Shown one piece after another: positions 1-64,000 of a DNA stretch of 64,000 bases (positions are counted from its first letter, which is position 1; every line of letters begins with the position of its first letter). Origin of the DNA: Heterohyrax brucei (taxonomy: Eukaryota > Chordata > Mammalia > Hyracoidea > Procaviidae); the NCBI GenBank assembly GCA_028571685.1, contig CM053166.1:60598111-60662110 (forward strand), in the 5' to 3' direction. The position numbers and the translations under genes are program-made. Under the pieces are notes generated by a model. It had not been told where the DNA came from, searched no databases, and saw only the letters and a program-made list of their open reading frames with translations.

Positions 1-376
1 CAGATGTGATTAAGGATTTTGAGTTGGAGAGATTGTTCTGAATTATCCAGATGGCATCGTAAGTGTCCTCATAAGCAGCAGAAGGTGATTTGACACATAC
101 AGAGAAGAGATGATGTGAAGTCAGAGTAAACAGATAACTGAAGAAACTAGCCTTGAAGATTACTGTGGCCACAGGCTGAGAAATGCTGGCATCCATCATA
201 AACTGGAAGAGGGAAGGAATAAACTCTTACCCAGAGCATGTCCTTCCCAATACCCTGAATTCAGCACATGATACTCATTTCAGACTTCTGGCCTCCACAA
301 CTGTGAAAGAGTAAATCTCTGTTGTTTTAATCCACCTGGTTTGTGGTAATTTTTGAAGAAACCGTAGGAAACTAAT
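1..376 (+). repeat. Old LTR-like interspersed repeat, 5' cut by window
   Basis: The sequence has the layout of an old mammalian solo LTR: a middle part ending in a GAGAGTAAATCT-type polyadenylation region, then TGTTGTTTTAATCCACC, and a terminal GGAAACTAATGCA. A second, more degraded copy in the opposite orientation lies at 23690-24080. I cannot assign the family with certainty; an ERVL/MaLR-type LTR is my best guess. No open frame is associated with it. Confidence 0.55.
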
Positions 377-1685
377 GCACTTAGGTTATTGTTTTGCCTG
401 TTTGGTGTTCTCTAAACCTGTTGTTTGTCAAAGATTTTGGAATATTCTTAACTCAAGGTCAACTGATTTCCCTACAGAATAAAGTTTTTGTTCCCTTATG
501 GCAAGTAGGAGTAAAGTCTAGATGTAGTTTCAATATTGGCTTCAGTTTCTGTCCATCCATGAATACCACAGGGAAAGTTTTCTCAGGATTCTCCCTGTCT
601 TACCTTTAAGTTCCTGTGGGATTTCACTAGGAAAAGCCTGCTAGAAGGTATGAACTTTCCTATATCAGGAGTCCTGAGGGACTTGACACTCTCATACTAA
701 GCTCATACCCAGCTTTCAGCAATTTGATACCAAAAAAAAAAGCTAAATCTTTTCTCTGGCTTACATGGCATTTGACTGCATCTGTGTCAGGTAAGCAAAT
801 GCTAGAGTCCTCTTTTTCCCTAAAGACGCCAGTCTGTCTCTGGGTTTCAAGGTATTTGTTTGCCCTGTAACTTCAATTCTCTCGTGGATTCAAAAAGAAA
901 GGAAAAAAAAAAAAAGAGAAAATCACATTAATTGGAAGATTTTTGTTGTTTTTGTTGTTGTTATGAAAGGATGGCAGCAATGCTTTCTCTAGATCTCTGT
1001 ATCTCCAAGTTAAAATTAGTGGATGATATCTTTCATCCACTGATTCAGGAATTCAGGTTCCTTCTTTCTCATATGTAATTATTTATACTCAACAGATGAC
1101 TTTTACTTAGGATAACTTTTAGGTATAAAATTACTGGGTATGGTAGGATGTGTTTCATAGGAAGTATATACAAAGATGATGATTACTACTTTTGAACTTT
1201 GTTAGGAAGTACTCTTGTGATCAATGTCAGTATAAGGAAAGGAGGAAAGCAGGAATGGGCAGAGAGAAAAGTCCGACTATGATGGAATCTCCACAAAAGC
1301 GTCTGCCAACTTCTTGGGGAGCACTAGAGCAAAGTCAACCCTGAAGAATTGTCCTGAAAAGCAGCATAAAAGCTGGGTCCTTATATACTTGCATCAACAG
1401 TCATTGGATATAGATTGGCCCAAAATCAGACCTTAGCAAGCAGGTATCTCCAGCTGAAGGAGGTATATAAAGAACGCTGAGAGCTGAGGACCCATTAATA
1501 GGTAGCACACCCAGTAGAGGATTAAGTCTTAAAAGGGGATCTGGGCAGTGCATCATACCTTCTACTGCATTCAGTCAAAGAATATATGTGTGTATACATA
1601 TATTTATGTATATATATGCACACAGATATGTGTGTGTGTGTGTGTGTAAGTTACATGACTTTTGATAGATATAATCAACTTATTA
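377..1685. other. Unclassified non-coding DNA
   Basis: No gene or recognisable repeat apart from an A-rich tract near 898-915, a short GTT run near 945-962 and the TA/TG tract listed separately. The longest forward frame (394-609) has no recognisable similarity or codon signal. Confidence 0.5.
1581..1647. repeat. TA/TG simple repeat
   Basis: Alternating purine-pyrimidine tract of TATG, TATA and TG units ending in about nine TG units. It is an ordinary microsatellite. Confidence 0.9.
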
Positions 1686-1810
1686 GGAGCCTTCGCTGCA
1701 CAGTGGTTAAAGAAGCTTGACTGCTAACTCAAAGTCAGAAGTTTGAACCCAACAGCTCCTCTTTGGCAAAAAAATGTTGCAGTCTGCTTCCCTAAAGATT
1801 ATAGGCTTGG
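1686..1810 (+). mobile_element. AfroSINE, 5' part (split by the L1 at 1811)
   Basis: tRNA-derived SINE head (GGAGCC..., CAGTGGTTAA, GCTAACTCAAAGTCAGAAG, GTTTGAACCC) followed by the body motif CAGTCTGCTTCCCTAAAGATT. The SINE stops in mid-body at ATAGGCTTGG and resumes at 9994. The last 16 bases (AAGATTATAGGCTTGG) are repeated after the L1, so the interruption is an L1 insertion. Confidence 0.92.
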
Positions 1811-2059
1811 GGGGACAGGGCCAAGATGGAGGATTAGTCACAAATTCTCCTTGATTCCCTCTAAGAACTAACAGCTAGAAAAGCAATTAAATAGAGCAGA
1901 GTAGACATTCTGGGAGCCCCAAGATCAGATATTGGGGTGTGAGATTGGACTAGGTGACAGGAAGGGGATAACTATCTTTATAGCAGGCAAGAAGGCAGCT
2001 CAGAGTCCTACTTGTGCTGGTGCAGCAACTGAAAGGCTTATAGATACAGATACCATCTT

Positions 2060-3260
2060 TGTTAACATGGAGACTGGGACTGGGACTGCTGAGCCTGAAA
2101 GCCTCGCAGGGGCTAGCTGCCATGCTGAGCTTCAGTACCTAATTAAGCAGCAACTTTCACAGCAGAGAGGCTGTGCTTAAAACAGTTACATTTAGAGAAC
2201 CCAGCAGTGGCTGGCAGCTGAGGGTACCAGTGGCCTTCCCCCTTTCTTCTCTGAGCTATGCCAGAGATACTGCTGGCTTAGTACAAGAGAGATGGCTCAG
2301 GCAGGATGCCATCTTAGTCAGCTGCGAGGTGGAGTCAGCCACGCCTGAGGGCCCGGCTGGGGCTGGCTGCCATACTGAGAAACAGTGCCTGACTGGACAA
2401 TGCCCGTACCAGCAGAAAAGCTGCTTTTAAGACATCCATACCAACAGAACGTAGTGGCGGCTGGCAGCTGAGTGTGGCAGCACCCTTACCCCCTCCTTCT
2501 TTGAGCTGCATCATAGCATCTGCAGACATAGCCCCTCAGAGACTGCACAAGTAGGTCATCATCTTTGTCAGCTATGAGGTGCAGCCTGCCACCCCTGAGG
2601 GCCCAGCTGGTACTGGCTGCTGCTGGACAGCACCTCTCTCAGCAGAAAAGCAGTTCTGAAGAAAATCACATCTAAAGAATGCAGCGGTGGCTTGCAGCTG
2701 AGTGTGGCTGCATCATTTCCCCCTCCCCTCATGGAACCACACCATAGGGTCTGCTGATGGGCCCACAAGAGACTCCATAAGTATGGCACTGTCTTTGTCA
2801 GCCAGGAGGTGGAACCTGCCACCCATGAGGGCCTAGCTGCTATCAGCTGCCCCTGGACAGCATCTCTCTCAGCAGAAAAGCAGTTTTTAAGATAAGCACA
2901 TCTAGAGAATGCAGTGGTGGCTGGCAGCCAAGTGTGGTGGCACCCTTCTCTTCTCCCTTCTCTGAGCTGTAGCTTAGTGTCTGCTGGTATGAGTCTGGAG
3001 AGTCAACACAAGTAGGTCACCAATTTTATCAGCCAAGATGTGGGACCTGCCATCTCTGAAGGCCCAGCTGAGGCCAGCTGCCAAGCTGAGCAGCATCATG
3101 GGGCTGGACATCTCTGTCATCAGAGAAGTTGTACGTAAGTCAGCCACATGTAGAGAATGCAGTGGCAGCCGGTGGCCGAGTCCAGCAGTGCCCTTACTCC
3201 TTCTTAGAGCTAGACCATAGCTTCTGTTGGTGCAGTACTAGAGAACCTGAACAGCTTTTG
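2060..3260 (+). repeat. L1 5' UTR tandem monomer array (about 5 units)
   Basis: A repeating motif of the type TTTGTCAGC..GAGGTGGA.CC.GCCAC, followed by GAGGGCC..GCTGG and CTCTCTCAGCAGAAAAGCAG, recurs at about 2060, 2317, 2567, 2797 and 3027. The spacings are 257, 250, 230 and 230 bp. Units are diverged but colinear, with the last truncated before ORF1. In rodents, tandem monomers of this size carry L1 promoter activity; a promoter role here is inference. Confidence 0.8.
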
Positions 3261-3311
3261 ATGGTGTGAAGACAACAATCGATATCTAACTATTTAAAGA
3301 AGCAGACCACT

Positions 3312-4215
3312 GTGGCTCCAGAAAACTCCAAAAGCAAAGAATCAAAAAGCTTCCTAGACAAAAAAGCCTTCCTAAAATTATCAGAGGTAGAGTACAAAAG
3401 AATCATGTACAGAGCCCTTCTAGAGATTAAACAAAGTGCATCAGAACAAAATGAAAAACTAAGTAAGCTATATGAACTGCTAGAATATCAACAAACAGAA
3501 ATTCAGCAAATCAATAATAAAATTACAGAGTTAGTTAATTCAGTGTAAAGCCAAAAAAACAGCACAGAGGAAATGGAATGCAGAATTAGCAAGACTGAAG
3601 ATAAAGCAGCTGACACCAGCATTTATGAGGAGAAATCAGATAAAAGAAACAACAAAAATGACGAAGCATTAAGAAGCACATAATACTCTATTAAGAGGAA
3701 CACTCTGTGAGTAATTGGAGTTCCTGAACAGGGAGGGACAGCAGAAAATACAGAGAGAATTGTTGAAAAGCTGCTGACAGAAAACTTCCCTGACATCATG
3801 AAAGAAAAGGACATAGTTATTCAAGATGCTTATCCAACTCCACAAAAGGTAGATCCCAGAAGAAAGACATTAGTATAAGAGATAGTATAATCAAGCTTAA
3901 TAAAATGAAGTATAAGGAGAGGTTCTGAAAGGCAGCTAGGCTTAAGTCAAAACTACTGTACAAAGGGAAGCCTTGTAGATTGTTGTCTGACTTCTTGGCA
4001 GAAACCATGTTGGGAAGAAGGCAGTGGGATGGCACATATAAAGTCTTGAAGGAGAAAAATTACTAACCAAAAATTATATATCTTGCAAAATTGCCTCTCA
4101 GATATGATGGTAAAATTAAGACATTCTCAGAAAAACAGAAGCTTAGAGACTTCACAAAAAAACAAACCAAAATTACAAGAAATAATGAAAGAAGCTCTTT
4201 GATTGAAAATCAAAA
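3312..4215 (+). pseudogene. L1 ORF1 remnant (RNA-binding chaperone protein)
   Basis: The first open part (3312-3548) encodes a lysine-rich N terminus and a heptad-like coiled-coil stretch including KLSKLYELLEYQQTEIQQIN, then a stop. Later pieces in the same sense show ENTERIVEKLL, KIIYLAKLPLRYDGKIKTFS and EKQKLRDFTKK, typical of the RNA-recognition and C-terminal domains of L1 ORF1p. Intact ORF1p forms a trimer that coats L1 RNA. Several stops and at least one frameshift make this copy non-functional. The minus-strand copy at 30123-30960 has the same order. Confidence 0.85.
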
Positions 4216-4631
4216 ACATCAGATGTATACTTAAGAATGCAATGCAGGACACAGGATCCAGAGCCTTACTCAGGGAAGTCATAAAGCTTAATCAAGCCAA
4301 AATATTAAAAATAAGGAAACAGAGATCTTAACAAGTAAACTATGACATTGTGACACTACAGAAAGGGATATATTACAGTATTTATAACCCTTTTAGATGG
4401 AGAGCAAGTTAAGGAGATATACAGAAGTTGAAGATTGGTTTAACCTTAGAACATTAAGGAAGAACAAAAGGATATCTGCAAAGCAAACTAACAATACTAC
4501 ATATCAAAACAACAGATACAAGACCAACATTAAAAAAGGATGAACAGAAAACCCATAAAGAAAAACCACCCGGAACAGAATATTAAGTGGAACAAAGAAA
4601 TCATCAATGACACAAAAATAAATACACCAAA

Positions 4632-7600
4632 GTGACAATACTAAATACATGTTTATCAGTAATTACAATGAATGTAAATGCATTGAATATTCCAAAAAAG
4701 AGACAGAGAGTAACAGGTTGTATCAAAAAACATGATCTGTCTATATGCTGCTTACAGGAAGCACACCTTAGACACAAAGATACAAACAAACTGAAAATCA
4801 GAGGATATAAAAATATATACCAAGCTAACAACATGCAATAAAGAGCAGGAGTGGCAACACTAATCTCAGATAAAATAGATTTTAAAGTAAAATCCACCAC
4901 CATGGACAAGGATGGTCACTACTTATTGCTTTAAGATTCAATGTATAAGCAGGATATAACAATATTAAATATTTATGCATCCAACACCAGTGCATCTAAA
5001 TACATTGAAGAAACATGGACAACACTGAAAAATGAGACAGATCACTCCACAATAACAGTAGGAAACTTCAACACTCTACTTTCAGTAAAAGACACATCAT
5101 CCAGAAAAAAGCTCAATAAAGGTACAGAAAATCTTATCACAGCAATCAATCAACTAGACTTCATTGACAGATATAGAACTTTTTGGCCAACAACAGGTAA
5201 GTATACCTTCTTTTCCAATGTACATGGAACATTCTCCAGAACAGACCATGTATTAGCCCGTAAAGCAAGTCTCAACAAAATCCGAACCACTGCATTATAG
5301 CAAAGCATCTTCTTGGATCATAAAGCCATAAAAGTTGAAATGAGTAGCAGAAGAAACATGGGTAGAAATTAAAACTCATGGAAACTTAACAACACCTTGC
5401 TCAAGAATTCATGATTTACAGAAGAAATCAAACATGCAATAGAGAAGTGGATGGAATCAAATGAGAATGAAAACACATCCTACCAGAACCTATGGGATAC
5501 AGCAAAAGCAGCACTCAGAGTCAATTTATTATTATTAATGTACACATGTGGAATGAAGAAAGGGCCCAAAAGAAAGAATTAACCCTACAACTTGAACAAG
5601 TAGAAAAGCCAGTCAAGCCAAGTGCCTTAAGAGAACAACAAAAGAATGCCTTGGCACCAGAAGAAAAGAGATAATAAAAATGAGAGCAGCACTAAATGAA
5701 TTATAGAATAGAAAAACAAAACAATTAACAAACTCGAAGCCGGTTTTCTTGAAAAGATCAGCAAAATTAATAAACCAGTGGTTACACTCACAAAACAAAA
5801 ACAGGAAAGGAAACAAATAGCCTGAATAAGAAATAAGATGGGAGATGTCACAACAGACTTAACTGAAATTAAAAGTATAATAACAGAACACTGCAAAACA
5901 CTGTACTCTAACAGACTTAAAAACCTAGAGGAAATGGACAAGTTTCTAGATTCACATCACCTATCAAAATTATTACAAGGAGAAGTAGAACAACTTAATA
6001 AACCCATCACAAAAGAAGTGACTGAAAAGGTAATCAAAGAACTACCAACCAAAACAATTCCGGACCCAGAAGGCTTCATTGGAGAATTCTACTAAACTTT
6101 TAGAGAGGAGTTAATTGTAATATTACTGACACTATCTCACAACATAGAAAAGGACAGAATACTCCCAAATTCATTCTATGAAGCCAGCAGAACCCTGATA
6201 CCAAAGCCAGGGCAAGATTCCATATAAAGTGGATATTACAGACAAATATCACTCATGAGCCTAGATGGCAAAAATCCTCAACAAAATTCTAGCCAATAGA
6301 ATTCAAGAACATATCAAAATAATAATAATAATAATTTATCATGACCAAGCTTAATTTTTTCCAGGGATGCAGGACTGGTTCAACATCATAAAAACAAATA
6401 ATGTTATCGACCACATAAATAACACAAAGGATAAGAATCACCTGACTTTGTCAATTGATGCAGAAAAGGCATTTAAGTCCAATACCCATGCATGTTAAAA
6501 ACTCTCAGCAAAATAGGAATAGAAAGGAAATTCCCCAATGTTATAAGGGTCATCTACACAAAGCCAACCACCTACATCATCCTGAATGGAGAGAGACTGA
6601 AAGACTTCCTCCCAGAGAATGTGAACTAGACAAGCATGTCCACCATCACCACTTCTATCGAACATTGTGCTAGAGGTTGCCAGAGCAATCAGACAAGACA
6701 AAGAAAAAAAAGGGCATCCTCATTGGTAAAAAAAGAACTAAAAATACCCCTATTTGCAGACGATATGATCGTGTACACAGAGAATCCTAAAGAAGCCATA
6801 ATCAAACTACTGTAAGTAATAGAAGAGTTCAGCAAAGTATCAGGGTGTAAGAGAAACAAATAAATCAGTAGGATTCCTTACACCAAAAAAGAAATCACCA
6901 GAGAAGAAATCACCAAATCAATATCATTTACTGTAGCCCTCCCAAAAGATAAAATACCTAGGAGTAAATCCAAGCAGAGGAGAGACCTATACAGAGAAAA
7001 TTGCAAGACTTTACTGCAAGAAACCAAAACAGACATACCTTGCTCATGGATAGGAAAACTTAACATTGCGGAAATATCTATTTTACTCAAAGTGATCTAC
7101 ATATACAATGCAATCCCTGTACAAATTCCAGTGTCTTTGTCTTCTTGTTTTTTTATTGTGATTAAGTGAAAGTACACAATCCAAATCAGTTTTCCATGCC
7201 TGCCTATCTCCAGCTCTATTGTACTCCTTGTCCTGTGTCAGCACACTCCTTCTTTTGTTTCATACTTGTCATATCCTCTTAACAGTCTCCTGCCTCCTCC
7301 TCTCCACCCTCTTCTCTCTCATCTAGAAAGAGACCAGTAGGACAGCATCCTATAAATGCATAGAACTTAAAAGCTAGCAAGCTTTTGGTCCCAACTCTTT
7401 CAGAACAGATGATCACCGAGAACAACAAAGACACAAGGAAAAAGAGCCCAGGAGACAGAAGGACCCATGTGAATGTAGACAGTATCATCATGTGGCCATA
7501 AGAACCAGATGGTGCCCGGCCATCACCAAAGACAGCTGTGATGAGGCACACAATATTGAGTCCCTGTGGCAACTCTTCAGACAAAAATGGACTAGACTTA

Positions 7601-8950
7601 GGGACACAATGTGTCTATATGGTGTGTGTACTTTATGATTCCAGTGTCATTTTTTAATGAGATGGAGAAGCAAGAAACCCATTTTGTTTGGAAAGGGAAG
7701 AAACCCTAGATAAGTAAAGCACTATTGAAGAAGAGGAACACAGTGGGAAGCCTCACACTACCCGACCTTAAAACCTATTATACTGCCAAGGTTGTCAAAA
7801 CAGCCTGGTAGTGGTACAAAAAGAGACATATAGACCAATGGAACAGAACTGAGAACCAAGAAATATCACCCCTCTCCTATGAACAGTTGATATTTGACAA
7901 AGTCCCAAAGGTTGTAAACTGGGGTAAAAACAGTCTATTTAACAAATGATGTTGGTAAAATTGGATATCCATCTGGGGAAAACAAAACATAACAAAACCT
8001 GAAACAAGACCCATGTAGCACATCTTACACAAAACTAACTCAAAATGCATCAAAGACCTGAATATCAAACCTAAAATGATAAAAATCATGCAAAAAAAGG
8101 AACAACAAGAAAGTTCTAATACACAGCTTAGACAGACTACAAAATCTGAGCAACAATGCATAAACAACAGAGGAGAAAACAGATAAATGGGAACTACTGA
8201 AAATCAAGTACGTATGCTCAACCAAAAACTTAATCAAGAGAGTTAAAAGACTACCTATAGAATGGGAAAAATATTTGGCAACTGCCTGTCAGATCGATGT
8301 CTGATTTCCATAAGCTACAAGGTTCTGCAAAATATCAAGAAGAAAAAGGTAAACAACCCATTTAAGCGACAGGCAAAAGAGATGGACAGACACTTCACGA
8401 AAGAAGACATCCAGGCAGTCAAAAGACACGTGAGGAATGCTCACAATCATTAGCTATTAGAGAAATCAAAACTACAATGAGACACCATCTCACACCAAGA
8501 AGGTTGGCAACACTCAAAACCGCAAAATAACAAATGCTGGATAGGCTGTGGAAAGATTGGAACTCTCTTATGCTGCTTGTGGGAATGCAAAATGGTACAA
8601 GTTCTTTGGAAAGCGATTTGGCACTTTTTTAAAAAGGTAGAAACAGAAATACTATGATCTAGCAATCCCATTGCTTGGAATATATCGTACAGAAATAAGG
8701 GTGGTCACATGAACAGATACATGTACACCAATATTTGGTGCAGCACTGTCCACAATAGCAAAAAGATGGAATCAACCTAGGTGTCCAACAGATGAGTGGA
8801 TACACAAATTATGGTACATATACATAATGGAACACTATGCAATGATAAAGAACAATCATGAGTTCAGGAAGCATCTCATAACCTGTTTTCAATTATAGGA
8901 CATTATGCTGAGTAAAATCAGCTGCAGAAGGATAAGTATTGTATGAGACC
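4632..8950 (+). pseudogene. L1 ORF2 remnant (endonuclease / reverse transcriptase)
   Basis: The endonuclease start is readable at 4632-4841 (ITMNVNALN, then CCLQEAHLRHKDTNKL). Its second half lies at 4941-5300, where the expected catalytic GDFN reads GNFN. Reverse-transcriptase signs follow: DPEGFIGEFY near 6065-6095 and an intact FADD active-site box at 6753-6764 within LFADDMIVY. The C-terminal region runs on to about 8950 after the 7136-7637 insertion. Stops occur every few hundred bases. In an active element this protein nicks DNA and copies its own RNA; the broken frame and the Asp-to-Asn change rule that out here. Confidence 0.88.
7136..7637 (-). mobile_element. 5'-truncated L1 3' UTR inserted in the L1 ORF2
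   Basis: Reverse-oriented L1 tail: a T-run with ATTGTGATTAAGTGAAAGTA marks its 3' end at the left, and it runs through the 3' UTR to TATGGTGTGTGTACTTTATG at the right. It is bounded by the perfect 11-bp duplication ATTCCAGTGTC (7125-7135 and 7638-7648). Host ORF2 sequence resumes exactly at the second copy. Frames inside it are not genes. Confidence 0.93.
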
Positions 8951-9918
8951 TCTGCTATAATGACTTAAAAATGGACTTATGTTTGGAAGACTCTTTGATA
9001 GCTAGGAAGATGGGGAGGGAGGGAGAGCATTGTTCATAGATTAGATAGTTGATAGCAGTCTGGTTAGGTGAAGGGAGTGACAGCGTGCATTAGAGGGCCG
9101 ATCAGCATAACTGGACTACACCATAAACTGAAAGATTTTCTAAACTCAACCCAACATTTCAAAAGATAGAGTAGTAGGGACAGAGGTCTGGGAATCATGT
9201 TTCAGGGGACATCAAGTTCAATTGGCATAACTAGTCTTTTGCTAAGAAAAGCTTCTGCACGCCATTTTGGTGAGTGGCATCTAGGGTCTTAAAAGCTAGC
9301 AAACTGCCATCTGAGGAACACCAAATGATCCCAACCCATCTAGAACAGATGACAACCAAGAATATCAAAGACATGAGGAAAAATGAGCCCATGAGACAGA
9401 ATGACCCGTATGAATGGGAGACTGCATCAGCAGGAGACCAGAAGAACTAGATGGTGCCTGGCCACCCTAAAGGCAGCTGTGATAGGAGACACAATGTAGA
9501 GTCCCTGATATAGCACAAGAAAAAATGGTATGCACTTCAAGAGCTCTACTAAAATACCAGAATTGGTAGTCTGGCAGCCTGGAGGGTCTTCTGGGAACAT
9601 GGTCCCTTGACTTGTTCCTGGCCCTGACCTGAAACCAGTACTGGGGTCAACTCTTCAGGCAAGAATGGAGTGGACTCGGGAACACAGTGTGAGCATATGG
9701 CATGTGCACTTTATGGTTTTATACATTTATAGGAGGCTGTCCTACTGGTTTCTTTCTAGATGGGAGAGGAGAGGATGGAGAGGAGGGATACTAGAAGAGT
9801 GAAAAAGAGGAGTGTGTTGTTAGAGGGTGAGGAGAGCAGATTGAGTTGCAGATAGGCTGGCATGCAAAATTGATTTGGATTATATACTTTCACTTAATCA
9901 TAATAAATAATAAAAAAA

Positions 9919-9959
9919 TATTTGAAACAAATAAAGCCACAAATTTCCAGCCCCTCATC
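9919..9959 (+). other. Probable 3'-transduced flank of the L1
   Basis: The L1 body ends at CACTTAATCATAATAAATAATAA plus a short A-run (to about 9918). About 41 bp of unrelated sequence follow, with AATAAA at 9930-9935, then a second A-run from 9960 (24 nt after the signal) and only then the target duplication. This order is the hallmark of read-through to a downstream polyadenylation site and transfer of the source flank. The source locus is unknown. Confidence 0.75.
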
Positions 9960-9993
9960 AAAAAAAAAAAAAGAAAGAAGATTATAGGCTTGG

Positions 9994-10067
9994 AAACCTC
10001 ACAGGGCAGTTCTACTCTGTCCTATAGGGTCACTATTATGTGGGATTGACACAACAACAATGGGTTT
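9994..10067 (+). mobile_element. AfroSINE, 3' part (continuation of 1686-1810)
   Basis: Resumes with AAACCTCACAGGGCAGTTCTACTCTGTCCTATAGGGTCACTA and the tail GGGATTGACACAACAACAATGGGTTT. Joined to 1686-1810 it gives one complete SINE of about 200 bp. Confidence 0.92.
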
Positions 10068-10141
10068 AGCCAAATTATCCACAAACGTTTTGCCACAAAA
10101 GGTGTACTTAACCTCCTATACTTAGTTATTTTATCTGTAAA

Positions 10142-10468
10142 ATGTTGCTGTTATGTGCCGCTGAGTCAGTTCGAACTCATAGCAACTCTATGTGCAACAG
10201 AATGAAATGATATCCAGTCCTGCACCATTGTCAAAGTTGTTAAGCTTGAGCCCAAATTGTTCCTGTCACTGTGTCACTCCATCTCATTGAGGGCCTTCCT
10301 CGTTTTCACTGACTCCCTACTTTACCAAGCCTGATGTCCTTCTCCAGGGACTGGGCCTCCCTCTGATAACATGTCCAAACTATGTGAGAGGAAGTTTCAC
10401 CATCGCTGCTTCTAAGGCACATTCTGGCTATATTTCTTCTAAGACAAATTTGTTAATTCTTCTAGGAG
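10142..10468 (-). mobile_element. RTE LINE 3' fragment
   Basis: The plus strand reads GTTGCTGTTATGTGCCGCTGAGTCAGTTCG, then the reverse complement of the end of the RTE reverse-transcriptase frame (CTTCTCCAGGGACTGG, ATAACATGTCCAAACTATG). The element is a 5'-truncated 3' end in reverse orientation. No intact protein remains. Confidence 0.85.
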
Positions 10469-10482
10469 CTGATGGTAAAATA

Positions 10483-10565
10483 AAATAATAAAAATATCTC
10501 TCTCATACAGCTGTTGTGACAATTAAATGAGTTCATTCTTACACAGCGCCTTGTACATGTTGCTT
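10483..10565 (+). repeat. MIR SINE, left part
   Basis: Text of the type CAGCTGTTGTGACAATTAAATGAGTTC...ACACAGCGCCTTGTACAT is the 3' half of a MIR. It breaks at the AfroSINE and resumes near 10764 with AATATACGCTAAACACTAAATG. Confidence 0.7.
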
Positions 10566-10763
10566 TGTTGTTAGGTACTATTGAGTTTATTTTCTACTCA
10601 TAGGGACCCTCTCCAACAACAGAACTGCCTCCTAGCACTTTTTACAGTGTAGTATCTAGAGAGCAGGTCATCAGGTCTTTCTCCCCTGGAGTAGCTAGGT
10701 GGATTCAAACTGTCAACCATTTGGTTAGCAGCTGAGCACTTAAACATTGTGCCACAAGGGGTC
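10566..10763 (-). mobile_element. AfroSINE inserted in a MIR
   Basis: Reverse-oriented SINE: the RTE-like tail (TTGTTGTTAGGTACTATTGAG) lies at the left, then body, then the tRNA-like head read backwards (TTTGGTTAGCAGCTGAGCACTTAAACATTGTGCC). It separates two MIR pieces. Confidence 0.85.
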
Positions 10764-10805
10764 CTGCCTAATATACGCTAAACACTAAATGCTGGCAGTG
10801 TATTT
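10764..10805 (+). repeat. MIR SINE, right part
   Basis: Continuation of the MIR at 10483-10565 after the SINE insertion; only the CGCTAAACACTAAATG end region is recognisable. Confidence 0.55.
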
Positions 10806-10848
10806 TGCACTACTACCAGTAATACATTAATGAATATCTGTTTTCTAG

Positions 10849-10875
10849 AGTCGAATCAGACTCGATGGCACTTGG
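10849..10875 (+). mobile_element. Ultra-short RTE/SINE tail insertion (27 bp)
   Basis: Consists only of AGTCGAATCAGACTCGATGG followed by CACTTGG, a mutated form of the palindromic tail core. It is flanked by a CTAG tetranucleotide on both sides (10845-10848, 10876-10879), a possible but weak target duplication. Confidence 0.6.
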
Positions 10876-11067
10876 CTAGCACCCTAACTGGCCACTGGGT
10901 ATTTTCATTACATATGAAAATATCCAATTTGACATCTATCATGACATTTTATTGATCCCTTTATTTCTTCTTTTCTGGGTGATATGCTTATGTCACTTGC
11001 CTATTTTCTATTAGAATGTTATTTTTTCTTATTAATTTCTGAGCATGCTTTTTAATATATTTAGGAT

Positions 11068-11195
11068 GTTGTTGTGTGCTGTTAAGTTGATTATGATGCA
11101 TAGTGATCCTGTAGGACAGAGCGGAACTATCTCATAGGGTTTCCAAGGAGCAGCTGGTAGATTTGAACTGTTGAACTTTTGGTTAGCAGCCATTT
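11068..11195 (-). mobile_element. AfroSINE
   Basis: The reverse copy reads GTTGTTGTGTGCTGTTAAGTTG, then CCTGTAGGACAGAGCGGAAC and TAGGGTTTCCAAGGAGCAG, then TTTTGGTTAGCAGCC. The first bases of the head are missing. Confidence 0.85.
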
Positions 11196-11321
11196 ACAAG
11201 TCATATAAATCATAAGTTAGAAACATATTTCCAGTTTTCTGTTTACCTTTTAGCTGAAGTTAAATTATTATACATTTACCTACCTCCTGGAAAAGCCTAA
11301 CTAGTAGATCAATGTCCACCA

Positions 11322-11525
11322 AGGAGCCCTGGTGGTACAGTGTTCAAGCATTCAGCTGCTAATCAAAAGGTTGATGGTTCAAACCCATCAGCAGCACATG
11401 TGAGAAAAGATCTGGCAATCTGCTCCCATAAAGATTGCAATCTAGGAAATCTTACGCGGTAGCTCTATTTTTGTCACATAGTGTTGCTGTGAGTCAGAAT
11501 CAACTGACAGCACCTGATGATAATA
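11322..11525 (+). mobile_element. AfroSINE, long form
   Basis: Starts GGAGCCCTGGTGGTACAGTG, with head GCTAATCAAAAGGTTGATGG and a B-box-like GGTTCAAACCC. The body is AGATCTGGCAATCTGCTCCC and the tail GTGAGTCAGAATCAACTGAC. Complete but diverged. Confidence 0.88.
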
Positions 11526-11567
11526 CTGAATCAATGCCAAAATGATATTAATGATGATTATAACAAA

Positions 11568-11626
11568 AAACCCAGTGCCATCAAGTCAACTTTTGCTCAT
11601 AGCAACTTTATAGGTCATAGTAGAAC
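11568..11626 (-). mobile_element. 59-bp AfroSINE tail with perfect target duplication
   Basis: Only the 3' end of an AfroSINE is present (reverse: CCCAGTGCCATCAAGTCAAC, then AGGTCATAGTAGAAC). It is flanked by the perfect 13-bp repeat TGATTATAACAAA at 11555-11567 and 11627-11639. It is therefore a genuine severely 5'-truncated insertion, not a decayed full copy. Confidence 0.88.
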
Positions 11627-11639
11627 TGATTATAACAAA

Positions 11640-11870
11640 GATGTTACTTAATATTAACTAATATCTGCCGAGTACATCCTATGCTAGGATGTTTAGATAT
11701 ACTCATTCATTCATACATTTTCTTATTTAACCTTGATTTATTTAGTACCACACAAATCTATGATGTGAGAAGTTCTATTATGCCTACTTCATAGATGAAT
11801 AAATTGAAAATTACAGAGATTAAATATGTAGCTCAAAGCTGGTAAGGGTAGGGCTAAGATTGAAACTGTT
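11640..11870 (-). repeat. MIR SINE
   Basis: Reverse-oriented MIR text: ATATCTGCCGAGTACATCCTATGCTAGG, TTATGCCTACTTCATAGATGAATAAATTG, then AGCTCAAAGCTGGTAAGGG. Decayed, as expected for this mammal-wide family. Confidence 0.75.
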
Positions 11871-11913
11871 AGATTCCAAAGATCTGTTAGATTCCAAAGG
11901 CAGCATTTCCCAA

Positions 11914-12235
11914 GATGTTGTTATTGTTAGATTCTCAAGTTGATTCCAACTCATTGTCACTCTGTGTACAACAGAATGAATCATTGCTTGTTCTTGCATC
12001 ATCCTCATGGTTTGGTGTGCTTGAGCCCGTTGCTGCAGCCATTGTGTCAATCCATCACATTGAGGTTTTTTTGCTGAACATCTACTTTAACCTTCTCCAG
12101 CGACTGGTGCCTCTTTATTTTTTTATTTTTTAGATCCCTCTTGATAACATGGCCAAAGTATCTTGCCATTTCTTGCTTCTAAAGAGCATTATGGATGCAC
12201 TTCTTCCAAAACATATTTGTTCATTTTTTTGGCAT
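11914..12235 (-). mobile_element. RTE LINE 3' fragment
   Basis: Begins GTTGTTATTGTTAGATTCTC and continues with CTCTGTGTACAACAGAATG, GAGCCCGTTGCTGCAGCCATTGTG and the reverse of the RT C-terminal region. A T-rich stretch of about 20 bp (near 12115-12134) is extra relative to other RTE copies in the window. Confidence 0.85.
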
Positions 12236-13188
12236 GCTTTGTGAAATACTATCCCATGAGATATTTACTATACACACACATACATGCAAAAATATCACAC
12301 TCATGGTGTATAGTGAAATGATATGGAAGAGTCTTGAATATCTTATACTACAAACAATCTATAAATATTAGCATATGAAAAACTAAAGGGACATGTTAGG
12401 AAAGAAACTTGTCAAACTTGTTTAATCATTATTTCCTCAAAATTATTTCATCATGGATCTTTTATTTCTCATTACACCTACTAACCTACTGTGGAAATAG
12501 TGCTCTATTTCACACAGTTTAGGAAATATCATATTGTGCTTCTCAACCTGTCAACGAGAGGAGCCTTCAGTGCTGAGCTATCTGGATGCTGTTCACTTAT
12601 TTACATTCAGATGAAAACAAAGAGAATCATCTAATCAAACTAGCTGGTGACTCAAAGTGGGGGAAGAAAAGCTGCTACATGAGATAGCAGAATAAGGATT
12701 TAATAATTTGGAACAATGGACAAAAGCAAATAAGATAAAATCTGACAGGGAAAAATATATACTCCTGTAGCCGGGTTAAAACAAAAATCAATAACATGAG
12801 CACGATTCAGAAAGAAACTTGATTTCACAGTAGTTTTGTGTGAGGAAGCCTGGGAGATTTAATTGATCACAAATCCAATAAAAAGCAAGTGAAATACATC
12901 CAGTTTCTTCATACATCCAGGTAACTTCAGTGTTAAACATGTGTTAATAATGACGTGGAGTTCAGAGTGGCAGAAACTGGTATCCATTCCCCTGGCCTCT
13001 ACGTTGGATAGAAGGTATCTGGAAGATTGCGATATTCCCGCAAAGTATTTCACAGCAGACACTGAATGAATGACAATCCAAAATCCTGTCAGTTGATGTT
13101 GATTTAATCAGTAAGGAATCCAGCAGCTGCCACATTTTGAGCTATGAGAGAAACAATTCATTATGTTTAGTTCTGACTAGATTTGGGT
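12236..13188. other. Mostly unclassified; possible ancient repeat at 12640-13150
   Basis: No gene found. The stretch near 12715-12930 resembles, from memory, an ancient amniote-wide interspersed repeat with text like GATCACAAATCCAATAAAAAGC, but too weakly for a name. The frame at 12859-13062 (minus) shows no known domain. Confidence 0.35.
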
Positions 13189-13189
13189 T

Positions 13190-13350
13190 GGAAACCCTGG
13201 TGGCATAGTGGGCTAAGTGCTATATCTGCTAACCAAAAGGTCAAAAGTTCAAATCTGCCAGGAACTCCTTGGAAACTCTATGGGGCAGTTCTACTCTAAC
13301 TTTTAGGGTTGCTATGAGTTGGACTCGACTCAATGGCAGTGGGTTTATTG
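13190..13350 (+). mobile_element. AfroSINE, short form
   Basis: Reads GGAAACCCTGGTGGCATAGTG, GCTAACCAAAAGGTCAAAAG, TTCCTTGGAAACTCTATGGG-type body, and the tail GAGTTGGACTCGACTCAATGG ending in TGGGTTTA. This form lacks the long-form body (AGTCTGCTTCC). Confidence 0.92.
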
Positions 13351-13357
13351 GGGCTGA

Positions 13358-13572
13358 GTAGTCCCAGGATGATGCTAACGGTTAACATTCTCAGCTGCTA
13401 ACTAAAAAGTTGAAGGTTTGAAACTACCTAGTGGTACCTCAGAAGAAAAACCTGGAAACCCACTTCCAAAAACTATCAGCCCTTGAAAACGTCAAGGAGC
13501 ACAGTTCAACTCTGGCACACAAGGGGTCTACATGAGTTGTAGTTGATTCAAAAGCAGCTGTTTTTTTTAGGA
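13358..13572 (+). mobile_element. AfroSINE, long form
   Basis: The head GCTAACTAAAAAGTTGAAGG is followed by the long body (AAACCTGGAAACCCACTTCC, TCAGCCCTTGAAAACGTCAA) and a decayed tail (GTTGTAGTTGATTCAAAAGC). It lies directly behind the previous SINE in the same orientation. Confidence 0.8.
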
Positions 13573-14523
13573 GGGATGAATGATTTTACTGGATATATTT
13601 TGTTTGCCTCTTACTTGTTCTCCATCCCTTTCCATTGTGCTTTGTATCCTTGGAGGATTCCTGCACTCTTTTGGTCAATGTGAGACACCAGGAGGAGACT
13701 AGAAGGTAGGAGGAGGGTGAACTGGGATATTGCCTTTGTTGATTTGCTATTGGTTTGCTACTGGGACAGAGGGATGCTTTGTTCCTCTACCTGCTGGGTG
13801 GCCCTTTCCTAAAGTTTCAGCTACTCCCTCTGGCTTTAGGTAAACTTTACTTCCCCTTAACCCTCAGGTTTTCTACCTCTGGGGTGCTCCTCAGCTTTCA
13901 TGAAACTACACACATTTTTATAAATCATTCATTTAATCTACTCTCCTCAATTACCCTGTGTGAGCAAGAGACCTGTTTCTTGCTGGGAGCAGGCCTGAAC
14001 TGAAGCCAGAATGACTGATTGTCTTTGAATATTTTGAGGGCTGGATTAAGGGGAAGACAGTGAAATTAAGACAGTTAGAGTGTTAAAATTACAGGAAAAT
14101 TGGATTCATGTACTCAATAATCATTCAACTAATCTTATCAAGACTTTACCATGTGCCAAAGACTGTGGTGAACATTAAACAGCACTCTATAAGCTTGTAA
14201 TAAAGAGATCTAATCTAGGCTAGAGTTCAGGAAGGCCTCCTGGAAAAGGACTTACAAAATAAGAAGGAAATACTGGGAGAAGAGAGGAGAATCTGGGCAG
14301 GAATGTTCCAAGCAGAGGACATTAGAGAAGAGAAAGCTGGAAGTGAGAGAAGGAGGTTCATTCAAGAAAGTGAAAGGTCCCGGGTGCTAGAGCTTCTCTC
14401 TTACAGGTGGGTGAGGAGAGAGTACCAGGGATGAGGCTGAGAGGCGAGAGGCTTAGCCATCAGGGCTGTTGTGAATATGGCTTAATCCAAGGGAACATGG
14501 TAATCCCTGGACAGTTATAAAGC
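13573..14523. other. Unclassified, with an ancient repeat at about 14104-14460
   Basis: 13573-14100 has no recognised content. 14104-14460 reads like an old mammal-wide repeat: AAGACTTTACCATGTGCC, then GGCCTCCTGGAAAAGG, AATGTTCCAAGCAGAGG. I cannot assign the family (L2-related or other). No gene. Confidence 0.4.
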
Positions 14524-15047
14524 ACAGGTTGTTATTGCTTTCCGGTCATTCTAATTTATGGTGACCTTATGTGCAGCAGAACAAAGTTCCTCAGTCCTGC
14601 ACCATCGTCATGATTGTTGGTGCATTAGAGTACATTGCTGCAGCTATTTCAACCTAAGGAGCCCATCTTCCAGCATTGTACTGAGTTACATTTTGTTGTC
14701 ATCCATAGGGTTTTCATTGGCTAATTTCCAGATTGACATAGTGGCTGCAACAATGGACTCAAGTGCAAAAGTAGTTGTGAGGATAGTGCAGGACTAGGTA
14801 GTATTCAATTCTGTTGTACATAGGCCAATATGAGTTGAAACTGACTCAGTGGCATTTAACAACAACAGTTTTCAGAAGTAGATCACCTGGGCTTTCTTCC
14901 TAGTATGTCTGGGTCTAGAAGCTCTGCTGAAACTTGTCCACCATAGTTGACCCTGCTGATATTTGAAATACCCGTGGCATAGCTTCTAGTATCACAGTAG
15001 CATGTACACCACCACACTATGACATACTGACACATGGGTGGTGATAA
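14524..15047 (-). mobile_element. Long RTE-tailed SINE, interrupted by an RTE tail
   Basis: Reverse-oriented composite element. The left end (14524-14650) matches the RTE 3' end. The body follows (TTGTCATCCATAGGGTTTTC), and after the inserted piece at 14731-14863 it resumes with CAGAAGTAGATCACCTGGGC, GATATTTGAAATACCCGTGG and GCATAGCTTCTAG. A sister copy in forward orientation is at 50411-50826, and a related long SINE is at 53318-53650. It is probably an RTE-mobilised non-autonomous element. Confidence 0.75.
14731..14863 (+). mobile_element. RTE 3' tail nested in the long SINE
   Basis: Forward text GATTGACATAGTGGCTGCAAC...ATTTAACAACAACA is the last 130 bp of an RTE. A short TTTCCAGA/TTTTCAGA repeat at its borders looks like an imperfect target duplication. 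It interrupts the body of the reverse-oriented SINE. Confidence 0.78.
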
Positions 15048-16385
15048 ACCAGGGGAAATTATCAATAAGATTTTGTCTTTCCATTGCAGATCAAAGAAAG
15101 GAAGGATGTCCAAGAACCAACGCTGTTCAGGTATCAGTCAAGGTGCCTTGCCAAAGAAAGAGAAGCCAGTTCCTAGAAACATCCAAGCAAAGTGTGAATG
15201 ACAACTCCAGGATATTTTCAAAGGGAAAACTGCATAGAGTGGGAGACTGGCCTAGCAACCGTCTGTTTCATTCTAATTCTGCAAATTCTGAGACTACTCT
15301 GGTGGGGTCCCCATGCTCCACTGTGTGTTGAAGGATGTAGAGGTTTAAAAATTGATTCACTGACATCCAAAATTGTAAGCGAAATGTCATTATTTTTTCT
15401 CCTAGCCCTTCCCCTTGGGCCTAGAAGGCAGGATGAAAGTCCAGACCCTAGCCATTTAGAGTACACAGGGCTTTAGTGTTCATGTTCTTTTATCTTTCTA
15501 GATGACACAATGGCTCTGACAGCATCTGACCTTCAGGCCTCCAAAGAGTTGGTCTCATATCCTAGGATGTTAGACAAATTTACTATTATTTTTTGTTTTT
15601 GTTTATTTTAAAATTAAACCCCTCAAAAACCAGGAAGCACATATCTCAGGTCCTGGGTCAGGGCCAACTTTGGTCACAGTGGAAGCAGGGCAAGGTCTGA
15701 GGGCTATGACGGTGTCATTGAGCACAGAGGTCCTCTTGTTTTGGGGACTGGACTGATCTCTGTGTGACAAGGCAGCTGTGTGAAAATGCCAAGGCTGGCT
15801 TGATAATTATAGAAGCCGTCTCATTACACTTGAATGGGGGCCAAGATATGACCCCACCAGTGAGGAAAGTGTGAGGTAGCAAAACTGGTGCTGTTTAGGG
15901 CAAGTTGGCATTTGCAGCCAGCAGGCATACATGAGGTGTGCCAGAGAGCCCACTTTCCCGTTCCCTGTTGACAAGTGCCCCGAATGCCAGCTTCTGATCT
16001 TCGGACTCAGTCAACGTCTTTGTTCCTAGCCAAGCTGCAGTAAACACAGAAGCTTTGTCAGAGGGCTCAATCTTCTTGTCAATATTCCACTCAACTCCTG
16101 TTCCCATGGACTCATATTTCTGACCTATTACATATGCATGCCTCTTTTTCCCAATCCCTGGAATGGATTCATTTTCCTTAACACTTGAAGTCTAGAAATT
16201 TTTAATCAGACTCAGTGCAATCTCTGCTGTCTGACTACAGTGACACCAGAAGTAGCCTGGTTTTCCAGCTTCTTCAGGTGAGGAAGGATTTATTTTGGAT
16301 GAAGCATCCATTAGCAAAAGATAATTTAAAAATGATCGATCTGCACAGAGTCTTAGCAACTCGAACAAGAGCCCTAGATAGGTCA
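15048..16385. other. Unclassified non-coding DNA
   Basis: No recognised repeat or exon. Overlapping frames on both strands between 15038 and 15476 show no domain and probably occur by chance in a locally GC-richer stretch. Confidence 0.5.
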
Positions 16386-16866
16386 TCCTAACCATGCCAG
16401 GATCACTGGGCCAGCAGCAGGGCACCATCATGGAAAAGAGTCTCAAGAAGGAAGGAAGATACTTCCAGCCAACATGGCACCATAGACAGAAGCACCACAT
16501 AATCTCTCCACAGCAAAGACTCAAAAAACTAAGTAACGCAGACACAAGCATCAACCCTGGAATGGAAGCGTCAAATATAAAGATCTCAGCCAAAAATCAA
16601 AGGGAATAAGAAACTGACAAAAAACAGAGTAAGAAGACAAAGTTTCCAGTCAGCTAACCAAGAACAAATTTGCCATCTTGAATGCCTGTCAGAGATCAGC
16701 AGACAGGAAGTAAGGGAAAGCAGATTTACAGAGGTCTCAGGAGAGGACAAAGCATGTGGCAGCAAGCAAGGCACATTTACCCACTCCCTACCTTCTCCCA
16801 GCCTGCTCTACCTCTGAGACTTCCTGGCTAGCTGTGGTGGCTCAACCAGCCAGAAATTGCAGTGTC

Positions 16867-17373
16867 TGTGTGTCATGGATTGCATTCTGTCCCCTCAAAA
16901 ATGTACATGCTGATTTGACTTGGCAATGAGTCCCAATACGGTGCAATTTCTCCCATGTGTTGTGAATCCTGCTTCTGTGACGTTGAGGAGGGACAATGGA
17001 CGGCAGTTGTGTTGGTGAGGCAGGACTCAAGTTACCAGCTTGTGGGATATAAGGAAGAGAAGTGAGCAGAGTAAGTTGCCACCATAAAGGCAACACCAAG
17101 AGCAGAGCACGTCTTTTGGACCTGAGGTTCCTGTGCCGAGATGCTTTCATTGAATTTGGGCTTAGCCCACTAGCCAAGCCAAGCCAAGTGCCGTCGAGTC
17201 GGATCCAACTCATGGCGACCCTACTAGACTGTCATAATTTATCCCACTGAATGGATTTGTAACTCATGAATAGATGTGTGGCTTAAGGACAGTGACAATA
17301 AATTTTTTTTCATGAAGCCTTCCACTCATGGTATTTTCTGTTAGAGCAGTATCAGGTAACTAAAACATCGTGT
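16867..17373 (+). mobile_element. Solo LTR, MaLR-like afrotherian family
   Basis: Starts TGTGTGTCATGGATTGCATTC and shows GTCCCCTCAAAAATGTACATG, CGTTGAGGAGGGACAATGG, GTTGTGTTGGTGAGGCAGG, CAATAAATTTTTTTTC and an end of TCAGGTAACTAAAACA. Copies of the same family are at 18779-19240, 52155-52638 and 62970-63090; the last follows MaLR-type internal sequence. The polyadenylation signal CAATAAA lies near the 3' end, as in an LTR. No coding sequence. Confidence 0.75.
17174..17222 (-). mobile_element. Ultra-short RTE/SINE tail insertion (49 bp) in an LTR
   Basis: Contains two to three CCAAG units, then GTGCCGTCGAGTCGGATCC and AACTCATGGCGACC, that is, only the SINE/RTE tail in reverse. ACTAG flanks both sides (17169-17173, 17223-17227). 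It interrupts the LTR's continuous sequence. Confidence 0.75.
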
Positions 17374-17487
17374 CTCTTGGATTCCCCACATTACTACTGG
17401 AGATTGGCAGATAGGGAGTATGAAAAACCACATTCAGGAGCTTCCAAGCACCATAGCTGAGCAACTGGCCCCGCTCATCAGACAAAG

Positions 17488-17496
17488 CCAAGCCAA
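17488..17496 (-). mobile_element. Candidate pentamer-only tail insertion (9 bp)
   Basis: CCAAGCCAA sits between two 21-bp near-identical copies (17467-17487 and 17497-17517; two differences) of text beginning GGCCC and ending GACAAAG. The arrangement resembles a target duplication around just the TTGGC tail repeat. Alternatively it is a plain tandem duplication. Confidence 0.45.
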
Positions 17497-18778
17497 GGCC
17501 CTGCTCATCGGACAAAGAGGTAAAAAAATATCCTGATCACAAATGAGCAAACAATGAAGAAGCAGAGCCTGCTTGCTCTGACATGAGTAAATAAAACAAA
17601 AAAGCAGGATGAAACGAACAGATTTACAATAAAAAAAGAAAGAAAGAAAGAAAGAAATTAACTACTGAATGGACCAAAGACAGCAGGCAATATCAAAACA
17701 TATTTAAAAAAAAAAAATCCAGGACAGGAAACTTCTAGTAGGTGTCCATAAGAAAACACCAGATGACTTTCCAGTAGAAGAAAAAACACTAGAATTACCT
17801 GACAGGGAATTCAGATCTCTGATATTCAGAGCTAACCAAGAGTTGAAGCAAAAAAAGAAGACAAAAATAAGGAAAAAAATAGACAAATATATGGGAAAAG
17901 CAGGCAAATTCATGGAGGAATTCATGACAACAATATAGGAACAAAACACAAAAATAAATCACAACTAGAAATCATATAAAAACAACAATTAGAAATCTAA
18001 AAGATAAAAAACAACATTTCAGAAATGGACAATGTCATGAAAGGGTTGAGGAGCAGGTTTGAAATGATGGAACACAAGATCAGAGAAATTGAAGATAAAC
18101 ACTTGAATACATCTTTGAGAAAAAATGAAGAAGTTAGATGAAGAAACCCTGAGAATTATGTGTGATGCAATCAAAAGCAAAATAGGGAGAGAACAGAGAG
18201 GATCACTGAAGAATTACTGCAAGAAAACTTACCTGATACCATGAAAGATGAAACGCTGACCATCCAAGGAGTTCAATGAACCCCAGATTGGATGGAACCT
18301 AAAAGAAAATCAATAAGGCATATCATAATTGCACCCACTAAAGCCAAAGACAGGGAAAACATTCTGAGAGCAGCTCGAGAAAAACAAAAAGTTGCATACA
18401 GAGAAGAAACAGTAAAACTAAGCCTTGATGATTCAGCAGAATCCATGCATACAAGCAGGCAATGGGATCATAATAAATAAAACCTAAAAACAACAAAGCA
18501 AACAAAAAACTGCCAACCAAGAATAATATATCCTGAAAAACTCTCATTCAAATATGATGATGAAATAAGGACATCTCCAGACAAACAGAAATTAAGGGAA
18601 TATTTAAAACCAAGCCAAACCTACAAGAATTATGAAAAAGAGTCCTTTGGTCTCAGAACAATGTCATGCCACAGCCTGAATCTAGGATGCAAAATTGTAT
18701 CAGCCAGATACCAACCTAGGGAATGAACTCTCAAGTATTGTCCAAAGTCAAAAGAGTTGTAAGGGAACCAGAGAGAAT

Positions 18779-19240
18779 GTATAGCCATTTGGCTAGGCCA
18801 TGATTCTGTGACATTGTGTGATGTTCCTATATTTTGTAAATTCTGCTTCTATGACGTTAATGAGGGAGGATGGGTGGCAGTTGTGTTGGTGGGGCAGAAG
18901 TCAAATGTGTAAGACTGTATTGTGCCATGAGGCAATCTCTTGGGATATAAGAGAAATAAGCTAGCAGAGAGATTTGGGAACCTCATACCATCAGAAAAGA
19001 AGCAATGCTCGGAGTAGAGCAAGTCCTTCGAAAAGGATCCAGAGTCCCTGTGCCTCAGAAGCTCCCAGTCCAAGGGAAGATTGAAGACAAGGACCTTCCT
19101 CCAGAGCCAACAGAGAAAGACTTCCTCTGGAACTGAAGTCCGCAATTTGGAATTATAGCCTACTGGACTGATAAAATAAAGTTTCTCTTTTTAAAGCTTA
19201 CGATATTTCTGTTATAGCAACACTAGATGACTAGCACAAT
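18779..19240 (+). mobile_element. LTR, same family, 5'-shortened, in HAL1
   Basis: Reads TTTGGCTAGGCCATGATTC, CATTGTGTGATGTTCC, GACGTTAATGAGGGAGG, then TGATAAAATAAAGTTTCTC and the end AGATGACTAGCACA. About 40 bp of the usual LTR start are missing. The short frames inside are not genes. Confidence 0.75.
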
Positions 19241-19273
19241 AAATATGAAACCTTGAAAGAAAAAAAAATTTGC

Positions 19274-19535
19274 CAACCAAGAATAATATACCCTGAAAAA
19301 CTCATTCAAATGTGATGGTGAACTGAGGACATTTCCAGATAAACAGATATTAGAGGAACGTTTAAAAAGCGAGCCAAACTTACCACAATTATTAAAGAGA
19401 GTACTTTGGTCTGAGAACGGACAATATCCGACCACATGGCCTGAATCTAGGGTGCAAGGTTGTATCAGCCATATGCCAACCTAAGAAATGAATTCTCAAG
19501 GTCTATTCAAAGCCGGAAGAATTACAACAGGGAAC
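19274..19535 (+). repeat. Second copy of a HAL1 ORF1 segment
   Basis: Aligns along its length with 18505-18780 in the same orientation (shared GCCAACCAAGAATAATAT, TTGTATCAGCCA, TGCCAACCTA), with clear divergence (roughly four matches in five by eye). The two copies flank the LTR at 18779-19240. Confidence 0.8.
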
Positions 19536-19885
19536 TAGAGAGGTTAAACTATAAATGACAACAATAGAAGAGGGTATAAATGGTGTAGATACAGAACTTC
19601 CTAATGGAGTTGAAGGTAATGCACCACCAACTAACAAGAGACTAGTTCAAATCTAGGAAGACAACAGTAAACTTCAAGATCACCACAACGAAAATTAACA
19701 AACTTACCAAAATAAAGAAGGAAAATAAAAAGTCTCAATAAAGACAAAAGCTAAAAAAACAAAAGAAATGAAAAAGACCTCTGCAAACCAAAGGAATTCA
19801 GCACAGAAGAGTAAGAATAACAAAGAAAATGTCAACATTACAAAAGGACAGCAATAATATGCTGTTTACAAGGATCTGCCTTAAT

Positions 19886-19901
19886 GGCACTTGGCTTGGC
19901 T
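19886..19901 (+). mobile_element. Candidate tail-only insertion in HAL1
   Basis: GGCACTTGGCTTGGCT appears within HAL1 3' text without the palindromic core. It matches the end of the micro-insertion family exactly, but no target duplication is visible. Confidence 0.4.
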
Positions 19902-20290
19902 GGTCAAGAGACATATCTTGGAAACAAAGATGCCTGGTACTGATACAACAACACGTACACTGACCAATGGAACTTAATTGAAAACCCAGATGTAAATCCA
20001 TCCACCTCACCTGATCTTTGAGGAGGGCCCAGTATCCATCAGTTGGGAAAAGGACAGCATTTTTTAGCAGATGGGACTGGCAAAACTGGATGTCATCTCA
20101 TAACATGAAGCAAACGAGAGGTCATAATGCTGAGTGAAATGAGTGAATCTCAGAGGGACAGGCGTTGCATGAGACCCCTACTATGAAAAGTCATGAAAAA
20201 GTTTACACATAGAGAGAAACAATATTCGATGGGTTACCAGGAAGGGGAAGAGTGGAGATGGAAAAAAATTTCTTTAAGTAACAAAAAATA

Positions 20291-20689
20291 AATACAAAGG
20301 AAGGAAGGAAGGAGTTGAGGTGGGAGTAGCCACCATGAAGGGCAGTGAAGCAAAGTGAAGTGAATGTGCAAGGTTTAATTTTCTTCTTGCAAAATGTTTA
20401 TCAAAAAATAGCTCCTTCTACTGGCATTTTTGCTTTTTCCAGTAGTGGTGAAGAAGTATAGTTTTATGTAACACTCGTAATAGGGAAAGTAGAACAGTGA
20501 CCCTGTGAAAATTATAGCATTAAAAGTAATAAGCCTGCCATTGACAATAAAGCACACGGATACCATGCTGTGCTACCTTGAGCATAAAGGTGACATTTTT
20601 ACAGTTATTCCTATCATGACTTTTCCAACTGCAACTGCATTTTGAACATCATGCTCTCACACAGAAATTCTTTCTAAAGTCTAAAAACT
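20291..20689. other. Short AAGG repeat, then unclassified DNA
   Basis: An AAGG microsatellite of about four units lies at 20297-20314, probably grown from the HAL1 A-tail. Nothing recognisable follows to 20689. Confidence 0.5.
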
Positions 20690-20817
20690 GATGAGGGTTC
20701 ATTCTTTGGTGCCGACGTCAAACACCCCTTCCTCAAGAAAGTTCAACTGGCTGGGATATATGCTCCCATAGTATCCTCTTTTCGTGATCATTATTTCATT
20801 GCCCTATTTGGTATATG

Positions 20818-21031
20818 GAGTCACTGAGTAGTTCAAGTAGTTAACACACTTAGCTGCTAGCTGAAATGCTGGAGGTTGGAGTTCGCCAAAGGATACCTCT
20901 GAAGAAAGGCCTGGCAATCTTCTCATGAAAAATTAGCCATTGAACATCCTAAGGAGCAGAGTTTTAGTCTAACACATGTGGGGTTGTCAAGAGTCAGAGT
21001 CGATTTGATGGCAGCTGGTACTGGTATTTGG
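20818..21031 (+). mobile_element. AfroSINE, long form, in L2
   Basis: The head GTAGTTAACACACTTAGCTGC leads to the body GGCCTGGCAATCTTCTC and the tail AAGAGTCAGAGTCGATTTGATGG. Old and diverged. Confidence 0.8.
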
Positions 21032-21127
21032 TCATTGTTCGCTTATCATTCCCATCCTTTAGACTATGAGCTTCTTGAAATCAAGAAGCATATTCATTTC
21101 TGAATTCCTGATGTCCAGCAGTGTACA

Positions 21128-21162
21128 TGAGTCGGATCCGACTCGACGGCACTTGGCTGGCT
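21128..21162 (+). mobile_element. Ultra-short RTE/SINE tail insertion (35 bp), perfect TSD
   Basis: The insert is the intact palindrome GAGTCGGATCCGACTC (21129-21144) plus GACGGCACTTGGCTGGCT. It is bounded by the perfect 12-bp duplication CAGCAGTGTACA (21116-21127 and 21163-21174). Removing it restores continuous L2 sequence, so this is a true insertion of a 35-bp tail. Confidence 0.9.
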
Positions 21163-21210
21163 CAGCAGTGTACAGCTTTGCAAATATTTGTAGAGACGAG
21201 TAATTAATGA

Positions 21211-22723
21211 GATTTATTCCCTACCCCAATCTTTAGGCAAAGAAAGCTACAGCCATGGGGCAATTAAGTGAAATTAGATAACTGAATGATCCCTTCCAAC
21301 CTCAAAATACCATAATTTTAGGATCTGCTGTTCTCTGCTGAAATCAGAAAGTGGGCAAGGTTCTGAAGCAAGAAAATTGTTTGGCTGGTAAGAATACAAA
21401 AAGGAGAGGAAAGACTTTTGCTCAAGCAGAATCCTTCATTTAGAAGACAAAGGTGAAATGTGGCAAGGGTAGAAAAGAATTTAAGCCAGGGTTATACGAA
21501 AGTATGTGCAACATTAATTAATTCTCAGGTATCTTTAAATAAAAAAAAATAAAGACGTCTAGACAGAACGATAACTAAAATTTCTTGCTGCAAGAAAATA
21601 TTGGAAACTCATCTGTATTTTTCTTTTTCCCCAGAAAATGAAAATTCCTACTTCATAAAAATCAAGATGAGGTAAGGGCTATTTTCTTGTAAGGCTCAGT
21701 GGCTCAAAGGGGCAGAAACAACTGAAGGTCAATAAGAACAAGGCAATTTAGTTGTGTGTATATGTGTGTGCATGCGTGTATGTGTGTGTTTAAAGAAAGT
21801 AAAACATTAGACTTTTCTAAATTGTATAAAAAGAATAGAGAACATAAAAAACCTAATACATAGAATTAAATATATACGCACTTTCATTCTCTACTGTCCA
21901 GGGTTATAGGAATGACAAAGACAATTGAAACCAGTGAGTGAACAGGCATGAGAGAGAGTGGGGGAAGCTTTGGACAAAGTAATAGAAGAGAGAGAAACAT
22001 ACATGAAAACACATACGGACATAGAAATGTAACTAGAAAAAAACATACACATAAAGACTGAGATGCACGTTTCCATAGCTTAGAATCTCCATTTTGTGCT
22101 ATTTTGCAATAAGCTAACAAAGTCTTTCAAGACTGTATTGCAGTTTTGACCTTAGAGACATCATTTTTGTTTTAGGAGCATATCAGAATCAGATGTTTGC
22201 TCTCTCTCTGTGTGTGTATCTATGTGTCTGTGTGTCTGTCTTTGTGTCTGTGTGTCTGTGAAAGAGACAGAGAAGAGAAACTATGGAAACAGGCATAAAA
22301 GGTGTGATGAGAGATTTTCTACAGAGTAAGGAATATTTCAGAATGGGGATATTTTGCAATTTTGAATGCATTTTTTTTGCAATCTTACTTTGGTTGCTGA
22401 AAGAGATAAGATTCCAGGGGTCTGGGTCAGGGGGAGTGAGGCTGAATCAAAAAGTGAGTCTCATTGGTTGTCGTTTCCTTCCTTGGGGACCATCTGGGTC
22501 ATCTATTTGACCCCACTTCATGCTAATCAGAGAGCTCCTAGAACGTGACAGGAACCAGGGGTGCTTGTACTGTTATTATCATACTGCTTCCTTCAGTACT
22601 CAGTGGAAATGGGTAAATGAATTCACTGTTTAAGATTTTCCATCCTACAAAAGAAATGCTTCAGCAGAGAACCATTCCTTGACACAATGCAATTAACTAT
22701 GGCCCACTAATGTGTCTAGTAAT
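21211..22723. other. Unclassified DNA with two simple repeats
   Basis: TG-rich microsatellites at 21753-21795 and 22199-22270. No exon, RNA gene or recognised repeat elsewhere. Confidence 0.5.
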
Positions 22724-22840
22724 AGACTTTGCTACAGGGAAAGCTCCTGAATTTATCCCTTACTAAACCTTTTACTTTTTTATTCATATGTAGCTGTATA
22801 TCGGGAATATCCTACAGTTAAGCAGCTTTGCACAGCTTTG
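22724..22840 (+). repeat. Unnamed local direct repeat, copy A
   Basis: About 115 bp (GACTTTGCTACAGGGAAAGC, AATTTATCCCTTACTAAACC, AAGCAGCTTTGCACAGC) that recur with about three matches in four at 23570-23683. Either an old local duplication or two members of an unidentified repeat. Confidence 0.55.
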
Positions 22841-23569
22841 TAACTCCTATTATCATACTTTTAAAAAATATTTCACTTCCACTCATTCAATTCATAGCTA
22901 TTGATTCAGAAGAAAGATAAATATGTAGCACTGTAGACTTATTATTTGTTATAAACTTAATGTGCACAAGAAGCATTGACCGTCTTCTGCCACTGAATAT
23001 TTCTTGTGCTCCTGTTATTGTGTATTACTGATCCACAATGACTTTGTGATAAAATCAGTTTTCTCAAATTTGAAACCCTGCAGCTCAACTGTGTTATTTT
23101 TGTTTTGCAAATAAAACCCTTTTTTTGAGTTCATATTGTGGGTGAGATACTATGCTAGCTACTGGAAATGACTATCTCGTTACCATGATTATGTGTTACA
23201 AAATGACTTCCAGTCTCGCTTAATGATTCGTAAACTATTTCAGTTCTCCTTAGCACACTAACATGTTTTTAATTAAATGGACTATTGTTATAAGCTGGAC
23301 TTTAAAAGAAGAAAAGAGACCTATTTATGTGTTTCAAGTAAATCAGTATCAAATAATCATCCCTTAACTGTTCCTCCCTGGTCATACAGTAAAATATGAC
23401 CAGTAAGAATTTTTATAGAATATGACTTCTTCTCAGGATAGAAGTGATTTATATCAAAGTCTTTGTCTTAGACTTTGTCTTTATTGGATCTATGTATAGG
23501 GGATTTGGAGACTTTAAGTTCCCTAACAGGATGAATGAATCTCCCACCCACAGCTGTGGCATTGTTCCA
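22841..23569. other. Unclassified non-coding DNA between direct repeats
   Basis: AT-rich sequence with no recognised gene or element. Confidence 0.5.
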
Positions 23570-23683
23570 GGACTTGTTACAAGGGACATTGTTGGATTTA
23601 TCCCATACTAAAACTTTTAATTTTTTATTCACATGTGGGTATATTTTAGAAAGACTCTACAGAAAAGCAGCTGGGCTTTACCT
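23570..23683 (+). repeat. Unnamed local direct repeat, copy B
   Basis: Counterpart of 22724-22840 (GACTTGTTACAAGGGACATTG, GATTTATCCCATACTAAAAC, AAAAGCAGCTGGGC). It abuts the LTR-like repeat that starts at about 23690. Confidence 0.55.
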
Positions 23684-23689
23684 TTCTTA

Positions 23690-24080
23690 TTGTCTTAGTT
23701 TGGGTTTTCTGGAGGAGGAAAACCATTGAGACACACATACCCCCTCCCCCCACACACACTTACACTCTACACCTTTTCTTGCCTCTCCTCAGCTTATGGT
23801 GGTTGCTGGCAATCCTTGATGCTCCTTGGCTGGTAGGTATATCACTCAAACCCCTGCTTCTGTACTCACTTGTCTATCTCCTTCATGTGTGTCTCAGTCT
23901 CTGTTTCCTGTTTTTATAAGAACACCAGTCACTGGACTTGGGATTACCCTAATCCAGTATGATTTTATCTTAACTAAATACATTTGCAACATCTCATTTC
24001 TAGTGAAGGTCACATTCTGAAGTTTGCAGTAACTAGGAACTTGGAGCGGGGGGACATTATTAAACTGAGTGCATGGACTT
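23690..24080 (-). repeat. Old LTR-like repeat, reverse copy of the family at 1-376
   Basis: The plus strand shows TTGTCTTAGTTTGGGTTTTC, CTTATGGTGGTTGCTGGCAATCC, GCTCCTTGGCTGGTAGG and CCTAATCCAGTATGATTTTATC, the reverse counterparts of the element at 1-376. A C/CA-rich stretch at 23733-23765 has replaced part of it. Confidence 0.6.
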
Positions 24081-24469
24081 CAGCTGGTTCTTAGACTACC
24101 CAAATAACTTTAACAAAGAAAAAAGGGAAAGCTTATTTGGGTTTGAGCAAACACATGCCATGCTATAGTGGTTGGGATATTTGGGGAACATGGAATGGTT
24201 TAATGTAGTTGTAACATATGATTGGAGTGGCTGGACCTCAAGCCAGTGGATTATTTTTAAGCTGACTGCTAAGTATTATTAGCAGGAATTAAAAAGGGTG
24301 TCAAAAGACAAATCATATGTGTATTTAAATACAGCAGACTACTTCATTGATCTGCCTTCACAAAGCCTGGTAAATCAGAAACAGAGTACTTTTTCTCAGA
24401 AACTTATTTCTTCTTGAATCCTAGGTAGTGGAGTGACATATAATCATTATTGGCTCAGTTGCATTAGAT
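24081..24469. other. Unclassified non-coding DNA
   Basis: No recognised feature. Confidence 0.5.
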
Positions 24470-24607
24470 CTCAAATATCGGTTATTTACGCCACAAATAA
24501 TGTTTTATGACAATTTTTCTGACACAAAATAATCCATAGATCTGTTGATCAGCTGGATTGTTCTTCTGGTCTAGGCCAGGCTAAGATGATCTTGGTTGGA
24601 AGCATTC
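24470..24607 (+). repeat. Old mammal-wide repeat, left part (split by mariner)
   Basis: Related by layout to 54494-54965 and 60905-61475 (CAGCTGGATTGTTCTTCTGG here). It resumes after the mariner at 25178. Family name not recalled. Confidence 0.5.
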
Positions 24608-24957
24608 ATACAAGGACTGACAATTAAGTTCGTGAATTCAACCTAGAACAAGTGCTGCATACCTATTGCTGAATATCACTACAGTCCCCTTTGAAGTGTT
24701 CTCTTTGGGAAGCTGTGCCTCAATGCCAGTGACTAGTCCACCCTTCAAAGGAATTTTGGAACTCATTTCCTGGAATGGCCATCAGAGCTGTCATCGTATT
24801 ACCCTTGATGTCCTGAATGGCATCAAAATGTCTTCCTTTCAATATTTCCTTTATCTTTGGGTAAATAAAAAAGTCATTAGGAGCCAGATCAGGGAGTAGA
24901 GAGGGTGTTTCAATACAGTTTATTTGTTTACTGGCTAAAAACTCCCTCCCAGACAAC
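24608..24957 (-). mobile_element. mariner DNA transposon, 3' portion
   Basis: A TA, then CAAGGACTGACAATTAAG and TTCGTGAATTC, form a mariner-like terminal inverted repeat at the left end. The minus strand encodes transposase C-terminal text (next entry). The 5' part of the element is absent; the copy stops where an opposite-facing mariner derivative starts. Confidence 0.8.
24720..24956 (-). pseudogene. mariner transposase C-terminal fragment
   Basis: About 78 residues with LLPDLAPNDFFIYPKIKEIL and GRHFDAIQDIKGNT, then FQNSFEGWTSHWH. The DLAPNDFF box carries the last aspartate of the D,D34D catalytic triad of mariner transposases, and the FEGW..RWH region is typical of the C terminus. The N-terminal DNA-binding domain and the first two aspartates are missing, so it cannot act. 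It is a genomic fossil within 24608-24957. Confidence 0.85.
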
Positions 24958-25177
24958 TATACGGTTAAGTTTGTGAACTTGCCACCTTGCCACCATGCAA
25001 AATGGCCATTCTAAAGAGAGTTCCAAAATTCCTTTGAAGGGTGACCTAAGTACTGACATCGGTGCATAGCTTCCCAAGAGGAATACTTAGAAGGTGATTG
25101 TAGTGATATTCACCAATGAGGTATGAAGCACTTAGAACAATTAAGTTCACAGACTTAATTATTGAACCTCATATATC
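24958..25177 (+). mobile_element. mariner-derived short element in opposite orientation
   Basis: GGTTAAGTTTGTGAACTTG at about 24966-24984 resembles the mariner terminus. The right part (24990-25177) is the inverted counterpart of 24608-24795: the reverse complement repeats TTCAAAGGAATTTTGGAACTC and GAATATCACTACA. It ends in a TA context (CCTCATATATC). It is either an internally deleted mariner (about 220 bp) or the second arm of a palindromic derivative. Confidence 0.7.
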
Positions 25178-25510
25178 AGCAGTCAGCTGATCCACTGGAA
25201 GTCAGCTTGTCAACAGTAACCTTGCTCTTTCATCCTCCAGCAACCTAGACCAGGCTTGTTCACATTGATATCAGGAGTCCAAGAAGTCAAACAGAAATGA
25301 GTGAAACATTTTGAGACCTAGAATTGGAACTATAACATCACTTCCCTTTTATTCTACTGGCCAAAACAAATCACAAGGCCAGTCTAGTTGTAAGGACACA
25401 AATATAACCTCCACCTTTTGACAGGAGAAGTTTCAAAGTCACATTGCAAAAGGATATAGATTCAGAGGGGCAGGGATAATTATTCTATTTTTGCAATCAA
25501 TATTCTTTCA
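25178..25510 (+). repeat. Old mammal-wide repeat, right part
   Basis: Continuation of 24470-24607: AAACAAATCACAAGGCCAG, CCTCCACCTTTTGACAGG, AAAGTCACATTGCAAAAGG, AATTATTCTATTTTTGCAATC. The same closing text occurs in the 60905-61475 copy. Confidence 0.6.
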
Positions 25511-26335
25511 ATGAGAAACTTAAAAAGAGGCAAATATCAGGTTAAGGAAATGTCTCCTAGAGTGGAACAAATTGAGGTATTATCAGACACCAAGGAATCA
25601 CACCAGGCTGTGCTTCTTTGTTGTTGTTTTCTGTGCCACACAATGGCATCTTAGAAAATTAGAGATGAGAAAACAAACTAGATCAACAGCAACAGATTAC
25701 AATGGAATCAGGCTCTTGTTTTAAAAGTGAAAATAATTTTCTCAAGTCTCATTCAACATGTGGAGTAACATAATCCCCTACGATTAGAAATACAGATGTT
25801 TTAAGAAAAGAGTAGAATTCATGAGGAAATATACAAAACCTAGTCTCAAACTCTATTTAGACCTACCAAAGTGAAGTTTTGTAATCTGCAAATTATTCAA
25901 GTGGCAAAGTAGAAAAGAGAACATCTTCTAAGGAAAATCACACTTCATTCTTGGAATAAGAACAAGAGTGACTTTCTGCTGCCTCCTGATGTCAACTAAC
26001 TTAAATTGCAGAGATCAGCCTAAAGGCGTGACTCATGCTGTTATGATCCTAGGCTTTGCAGCTTGTCTAACTTTGTTTAACCCAGCATTTTCAATACTTG
26101 TGGGAATCATGAAACCTAATTTTCCTGACAGCATCTCCCAGAATGAATTTTTCAAATATTATGTGGGTAGATGCAATGAGAACTGCTCTAAGAGGCAAGG
26201 AATACAGAAATATAGACAGTGGGGTCATAATGCTTTTGCACCCTGATTTCCCTAATCATTTAATGTGGATATAGATGCTTTAAACTTTTTCTTCATTAAG
26301 TTCAAAAGTACAGATTAAACCATGTTTTAAAAGGT
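25511..26335. other. Unclassified non-coding DNA
   Basis: No repeat or exon recognised. The 92-residue frame at 25968-26246 shows no domain. Confidence 0.5.
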
Positions 26336-26447
26336 GCTTCATGCATTACTGGGAGTGTACATTGGAAAGATTTTTAGAGGGTAGTTTTGGTGTCAAAAGC
26401 TCATAAATTTTGCACAATTCTTGACCCAACAATTCCACATTTAAAGG
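26336..26447 (+). mobile_element. Old L1 3' end, left part
   Basis: Old L1 text (TACTGGGAGTGTACATTGG, CTTGACCCAACAATTCCACA) stops at TTAAAGG. It resumes 8.9 kb downstream at 35323 with CAATCAGGGATGTGCATAAAGC. Two younger L1s occupy the gap. Confidence 0.85.
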
Positions 26448-28700
26448 TTTTTTTTTTAGTATTTTATTGTGATTGAGTGAAAGTATACAATCCAAATTAA
26501 ATTTGCATGCCAGCGTATCTACAGCTCCTTCTCTCTTTGCTTGATAACAGCACACTCCTCCTTTCTGTTCTACATATGTTGTATCTTCTTAACAATCTCC
26601 TATCCCCTCATCTCCACCCTTTTCTCTCCCTCCTACTAAGAGGCCAGAAGGATAGTATCCTATAGATGCATAGAACCATAAAGTACATATACCTTATGGT
26701 CACATTGTGTTCCCGCACCCAGTCCATTCCTGTCCGAAGAGTTTAACCTGAGTAATATTTTCTGGACAGGGGCAGCATCAGGTCTAGGGGCCATGCTCCC
26801 AGGGGAACCCGAAGGCTTTTGTACCACTAATTGCAGTCCTTTAGTGGAGTTGTTGAGGTGTACCTTTCTTTTTCTCATGTTGCCACTGGAACTCAACATT
26901 GTGTGCCCCATCATGGCTGTCTTTGGTGGTGGCCAGGCACCATCTGGTTCTTCTGGTCACATGTTGATACAGTCAACCATTTACATGGGTCCTTCTGTCT
27001 CCTGGGCTCTTTTTATTCCTTGTGTATTTGTTGTTCTTCATGATCGTCTCTTCCAGCTGAGTTGGGACAATTTGGTGTACCTCAGATGGCAGCTTGTTAG
27101 CTTTTAAGACTCCAGATGTTACTCACCAATACGGGGTGCAGAAGACTCTCTTAGCAATAGGCTGGTTATGCCAATTGGCCTTCATGTCCCATGAGAGCAT
27201 GGTCCCCAGACCCCCACCCCTGCTACGCTATCCTTATCCTACTGGGTTAAGATTAGAAGGGTTTTCAGTTTATGTTGAAGTCCAGTTAAGTAGATCTTCT
27301 TTCCGCTGTGTGTTGTCACTGCTTTCATGCGACCAAATATCTATCAACTATCTAGTCTATGACCAGCCCTCTCCCTCTCTACCAATCCCTGCAACTGTCA
27401 ATAAGTCTTTTCTTCTGTACACAAGTCTATTTTTAAGTCCTTATAGTAGGAGTCTCATACAATATTTGTCCATGTGCTGCTGACTGATTTCACTCAGCAT
27501 AATGTCTTCCATTTGAAACCAGGTTATGAGGTGCTTCCTAGAACCTTCATTGCATAGTGTTCCATTGAGTATATGTACCATAGTTTGTTTATCCATTCAT
27601 CTATTGTTGGGCATCTGGGTTGATTCCATTTTTTGCTATTGTGAACTGTGCTTCAATAAACATTCATGTGCATGTATCTGTTCATGTGACTACCCTTGAT
27701 TCTGTAGGATATATTCTGAACAATATACTGGATCAAATGGTATACCTATTTCTAGCTTTTTAAGGGACCACCAGATTGCTTTCCATAGCAGTTATACCAT
27801 TTTGCACAGCAGTGCAAGAGGGTTCCAGTCTCTACAGAGCCTCTCCAGCATCTACTGCTTTCTGTTATTTGGATCATGGCCAACCTTGTCGGGGTGAGAT
27901 GGTATCTCATTGTAATTTTGATTTGGATTTCTCTAATAGCTAATGATCGTGAGCATTTCCTCATGTGTCTTTTGGCTACTTTGATGTCCTCTTTGGTGGA
28001 ATGTCTGTCTCCTTTGTCTATTGCTTAATTGGGTTATTTAACTTTTTCTTGTTGATATTTTGTAATACCTTGTAGATTATGGAGATGAGAAGTCGGTCCG
28101 ACATGTAGTAGCCAAATATCTTTTCCCTTTCTGTAGGTGGTCTTTTAGTTCTTTTGATAAAGCCTTTGGATGAGCAAAACTGATTCTTAGTAGTTCTCAT
28201 TTATCTATTTTCCCTTCTGTTGGTCGTGCTTTGTCAGATTTTGAAGTCTGTCTAAGTTGTGTGTTAAAACTTCCATTGTTGACCCTATATATACATATTT
28301 TTTTTTTGCGTGATCTTTATCATTTTAGGATTGATATTTAGGTCTTTTATTCCATTTGAGATAGTTTTTTTGTAAGGTGTAAGATGTGGGTCTTGTTTCA
28401 ATTTTTTTTCCGGATGGATATCCAATTTTACCAGAGCTGTTTGTTAAAGAGATTGTTTTTACTCCAGTTTACAATCTTAAGTCTTCTGTCGAATATCAAC
28501 TGTTCATAAGAGGATAGTGGCATGTCTGGGGTCTCAACTCTGTTGCATTGATCTATATGTCTCTTTTTGTACAAGTGCTAGGCTGTTTTGACTACTGTGG
28601 CAGTGTAATAGGTTCTTAAGTCAGGTAGTGTGAGGCCTCCCACTGTGTTCCTCTTCCTCAGTAGTGCTTTGCTTATCTGGAGTTTCTTCTCTTTTCAAAC

Positions 28701-28808
28701 AAATGATTTTGTCAGTTGATGCATAAAAGGCATTTGACAAAATCCAGCACTCATTCATGCTAAAGTCTCTCAGCATAACAGGTATAAAAGGGAAATTCTT
28801 TAATGTGA
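28701..28808 (+). other. Inverted 108-bp RT segment inside the L1
   Basis: The forward text GATTTTGTCAGTTGATGC and AAAAGGCATTTGACAAAATCC is L1 ORF2 RT sequence, while both flanks are L1 on the minus strand. It sits at the border of a large ORF2 deletion, so deletion and inversion probably arose together. Confidence 0.8.
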
Positions 28809-29408
28809 TGTGTTTCCACTCTCTTTTGATTCCATGAATTTCTTTATTTCATCCTTGATTTCTTCTATAACTCATGGCTTATTGACTAAGGTGTTGTTAA
28901 GTTTCTATGAGTTCAAATTTCTATGTTTTTTCTGCTATTGATTTTGACTTTCATGGCTTTATGGTCCTAGAAGATGCTTTGCAATAATTCAATGGTTTGG
29001 ATTTTGTTGAGATTTGCTTTATGTCCTAGTGCATGGTCTATTCTGGAAACTTTGCAGCTACTCCACGTGCACTGGTAAAGAAGGAGTACTTATCTGTTGA
29101 TGAACAAAAAGTTCTGTATATGTTGATGAGGTCTGATTGTCACAATAAGATCTGTGTCTTTACTGAGCTTTTTCCCTGGATATTCTGTTCTTCACCGAAA
29201 GTGGAGTGTTGAAGTCTCCCACTATTATTGTGGAGTGATCGATCTCATTTTTTCAATGTAGTCAGTGGTTGTTCAATGTATTTAGATGTTCTGGTATTGT
29301 ATATATATTTAATGTTGTTAAGTTCTGCTTGTGTATTGAACCTTTCAGCAATAAATAGTGACCATCCTTGTCCACAGTGGTAGATTTTACATTAAAATCT
29401 ATTTTATC

Positions 29409-29645
29409 TCAGATTAGCATTACCACACTTGCTCTTCTTTGTATATTGTTATCTTGGTATGTATTATTCCATCCTTTAATTTTCAGTTTGTTCATATCTT
29501 TGAGGCTAAGATGTCTTCCTTGTAAGCAACTTATAGATGGGTCTTTTCTTTTGATCCAGGATGTCACTTGTTGTTTCTTTACAAGAGCATTCAGTCCTTT
29601 TACATTTAGTGTAATTATTGATAAGCGTGTGTCTGGTGCTGTCAT
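29409..29645 (-). pseudogene. L1 ORF2 endonuclease N-terminal fragment
   Basis: 78 residues open with DTRLSIITLNVKGLNALVKK, then SISCLQGRHLSLKDMNKL. In L1 endonucleases the CLQ box is followed by a catalytic glutamate (CLQE); here it reads CLQG. The frame is lost after the segment and downstream ORF2 is deleted. It is the counterpart of 4632-4841 in the plus-strand L1. Confidence 0.85.
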
Positions 29646-30122
29646 TTTGATGTATTTATTTTGTGTTGATGTTTTCTACGCTGCTCTTAATTTTCTGTTC
29701 TGGGTCAATCTTCTTTATGAGTTGACTTTTCATCTTTTTCAGTGTTGGCTTTGTAGTTGGTGAGACTCCTGTATTATGTTACTTATCTTGATGTTTTGCA
29801 TGGTTATTGTGCTTTGCAGCTACTCCTATGCTCCCCCTTAATATTCTTAGTTTAAACCCAATTTTAACTTCTGCATATCTTTTTAACTTCCTCTCCATGT
29901 GAAAGGACTATAACTACTGTAGTACATCCCTGTTTTTAGTGTAGTGGCACCATAGTTTTCATGATGTGATCACTGGTTGCCTTCTTTTAATATTGTAGCT
30001 TTGATTGAGTTTTGTGACTTCTGTAACTGAATAGGATTTTGGATGCTGTGTCTTGCTTTGACTCCTTAGATACACACTTAATGGTTTTGTTTTTCTAAGC
30101 AAAGAGCTTCTTTCAGTATCTC

Positions 30123-30960
30123 TTATAGCTTTGGTTTAGTTTTTACAAAGTCTCTAAGTTTCTGTTTCTCTGTGAATATCTTAATTTCATCTTCATGTTT
30201 GGGAGACAGTTTTGCAGAATATATAGTTCTTGGTTGGAAGTTTTTCTCCTTCAAGGCTTTGAATGTGTCATCCCACTTCTTCCTTGCCAATGTTGTTTCT
30301 GCCAAGAAGTCAGATGAAAACCTATAGGGTTTCCATCTGAATGTTCACTTTGATTTGAGCCTTGCTGTCTTTAAAAGCATCTGTTTCTTTTTCATTTTAT
30401 TAGGCTTGATTAAAATACGTCTTGGTATCTTTCTTTTAGGATCTAGTTTTTGTGGCATTCAATACACGTCTGGGATATCTATGTTCTCTTCTTTCTCAAT
30501 TTCAAGGAAGTTTTCTGTTAGCAACTCAACAACAATACTCTGTGTTTTCAGCTATCCCTCCCTGTTCAGGAATTTCAACTAATTGTAGATTATTCCTCTT
30601 AATACAGTCCCACATGTTTCTTAATGCTTCTTCAATTTTTTATTTCTTTTCTCTGATTTCTCCTCATAAATGCTGGTATCAGTTGCTCTGTCCTTAAGGT
30701 CACTAAGTCCAACTTTCATCTCCTCAATTATGCTTTTTTTGCTTCGGATTGAATTGTCTAATTCTGTAATTTTATTATTGATCTGCTGGATTTCAGATTG
30801 TTGATGTTCCATCGGTTCAAATAGCTTGATTAAGTTTCCATCTTGCTTTGCTGCATTTTGTTTAATCTCAAGGAGCGCTCTCCATATAATTGTTTTGTAT
30901 TTGACCCCTGATAGTTTCAGAAAGGTTTCTTCATAGGGAAGTCTTTTCGTTCTTTATTTT
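30123..30960 (-). pseudogene. L1 ORF1 remnant
   Basis: Two readable blocks on the minus strand: 30812-30621 with EHQQSEIQQINNKITELDNS and SDLKDRATDTSIYEEKSEKR (coiled-coil part), and 30305-30123 with ARKKWDDTFKALKEKNFQPR and TIYSAKLSPKHEDEIKIF (C-terminal domain). The span between is out of frame. The same order as the plus-strand copy at 3312-4215 confirms the family. Confidence 0.85.
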
Positions 30961-30999
30961 GGGAGTTTTCAGGAAGCGTGGTGGACTGTTTCTTTAAAT

Positions 31000-31930
31000 G
31001 GTAAGGAATGATTTGTTTCCTTCAGGCCATCTAGAAGCTCTGGTGTTGCCTCAGCAGGAGCTGCAATGTAGTTCTGAGAAAGGAGCTCACCACCAGCCGT
31101 CTCTGTGTGCTCCAGTGACTGGCCCCAGTGGACTCCGTGGGGTGGCAGGCCCCACCTCCTGGCTGCCAAAGATGGCTCCCTACTTATGAGTTCCCTAGGG
31201 GGCCATCAACCTACCCTATGATGTTGGTCAATAAAGGCTGGAAGAGATGCTGCCAGGCCACTCAGCAGTTATTTCTTCAGGTAGTCTCATTTTAAGAAGC
31301 TGGAAATTGACCGACAGCTGCCGAAATCAGTCATGATGTCAGGTGCAGCAGGCCCTGCCTTCCAGCTGACAACAGAAGCACCTCTTCAGCCATCCCCAGA
31401 TGGTGTATCGTATTCCACTTAGGCAGCAGTTATGGCCTTGCTGCCGTCCTCAGCTGGGCAACTCTTGTAACACTGTCCTACACAGCCTTTCTACTGGAAA
31501 AGCACTTTCCAGACTGGCACTGTTTCTCAGATTGGGAATTAACCCCTGATGAGGCCTCCAGTTGGGTGAATCCACCTCCCAGCTGACCAAGATGGCATCC
31601 TGACCAAGCTGCCCTTCCTGCTGTGAAACCCCAGAATCTATAGTACAGCTCAGAAAAGAGTGGGTGGAGGGGTAGTGGTACCCTTAGTCAGCAGCTGGGC
31701 TCTGAAAATGTGGCTATCCTAAGTACTGTCTCTCTGCTGCACTGTACACTGTTTACCTTAGCACTGCAGATCAGTGTATTTGCCAGCTCATGTCCATCCC
31801 CTGCCTCCTGAATAACGAAGACGGTGTCAGCAACTGCAGTCTGCCCAAGCAGTGAGTCATCAGGAGCAGGGCTTAGCACGTGTTGCCTCATGAGAGAGAG
31901 GCAGTTTCCCATTTAGTGGTGCATAGTCCC
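31000..31930 (-). repeat. L1 5' UTR tandem monomers (about 4 units)
   Basis: Reverse versions of the monomer motif (CCACCTCCTGGCTGCC, CCTGCCTTCCAGCTGAC, TCCACCTCCCAGCTGACC, CTGCCTCCTGAATAACG) occur at about 31154, 31354, 31572 and 31802, spaced 200-230 bp. Same arrangement as 2060-3260 in an independent copy. Confidence 0.78.
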
Positions 31931-32074
31931 ATCTGATAACCCTATGCCATATCTTAGGGCTTCCTGGCTGTCCAGAGTCCTCCATTCAGTTATTAATTCA
32001 GGCTTTAGTTCTCAGAGGGAATTGAGGAGACATGTATCTAGTCCACAACTGTGGCCCCACCCTAAAGATTAATT

Positions 32075-35000
32075 CTTTTTTTATTGTGATTAACTGAAAG
32101 TTTCCAATCCAAGACAATTTTCCATATAAAACCCAGAGTACACGCCTGTCTGCAATTCTATCTGCTATCCTTGCCTTATGATAGCATACCTTTTTTTCAC
32201 TCTTTACTTTCAGTATCCACTCAACCAACACTTGTCCCCTCCTCTTCACTAAAAAGAAACCAGTAGGAAAGCCTCATATAAATATTAAACCATAAAGTAG
32301 ATGCACCACATGCATCACTCTGGGTCCCAAGTCCAGTCTGTAATTTGTCTCAAGTATTGACTTCAGTACTGGTGTCAGCTCTGGGCTAGCAGCAAGTCTA
32401 GGAACCATGTTCTCATGGGGCCCTGAAGGTTGGACCATCAAGTCTGGTCTTTTAACAAAGTTCTTGATCTGTACACCCCCTTTATTCATGTCACGTCAGA
32501 GACCCTACACTGTGCCCCTATCAGGGGTGTCTTTGGTGGTGGCCAGGCACCATCTAGTTCTTCTCATGCTCATGTAGTCTCTCAATCTCATGGGTCTTTT
32601 TGTCTCCTGGGCTCATTTTTCCTCATGTCTTTGATATTATCAGTTTTCATATGTTCTAGGTAGGTTGGCACCAACTGAAGTTTCTCAGATGTCAACTTTC
32701 TGGCTTTGAAGATTCCAGGCACCACTGACCAGTATGGGGTGATGAAGACTCTCTTAACAAAAGACTAGTTATGCCAAATGACCTCAGTGTCCCCTGATAA
32801 GATGATCCCCAGGCCTGTTTCCCTGCTACTCCATACCTTCAAATGTTGGGTTAAATTTAGAAAACTTTTTAGCTTATGAAGTAGTTCAGTTATGCTGACC
32901 TGCCTTCTACTGCATGCTGTCATTCCCTTCACTTAACCAAATTCCTATTGACTATTTAATCTGTAAGTAGCTCTCTACCTTTCTCTTCACCCTTGTAGCC
33001 ATCAAAGAATATTTTATTTTTTGCATGTGTCTTTTCTTAAGTCTTTATAATAGTGATCTCATACAGTATTTGTCCTTTTGCAGCGTGATGTCTTCCAGTT
33101 GAATACAGATTATGAGATGTTTCCTAAAATCATCATTATTCTTTATTATTGCCTAGTATTACCAGCCAAGTGCCATCGAGTCAGATCTGACTCATTGCCT
33201 AGTATTACATTGTGTATATGTACCATAGTTGGTTTCTCCATTCATCTGTTGATGGGCATTAGGTTGACTCCATCTTTTTGCTATTGTGGATAGTGCTGCA
33301 ATACATATTCAAGAGCATGAATCTGTTTGTGTGATAGCTCTTATTTCTGTAGTATATTTTCCAACCAGTGGGATTTCTGGATCATATGGTTTTTCTTTTT
33401 ATAACTTTTTTAAGAAAGTACCAAATTGCTTTCCAAAGAGGTTATACTATTTTGCATTCCCACCAACAGTGTAGAAGAGTTCCAGTCTCTCCAACTTTTG
33501 TTATTTCATGTTTCTTTGGTTAATGCCAACATTGTTAGAGTGAGATGGTATCTCATTGTAGTTTTGATTTGGATTTCTCTTATGGCTAATGACTGTGAGC
33601 ATTTCCTCATGTGTCTTTTGGCTGACTGGGTGTCCTCTTTGGTGAAGTGTCTGTCCATCTCTTTTGCTCATTGTTTTATTGGGCTATTTGTCTTTTTCTT
33701 GTTGAAATGTTGTAGTTCCTTGTAGATTATGAAAATTAAATGTCAATCAGATGTGTGATTGACAAGTATTTTTTCCCAGTCTGTAGACAGTGTCTTCACT
33801 CTTGATAAAGTCTTTGGATGAGCATAAGTGTTTTGTTTTTTAGTAATTCCTATTTACCTATTTTGTCTTTTGCTGTTCGTGAATTGTTGGTAATACTTTA
33901 TAGTCCGGTTAAACTGTGTACTAGGGTTTCTAGTGTTGTCCCTATTTTTTCTTCCACAATCTTTATCACTTTAAATTTGGTATTTAGATCTTTTATGCAT
34001 TTTGAGTTAGTTTTTGTGTAACATTTGAGATATGGGTCTTGTTTCAGTTATTTTACAGGTGGATATCCAAGTTTGCCAATGCCATTTGTTAAAGAGACTA
34101 TTTTTTCCCCAGTGTACAGCTTTTGGGCCTTTGTCAAATATCAGCTATCCACAAATGGATGGAGTTCTTAATCTATTTTTGTACCAGTACCAGGTTGTTT
34201 TTGACTACTGTGGCAATGAAATAGTTTCTAAGGTCAGGTAGTGTGAGGCTTTCCACTGTGTTCCTCTTCTTCAGAATGCTTTACTTATCCAGGATTTCTT
34301 CCCTTTCCAAATGAAGTTGGTGATTTGTCTCTCTATCTCATTAAAGAATGACTCTGGAATTTGTATTGGGATTGCATTGTATATGTAGATTGCCTTGGGT
34401 AGAATAGGCATTTTCACAACATTAAGCTTACCTATCCATGAGCTAGTTAGGTTACTCTACTCATGGAAGTCTCTTTTGGTTTCCCACAGTAGAGTCTTGT
34501 AATTTTCTCTGTATAGATCTCTTACATCTCTGGTTAGATTTATTCCTAGGTATTTTACCTTCTTGGGGACTGTTGTAAATGCTAATGATTTCCTCTTTGA
34601 TGGTCTCTTCATTGGCATAAAGGAATCCTAATGATTTATTTGTGTTTATCTTGTATCTTCATACTTTGCTGAACTCTTCTGCTAGTTCCAGTGGTCTCTT
34701 TATGGATTCTTCAGGGTTTTCTGTGTATGAGATCATATCATCTGCAAATAGACTTCTACCTCTTCTTTACGAATGTTGATGCCCTTTATTTCTTTATCTT
34801 GTCTGATTGCTCTGATTATAACCTCCAGTACAATGTTGAATAAAAGTATGGACAATGGGCATACTTTCCTGTTTCCAATTCTCAGCGGGAATTCTTTCAG
34901 TTTCTTTCCATTCAGGATGATGTTGGCTGTTGGCTTTGCATAGATACCCCTTATTACACTGAAGAATTTCCCTTGTGTTCCTATTTTGCTGTGAGTTTTT

Positions 35001-35322
35001 AACTTGAATGGGTGTTGTCAAAGCTAAATCAATTAATAAAATCAAGTGATTCTTATCTTTTGTTTTATTTATGTGGTTGACTACACTAATTGTTTCTCTG
35101 ATGGTGAACAAACCTTGCATCCCTGGTATGAATCATCCTTGGCAATGGTGAATTAATTTTTTGATATGTTGTTGAATTCTATTGGATAGGATTTTGTTGA
35201 GGAGTTTTGCATCTAGGTTCATGAGAGATGTTGGTCTGTAATTTTCCCTTTTTGTGCTATCATTATCCAGCTTTGGTATCAGGGCTATGCTGGCTTCATA
35301 GAATGACTTAGGAAGTGTAACA
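32075..35322 (-). mobile_element. 5'-truncated L1 LINE next to the previous L1
   Basis: The T-run at 32076-32082 marks the 3' end. The 3' UTR and ORF2 follow to a truncation in the RT domain near 35315-35322. Minus-strand remains include an intact FADD box (34737-34748), [18 protein letters not shown] and [20 protein letters not shown] at 35133-35375. ATTAATT at 32068-32074 and 35323-35329 is the likely target duplication. Stops and frameshifts throughout. Confidence 0.88.
33163..33193 (-). mobile_element. Ultra-short RTE/SINE tail insertion (31 bp), perfect TSD
   Basis: The insert reads CAGCCAAGTGCCATCGAGTC then AGATCTGACTC, that is, the TTGGC tail, GACGGCAC-type link and palindromic core, with nothing else. 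The perfect 15-bp duplication ATTGCCTAGTATTAC flanks it (33148-33162 and 33194-33208). The host L1 reads continuously without it. Confidence 0.93.
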
Positions 35323-35775
35323 ATTAATTTTAAGGAGACAATCAGGGATGTGCATAAAGCTTTAGCTACAGTCACACTTATTTTTCTAATTTTATTTTAA
35401 CAAAAATAACAAAAACAACCAAAATGACCCAAATTAAAGTTTTTCGTAAATAAATTACAGTAGACCCACATATTGGAATGCTAGGCAGCAGTGAGAAATG
35501 ATGATGTGAAGAATATGATAAGAATATATGCTGAATAGTTTTCATGTTATTAAATGAAAAAAGCAAGTAACAAAATAATATTTTCAGTATAATCATACTT
35601 TTGAATTATATGTGTGTATAATAAGGCTAGGATAATATGCACTGAAGTATTATCAGTTGTTATGTCAGAGATAGAAAAGGATTTACTTTCTTATTTTTGC
35701 TTAACACTATTTTCTACATGTATTACACTTGTATAACTTTTTTGCTTATTACAAAATGCTCATGGAATAAAATTT
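35323..35775 (+). mobile_element. Old L1 3' end, right part
   Basis: Continues 26336-26447: CAATCAGGGATGTGCATAAAGC, ACAACCAAAATGACCCAAAT, GGAATGCTAGGCAGCAGTG, TGAAAAAAGCAAGTAACAAAA, all typical of an old mammalian L1 3' UTR. Confidence 0.82.
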
Positions 35776-36645
35776 ATAAATACAAAGCACTTTTGTGCTT
35801 GCTTCTTGAACCAGGACATCATAATAATGAGAACTCGAATTCAAAATTCTGCATCTTTAAGAGCATTGCAAATTGACATCTGTCCCTGACAAAACACTTT
35901 TCTACTTGGGTCACCATGTGTCGGATCCGACTCGACGGCACTTGGCTTGGCACTTGGATTTACAGCATTGGAAAACTCACAGCATCCTGCAGCACAAGGA
36001 GGAAGATACATAATAAAGCCTTTCATCTCAGTGTATGAGTATACCTGTAAATCATTCAACAGACACGCATTAAGTATAAGCCTCAAAGTAGCAGATGCTT
36101 CAAACAAACAATAAAATTTGAGTGTGCCTGCACTATCTGCATCTTTGTTTCTCTGTGTAAACATGAATGTCTTGCTAAAATCTATTCTAGAGCCATCTCA
36201 CTGTTCATCCAACATGTATTTATTTTAGCACTGTGTATTATCGGCTGAACCTGGTACCATGATCCCAGAAAGTCAGATTGCCACTGGCTCCTCAGAATCA
36301 CAGATGCACAAGAATACTTCCAAGATAGTACAGGTTCTATATGCAATATCAAGAAAGCAAAAGACCTTAATCTTGCCTTGAGAAACTTGCTTCCTGGTTG
36401 AAAAAGAAAAAAAAAAAGATACACATATTTAATAACTAGGAAAAAAATGTCATTTATCCATTCTGACAACAAAATTTGCTTAGAACTTACTATGGATGAG
36501 CAGCTTACCATATAAGAGTAGAGAGGATATGTGATCTCATGAAAAAATATAACTAAAGGTCAATTAATACTAGTGTGGGATTTACAATTAATTGACAACA
36601 ACCAGTTACAGATTCTCTTATTCCTTCTCCACTCTCACTGCTTCA
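35776..36645. other. Unclassified DNA with one tail insertion
   Basis: No gene or repeat recognised apart from the micro-insertion at 35910-35951. Two minus-strand frames of 107-109 codons (35841-36164, 36182-36511) show no domain; the first reads through the micro-insertion, which argues against coding. Confidence 0.5.
35910..35951 (+). mobile_element. Ultra-short RTE/SINE tail insertion (42 bp)
   Basis: GTCACCATGTGTCGGATCC then GACTCGACGGCACTTGGC and TTGGC. ACTTGG on both sides (35904-35909, 35952-35957) may be the target duplication, though it overlaps the tail repeat. Confidence 0.75.
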
Positions 36646-36800
36646 CTTGACCTGGTTGTCCAGTGGTTAAGCATTCAGCTGCTAACCAGAAGGTCAGCAA
36701 TATTAATCCTTCAGCTGCTCCTTGGAAACCATATGGGGCAGGTCTACTCTGTCTTGTAGGGTTGTTGTGAATTGGAATTGACTGAACAACAATGTTTATT
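36646..36800 (+). mobile_element. AfroSINE, short form
   Basis: CTGGTTGTCCAGTGGTTAAGC, GCTAACCAGAAGGTCAGC, TCCTTGGAAACCATATGGGGC and the tail GAATTGGAATTGACTGAACAAC. Confidence 0.88.
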
Positions 36801-37721
36801 TGTTTATTTATGTAATAGTAAATCATATAGTGTAGGGAAAGGAGAGAGTAATCTCAGACCAACAAAATTTGCTTCAAAACTGGAAGGAACATAAAGAGGA
36901 CCTTGTTCAAATAAAAGTAGTATGACTTTTTAGAGGTTGAAACTAAATCCAGATGGATGCCTTATTAGTAGAAACAGCTCGTTGGAATGGTATTGGAAGG
37001 ATGAGTGGAATTTGGTGGATAAGAGAGCATTCTACCAGAGAAAAAGGCAAGTAGAGGCATATAAGGAGGCTTATGAAATAGTAACACTGGGTATTCGCCC
37101 AAAGTCCAAATGTAGAGAGAAGTGTTCTCTATTGATTCACAATATGCCCTACGCATCAAAGAACAAAGTTTTTGAGGATGTTATCTTTCCTCAAAATAGA
37201 GATGAAAATATATAAACATCCCCAAATAATTGCTCAGTTTTGTTCCTTGAAAAAAAATTTAAGCAATAAACTTAAAATAAGAAATTATCCAAAAAACATA
37301 GGCTGGAAAAAACTGCTGTAGTTTTTCCAGCTGTAGAGGTACTTATAAGATCATATTTTGAAGCAGAAATCAAAAGAACTGAGTATGAATTCTGCTCTAC
37401 CACTTACTGTAACACTAAATCCCCTTGGAGTTCTCACTCAGTCTTAGGATTCATTTTTCATCTTACAGTGGAATGATCATATTTTCTCTTTTAGCCAGGA
37501 TGAAGTAATAAGAATCAGATTTATACTGCTGCCTGAAACAACCACAGAGACAAAACAAAATATATAAAACAATAGTGTTTAAGTCACTGGAAATCAGATG
37601 GTGAAGGATAGTGATCCTGAGAGATGGAACAAAATGAGATGCAAACCTATAATTTCCCCCGCATACTATTTTGAGAGTTTCTAGTCTGCAATGGAAAAGA
37701 GGAAAAACTGGGTAGAGCCTG
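36801..37721. other. Unclassified DNA; possible MIR at 37340-37500
   Basis: ATGAATTCTGCTCTACCACTTAC near 37386 resembles the MIR core, but the rest is weak. The 92-residue frame at 36937-37215 has no recognisable domain. Confidence 0.4.
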
Positions 37722-37912
37722 GGGTTCTCTGGTTGCCCAGTGGTTAAGTGCTTTTCTGATAACCAGAAGGTCAGCAGTTTGAATCCACTAGCCACTCCAT
37801 GGGTGAAAGACATGACAGTCAGTGTCTGTAAAAATTGCAGCATTAGGGGAAGTTCTACTCTGTCCTGTAGGGTCACTGCGAGTTGAAATCGATTTGATTG
37901 CAAGATATTTTT
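37722..37912 (+). mobile_element. AfroSINE, long form
   Basis: GGTTGCCCAGTGGTTAAGTGC, AACCAGAAGGTCAGCAG, TTTGAATCCAC (B box), CATGACAGTCAGTGTCTG and the tail GCGAGTTGAAATCGATTTGATT. The 166-codon minus-strand frame over this region is an antisense accident. Confidence 0.9.
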
Positions 37913-38239
37913 GTTTGTCTGTTTTTGTTTGGTTGGTTTTGAGGTAGAGCCTGATAGTCTCACTGCGTTGAGGAAACAGAACTAAAAGTTTGGAGAGACC
38001 AATACAGTCAGATACCTGGAAAGAGTACCATAGAAGAGTAAGGTACACAGAGAAAGAGCCTCAAAGGCCTTATGTTCAAGTATTCCATATAACACTGATC
38101 ACAACACATGTGTGAATACACCACCTGAGGCCAGGCAAATAACTTTCTGAAATAATCAATGTGCCAGGCACTCACATTGGGGAAGGGATAGTGGTTATTC
38201 CCACCAGCTAGAATTGGAAAAGTCATAATTCATGGGGTA
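37913..38239. other. Unclassified non-coding DNA
   Basis: Nothing recognised between the SINE and the start of the ancient L1. Confidence 0.5.
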
Positions 38240-39913
38240 GAGTACTCAGGAGATCTTGCCTCAGTCATGGGGAATAATTTTCTCTAGAATGAACACTGTT
38301 CCAGATCTGCCTAACAAATCATAAGAGCAATAACTGAAATGTCTAAACTGTTCCCAAATAACTTCACTGCATACTCAAGCAAAGCTCAAATATACTTACA
38401 GGATAATCCAAAATCCACCATCCAACAAGTAAAATTCGAAAGGGATAGTATCAAATCAAAGATTCCAAGGCATGCAAAGAGGCAACAAAAGATGATTCAC
38501 AATGAAACTCATCAATCACCTATCACCAATATTAGAATTAGCAGGCAAAATTAAAATAGTTACAATTAACCATATTCCATTTGCTGAAAATGTTAAGTAA
38601 AAATACAAACAATATAAAGAAGACCCAAATAAAATTTCTAGATATGAAAATTACCATGTTGCATAGGAAAACATACACTGGATGGAATGAACAGAAGATT
38701 AGAAATGGCAGAAGTAAAGATTAGTGAACTTTAGGACACAGTCACAGAAACTATGCAAAATAAGAAAAAGAGGAAAAATAATTTTTTAAAAAGAAAGAAA
38801 GAAAAGGAAACCTGGAAAGGAGGGAGGAAGAGACAAAGAAAGGAGATGGAAAATAAAAGTGTATCATGATCTGTGGGGCAACTTCAAGAGGTCTAAGAGA
38901 TATGTGATTGAAATTCTCAAAGGAGAAAAAAAGGAGGAAGAGAAATACTTACTTGAAGAATAATACCTGAAGGTTTGGCAAATTTGATAAAAACTATAAA
39001 CCCGAGATCCAAGGTCAAAGAACCTCAAGCACAAGAAGCATAAAAAAAGCTATACCAATCTCTGTCATAATGAAACTTATCAAAACCAATGATAAAAAAG
39101 AACACTTTAAAAGCAGCAGGAGCCAAAAGCAGCAGGAAGAAGAAAAAAAAAACATATACAGAAGAACAAAGTTGAAGATAATGTTATGTTTCCTGTCAGA
39201 AATCATGTTAATCAGAAGAAAACAAGCTATCAACCTAGAATTCCACATTCAGTCAAAACTATCTCTTAAAAATGAAGGCAAAAGAAAGACTTTCTGAGAT
39301 TTAACAATACTGAAAGAATTTATTGCATGCAGACATGTGGTACAAGAGATAGCTAAGAGAGCCCTTTAACCAGAAGGGAATAGATATTAGAAGGAAATAT
39401 GTAGCTATATAAAGAAATGAAGAGCAGCAGAAATGTTAATTACATGGGTAAATTTATAAGAATGTTACTATTTATGTCTCTTGAAATAAATGACTGCTTA
39501 AACAACAAAAATGAACAAGTGAACAACATAAAATGAAGTTTATAATGTGTGTAAGTAAAATGTATAACAACTATAAAATAAAATCTAAGAGGAGAGAAAT
39601 AGAAATACACTCTTACAAGATTCTTACACTACATATAAAGTGGAATAAAATCACTTGAAGACAGATTGGGAGAAGTTAAAGATGTGTAGTATAAACCCTC
39701 AAACAATCATTAAAATAACAAAGAGTTATAGCTAACAAGCCAAAAAAGGATATAAAATAAAATTTCAAAACACTCATTTAATACAAAGGCAGCAGAGAAA
39801 AGAGGCAAAAGGGAACAAAAACAGATGGGAGAAATAAATAGAACACAAATAGCAAGACAGTAGATGTAAACAAAAGAATATCAAAATCACATTAAATATA
39901 AATGGTCTGGGTT

Positions 39914-40066
39914 TTGCTTGAGTAGGTACTAGGGGCATAAGTGTGCAGTCACGGAGGACAAGAGCAGATAGAGTTGCCTAGAGGCAGGTGATCGGGGTTT
40001 CATACGGCAAATTGACTTGGATTATCAACTTTCACCTAATCACAATAAAAAAAATTAAAAAATGTA
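39914..40066 (+). mobile_element. Younger L1 3' tail in the ancient L1
   Basis: Inserted text GGCAAATTGACTTGGATTATC and CTTTCACCTAATCACAATAAA, ending in an A-run, is the last 150 bp of the younger L1 family. Old L1 (ATAAATGGTCTGG) stops and resumes (GTAAATAATTT) around it. Confidence 0.85.
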
Positions 40067-41099
40067 AATAATTTAAAGAGCCGATTAAAAACAGATTATA
40101 CAATTGAAAAATGAAGCAAGACGAAGCTGCATGCTACCAACAAAAGCCAAGCCAAAAAAATGTACTTTAAATATTATTTAAAAAACTTAAAAATAAAAGG
40201 ATAATAAAAGACATACTGTGATAACATTAGTCAAAACAAGTTTTTAGTGGCTACAGTAATAATAAACAAAATAAATTTCAAGGAAGGAATATTACCAGGA
40301 ATAAAGAATGTCATTTCAAACAACCTTACTTATAAACATTCCACTCAGTGAGAGAGCCATTCAATAAGAGAACCAAAACGAACAAAATCTCCCTTTCAAA
40401 TGCATAAGGAATATTTGCCAAGATAGATCATATTCTAGGCCATATCATAAGTATAGATAAATTTAAGAGTATGGAAGTCATACATATCAGATTTTCTAAT
40501 TTTAATGGAAATGAATTAAAAATCAATAAGAGAAAAATATTTGGAAAATCCCAAAATATATGAAAATGAAATAATTATATATATGCCTAAATAACCACAG
40601 ATTAAAGACAATGTCAAAAGGAGAATCATAAACTATTTTACTGCTAAACAAAAATTAAATACAGTGTATCAGTTTGTGGGATGGTGCTGAAGTAGTACTT
40701 AGGGAAAAATCTACAACACTAAAAAGGCCTATATTAGGAAAAAGGTCTCAAATCAATGACTTCAGCTTTTCACATTAAAGAACCAGAAAAACAAGAGCAA
40801 ATTAAACTCCAAGAAAACAGAAGAAAGGAAATAAAGATCAAAACTGATAGCAACAAAATAGGGGGAAAATAAAACAACAGAAAAGAAATCAACGAAACCA
40901 AGACTTCATTCTTTGAAACAGACAACAAAACCGATAAATCTCTAGCCAGACTTCTCAGGAAGAGACAAGACACAGATTGCCAATACTGAGAACGAGAGAG
41001 GAGATATTACAGATCCTGCATATGTAAAAAGAGTAGTAAGGTAATAAATGCTACGAACAACTTTATGCTAATAAATTCGATAATTTAAATAAATGGACA

Positions 41100-44000
41100 T
41101 TTCCAATTTCTCCACAGCCTCTCTAGCATTTGTCATTTTGTGTCTTTTGGATAATGGCCAACTTTGTTGGGGTGAGATGACATCTCATCATAGTTTTGAT
41201 TTGAATTTCTTTAATAGCTAATTATTGTGAGCATTTCCACATGTGTCTTTTGGCTGCCTGGATATCTTCTTTAGAGAAGTGTCTGTCCATGTCCTTCATC
41301 CATCGCTTCAATGGATTATTCATCTTTTTCTTATTGATATTTTGTATTACCTTATGGATTATGAAGATCAGACACCAGTCTAACAGACAGTTATTAAATA
41401 TTTTTTCCCATTCTGTAGTTGGTGTTTTAATTCTTTTGATGAAGTCTTTGGATGAGCAAAAGTGTTTGATTTTTAGTAGTTCCTATTTATCTATTTTCTC
41501 TTCTGTTGAGCATGCTTTGTTTGTCAGATTTTGAAGTCTGTCTATATTGTGTATTAAAGCTTTCATTGTTGATCTTATTTTATCTTCAATGACCTTTATC
41601 ATTTTAGATTTTATACTTAGATTTTTTATCCAATTTGAGTTGGTTTTTGTATCAGTTGTGAGATATGGGTCTTGTTTCAATTTTTTTCTGATGAATATCC
41701 AATTTTGCTGGCACCATTTGTTAAAGAGACCATTTTTACTCCAGTTTAAAATCTTAGGGCCTTTGTGGAATATCAACTGTTCGTAGGAGGATGGTGACAT
41801 CTCTATGATCTCAACTCTGTTCCATTGGTCAATATGTCTCTTTTAGTACCAGTACTAGGCTGTTTTGACAACCGTGTAATAGGTTCTGAAGTCAGGTAAT
41901 GAGAGGCTTCCCAGTATGTTCTTCTTCTTCAGTAGTGCTTTACTTATCCGAAGTTTCTTCCTTTTCCCAACAAAGTTGGTGATTTGTTTCTCCATCTCAT
42001 TAAAAAATGTCAGTGGATCAAAACTACGATGAGATACCATCCACCCCCAACAAGATTGGCCATGATCCAAAAAACACAAAACAACAAATGCTAGGTAGGC
42101 TGTGGAGAAATTGGAACTCTCCTACACTGTTGGTGGGATTGCAAAATGGTGAAACCTCTTTGGAAAGCAAACTAGCACTTCCTTAAAATGCTGGAAATAT
42201 ATATACCATTTGGCACAGTAATCCCACTTCTGGAAATATATCCTGCAGAATCAAAGACATTCACATCAACTGATACGTGCACACAAATGTTTCTTACAGC
42301 ACAGTACACAACAGCAAAAAGATGGAATCAACCCAGATGCCTGACAACAGAGGAATGGATAGGTAAACTATGGAACATTATGAAACGATAAGGAACAATG
42401 ATGATTTTAGGAAACATCTCATAACCTGGTTTCAACTGGAGGACATTATGTTGAGTGAAAGTAGTCAGCGACAAAAGGACAAATATTGTATGAGATCCCT
42501 ACAATGAGAACTTGAAAACAGGCTCATTTGTAGAAGAAAAGACTCTTTGACAGCTGCAAGGGTGGGGAGGGAGGGAGGGAGAGAGTCAGATATAGATTAG
42601 ATAGTTGATGGAAGTTAGGTTGGGTGAAATCTGTGACAGCACATGTCAGAAAGAAGATCAATTTTAACTGGACTTTAATGTAACATGAATATTCCTCCCA
42701 GCTTATCCCAATATTGCAAGGACAGAGTAGCTGGGGCGGGAGACTGGGGGACCATGCTCTCAGGGGAAATCAAGGCCAACTGGCACAACTAGCATTCTGC
42801 TAAGAGAGTCTTCTGCACTCCAAACTGGTGAGTGGTATCTGGGGTCTTAAAAGCTGCCAAGCTGCCATCTGAGGTACACCAAAGTGTCCTAACTCAGCAG
42901 GAACGGATGATTACCAAGGACCAAAATGGCACAGGGGAAAGAGAACCCAGAAGACAGAGAGACTTTCGAGAGTGGGGGACTACACTGACATGTGATGGGA
43001 AGAACCAGATGGTACCTGGCCACCATAAGTGATAGCCGTGATGGGGCTCACAAAGTTGAGTCTCACTGGCAACAACACAAGAATGAAAAGGGGTACACCC
43101 TGAGATCTCCACTAAGAGGCCACAATTGTTGGTCCAGGGGCCTCGGAGTTCCCCTGGGAGCATGGCCCCTGGCCCTAATACTGCCCGTTTTCATAAATCA
43201 CAATGGGGGTCAATTCTTCAGACCGGAATGGATTGGACGTGGCGACACAAAGAGACCATATCGTGTGTGCACTTCATGGTTCTGTGCATCTATAGGTTGT
43301 CATCCTACTGACCTCTTACTGGAGGTGGGGGAGAGGGTGTAGAGGAGGGGATAGGAGATTGTTAGGAAGATATGACCTGCATAGAATGGAGAGGAAGAGT
43401 CTGCTGTCACTGGGCAGTGTGAGCAGTGGGAGTTGCACATAGGTGGGCATGCAAATTTATATGGGAATGTACATTTTCACTCAGTCATAATAATGAAAAA
43501 AAGTCATTGGAATTTGTATTGGGATTGCATTATATAAGTAGATTGCTTTGGTTAAAATAGACATTTTCATAATGTTGAGTCTTCCTATCCATGAGCAGGG
43601 TAGATTACTCCATTTACGTAAGTTTCTCTTAGTTTCTTGTAGTAAAGTCTTGTAGTTCTCTTTGTAAAGGTCTCTTATTTCTCTACTTAGATTTATTCCT
43701 AGGTATTTTATCTTCTTGGAGGCTATAGCAAATGGAATTGATTTAGTGATTTCTTTGTTAACAATCTCGTTGTTGGTATAAAGCAATCCTATTGATTTAC
43801 TTATGTTTATCTTGTATCCCAATACTTTGCTGAACTTCTCTATTAGTTCCAATAGTTTATTTATGGTTTTGTTTGGATTCTCTGTGTATACAAGAACTCT
43901 GCTAGACTGCTGGTGGGATTGCTCTTTGGAAAAGAATCTGGTGCTTCCTTAAAAAGCTAGAAATAGATATACCATTTGATCCTGTAATTCCACTGCTTGA

Positions 44001-44438
44001 AATTTATCCTTCAGAAACAAAGGTTGTCACATGAACAGACACATGTACCTGAATATTTGTTGCAGCACAGTCCACAATAGCAAAAAGATGAAACTAACCT
44101 CTATGACCATCAACAGGTGAGTGGATAAACAAACTGTGGTACCTATACTGAATGGAAAGCTGTGCTATGATAAAAAAGCAATGACAATTTTAGAAAATAT
44201 CTCATAACGTGGTATCATTTGGAGGAGATCATGCTGAGTGAAATCTATCAATGTCAAAAGGACAAATTTTGTGTAAGACCCCTGTTACAAGGACTTAAAA
44301 GGAGACTTATCCACGGAAGAAAATGACTGTGTTGGCTATAAGGGTGGGTGGGGACTGAGGGTTTATCATAGATGAGATAAGCGATAGATGTTAGAAATTT
44401 TATTCTTTTACTGTAACTAATAAAAAAATAAAATTAAA
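41100..44438 (+). mobile_element. Twin-primed (5'-inverted) L1 with a nested L1
   Basis: Flanked by the perfect 13-bp duplication AAATAAATGGACA (41087-41099 and 44439-44451). The left part (41100-42012 plus 43503-43890) is L1 ORF2 in reverse; the right part (43891-44438) is the L1 3' end forward with an A-rich tail. The reversed part ends in L1 text at GAGAAATTGGA and the forward part starts at the directly following GAACTCT, so the two were adjacent in the source RNA. This matches twin priming. The reversed part is itself cut by the L1 at 42013-43502. Confidence 0.9.
42013..43502 (+). mobile_element. 5'-truncated L1 nested in the inverted arm
   Basis: Forward L1 from the C-terminal ORF2 region (GATGAGATACCATCC...) through the whole 3' UTR to CACTCAGTCATAATAATG and an A-run. 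Host reverse L1 reads CTCATTAAAAAATGTCA before it and GTCATTGGAATTTG after it, leaving a short AGTCA/TGTCA duplication. Confidence 0.88.
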
Positions 44439-45017
44439 AAATAAATGGACAAATTCCTTGAAAGACATAAACAACCAAAGCATTCTCAAGATGTAGATAA
44501 CTTAAGTAGCCCTATATCCATTAAGAAAATTGAATTTTTAGTTAAAAAACATCCCACAAAGAAAATTCCAAGTTCTGATAGCTTCATTGATACATTCTAC
44601 CAAATCTATAAGGAAGAAATCATAACAATTTTACACAAACTCTTCCAGAAACTTGAAGAAGAGGGACTGGTTCTATGAGGCCAGCACCACCTTGTCACCA
44701 AAACCAGACACGTTACAAGAAAACTACAAACCAATATCCTTTATGAATGTAGATGTAAAAATTATAAAGAAAATTTTAGCAAGTAGAATTCAATAATACA
44801 TGAAGATTGTAATGTATCATGACCATTTGAGTTTTATCCCACAGATGCAGTTTGGGTTAAACACTTGAAAATCAATCAATGTTAGAAAAATTTAAAAAGT
44901 TCACTATATAAGCCATTTAAAAGAGAAAAAAACTGTGTGATTCTTTTAATACAGTATAGAGTCTTGCTAAAAACTCAGCCAAATAGGAACAGAAGAAGAC
45001 TTCCTCAGCCTGACGTA

Positions 45018-45588
45018 TGGCATTGTGGTAGGCAAACTCTATGATGCGTGACTCTTGATATTCATGTTCTGTGTAATTACCTCCCTTTGAGTGTGGGCCA
45101 GTCAGAGTGATTGGCTTTTACAAATAGATTCTCAAAAAGTGGTGAGATATTGCTTCTCAGACTGGAATAAAAAAGGACTGTCACTTGTCTTGCTTGGTTT
45201 CTCATGCTGGCTTGCACTGAGGGAAGGCAACTCCCAAATTGTGAGTGAGCTGCGTTATAGAGAACTCCATGTAGCAAAAAACTGGTGGAATTTCCTGGCA
45301 ACTGACAGTGAGAAACTGACATCTGCAATCAAACAGCTTATGAAGAACTGAATCTTTCCAACAATCATATGACTAAGTTTGAAAGCAGAAATTCCTTAAC
45401 CCAAAACTTGAGATGAAACAATAGCTCCAGCTGATTATAGCCTTGCGAGAGACTCCAAGGCAGAGTTACTCAGTTAAGCCACATCTGTTTTCCTTACAGG
45501 CAGAAACTGTGAGACAATAAGTGTTTACTATTTTAAATTTTGGGGATAATTTGTCATGTGGCAGTAAGAAATGAATACTAGCATGCAC
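45018..45588 (+). repeat. Old LTR-like repeat inserted in the ancient L1
   Basis: Starts near TGACGTATGGCATTGTGG, contains GGGCCAGTCAGAGTGATTGG, and ends with GAAACTGTGAGACAATAAG, TTTTGGGGATAATTTGTC and GAAATGAATACTAGCA. Layout matches a solo LTR of about 570 bp, family not recalled. L1 RT text flanks it on both sides. Confidence 0.6.
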
Positions 45589-46057
45589 AAAAACTCTACT
45601 GGCAACATTATAATTAATGGTGAAAGACTAAATGCTTTCCTCCTAAGACCACGAACAAGACAAGGTTGTCTGCTCTCACCACTTTCTATTCAACATTGGA
45701 TTGAAATCCTAGACATTACACTCAAATGAGGGAAGTAAATAAAAGGCATCCAGATTGGAAAAGAAGTGAAACTCTGTAGCCTTACACAACATGTAGAGAA
45801 TCTGATTGCATAAAGAAAAAATGTACTAGAACTACAAAGTAAGCTTAGCAAGGTTGTGGAATACAGGCTCAATATACAAAAATCAGTGTATTTCTATATA
45901 CTAGCAACAAACAGAATTTGAACTTCAACAATAGCATTCATATTAGAATAAAACATATAAAAAAGATAATTCTGACAAAACAATAAAATGAAAAAATTAC
46001 AAAACATTGCTCAGACAAAGAAAACCTAAATAAATAGAGAGGTATACCTTATTGGAA

Positions 46058-46185
46058 AACCCTGGTGGTATAGTGGTTAAGTGCTACAGCTGCTAACCAG
46101 AAGGTCAGCAGTTCAAATCCACCAGGCACTCCTTAGAAACTCTACAGGGTAGTACTACTCTGTTTATGGGGTTGACATGAGTTGG
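46058..46185 (+). mobile_element. AfroSINE, short form, first of a tandem pair
   Basis: GGAAAACCCTGGTGGTATAGTG, GCTAACCAGAAGGTCAGCAG, TTCAAATCCACCAGGC, ending GAGTTGGAATC. The pair sits between GGTATACCTTATTGG (before) and GGTATGCCTTGTTG (after), a near-perfect target duplication in the ancient L1. Confidence 0.92.
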
Positions 46186-46398
46186 AATCTTGTTCAGAAT
46201 CCTGGTGACACAGTGGTTAAGTGCTTGGTTGTTAACCAAAATTTGGTGGTTTGAACCCTTCAGCCACTCTGTGGTAGAAAAATGTGGCAGTCTGCCTCTG
46301 TGAAGGTTGTACACTTGGCAACCCTATGGGGCAGTACTATTCTGTCCTGTAGAGTCACTATAAGTCAGAATCCACTCAGTGGCAATTGATATTGGTAT
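46186..46398 (+). mobile_element. AfroSINE, long form, second of the pair
   Basis: AATCCTGGTGACACAGTGG, GTTAACCAAAATTTGGTGG, the long body GTGGCAGTCTGCCTCTGTGAAGG and the tail TAAGTCAGAATCCACTCAGTGG. It probably inserted into the tail of the first copy. Confidence 0.9.
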
Positions 46399-47473
46399 GC
46401 CTTGTTGATGAGTCAGAAGACTTGACATGGTTAAGATATGAATTCTCCCTAAGGTGTTCTACAGATACAATACAGTCCCAACCAAAGTCCAAGCAGACTT
46501 TTACTTTTTCTTGTAGAAAGTGATAATCAGATTCTAAATTTCGTATATAAACACAAAAGACCTAGACTTTCCAAAAAAAAAAAAAGCTTTAAAAACAATA
46601 ACTTTGGAGAATTTAAACTACGTGATTTCAAGACTTACTATAAGCTACAATAGTCAAGACAATAACAGCATCAAGATAGACAATCAATGAAACAAAACAG
46701 AGCCCAGAAATAGAATCATACATATATGGATAACTGATTTTCAACAAAGACACAATGGCAATTCAATGGACAAAGACAGCTTTTTCAAAAAACGGTGCTG
46801 GAATTATTGGATATTTATATACAAAGATACTTCCACTCATATGTTGTACCAGACACAAAAATTAAATCAGTATGAAAATAGGGCTATATGTAAAACTAAA
46901 ACTGCAAAGCTTTTAAAAGGAAATGTAGGGAAAAAGCTTTGAGACACTTTGGATTAGGAAAGGATTTCCTAAATACTCATATAGTATCAGAAATGTGATA
47001 CGTAAGAGGAAAAAATCAATAAATTAGACTTCAACAAGGTTTAAAACTTCTGTTTTTTAAGAAACACTGTTAAGAGAACTAAGAAACAAACCATGGGCTG
47101 GGAGAAAATATTTGCAAAGCATTTGTCTGACACAGGACTTTTATTCAGAAGATATAAGGAACACTCAAAACTCAATGATAAGGCCACAAACAACCCAAAT
47201 AAACAATGAGCAAAAAATTTAGACACACACTTTATCAAAGATGTAATGATACCAAATGAACATTTGAAAAGGCACTCAACGTAATTAGTCATTAAATAAA
47301 TGCTAATTAAAATCACAGTGGGGTACCATCACACATCTATTAATGTAAATCAAAATTGCAAAACTGACCATACCAGGTTTTGGTGAGAAGCAGAAGCAAC
47401 TGAAACTTTCATATACTTCTGTTGAGAATATCAAATGATAGAGTCACTTTGGAAAATATTTTGGCAGTTTCTT

Positions 47474-47947
47474 TTTATTTATTATGGCTGAGTGAAAATG
47501 TACATTCCCATATAAATTTACATGCCCACCTATATGCAGCTTCCACTGCCCTCCCTGCCCGGTGACAGCACACAATTCCTCTCTGCTCCATACATGTCTC
47601 ATCCTCCCAACAGTCTCCTTTCCCCTCCTCTCCACCAACTCCCCTTCCTCCAGCCAGAGGTCAGCAGGATGATATCCTATAGATGCATAGAACCATAAAG
47701 TGCATCCAATATATGGTCGCTGCCCAGCCGGCACCATTAATAGCTGCAATGGAGCTCACTAAGCTGAGTCTCACTGGCAACACAAGAATAAAAAGGGGTG
47801 CACCCTGAGATCTCCACCGAAAGACCGCAATTGACGGTCCAGCGGCTTCTGGGTTCCCCTGGGAACATGGCCCCGGGCCCTGATGCTGCCCTTGCCCATA
47901 AATCATAATGAAGGTCCACTCTTCGGACACAAACGGACTGGACTTGA
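47474..47947 (-). mobile_element. Twin-primed L1 3' end in the ancient L1
   Basis: 47474 to about 47718 is L1 3' UTR in reverse starting with a T-rich end; about 47719-47947 is upstream 3' UTR text in forward orientation (CACTGGCAACACAAG, TCTTCGGACACAAACGG). CAGTTTCTT at 47465-47473 and 47948-47956 is the target duplication. The inverted 5' part and intact duplication indicate twin priming. Confidence 0.85.
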
Positions 47948-48178
47948 CAGTTTCTTAAAAAGTTAAACATATACACACTATGTCGTGCAGTATTCTACTT
48001 TTAGGTATTTACTCAGATGAGAAAAGCACAAGTCCATACTAACACTTGTACACAAATGTTCATAGGAATTGTATCTGTAATATCTAGACTGAAAACTACC
48101 CAGGTGTCCATAATTTAATAAATATATCAACACTGTGGTATATTCATACAATGGAATATGACTCAGCAATATTCATAT

Positions 48179-48303
48179 GCCAAGCTAAGTGCCGTCAAGT
48201 CGGATCTGACTCATGGCGACCCTAGGGGCCAGGGTAGAACTGACCCCCATAGTATTCAAGGAGCGCCTGGTGGATTTGAACTGCCGACCTTGTGGTTAGC
48301 AGT
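48179..48303 (-). mobile_element. AfroSINE with TTGGC-type tail
   Basis: Reverse-oriented: the tail CCAAGCTAAGTGCCGTCAAG and TCGGATCTGACTCATGGCG lies at the left, then the body (CAAGGAGCGCCTGGTGG), B box region (TTTGAACTGCCGACC) and TGTGGTTAGCAG. It is the one longer SINE here with the same tail as the micro-insertions. A 30-bp direct repeat with one mismatch flanks the area (48141-48170, 48334-48363), longer than other target duplications here. Confidence 0.82.
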
Positions 48304-48721
48304 GGTGGGACTTAATATTCACGTATTCATATATATTCATATAATGGAATATGACTCAGCAATGAAAAGTAATGGACTGCTGATGAATACAATAACATGG
48401 ATGCATTTCAAAGTAATTATGCTAAGTGAAAGAAAACAACAAAACAGTACCTTGTGTATAATTCCACTTATGCAAAATTCTAGAAAATACAAACTAATTC
48501 ATAGAGACAGAAAGCAGATCATTGGTGGCTTGGGAAAAGGGTGAGGAGGGAATTGCAAAGTGGTACAATGAAACTTTAGGATATGTTCACTATCATGGTT
48601 TAGGGATGGTTTTGTGAGTATACACATGTCAAGACTTAACAAATTATACATCTTAAAAGCACGCAGTTTATTGTATACCAATTATTCCTTAATAAAGCTG
48701 TTAAAAGTAAAGTGAAAAAAA

Positions 48722-48840
48722 TAGAATGATCATAACTCTTGTGTGAAGGAACTATTATGATGATGAAATGAGATGCTGTATTCATAAGCATTTTGGAAAT
48801 CAACAGTGTGCAATGTGAGTCACTATTATTATCTGGACCA
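48722..48840 (+). repeat. MIR SINE 3' part
   Basis: Text AATGATCATAACTCTTGTGTGAAGG, AAATGAGATGCTGTATTC, AACAGTGTGCAATGTGAGTC fits the MIR 3' half. Decayed. Confidence 0.55.
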
Positions 48841-48946
48841 CTTCCTCATCAAGTGTCTGAAGTGTTGATGATGAAGTTTATTTGCACAACTTACACAAAT
48901 TTTCACAAGACCTCTCTTGGTTGGTGAGTAGGGTAGTGCATCCCCA

Positions 48947-48947
<1 letters not shown>

Positions 48948-48990
<43 letters not shown>
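48948..48990. repeat. TA dinucleotide repeat with short CA end
   Basis: About 17 TA units followed by ACACACAC. Directly precedes the RTE 3' end. Confidence 0.95.
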
Positions 48991-48991
<1 letters not shown>

Positions 48992-48992
<1 letters not shown>

Positions 48993-50400
48993 TGTTGTTA
49001 TTAGGCACTTTCAAGTGGCTTCTGACACATAGTAACCCTGTGTACAACAGAAGGAATCACTGTACCATCGCTACAATCTTTGGTATGTTTGAGCCATAGT
49101 TTCAGTCCCTGTGTCAGTCCATGTTGTCAAAGTCCATCCTCTTTTTTCACTGACTACACACTTACCAAGCATGATGTCCTATTCCAGGGATTGGTCCCTC
49201 CTGATAATATGTCAAAAGTACATATATGAAGCAGAGAGGAATAGTATGCTGTCACCGGGCAGGGAGAGCAGTGGAAGCTGCATATAGGTGGGCGTGCAAA
49301 TTTATATGGGAATGTACATTTTCACTCAGTCACAGTAAAAAATAAAAAAGTACATGAGATGAAGTCTCACTGCCCTCGTTTCTAAGGACCATTCTTGCTG
49401 TACTTCTTCCAAAACAGATTTGTTCATTCCGCTGGAAGTCCACGGTATATTCAATATTCTTCATGAACACCATAATTCTAATGCTTCGATTCTCCTTTAT
49501 ATTTTCTTATTTGTTGCCTAGCTTTTGTATGCGTAAGAGGGGATTGAAACTATCATGGTTGTGTCAGGTGTACCTTACTCCTAAAAGCGGCATCTTTACT
49601 TTTGAACACTTTAAAGAGGTCTTTTATAGCAGATTTGTCCAAGGCAGTATGTCCTTTGATTTCTTCACTATATCCTCCATGGATGTTGGTTGTGGATCCA
49701 AGTAAAATGAAGTCTTTGACAACTTCAATCTTTTCTCCATTTATCATGATGTTGTTTATCGATTCAGTTGTAAGAATTTTTGTTTTCTTTACATTGAGGT
49801 GTAATCTATACTGAAGGCTGTTATCTTTGATCTTCATCAGTGCTTCACATCCTCTTCCTTTTCAGCAAGCAATGTTGTGTCATCCGCATATTGCTAGTTG
49901 TTAATGAGTCTTCCTCTAATCTTGATGCCTCATTCTTCTTTATACAGTCCAGCTTCCCAGATCAAGCTCAGCATACAGACTGTATAAATGTGGTGTAAGC
50001 ATATAACCTTTATACACCTCTTTCCTGAGTTTAAACTGAACAGTATCCCCTTGTTCTTTTTGAACAACTGCTTTTCAACCGGTGTACAGGTTCCTCACAA
50101 GGACGATTAAGTATTCTAGAATTCCTATTCTTCACAACATTGTCCATAATTTGTTATTATCCATACAATTGAAAGCCTTTGCAGTCAATAAAACACAGGT
50201 AAACATCTTTCTTGTATTCTCTGCTTTCAGCCAAGATCCACCTGACATCAGCAGTGATATCTATCATTCCTATGTCCTCTTTTGAACTGGCCTGAATTTC
50301 TGGCAGTTCCTGTTAATATGTCGCTGAAATTATTTTTAAATTATTCTTGGCAAAATTTTACTTCTGTGTAATATATATATCACCTGTCTGTCATTTTTTC
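48992..50400 (-). mobile_element. RTE LINE, 3' 1.3 kb
   Basis: Reverse-oriented RTE running from its tail (TTGTTATTAGGCACTTTCAAG) into the reverse-transcriptase region to about 50400. Readable peptide on the minus strand (49553-49837) includes LHLNVKKTKILTTESINNI and MINGEKIEVVKDFILLGST, the C-terminal RT/thumb region of RTE proteins. Stops interrupt it. An L1 tail interrupts the DNA at 49224-49345. Confidence 0.88.
49224..49345 (+). mobile_element. 122-bp L1 3' tail inserted in the RTE
   Basis: GAGCAGTGGAAGCTGCATATAGG, GTGGGCGTGCAAATTTATATGGG and a short A-rich end. The perfect 10-bp duplication AAAAGTACAT flanks it (49214-49223, 49346-49355), and RTE text is continuous without it. Confidence 0.92.
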
Positions 50401-50410
50401 TTTTTTTTTT

Positions 50411-50826
50411 GCTACAATGGCTTTGGTGCTAGTACGATGCTGGGAGCTTTGCCACCAGTATTTCAAATAACAGCAGAGTCATCCACAGTAAATAGCTTTC
50501 AGCAGAGCTTCCAGATTAAGATAGACTAAGAAGACAGGCATGGCAATCTACTTCTGGAAATTAGTTAGTGTAAATCTTACATGTCACAACAGAACATTGT
50601 CTAATACTCTTACTTTGGAAACATCATCAGAAGGGATCAATTGCTTAAGTAAGATCATTTTTGGTGAGGTAGAGGGCTACCAAGGACAAGAGACATCCTC
50701 AGTAAAATAGAATGGCACAGTAGCCCAATAATGGACTCAAAAACTGGTGATAGTGAGGATGATGCAAGATCAGGCAATGTTTTGTTTTGTTGTACATAAG
50801 GGTCACCATCAGTCAAAATCAATTAT
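50411..50826 (+). mobile_element. RTE-derived composite SINE, forward copy
   Basis: The body starts GCTACAATGGCTTTGGTGC and shows GCCACCAGTATTTCAAATAAC and GAGCTTCCAGATTAAG, then GGCAATCTACTTCTGG. From about 50630 it becomes the RTE 3' end (ATCATCAGAAGGGATC, GATGATGCAAGATCAGGC, TTGTTGTACATAAGGG). Same architecture, reversed, as 14524-15047. It has no frame of its own. Confidence 0.75.
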
Positions 50827-50828
50827 CT

Positions 50829-50893
50829 ATCGATCTGTCTGTCTGTCTACCATCTGGCCTGCCTGCCTGCCTGCCCATCTGTCTGTCTATCAC
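50829..50893. repeat. CTGT/CCTG tetranucleotide repeat
   Basis: Imperfect run of TCTA, TCTG, CCTG and CTGT units directly after the RTE tail; probably grew from the tail. Confidence 0.9.
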
Positions 50894-52020
50894 AGTTTTA
50901 GTTCCATTAAGCCTAATCTGGTATAAATCAGCAATCCTCCACTTGCCAGAATATGACATATATTAACTCTTTCTCCTTTTCTTATTTCTCTATCTCTCAA
51001 TCTTGATTTTGATTATTTTATAGATGCTCTATGAGGATAGCTGGGAGTACTATTGGGTTCATCATTTATTCAGTACGTGTAACACAGCTATTTAAAAATT
51101 TATTGCTGACATGTATATCATCACTGAGGTTACAATAAAACACACTAAGTATAAGTTCCATTTTTCAAAAGCTTGTCCCGTAAGTCAAACCAGAGAAGGT
51201 AGTATTCTGGTGTCTAACTGCAGAATCAGGAAAAATGTCTTTGTGTTGTCCAATCAAACATTTGAGGCCAGGCAAATTTCTTGAGAAAGCTTAATTTTTT
51301 TTATTATCAATTTATGAGTTTAGGGATGAAATGTTTTAGGAGCCTCGTTACTAAGCCAAAGGAATCAATATTTTTCTGTTAACAGGCAAGCTGTCACATT
51401 TAAAAATCAGCTGAAAACCTTCATTCAGCAGCTCAGGGAAAATGCCTGCTCCAGAGGCTCAGCCAAGCAAATGTTTTGTTGTGTTTTGGTCTCCTAAGCT
51501 GAGCCAGTAAAATCCTCACCAGCTTCTGTTCTAGTGAGTGTCTGTACCACTGTTCAACAGCTCATTAGGAGATTCTGATTCATTTTTCTAAGTAACATGT
51601 TGTCATGTTGTTGATTCCAGAACAAAACTTGTCTTCTTTTTTTGTTTGGGTAAGGGGAGTTTGAGGCCTTATGTTGATTGCATTTATCATGTCCCTTTTT
51701 CTCCTCATGGAGTTAGAAATATAATAGATCATAAAGCTTCCTAGCAAGTCTGAGGTCATAACTTTGGAGGTGAGGGAGGAAAAGAAAGGTTCTGAGAGCA
51801 AATTCTTTTCTAAAGGGCTTCCCATCTGTAGAGCTGTTTACCTATCCATCTTATTTTTTGTTCTTCACTCTTCTGAACCCTAAAATAAGTGTTCTAAAAT
51901 TATTAAATGGAGATGGGAATGAACGATGTTAAGATGTACTGCTGCATGCCAAATGTGTCTTTGCCTTACCTTCATGCTATACTCAGACCTACTCTCAATT
52001 TAAACAAACTGAATAGCCGT
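50894..52020. other. Unclassified non-coding DNA
   Basis: No gene, RNA or repeat recognised. Confidence 0.5.
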
Positions 52021-52150
52021 TTTTACAACCAATACTAATTCAACTAGCCCTAGGCATCAGGCATTGTGCTAGGTACTAAGGATTAAAAACCATTAAGGTG
52101 CAACCCCCTCCCAGAAAGGGAAATAATAAATAACTATAAAGTATTTTGCG
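52021..52150 (+). repeat. Ancient mammal-wide repeat fragment
   Basis: GCATCAGGCATTGTGCTAGG, then TACTAAGGATTAAAAACC and AATAATAAATAACTATAAAG, the same kind of text as 14104-14460. Family not assigned. Confidence 0.45.
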
Positions 52151-52154
52151 TGTC

Positions 52155-52638
52155 TCTGGATTTGAATTGTGTTTCCCCCCAAAATGTGTAGCAATCTGTC
52201 TAGCCTTGATTCCCGATATTGTGTGATGTTCCTCCCTGTTGTAAAACCTGCCTCAATTATGTTAATGAGGGAGAATGGGCTGCAGTTGTGTCGGTGGGGC
52301 AGGACTCATTGTGTATGATGGGATTGTGCCTTGAGGCAATCTTTTGTGATACAAAGGAAAGGGAAACAAGCAGAGAGTTGGGGATCTCATATCACCAAGA
52401 AAGCAGTGCCAGAAGCAGAGTGCATCCTTTGGAAAGGACCTGGGGGTCCCTGCAACCTCAGAAACTCCCAGACCAGGGGAAGATTGAAAAGAAGTACCTT
52501 TGTCTGGAGTCAGCAGAGAACACTTTCTCCCGGAGCTGACACCCTGAATTTGGACTTTTGTGTATGTGATGAAGTAATATTTCTCTTTTTAAAACAATTC
52601 ACTTTGTTATGGTAGCACTAGATGAATAAGACAACATG
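52155..52638 (+). mobile_element. Solo LTR, MaLR-like afrotherian family
   Basis: Most complete copy of the family: TTGAATTGTGTTTCCCCCC, AATGTGTAGCAATCTGTCTAGCC, TATTGTGTGATGTTCC, ATGTTAATGAGGGAGAATGG, TTGTGTCGGTGGGGCAGG, AGAGAGTTGGGGATCTCATATC, and the end ATGGTAGCACTAGATGAATAAG. The overlapping forward frames at 52219-52615 are chance frames in an LTR. Confidence 0.78.
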
Positions 52639-52779
52639 TGAACTAACAAAATATGATGTGTATCTAATCTTTTTAGAAGCAATTTATTGCAGAAATACTT
52701 TCTGTATGTGCTTGTGTGTGTGTGTGTTAGCTTTCTGTTACAGTGCAGTACTGATAAGGAAAAGTTTATCAGGCAATGG

Positions 52780-52865
52780 TCATCAAAGCTCATTATGAGA
52801 CACTGCCATCAGAACAACACGGAAATATCTGATAAAAATGCAGTCTTGGGCCCTACTCTAAAGAT
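52780..52865 (+). repeat. MER5-like hAT remnant, left part
   Basis: GACACTGCCATCAGAACAAC, AAAAATGCAGTCTTGGGCCC then CTACTCTAAAGATCC; the counterpart after the SINE reads TTAGAATTTCTGGGCAATGG. This is the order of MER5-type non-autonomous hAT elements. Confidence 0.6.
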
Positions 52866-53072
52866 CCCTGGCTAGTGCAAATGGTTTTCTCTTGACTACT
52901 AACCTAAAGGTTGGTGATTCAAACTCACCCAGCAATACTGGAGAAGAAAAGCTGGAGAACCTGCTTCCATAAAGATTACAGTCAAGAAAATGCTATGGAG
53001 GAGTAGTATTCTATAACACACAGTCACCACGAGTCAGGATTGACTACATAGCAACAAGTTTGGTTTGGGTTT
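52866..53072 (+). mobile_element. AfroSINE, long form, in a hAT remnant
   Basis: CCTGGCTAGTGCAAATGG, GGTTGGTGATTCAAACTC, GAACCTGCTTCCATAAAG, tail CACGAGTCAGGATTGACTAC and TGGTTTGGGTTTG. Confidence 0.87.
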
Positions 53073-53170
53073 GACCTCACTCTAGTTCAATTAGAATTTC
53101 TGGGCAATGGAGATTTGTGAATCTGAACATGCAGCTCAGTTTCTAGTTAGTTCTGTGCACATCAATTTTA
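53073..53170 (+). repeat. MER5-like hAT remnant, right part
   Basis: Continuation of 52780-52865 after the SINE; GGGCAATGGAGATTTGTGAATC and a weak terminal region. Decayed. Confidence 0.55.
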
Positions 53171-53317
53171 AAAAAGCACCACTACATAAATAAGTTCCAA
53201 GAATTACTTCTGGGAAGTAAGGGCAAAAAAAGTACACCTAGTCTCCAACAACTGACAGAATAGGTACACAAGCTAAATTGTGCCAGTAGCAACTCAGTGG
53301 AACTACCTCCAAAATGT
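53171..53317. other. Unclassified spacer
   Basis: Nothing recognised. Confidence 0.5.
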
Positions 53318-53650
53318 TGTTAGCTGCCATTGAGTCAGCCTCCTTGTCACAATGACCCTATGCATAACAGAATACAGTGCTGCCTAGCCCCATTCCATTC
53401 ACATGATCAACTTTGGATCACACCACTGTGTTCTATGGGGTTTTCATCAGCTGATTTTCAGAAGTAGATCTCTAGGCCTTTCTTCTGTTCCATCTCAGTC
53501 AAGAAGCTTCCTGGAAACCTGCTCACCATCACAGCAACATGCAAGCATCTGCTAACAGAGTGGGGGCTGCACCTGAGATACATTGGCTCATCATTGAACC
53601 CACGTCTCCCATGAGAAGCTGAGAACCAAACCGCTAAACAACCATTGCCT
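53318..53650 (-). mobile_element. Long tRNA-headed SINE with RTE tail
   Basis: Reverse-oriented, about 330 bp. Left end TTGTTAGCTGCCATTGAGTC is the RTE-type tail; the middle TTTTCATCAGCTGATTTTCAG and TAGATCTCTAGGCC is the body shared with 14524-15047. On the minus strand the right end reads GTTTAGCGGTTTGGTTCTC and TGGGTTCAATGATGAGCC, which looks like tRNA A and B boxes. It shows how a tRNA promoter, a body and the RTE tail are joined. Confidence 0.75.
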
Positions 53651-54493
53651 CACCTCTGGAGTAGTACTGCTATACTTGGGAGTAGAACCAGAAATGTTTG
53701 CCAGGAAAATGTCTAATAAGCAGACAACATCAGTGGGGGAAAAAAAAGCTCAAGATTGAGGAATGACCAGTTTGACAGTTTGTTCTCACACTGGTTCTTC
53801 TGCCCATTGGTTTTGTGATATCAGAAGGATCACTTCTCTGATAGCGACCCCTACTGTTTTAATACAAGGCAAAATCAAGTGATACAGTTTACACCTCAAA
53901 GGTAAATCTATCTCTTCTCTGCCTACTTTTTTAGATCAGTTTCAGGTGCCCTCAGGGATGTGGCTTGAGAAGAATGGAATATTTAAATAAATGCAAAGTA
54001 TTCAGCTTATTCTCTCGTTACCGTTTCTCATTCTGAAAGTACCTGAAAACGGAATAATGTCTACCCCATCTGGCTGAAAGTGAGAGATCCAGTTGACTTT
54101 CCTTTATGGCAATTCTTTTTGCCAAAGACTAAGTAATAACTCCCCCTAGTGTACCATCTCTTCAGTTCCTAAGCAGCCATTGGGATGTGGAGGAGGCCAC
54201 TGTAGTGTGATTCCTGGATTAAAGGCCATGTGACAGGCTCAATGTCTAGGCCTCTTTAAACATTTAATCCCTCTTTTAATTGAGGAAATCTGTGGGCTCA
54301 GATTTAGTGGTATTATTATGTAGCGTTTATAATGGGCACTGGAAAACACTAACCTGTTGCCACGCAACAAGATTTCCTTTAAGACTTTTTTTTCCCTGAA
54401 CTGGACTTTCTTCTAAGGAAACGTCATAGCCCGGGTACTGTTTGCTTGTCACTAAAAACAAATGAGCACTATTTTGGTAATGAAAGCCTGCAT
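53651..54493. other. Unclassified non-coding DNA
   Basis: No recognised repeat or gene. Confidence 0.5.
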
Positions 54494-54965
54494 AACAGAT
54501 AACTCCCCAAATTTAGTAGTTTAAAACAACAGACATTTCTTATTTTACAGTTTCTGAGTACCAGAAATCCGGGAGCAGCTAGGCTGGGTCCTCTCACTCA
54601 GGGTCTCTCACAAGGCTGCAACTAAGATTTCAGTGCAGTTACAGTTTTATCTAGAGAGGGATTAGCTTCCAAGCACACTTGTTAGCAGAATTCAGTTCTT
54701 TGTGGGCTGTTGGACCGAAGAGGACCTCCTCGCCTTCTCTCAGGTTATGAATTCAATTCCTTGCCACGTGGACCTCTGTATGGGGCAGCTCACAACATGG
54801 CAGTTGGTTTCCCTCAGAGTAAGGACTCAGGAAGAGGACTCTTTGTAACCTAATCTCAGAAGTGACATCCGTGACTTCTTGCCATATTCCATTAATGGGC
54901 TACAAGGTACAATTCACTAGGTCCAGAAAACACAGAAGGGGAGAAGACTATGCAAATATCAAGAA
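54494..54965 (+). repeat. Old mammal-wide repeat
   Basis: AACAGATAACTCCCCAAATTTAG, TAGTTTAAAACAACAGACATTTC, CTGGGTCCTCTCACTCAGGG, GGCAGCTCACAACATGG, TCTCAGAAGTGACATCCG. Related copies at 24470-25510 and 60905-61475. Family name not recalled. Confidence 0.6.
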
Positions 54966-55012
54966 GTAGACATCATCTGGGGTCAGCTAAGTGTTGCCTA
55001 CCACAGGCACTT

Positions 55013-55225
55013 AGAAGTTCTTGAGTGGTGCAAATGGTTGAGTGCTTGACTACTAGCCAAAAAGTTGTTGATTTGAACCCCCTCACAGATGCCTCAGAAA
55101 GCAGCCTGGAGATCTGCTTCTGAAAGGTCACAGCCTTGAAAGCCCTACGGAGTGCAGTTCTACTCTGTACCCATAGGCCCTCCATGAATCAGAATTGACT
55201 TGATGGCAGCTGACAACAACAACTA
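55013..55225 (+). mobile_element. AfroSINE, long form
   Basis: TTCTTGAGTGGTGCAAATGG, CTAGCCAAAAAGTTGTTG, GGAGATCTGCTTCTGAAAGG, tail ATGAATCAGAATTGACTTGATGG and ACAACAACAAC, close to an RTE tail. Confidence 0.87.
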
Positions 55226-55811
55226 TCATTTAGCTCCTTGAATTTAGAAGCCTGATATAAACATTTCTTTCAAAGTCAGCTAGTGGTTTGTCAATGAGTA
55301 CTACCTGTAGCATGCCTTCTATATGTAAAGGTAACTGCTCTGTCGGGTGTTTAAGTACTACAAAATGTGCTTCAGTCTTTCCCAAAGCATTGGGCCTATC
55401 TCCTCCTATTATAATACACTAACTTGGTATTTCTTTCTTTTTTTTATTTAACTCTATAGACACAGCTGTAGAGCACCCTGACCCACATGGGGTCACCATG
55501 AGTTAAGTTAACTCAACAGAGACTGGATTTTTATATGTAAATGTGATGTGAGAGTGGCTTCTGACTTCCTCTAGCTTTGCAAGGTGAGAGAGAATCAAGA
55601 TCAACAAACCAAGGCTGACTCCCATGAGGTGGAGGTAAGACGTATCTCCTCTATCTGCCATCTTTACCAGTTCTGATGCCAACTGGCCCTCCCACAGCAC
55701 TCTCTACTTCTGTGGTACATTAGATAGTTCATTGCAATGGCCACACAGAATGCACTGATTGTACTCACAGTTATGGGGTCTATTAGGTTACTAGGGTAAT
55801 ATGAGGACAGA
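55226..55811. other. Unclassified; possible SINE tail near 55480-55525
   Basis: GGGGTCACCATGAGTTAAGTTAACTCAACAG near 55489-55519 matches the AfroSINE tail pattern but has no head. Nothing else recognised. Confidence 0.4.
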
Positions 55812-55883
55812 GCCTGAACAGGGACCTGAACCCTAGACCCTTGGATGAAAAGCCTGATGCTCTACCGACTGAGATACTCAGGC
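55812..55883 (-). tRNA. tRNA-Lys(TTT)-like gene, probably a pseudogene
   Basis: Seventy-two nucleotides fold as a tRNA on the minus strand. The acceptor stem GCCTGAG/TTCAGGC pairs fully (one G.T). The D arm is TCTCAGTCGGTAGAGC, the anticodon loop CTTTTCA gives TTT, and the T arm is TAGGGTTCAGGTCCCTG. Overall it matches cytosolic tRNA-Lys(TTT). Signs of decay: two mismatches in the anticodon stem (TCAGG against TCCAA), the A of the loop after TTT changed to C, one D-stem mismatch, and altered A box (TATCTCAGTCGG) and B box (GGTTCAGGTCC). No encoded CCA or A-tail is seen, so it looks like a decayed gene copy rather than a processed one. An AfroSINE starts 10 bp away. Confidence 0.82.
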
Positions 55884-55892
55884 TTCCAAGAG

Positions 55893-56070
55893 AAATAACT
55901 AGGAAATCCTGGTTGCAGAGTGGCTAAAATGTATGTCTGCTAACCAAAAAGTCAGCAGTTTGAATTCATCAGGCATTCCTTGGAAACCCTATGGGTCAGT
56001 TCTACTCTGTCCCACAGGGGTTGCTATGAGTAGGAATCAATGTGACAGCAATGGGTTTATTTTGTTTTTG
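55893..56070 (+). mobile_element. AfroSINE, short form
   Basis: GGAAATCCTGGTTGCAGAGTGG, GCTAACCAAAAAGTCAGCAG, TTCCTTGGAAACCCTATGGG, tail GAGTAGGAATCAATGTGAC and TGGGTTTATTTTG. Its T-rich end was the target for the next L1. Confidence 0.92.
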
Positions 56071-57087
56071 TTTTTTTTATTATGACTGAGTGAAAATGTA
56101 CATTCCCATATAAATTTACATGCCTACCTATATGCAGCTTCCACTGCTCTCCCTGCCCAGTGACAGCACACTATTCCTCTCTGCTCCATACATGTCTCAT
56201 CCTCCCAACAGTCTCCTTTCCCCTCCTCTCCACCAACTCCCCTTCCTCCAGCCAGAGGTCAGCAGGATGATATCCTATAGATGCACAGAACCATAAAGTG
56301 CATCCAGTATATGGTCACTCTGCATCACTAAGTCCAATACACTTGTGTCCAAAGAGTGGACATTCATTATGATTTATGGGCAAGGGCAGCATCAGTGCCA
56401 GGGGCCGTGCTCCCAGGGGAACCCTGAAGCCGCTGGACCATCAATTGTGGTTTTTTAGTGGAGATCTCAGGGTGCACCCCTTTTTGTTCTTGTGTTGCCA
56501 GTGGAACTCAACTTAGTGAGCTCCACTGCGGCTATCACTGGTGGTGGCTGGGCACCATCTGGTTCTTCCAGTCCCAAGTCTTGATTCATACCACTTACCC
56601 AAATTATCACAACGTGAAGCAGAACAACTTAATAAACCCATCACAAAGGAAGAGATTGAAAATGTCATCAAAACACTGCCAAGCAAACAAAGCCTGGGCC
56701 CAGATGGCTTCACTGCAGAATTCTACCAAGGTTTTAGAGAAGAGTTATCTCCAATACTAGTGAGACTATTTCACAGTATACAAGGGGACAGAATACTCCC
56801 AGACTCATTCTATGAAGCCAGCACAACCCTGATACCAAAGCCAGGGAAAGACCCAACAAAAAAAAGAGAACTACAGACTGGTATCACTCATGAATGTAGA
56901 TGCAAAAATCTTCAACAAAATTCTTGCCAATACAACAACAGATCAAAAAAATAATCCATCATGACCAAGTGGGATTCATACCATGGATGCAAGGCTGGTT
57001 CAACATCAGAAAAACAATGTGATTAACCACATAAATATCACAAAAGATAAGAATCACCTGATTTTGTCCACCGATGCAGAAAAGGCA
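56071..57087 (-). mobile_element. Rearranged L1: 3' UTR reverse, RT segment forward
   Basis: The left arm (56071 to about 56588) is L1 3' UTR on the minus strand. The right arm (about 56592-57087) is ORF2 RT in forward orientation, with [19 protein letters not shown] and [18 protein letters not shown] readable in 56541-56954. About 2.5 kb of L1 between the two source regions is missing. TTTGTTTTTG flanks the whole (56061-56070, 57088-57097). This fits twin priming with a large internal deletion. Confidence 0.83.
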
Positions 57088-57097
57088 TTTGTTTTTG

Positions 57098-57577
57098 TTT
57101 TTGATTAACAGGTTACAGTTCAGGATCAGGAATACTCAGGAACGTGGTTCTTCTATTAGGACAGCCTCTTCCCAGCTGTGCTCACAGCTATGGCTCTCCC
57201 TGGTCCTCCGCCTCTGCCATCTCTGTGCCGTCTCCTGCAAGTCTGTCCTGCTGAACTTTCCTGCCTTGATGGTGGTGGGCTCTTCTCTTTCACACCTCTA
57301 GGATGGCTCACCTCAAGCACCTCAGTAAGACGGCAAAACTGACGAATCCCCTTGGTGGGACACAGTTACCCTATCACACAGTCCAGCCCAAATATTTGGG
57401 GGGAAGTTATAAAACCATGGGTAGAAAGGCCTTAGAAAAGTGATCCTTCAAGCTTCATTATAGTTACATCATGTAAATATTACACGTATTTGAGGATATG
57501 GACTTACTCTAAGCAAGCTTCATTTGAGGAAGTCTACATGAGTACATAAGTATTATTTATAATTTATAGAGGTAACA
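57098..57577. other. Unclassified non-coding DNA
   Basis: A pyrimidine-rich part (57150-57300) and CCCTATCACACAGTCCAGCCC near 57370. I do not recognise a family or exon. Confidence 0.45.
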
Positions 57578-57860
57578 TAGCACAGAGCTTGTGAATATTG
57601 ACTCTGGAATCAGGTAGTTTTAAATTCAAGTTCTGACTCAGCCATTTAGCAGCTGTGTAACTTTTGAGCAAGTAAGCTCATTCCTCTAAGTCTCAATTTG
57701 TTTATCTACATAATGAGGGTTAGAAATAGTTGCTGCATCACACAGTTACTGTAAGGATTAAGTAATGCATTTGAAAAGCAGAGTGCTTAGCCTTGTACTC
57801 AGTGTCAGCCAAGTGCCGTTGAGTTGGATCCGACTTGTAGGTACTTAATAAATGCCTCAT
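57578..57860 (+). repeat. MIR SINE, nearly complete
   Basis: TAACATAGCACAGAGCTTGTG, ATTGACTCTGGAATCAGG, AGCCATTTAGCAGCTGTGTAAC, TTATCTACATAATGAGGG, TTACTGTAAGGATTAAGTAATGC, then TACTTAATAAATGCC follow the MIR order. It is split by the tail insertion at 57798-57833. Confidence 0.88.
57798..57833 (-). mobile_element. Ultra-short RTE/SINE tail insertion (36 bp) in MIR
   Basis: GTCAGCCAAGTGCCGTTGAG and TTGGATCCGA, reverse orientation, between two copies of CTTGTA (57792-57797, 57834-57839). It interrupts the MIR just before its TACTTAATAAATG end. Confidence 0.78.
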
Positions 57861-59023
57861 TATTCTATATGATTTATTGGGATCTTAAGGTAGGGTGGAG
57901 GTCACCCGATAACTTCTGTTTGAGGAATCCAGAATCCAGGGCATATTCTATTTGTTCATTACAACTCCTCACACTACTCCATTCTACTTTCATTTATCTC
58001 ACGCCCCGCACCCCTCATTATGCCGACTAAAAAAAATCTGGATGTATTCTGTCTCCTGAGAATACATTTCACCTTTTTCCCCTCACACCTGCCTTCTGTT
58101 AGAGGTCCTTTCATTTTTTACATATTCCTTTGCAAAAGCCACCGTTATAGTTTTATGGCAACCCATTTTCTGGTAAATATGATGTATTATTAGAGGAAGA
58201 ATGCCTGCCTCCATCAAGCTTAACAAGTGATTTATGTACAATGACAGGTTAAAATGGGCTTCTTTTCCACGTTGATATAAAACAGGTATTGGGAATTTTG
58301 TCCTTCCTGGTCCCTGACTCTGTTCACTTAAAAAGTGATTTCTTCTTATATAGTGCTCAGTTTTGTTTGACTTTGCCATTATTTTCTCGTGAGCAGGCAT
58401 CACTCCAAGTTTTATTAATGTTTTTGTCTAGGGTGGCAAGTCTCAGGAAATCATTGGCCAAACCCTCTTGCCTGTTTTTCGATAAGGCTGTTTATTCCCT
58501 GTAGCAGTAGCAGAATCACTGTTTACACACTCTGCTGAGCTTTTTTCAGAGCCAGTCTTGGGATTGTTTGTACCATTCCCCCGTCACTCCCTTGCTTCTT
58601 CTGATACCAGCCTGAGTGGGCTGGTGGAGCCAAGGGCTCGTACTGTGCTGTACATTACTGGGAACTTTGTAGTGCAACATTAATGTTTGTCTGCTCATCT
58701 GAGCTCTTGCTAGTTGGATGCTTTTGCTTGCCTAGGGCACAGGAAATAACATGTGTTTTGATTGATAGCTTTGAGTCATAATAGATAATTGATGCTGCTC
58801 ATGCTCAGCCAGTTACCAATAATACTCAGTGAAGTTTTATGTGACAAGAATAATAACTTGTTAAGAGAGAGAGAATGGCAGCAAGTTATGCTTATACACA
58901 GGTATGCTTCTAAGTATTAAATCTGAGTTAGGCTTTCACCATGAAACCTGAGTATACTCTATGTTAAATATTTCTGAAGAGTTTAAAATCAGACAGCCTC
59001 TTCTCTTGTACTGAGAGTTTCAT
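57861..59023. other. Unclassified non-coding DNA
   Basis: No repeat, exon or RNA recognised. Two frames of 71 and 106 codons (58289-58504 plus, 58083-58403 minus) overlap each other and show no domain. Confidence 0.5.
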
Positions 59024-60045
59024 TCTGTTGTTGCTGGGTACCATCAAGTGAATTCCAACTCATAGGGACCCTGTGCACAACAGAACAAAACACTGCCTGG
59101 TCTTATGCCACATTCACAATTGTTCTTATGCTTAAGCCCATCTTGTCAAGGGTCTTCCTCTTTTTTGCTGACCCTCCACTCTACCAAGCACGATTTCCTT
59201 CTCCAGGGACTGATCTTTCCTGACAACATGTCCAAAGTATGTAAGCCTCCGTCTTGCCATCTTTGCTTCCAAGGAGCACTCTGATTGTACTTCTTCCAGG
59301 ACAGATCTGTTTGTTCTTTTGGAAGTCCCTGGTACATTCAACATTCTTCTCCAAAACCACAATTCAAAGGCATCAAGTCTTCTTCTGTCTTCTTAGTTCA
59401 CTGTCCAGCTTTCACATGCATATGATATGATTGAAAATACCATGGCTTGGGCCAGGTGCACTTTAGTCTTTGAGGTGACATCTTTACTTTTCAATACTTT
59501 AAAGAGACCCTTTGCAGCAGATTTTCCCAGTGCAATGCATCTTTTGATTTCTTGACTGCTGCTGCCATAGGCATTGATTGTGGACCCAAGTAAAGTGAAA
59601 TCCTTGACAACTTCAATCTTTTCTCCATATGACAATGTTGCTTACTGGTCCAATTGTGAGGAATTTTGTTTTCTTAATGTTGAGGCATAATCCATGCTGA
59701 AACCTGTGTTCTTTGATATTTATCAGTGTTTCAAATCTTATTCATTTCCGGCAAGTAAGGCTGTGTTGTCTGCGTAACACAGGTTGTTTATGAGTCTTCC
59801 TCCAATCCTGATGCCTCATTCCTCTTCACAGAATCCAGCTTCTCAGATTATTTGTTTGGCATACAGATTGAAAAGGTATGGTGAAAGGATACAACCCCGA
59901 TGCACACTTTTCCTGACTTTAAGCCATGTAGTGTCCCCTTGTTCTGTTCACACTACTACCTCTTGACCCATATACAGATTCCTTTAGTGTAGAATTAAGT
60001 GTTCTGGGATTCCCATTCTCTGCAACGTTAATAATGAGTTTCAGT
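59024..60045 (-). mobile_element. RTE LINE, 3' 1 kb
   Basis: The tail GTTGTTGCTGGGTACCATC lies at the left. On the minus strand, readable RT C-terminal text includes GEKIEVVKDFTLLGSTINAY, MVFSIISYACESWTVN (59393-59635) and MWFWRRMLNVPGTSKRTN, ARRRLTYFGHVVRKDQSLEK (59132-59362). This is the region downstream of the RT palm in RTE elements, including the YFGH box. Frameshifts separate the blocks. Confidence 0.9.
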
Positions 60046-60082
60046 CTATGTGGAATCAAGTAAGGAGTTTGGGGTGTCAAGG

Positions 60083-60305
60083 GAGTCAACAAATACTAAA
60101 CAGAAACCATGTGCTGGGTTTTGGGCCTAATTCTTCACCTGGTTTGCTCATCCACTGCTCACAACCTTGAGAAGTAGACATTACTATCCTCAAACTACAG
60201 CTAAGAAAATTGAGGCCAAAGATGACTCCAGAATGACACACAGACAGTTAAACTAGATTTCATTTTCAACTCTGTCTGAATCCGAAGACTCACTCCTACT
60301 ACAAT
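60083..60305 (-). repeat. MIR SINE
   Basis: CCATGTGCTGGGTTTTGGGCC, CACAACCTTGAGAAGTAGAC, CAGCTAAGAAAATTGAGGCC, GTCTGAATCCGAAGACTC follow reverse MIR order. Confidence 0.75.
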
Positions 60306-60364
60306 GAACAGAACACTGTGTCAATCACCATCTTTGAAGCCCAGCTACATGCTGCATGAATAAT

Positions 60365-60500
60365 AGACAGAATCTGTATAGCACTTCCTAAGCTTCAGGT
60401 ACTGTTACAAATTTCAACTAATTAAATCCTCGTAACAACCCTGTGAGTTATCTCCATTTTATTGATAAGAAAACTAAGGTACAGATTGCTCAAAGTCATA
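60365..60500 (-). repeat. MIR SINE, split by RTE (first part)
   Basis: AGCACTTCCTAAGCTTCAGG, AATCCTCGTAACAACCCTGTGAG, AAACTAAGGTACAGATTGC; the rest is at 60777-60845 (GTCAGAATTTGAAATCAGG) after the RTE fragment. Confidence 0.8.
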
Positions 60501-60776
60501 TTGTTGTGTTGTTAAGTGCCATTGAGTCAGTTCTGACTCATAGTGATGGTATGCACAACAGAATGAAACACTAGCCAGTCCTTTGCCATGCCAATGATAC
60601 TTTTTATGATTAAGCCCTTTGTTTTAGTCACTGTGTCAATTCATCTTGCTGAGGGTCTCCATTTTTTTTTTAATTGACCTTCTGCTTTATCAAGCATGAT
60701 GTCCTTCTCCAAGGGATTGATCCCTCCTGATATAATTTCCAAAGTATGTAAAATGCAGTCTCATCATCCTTGCTTA
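60501..60776 (-). mobile_element. RTE LINE 3' fragment in MIR
   Basis: TTGTTGTGTTGTTAAGTGCC, ATGCACAACAGAATGAAACAC, AAGCATGATGTCCTTCTCC, TTTCCAAAGTATGTAAAATGC. A T-run of nine interrupts the frame region. Confidence 0.88.
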
Positions 60777-60845
60777 GAGCTTTTAATTGGCAAAGTCAGA
60801 ATTTGAAATCAGGTTTTATGGGTCCAGTCTCAGTACTGTACCTCA
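60777..60845 (-). repeat. MIR SINE, second part
   Basis: Rest of the MIR at 60365-60500: CAAAGTCAGAATTTGAAATC, then GGTCCAGTCTCAGTACTG. Confidence 0.7.
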
Positions 60846-60904
60846 CCTCCTATACTCACTAATATTTTCAATTAATTAATTGAGTTATTAGCAAATCCCT
60901 TCAT

Positions 60905-61475
60905 TTCAGTTATCTATTCTTACATAACAAACTACTCCAAAACTTGATGGATTAAAAAACAAAGCAAACAAACAAACAAAAACACTTTTTAAAATTCTGT
61001 TCATGAGTTAATGGGACAGTAATTCATGAATGACCTAGCTAGGCCTTTCCTGAATCCATGTGGCATCAGCTGGCATGACTGGGGCTGTAAGATTTACTTT
61101 TAAGACGACTTCTTCACATACATGCTTGGTATCTCATTACTTCTTTGTTTCTCAATGTCTTTCCATATGACATCTCATTCTCTATGTAGATTGTGCTTCT
61201 CTCAGTATGGTGGTTTCAGGGTGATCATGCTTATAACCTGGTGCCTGGCTTCCAAGAGGCAGGAAGAAATTTCCAGGCCAACTAATGGTTATGACCAAGA
61301 TAAGCAAAGTATCACTTCTACCACGCATAGTACCTACCCAGATTCAAGGGGTAGAAAAACAGACTCTACCTCTTGATTAGATTGCGGAAAGTTCACAATG
61401 AAGAACAGAATATGAAGTGGTCATCATTATGACCGTTTTTGAAGAATACTATCTGCTGCACCCTTCCTCCCAGTA
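60905..61475 (+). repeat. Old mammal-wide repeat
   Basis: CAGTTATCTATTCTTACATAACAAAC, CCAAAACTTGATGGATTAAAAAAC, AGATTCAAGGGGTAGAAAAAC, CTACCTCTTGATTAGATTGC. Third copy of the family at 24470-25510 and 54494-54965. Confidence 0.6.
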
Positions 61476-62199
61476 TAATCAGTCACGGTTTGGGAACTTA
61501 AAATTCACAAACAAAATCAATCTGGTAAAGGAATTGCTGTTTAAATCACACTGAGTGTTGGGTCACCTATTTTAGCACTGTAATTTAAGACAGCGTCCTT
61601 ACACAATATATGAAAGCATGTCTTTGACTTTAAATCCACAAGAAAATAATCCAGAGGTGCTTCTGGACTGAACAAAATTTGGTTATTTTTGATGTCCAAT
61701 AAAATTATCCAACAAGAGAAATGCGTTTTTTACCAGAATTAAAACAGCTTCCAATAGATTGTGAAAATTATTTAAGGCAATGATTATTGTTATTTATCCT
61801 GAAATTCATCTAGTACCGAGAAGAAACAAAGCCTGTATTGTGAAATAAGAATTGCACATATGCCACAAACATAGACTTCTTGCCATCTGGATGAGCAAAA
61901 CACAGGAAAGTCTGCTGATAATCCTAGGCATACATCAACCTTCCTATGGTGTGGGCATGTGTATTCATTATCAAGGATACTGTGTGCAGATTGTGCTTGA
62001 TTGTGCCAATCAAAAGCTATTAGACTGAGGCTGAGGCACGGAGCTAAGAGAGAAGTTCATATGGCCTAATTTGAGTGCAGAGTGTCTCTGCATCATGTGA
62101 CATTTTTAGTTATGTGCATTAGTGGCTGGTGTACTCAAGATGGAGGTGTCTCTGGCTGTGTGGGATTCATAACTGTTTTGTTTTTCAAAATGTGGTTTG
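61476..62199. other. Unclassified non-coding DNA
   Basis: No recognised gene or repeat. Confidence 0.5.
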
Positions 62200-62969
62200 C
62201 TAACTGCAATGCAGAACTAGGAGACCAGTGCCAGACAGCACTGGAGCCAATCCACAGAGCGATAAGAGCAGAGTGCCTATGTGCAGGAAACTTCCTGGCT
62301 TCCTGGCACACTGCCTCCGGGCAGTCATCTATGAAACACTTGCAGATCAGGCATGAAGCCTGGGCTGAGAGACACAGGAAGCAGAAGCTGAAGAGATAAG
62401 GAACACAAGAAGCTGAGCTACCTCAATCTCAAAAGGTATGGCCATAACCTCACGGGTCTCTAATGGTGAAGTCGTATCCTCTAGTGTTTCTAAAGGTGGA
62501 GTTGCCACTTAGCTGGACTAGGGAATTGATGTGTCTCAAGCCAAGAGAGCAGAGTAGCTGTCCCAGTGGGCCTGGAAGGTGAAGCTGTAGCCTAGGGCTG
62601 AGTGCCTCCACTCAGAATCCAGAGTATGGCCAATACCTAGAGCCTGAAGAGTGGAGTTATTGTGTGAATGGTCTCAGAGAACAGTGAGCTATTTTCAAGC
62701 CTTGAGGTCTAATGTAATGTGTTCTGTTTGTTTGCTTGGTGCATGCTATGCTTTCTTTCTCTACAATTTTTCCCCTTGTAATGGAAATGTCTAGCTGGTG
62801 CCTGCTTGTTCTGCCATTGTATTTTGGAAGCAAATAACTTGTATTCTAGATTTCAAAGTTGAAGAATTTCTGGATTTTGGACTTGGATTTATGACTTTTG
62901 CTATGATAGGATGAATGTGTTTTAGATATTGCAAGGAAGCGATATTTTGTGGGCCAAATAGTGGAATGT
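62200..62969 (+). mobile_element. MaLR-type internal sequence, 3' part
   Basis: CTTGTAATGGAAATGTCTAGC, CTGCCATTGTATTTTGGAAGC, TCTGGATTTTGGACTTGG, then AATAGTGGAATG directly before the LTR start. This text is typical of the non-coding internal region of mammalian MaLR retrotransposons (ERVL-related). Left edge uncertain. No protein reading frame of retroviral type is present. Confidence 0.7.
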
Positions 62970-63090
62970 TATGGATTGAATTATATCCACCAAAAAATGT
63001 ATGTGGAAATTTGGCTAGGCTATGTCTTGGTATTGTGTGATGTTCCTATATGCTGGAAGCCTGACCCCTATGATATTAATGAAGGAGGAA
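62970..63090 (+). mobile_element. MaLR-like LTR, 3' part replaced by RTE
   Basis: TGTTATGGATTGAATTATATCC, AATTTGGCTAGGCTATGTC, TATTGTGTGATGTTCC, ATGATATTAATGAAGGAGG. Same family as 16867-17373, 18779-19240 and 52155-52638. It breaks off at the RTE and does not resume afterwards, so the 3' three-quarters are lost. Confidence 0.8.
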
Positions 63091-63628
63091 GATGCATTGC
63101 ATTGGGAAAATCTGCTGTAAAGGACCTCTTTAAAGTATTCAGAAGTAACAATGTCACCTTGGAGACTAAGGTGTGCCTGACCCAAGCCATGGTATTTTCA
63201 GTCACATCATATGCATGCAAAAGCTGGATCATAAAAAAAGAAGACAGAAGAAGAATTGATGCCTTTGAATTGTGATGTTGGAGAAGATGCTGAACATACC
63301 ACAGACTGTCAAAAGAACAAACAGATCTATTCTAGAAGTACAGCCAGAGACCTCCTTGGAAGCAAAGATGGCAAGACTGCATCTTACATACTTTGGACTT
63401 GTCAGGAAGGATCATTCCCTGGAGAAGGACATCAATGCTTGGTAGAGTGGAACGTCAGCAAAAAAGAGGAAGACCCTTGATGAGAAGGATTGACACAGTG
63501 GCTGCAACAATGGGCTTAAGCATAAAAATGACTGTAGACATGACGCAAGACCTGGCAGTGTCTTGATCTGTTCTTCATAGGGTTGCTATTAGTCAGAACC
63601 GACTCCACGGCACCTAACAATAACATGA
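63091..63628 (+). mobile_element. RTE LINE 3' end, forward
   Basis: Readable RT C-terminal text: RCIALGKSAVKDLFKVFRSN, TKVCLTQAMVFSVTSYACKS and KEDRRRIDAFEL (within 62949-63275), later DLLGSKDGKTASYILWTC and CLVEWNVSKKEEDP (63256-63480). The tail is GTCAGAACCGACTCCACGGC then ACCTAACAATAACA. Frameshifts and a stop inactivate it. The 108-codon open frame is a fusion of LTR and RTE. Confidence 0.9.
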
Positions 63629-63767
63629 AGGCTGGCTCCCAAAAGGTCCTCTTTGTTTATTAAAGTGGGGCTCCTCAGACTACAGAGGGTCCATCAGTGT
63701 TTTATTAGAGGCCTCTGAAAATTTCCTAATTAGATATTTAGAGTTTGGTGATAATATATCAAATTCA

Positions 63768-63930
63768 GAAACACTGCTGGCATAGTGGTTAAGTGCTATG
63801 GCTACTAATCAAAAAGTCAGCAATTTGAATCCACTAGGTGCTCCTTGGAAACTCCATGGAGCAGTTCTACTCTGTCCTATAGAGTTGCTGTGAGTTGGAG
63901 TCAACTTGACATCAGTGGGTTTGGTTTTGT
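63768..63930 (+). mobile_element. AfroSINE, short form, with perfect TSD
   Basis: GAAACACTGCTGGCATAGTGG, GCTACTAATCAAAAAGTCAGC, TTTGAATCCACTAGG, GAGTTGGAGTCAACTTGAC, ending GGGTTTGGTTTTG. The perfect duplication ATCAAATTCA flanks it (63758-63767, 63931-63940). Confidence 0.95.
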
Positions 63931-63947
63931 ATCAAATTCATCATTAT

Positions 63948-64000
63948 TTCTCAGGGGACATCCAGGCCAATTGGCATAACTAGCCTATTGCTGAGTCTTC
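63948..64000 (+). mobile_element. L1 3' UTR, cut by window end
   Basis: CAGGGGACATCCAGGCC, CAATTGGCATAACTAGCC match the L1 3' UTR at about 9204-9245 in the full-length copy. Confidence 0.85.

Follow-up and report, generated by a model that had tools for sequence, protein, structure and literature searches.

Short TTGGC-tailed insertions in the Heterohyrax brucei genome are probably early-aborted copies of an AfroSINE-related SINE

Results

Short tail-only copies in the window

The window (the whole stretch of 64,000 nucleotides analyzed here, or 64 kb) contains repeats that we take to be AfroSINE and RTE elements, together with a set of short sequences that have in common a 16-mer core, a stretch of the GACGGCAC type, and a TTGGC-type end. 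The original prediction listed six such sites as tail-only insertions of 27 to 49 bp. All six are present at their listed coordinates, are members of one family, and carry the three shared parts (6/6 sites); their occurrence on both strands was also borne out. As a count of tail-only copies, "at least six" stands for these six but overlooked a long copy and two weak candidates. The sites are as follows.

W1, 10849..10875, + strand: tail-only copy with a decayed core and its 5' end at the hairpin edge; 4-bp CTAG flank repeat seen by eye
W2, 17174..17222, - strand: tail-only copy starting with AGGGTCGCCATGAG, with three TTGGC units; 5-bp flank repeat seen by eye
W3, 21128..21162, + strand: tail-only copy of 35 bp with an intact core; exact 12-bp duplication CAGCAGTGTACA
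W4, 33163..33193, - strand: tail-only copy of 31 bp; exact 15-bp duplication GTAATACTAGGCAAT
W5, 35910..35951, + strand: tail-only copy starting with GTCACCATG; 6-bp repeat ACTTGG seen by eye
W6, 57798..57833, - strand: tail-only copy starting with TCGGATCC, its tail deviating from the TTGGC pattern; 6-bp repeat TACAAG
W7, 48179..48306, - strand: long copy of the same SINE as W1 to W6, reaching a tRNA-like head
W8, 19886..19900, + strand: possible shorter copy that matches the 15-mer GGCACTTGGCTTGGC exactly, with no core or a decayed one; no clear duplication
W9, 5612..5626, - strand: possible shorter copy with one mismatch to the 15-mer GGCACTTGGCTTGGC, without the core

When up to three mismatches to the core were allowed, the window gave 10 matches, compared to 0 expected from 100 shuffles. 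Seven of these (at 10848, 17196, 21129, 33178, 35918, 48197, and 57821) end in CACTTGGC-type sequence and were assigned to the TTGGC-tailed family by their tails, while the tails of the remaining three (13316, 60524, and 63590) are AfroSINE-like or RTE-like. W8 and W9 are weak candidates for shorter members of the family. The flank repeats at W1, W2, and W5 measure just 4 to 6 bp by eye, and a scripted search ranked other, unconvincing repeats at these places, so duplications prove nothing at these three sites. The 6-bp length of the W6 repeat was also reached by 203 of 2,566 re-paired controls.

Genome-wide counts and the sample of copies read

We searched the assembly (3.488 Gb, 62 contigs) with three exact patterns. 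The 16-mer core occurs at 13,082 places (reversed control, 1), a 26-mer running from TCGGATCC to TTGGC at 4,064 + 4,131 places (control, 0), and a 23-mer covering the 3' half of the hairpin plus the tail at 5,900 + 5,982 places (control, 0). A chance origin of the core was rejected, with 0 occurrences in shuffles and 1, 0, and 0 for the reversed patterns.

All copies read lie on contig C1 or in the window. They include 100 listed 26-mer places plus a second group of 31, drawn from the 32 listed core places that lack an exact 26-mer (C1:3728943 was left out). A census of the exact core covered 49 places read among the first 50 matches listed, in two subsets of 18 and 31; two members of the second subset, L121 and L122, are segmental duplicates of two copies in the first, and dropping them left 129 nonduplicate copies. 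Every exact-core place in the census (49/49) belongs to the TTGGC-tailed family, which led us to reject the core as a general marker for AfroSINE and RTE copies. Tails with at least 11 of the 13 bases of GACGGCACTTGGC were found at 31/31 core places without an exact 26-mer; the 26-mer copies match GACGGCACTTGGC through the choice of search pattern. Non-CpG differences amount to 55/770 (7.1%), which is an upper estimate given that some copies are misaligned, and we claim no age from it.

The density of one copy per roughly 10 kb suggested in the original prediction proved to be overstated. Twenty random 10-kb loci (200 kb) contained no core-bearing copy at the threshold used for the window, compared to seven in the 64-kb window. 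A single exact 15-mer-only site (L023) was found in these loci, and a looser 14-mer pattern gave 3 matches there and 1 when reversed. The window is thus a rich spot that drew attention, and its seven copies per 64 kb are not the genome average.

The copies are the 3' end of a longer SINE

Longer copies also contain CAGTTCTACCCTGGCCCCTAGGGTCGCCAT and CGCTCCTTGAATACTCTGGGGG farther upstream. W7 is identical to three AfroSINE-like copies of the window at 84/113, 73/105, and 78/109 positions, with alignment scores of 41 to 55, compared to 12 or less for shuffles. Both W7 and L071, the longest 26-mer copy, extend into a tRNA-like head, in which box-like stretches (polymerase III) are readable by eye only; an Rfam search with L071 gave no match. 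Standard AfroSINE subfamilies presumably end in GGGTTTGG. None of the 31 core places without an exact 26-mer has this type of 3' end; all have the TTGGC type. RTE-type copies have the hairpin in common with the family but end in CTAACAAC. These alignments identify the source as a SINE that is related to AfroSINE but has a TTGGC-type tail. The original prediction was right to see a common family in these sites but not an independent one, since the elements are the 3' end of this SINE.

Target-site duplications and junctions

A genome search with detection of flanking duplications, which had been proposed as a check, gave a clear excess over background. Exact duplications of at least 10 bp flank 22/129 copies, compared to 1/2,566 re-paired controls, and those of at least 8 bp flank 28/129 copies, compared to 14/2,566. 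Of the 28 inserts in this second group, 21 measure 30 to 48 bp.

At the target sites of these 28 copies, the base preceding the duplication is T in 21/28 (P = 9 × 10^-7), position -12 is T in 19/28 (P = 3 × 10^-5), and each of positions -11 to -13 holds A or T in 24 to 26 of the 28. The duplication itself starts with A in just 12/28, a weak preference (P = 0.06). For Bov-B, PMC13295347 describes a T|A cleavage site with three T residues some ten bases ahead of it, and notes that Gilbert et al. found a comparable pattern for an RTE LINE of the elephant. The target sites therefore show much of the Tn-TA signature of RTE/Bov-B elements, with A at the first duplicated base as its weak component. 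At the 5' junction, microhomology of at least 2 bases is present in 11/28 copies, compared to 5.6% expected (P = 1.6 × 10^-7). At the 3' end, a second TGGC follows within 5 bases of the first CACTTGGC in 77/100 copies, compared to 12/400 for the control. This reiteration is varied, with spacers of T (43 copies), none (11), ACT (6), TT (4), and others.

We considered whether the sequences might have arisen without retrotransposition, through later deletion of longer copies, as filler DNA from break repair, or by chance. Such an origin would fit the 79/129 copies that lack an exact duplication of at least 6 bp. However, where duplications are present they adjoin the truncated 5' end itself, and the core is absent from shuffles and nearly so from the reversed-pattern searches given above; we regard this explanation as extremely improbable. 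These data indicate that the 27- to 49-bp sequences are real insertions of the last 25 to 50 bases of a mobile element.

Length spectrum and position of the 5' ends

In the TTGGC-tailed copies that were read, the 3' end is kept and the 5' part is missing. Of the 129 exact-core copies, 105 end no more than 19 nt upstream of TCGG and a single one reaches at least 100 nt. In the census, 36/49 copies are tail-only (12/18 and 24/31) and 0/49 extend at least 100 nt upstream. Insert lengths, tabulated for 100 copies, peak at 30 to 44 bp, with 79/100 at 50 bp or less and 3/100 above 100 bp. In this sample the cores are thus not mostly embedded in full SINEs, and the length peak near 30 to 50 bp that the original prediction called for is present. 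The 27-bp end of its 27- to 49-bp range is a detection limit rather than a lower bound, and shorter copies exist.

We also examined the 100 listed 23-mer places. Thirty of these contain the exact 26-mer, and 40 were read from the other 70. By a scripted rule, the 5' start lies inside the hairpin in 23/40. Within the 40, L170/L171 and L176/L177/L184/L186 share flanks and so are not independent. The rule classed L167 and L175 as passing the hairpin, but at L167 the duplication puts the 5' end inside. Exact duplications of at least 10 bp flank 2/23 of these hairpin-internal copies, compared to 0/876 controls. Across all copies, the 5' ends form a continuous range that begins within the hairpin and extends up to the SINE head. 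We rejected the idea of a sharp stop at the hairpin's 5' edge, as many 5' ends fall within the hairpin.

The position of the 5' ends bears on whether the short copies were made from short templates. Cleaved or degraded 3' fragments of the SINE RNA, retaining hairpin and tail, could have been copied in full by the same machinery; they would yield the same duplications and target signature and much the same picture, and most copies do end within the 3' part predicted to fold as one extended hairpin. However, the 5' ends are scattered between the hairpin interior and a point some 20 nt past it, which speaks against both a single stop site and a single protected fragment, and with 23/40 ends inside the hairpin no intact protected fragment is favored. 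The predicted fold is also barely better than that of shuffles (z = -1.1). We therefore consider short templates rather unlikely as the main source of these copies. The RNA fold is a weak candidate for the cause of the truncation, with a z score of -1.1 for the TTGGC-type end compared to -1.6 for the AfroSINE end.

A further, tentative reading is that the length spectrum is near exponential, such that the visible copies of 25 to 50 bp form its upper part and many insertions of less than 20 bp pass as random small insertions. We judge this possible but doubtful, as the shortest (15-mer-only) candidates lack a duplication. As a rough estimate of our own, an abortive RTE reverse transcriptase would lose about 7 to 9% of complexes per nucleotide.

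Control families

AfroSINE- and RTE-tailed matches were collected from the window plus the 20 random loci (264 kb); both sets are older (more diverged) than the TTGGC-tailed copies, so the comparison is not made at equal age. Among AfroSINE-tailed copies, which have the sister hairpin (n = 30), 21 reach at least 92 nt upstream and 2 stop at 29 nt or less. All three of the least diverged AfroSINE copies (L005, L006, and L023) are full length. Among RTE-tailed matches (n = 23), 16 extend at least 97 nt upstream. The other seven are short: L022 resembles a tail-only copy, several possess an AfroSINE-like body, and one represents the site at 57798 read as a palindrome on the opposite strand.

These controls are relevant to the idea that we are seeing nothing more than the ordinary 5' truncation of all RTE-mobilized elements, which would stand out here simply because the subfamily is young and easy to recognize. 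Truncation at the 5' end is general among LINEs according to PMC3747384, and short AfroSINE copies (2/30) and a short RTE-tailed copy (L022) do occur. In contrast, most members of both control families are long, including the least diverged AfroSINE copies, and short copies make up 84/100 of the TTGGC-tailed set compared to 2/30 of the more diverged AfroSINE controls (cutoffs of 19 nt and 29 nt, respectively; Fisher test, P = 6 × 10^-15). Ordinary 5' truncation is accordingly an improbable account.

Discussion

We propose that the sites are probably products of target-primed retrotransposition of an AfroSINE-related SINE by the machinery of an RTE-clade LINE, aborted early. The helper may have been an RTE1_LA-type LINE; PMC3747384 pairs the Afro SINEs AFRO_LA and PSINE1 with LINE RTE1. 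Under this model, priming at the 3' end of the RNA would have worked, with the last few bases often copied repeatedly, and elongation would then usually have stopped within about 25 to 50 nt. Microhomology would have helped to join the short cDNA to the target. We infer early drop-off of the reverse transcriptase, rather than short RNA templates, as the cause of the truncation.

A typical copy of 30 to 45 bp would record the release of the reverse transcriptase, the joining of the cDNA end, and the reiteration of the tail, and it would do so over thousands of genomic places. Length-based repeat annotation likely misses this class of insertion, and each duplication-flanked site could act as a presence/absence marker. 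If the near-exponential reading is true, some of the small indels in this lineage would stem from retrotransposition, a source so far unrecognized. Tail-only AfroSINE copies are not mentioned in the titles and abstract openings of the literature searched.

Compared with AfroSINE itself, the family shows an alignable body and a partly alignable head, the same type of 3' hairpin, and RTE-like target sites. The differences lie in the hairpin center and the end, which are GGAATC and GGGTTTGG in AfroSINE and GGATCC and the TTGGC type here, and in length, with AfroSINE copies (the more diverged controls) mostly long and most TTGGC-tailed copies 25 to 50 bp. The family also resembles 5'-truncated LINE and SINE copies, including those of Bov-B/RTE, which are target primed, keep the 3' end, lose the 5' part, and have duplications and a Tn-TA-like site (PMC13295347). 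The difference from these is one of degree, in that 105/129 copies here stop so close to TCGG. Therian tailless retropseudogenes, as described in PMC5322556, are likewise short, truncated, retroposed pieces with flanking duplications, but they have no 3' tail and are attributed to LINE1, whereas here the 3' end alone is kept, making the two mirror images of each other. In the TTGGC-tailed family, a SINE subfamily, 5' truncation is thus real and unusually extreme: the kind of process is known, and its degree is new.

Long and embedded copies of the TTGGC-tailed SINE, and other features of the window

The long copy that reaches the tRNA-like head (W7, window 48179-48306, minus strand) has a 20-bp exact direct repeat on both flanks. 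Its 5' junction is untidy, and additional bases sit between the direct repeat and the SINE 5' end. The sole Rfam match in the window is a tRNA at 55811-55883 (minus strand; 32.1 bits versus a gathering score of 29), which is possibly a SINE head. Outside the window, shared flanks surround the TTGGC-tailed copy at all four of L176, L177, L184, and L186 (loci on contig C1), where the copy is carried within a larger repeated stretch. The same holds for L121/L122 with L003/L004. The window also contains a diverged tandem array at 2410-3082 (unit of ~230 bp, 2.9 copies, 73% matches), and copies related to its unit span ~2143 to 3181.

AfroSINE-like bodies with other 3' ends

AfroSINE-like bodies with another end
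L007, ~834: AfroSINE-like body, other end
L023 (random 10-kb locus), ~9497, minus strand: AfroSINE-like body, other end
Window, ~55186: AfroSINE-like body, other end

At these sites, a CTAACAG- or CTGACAAC-type 3' end replaces GGGTTTGG. Such bodies suggest that tails were swapped between the SINE and an RTE LINE, or that a further subfamily exists.
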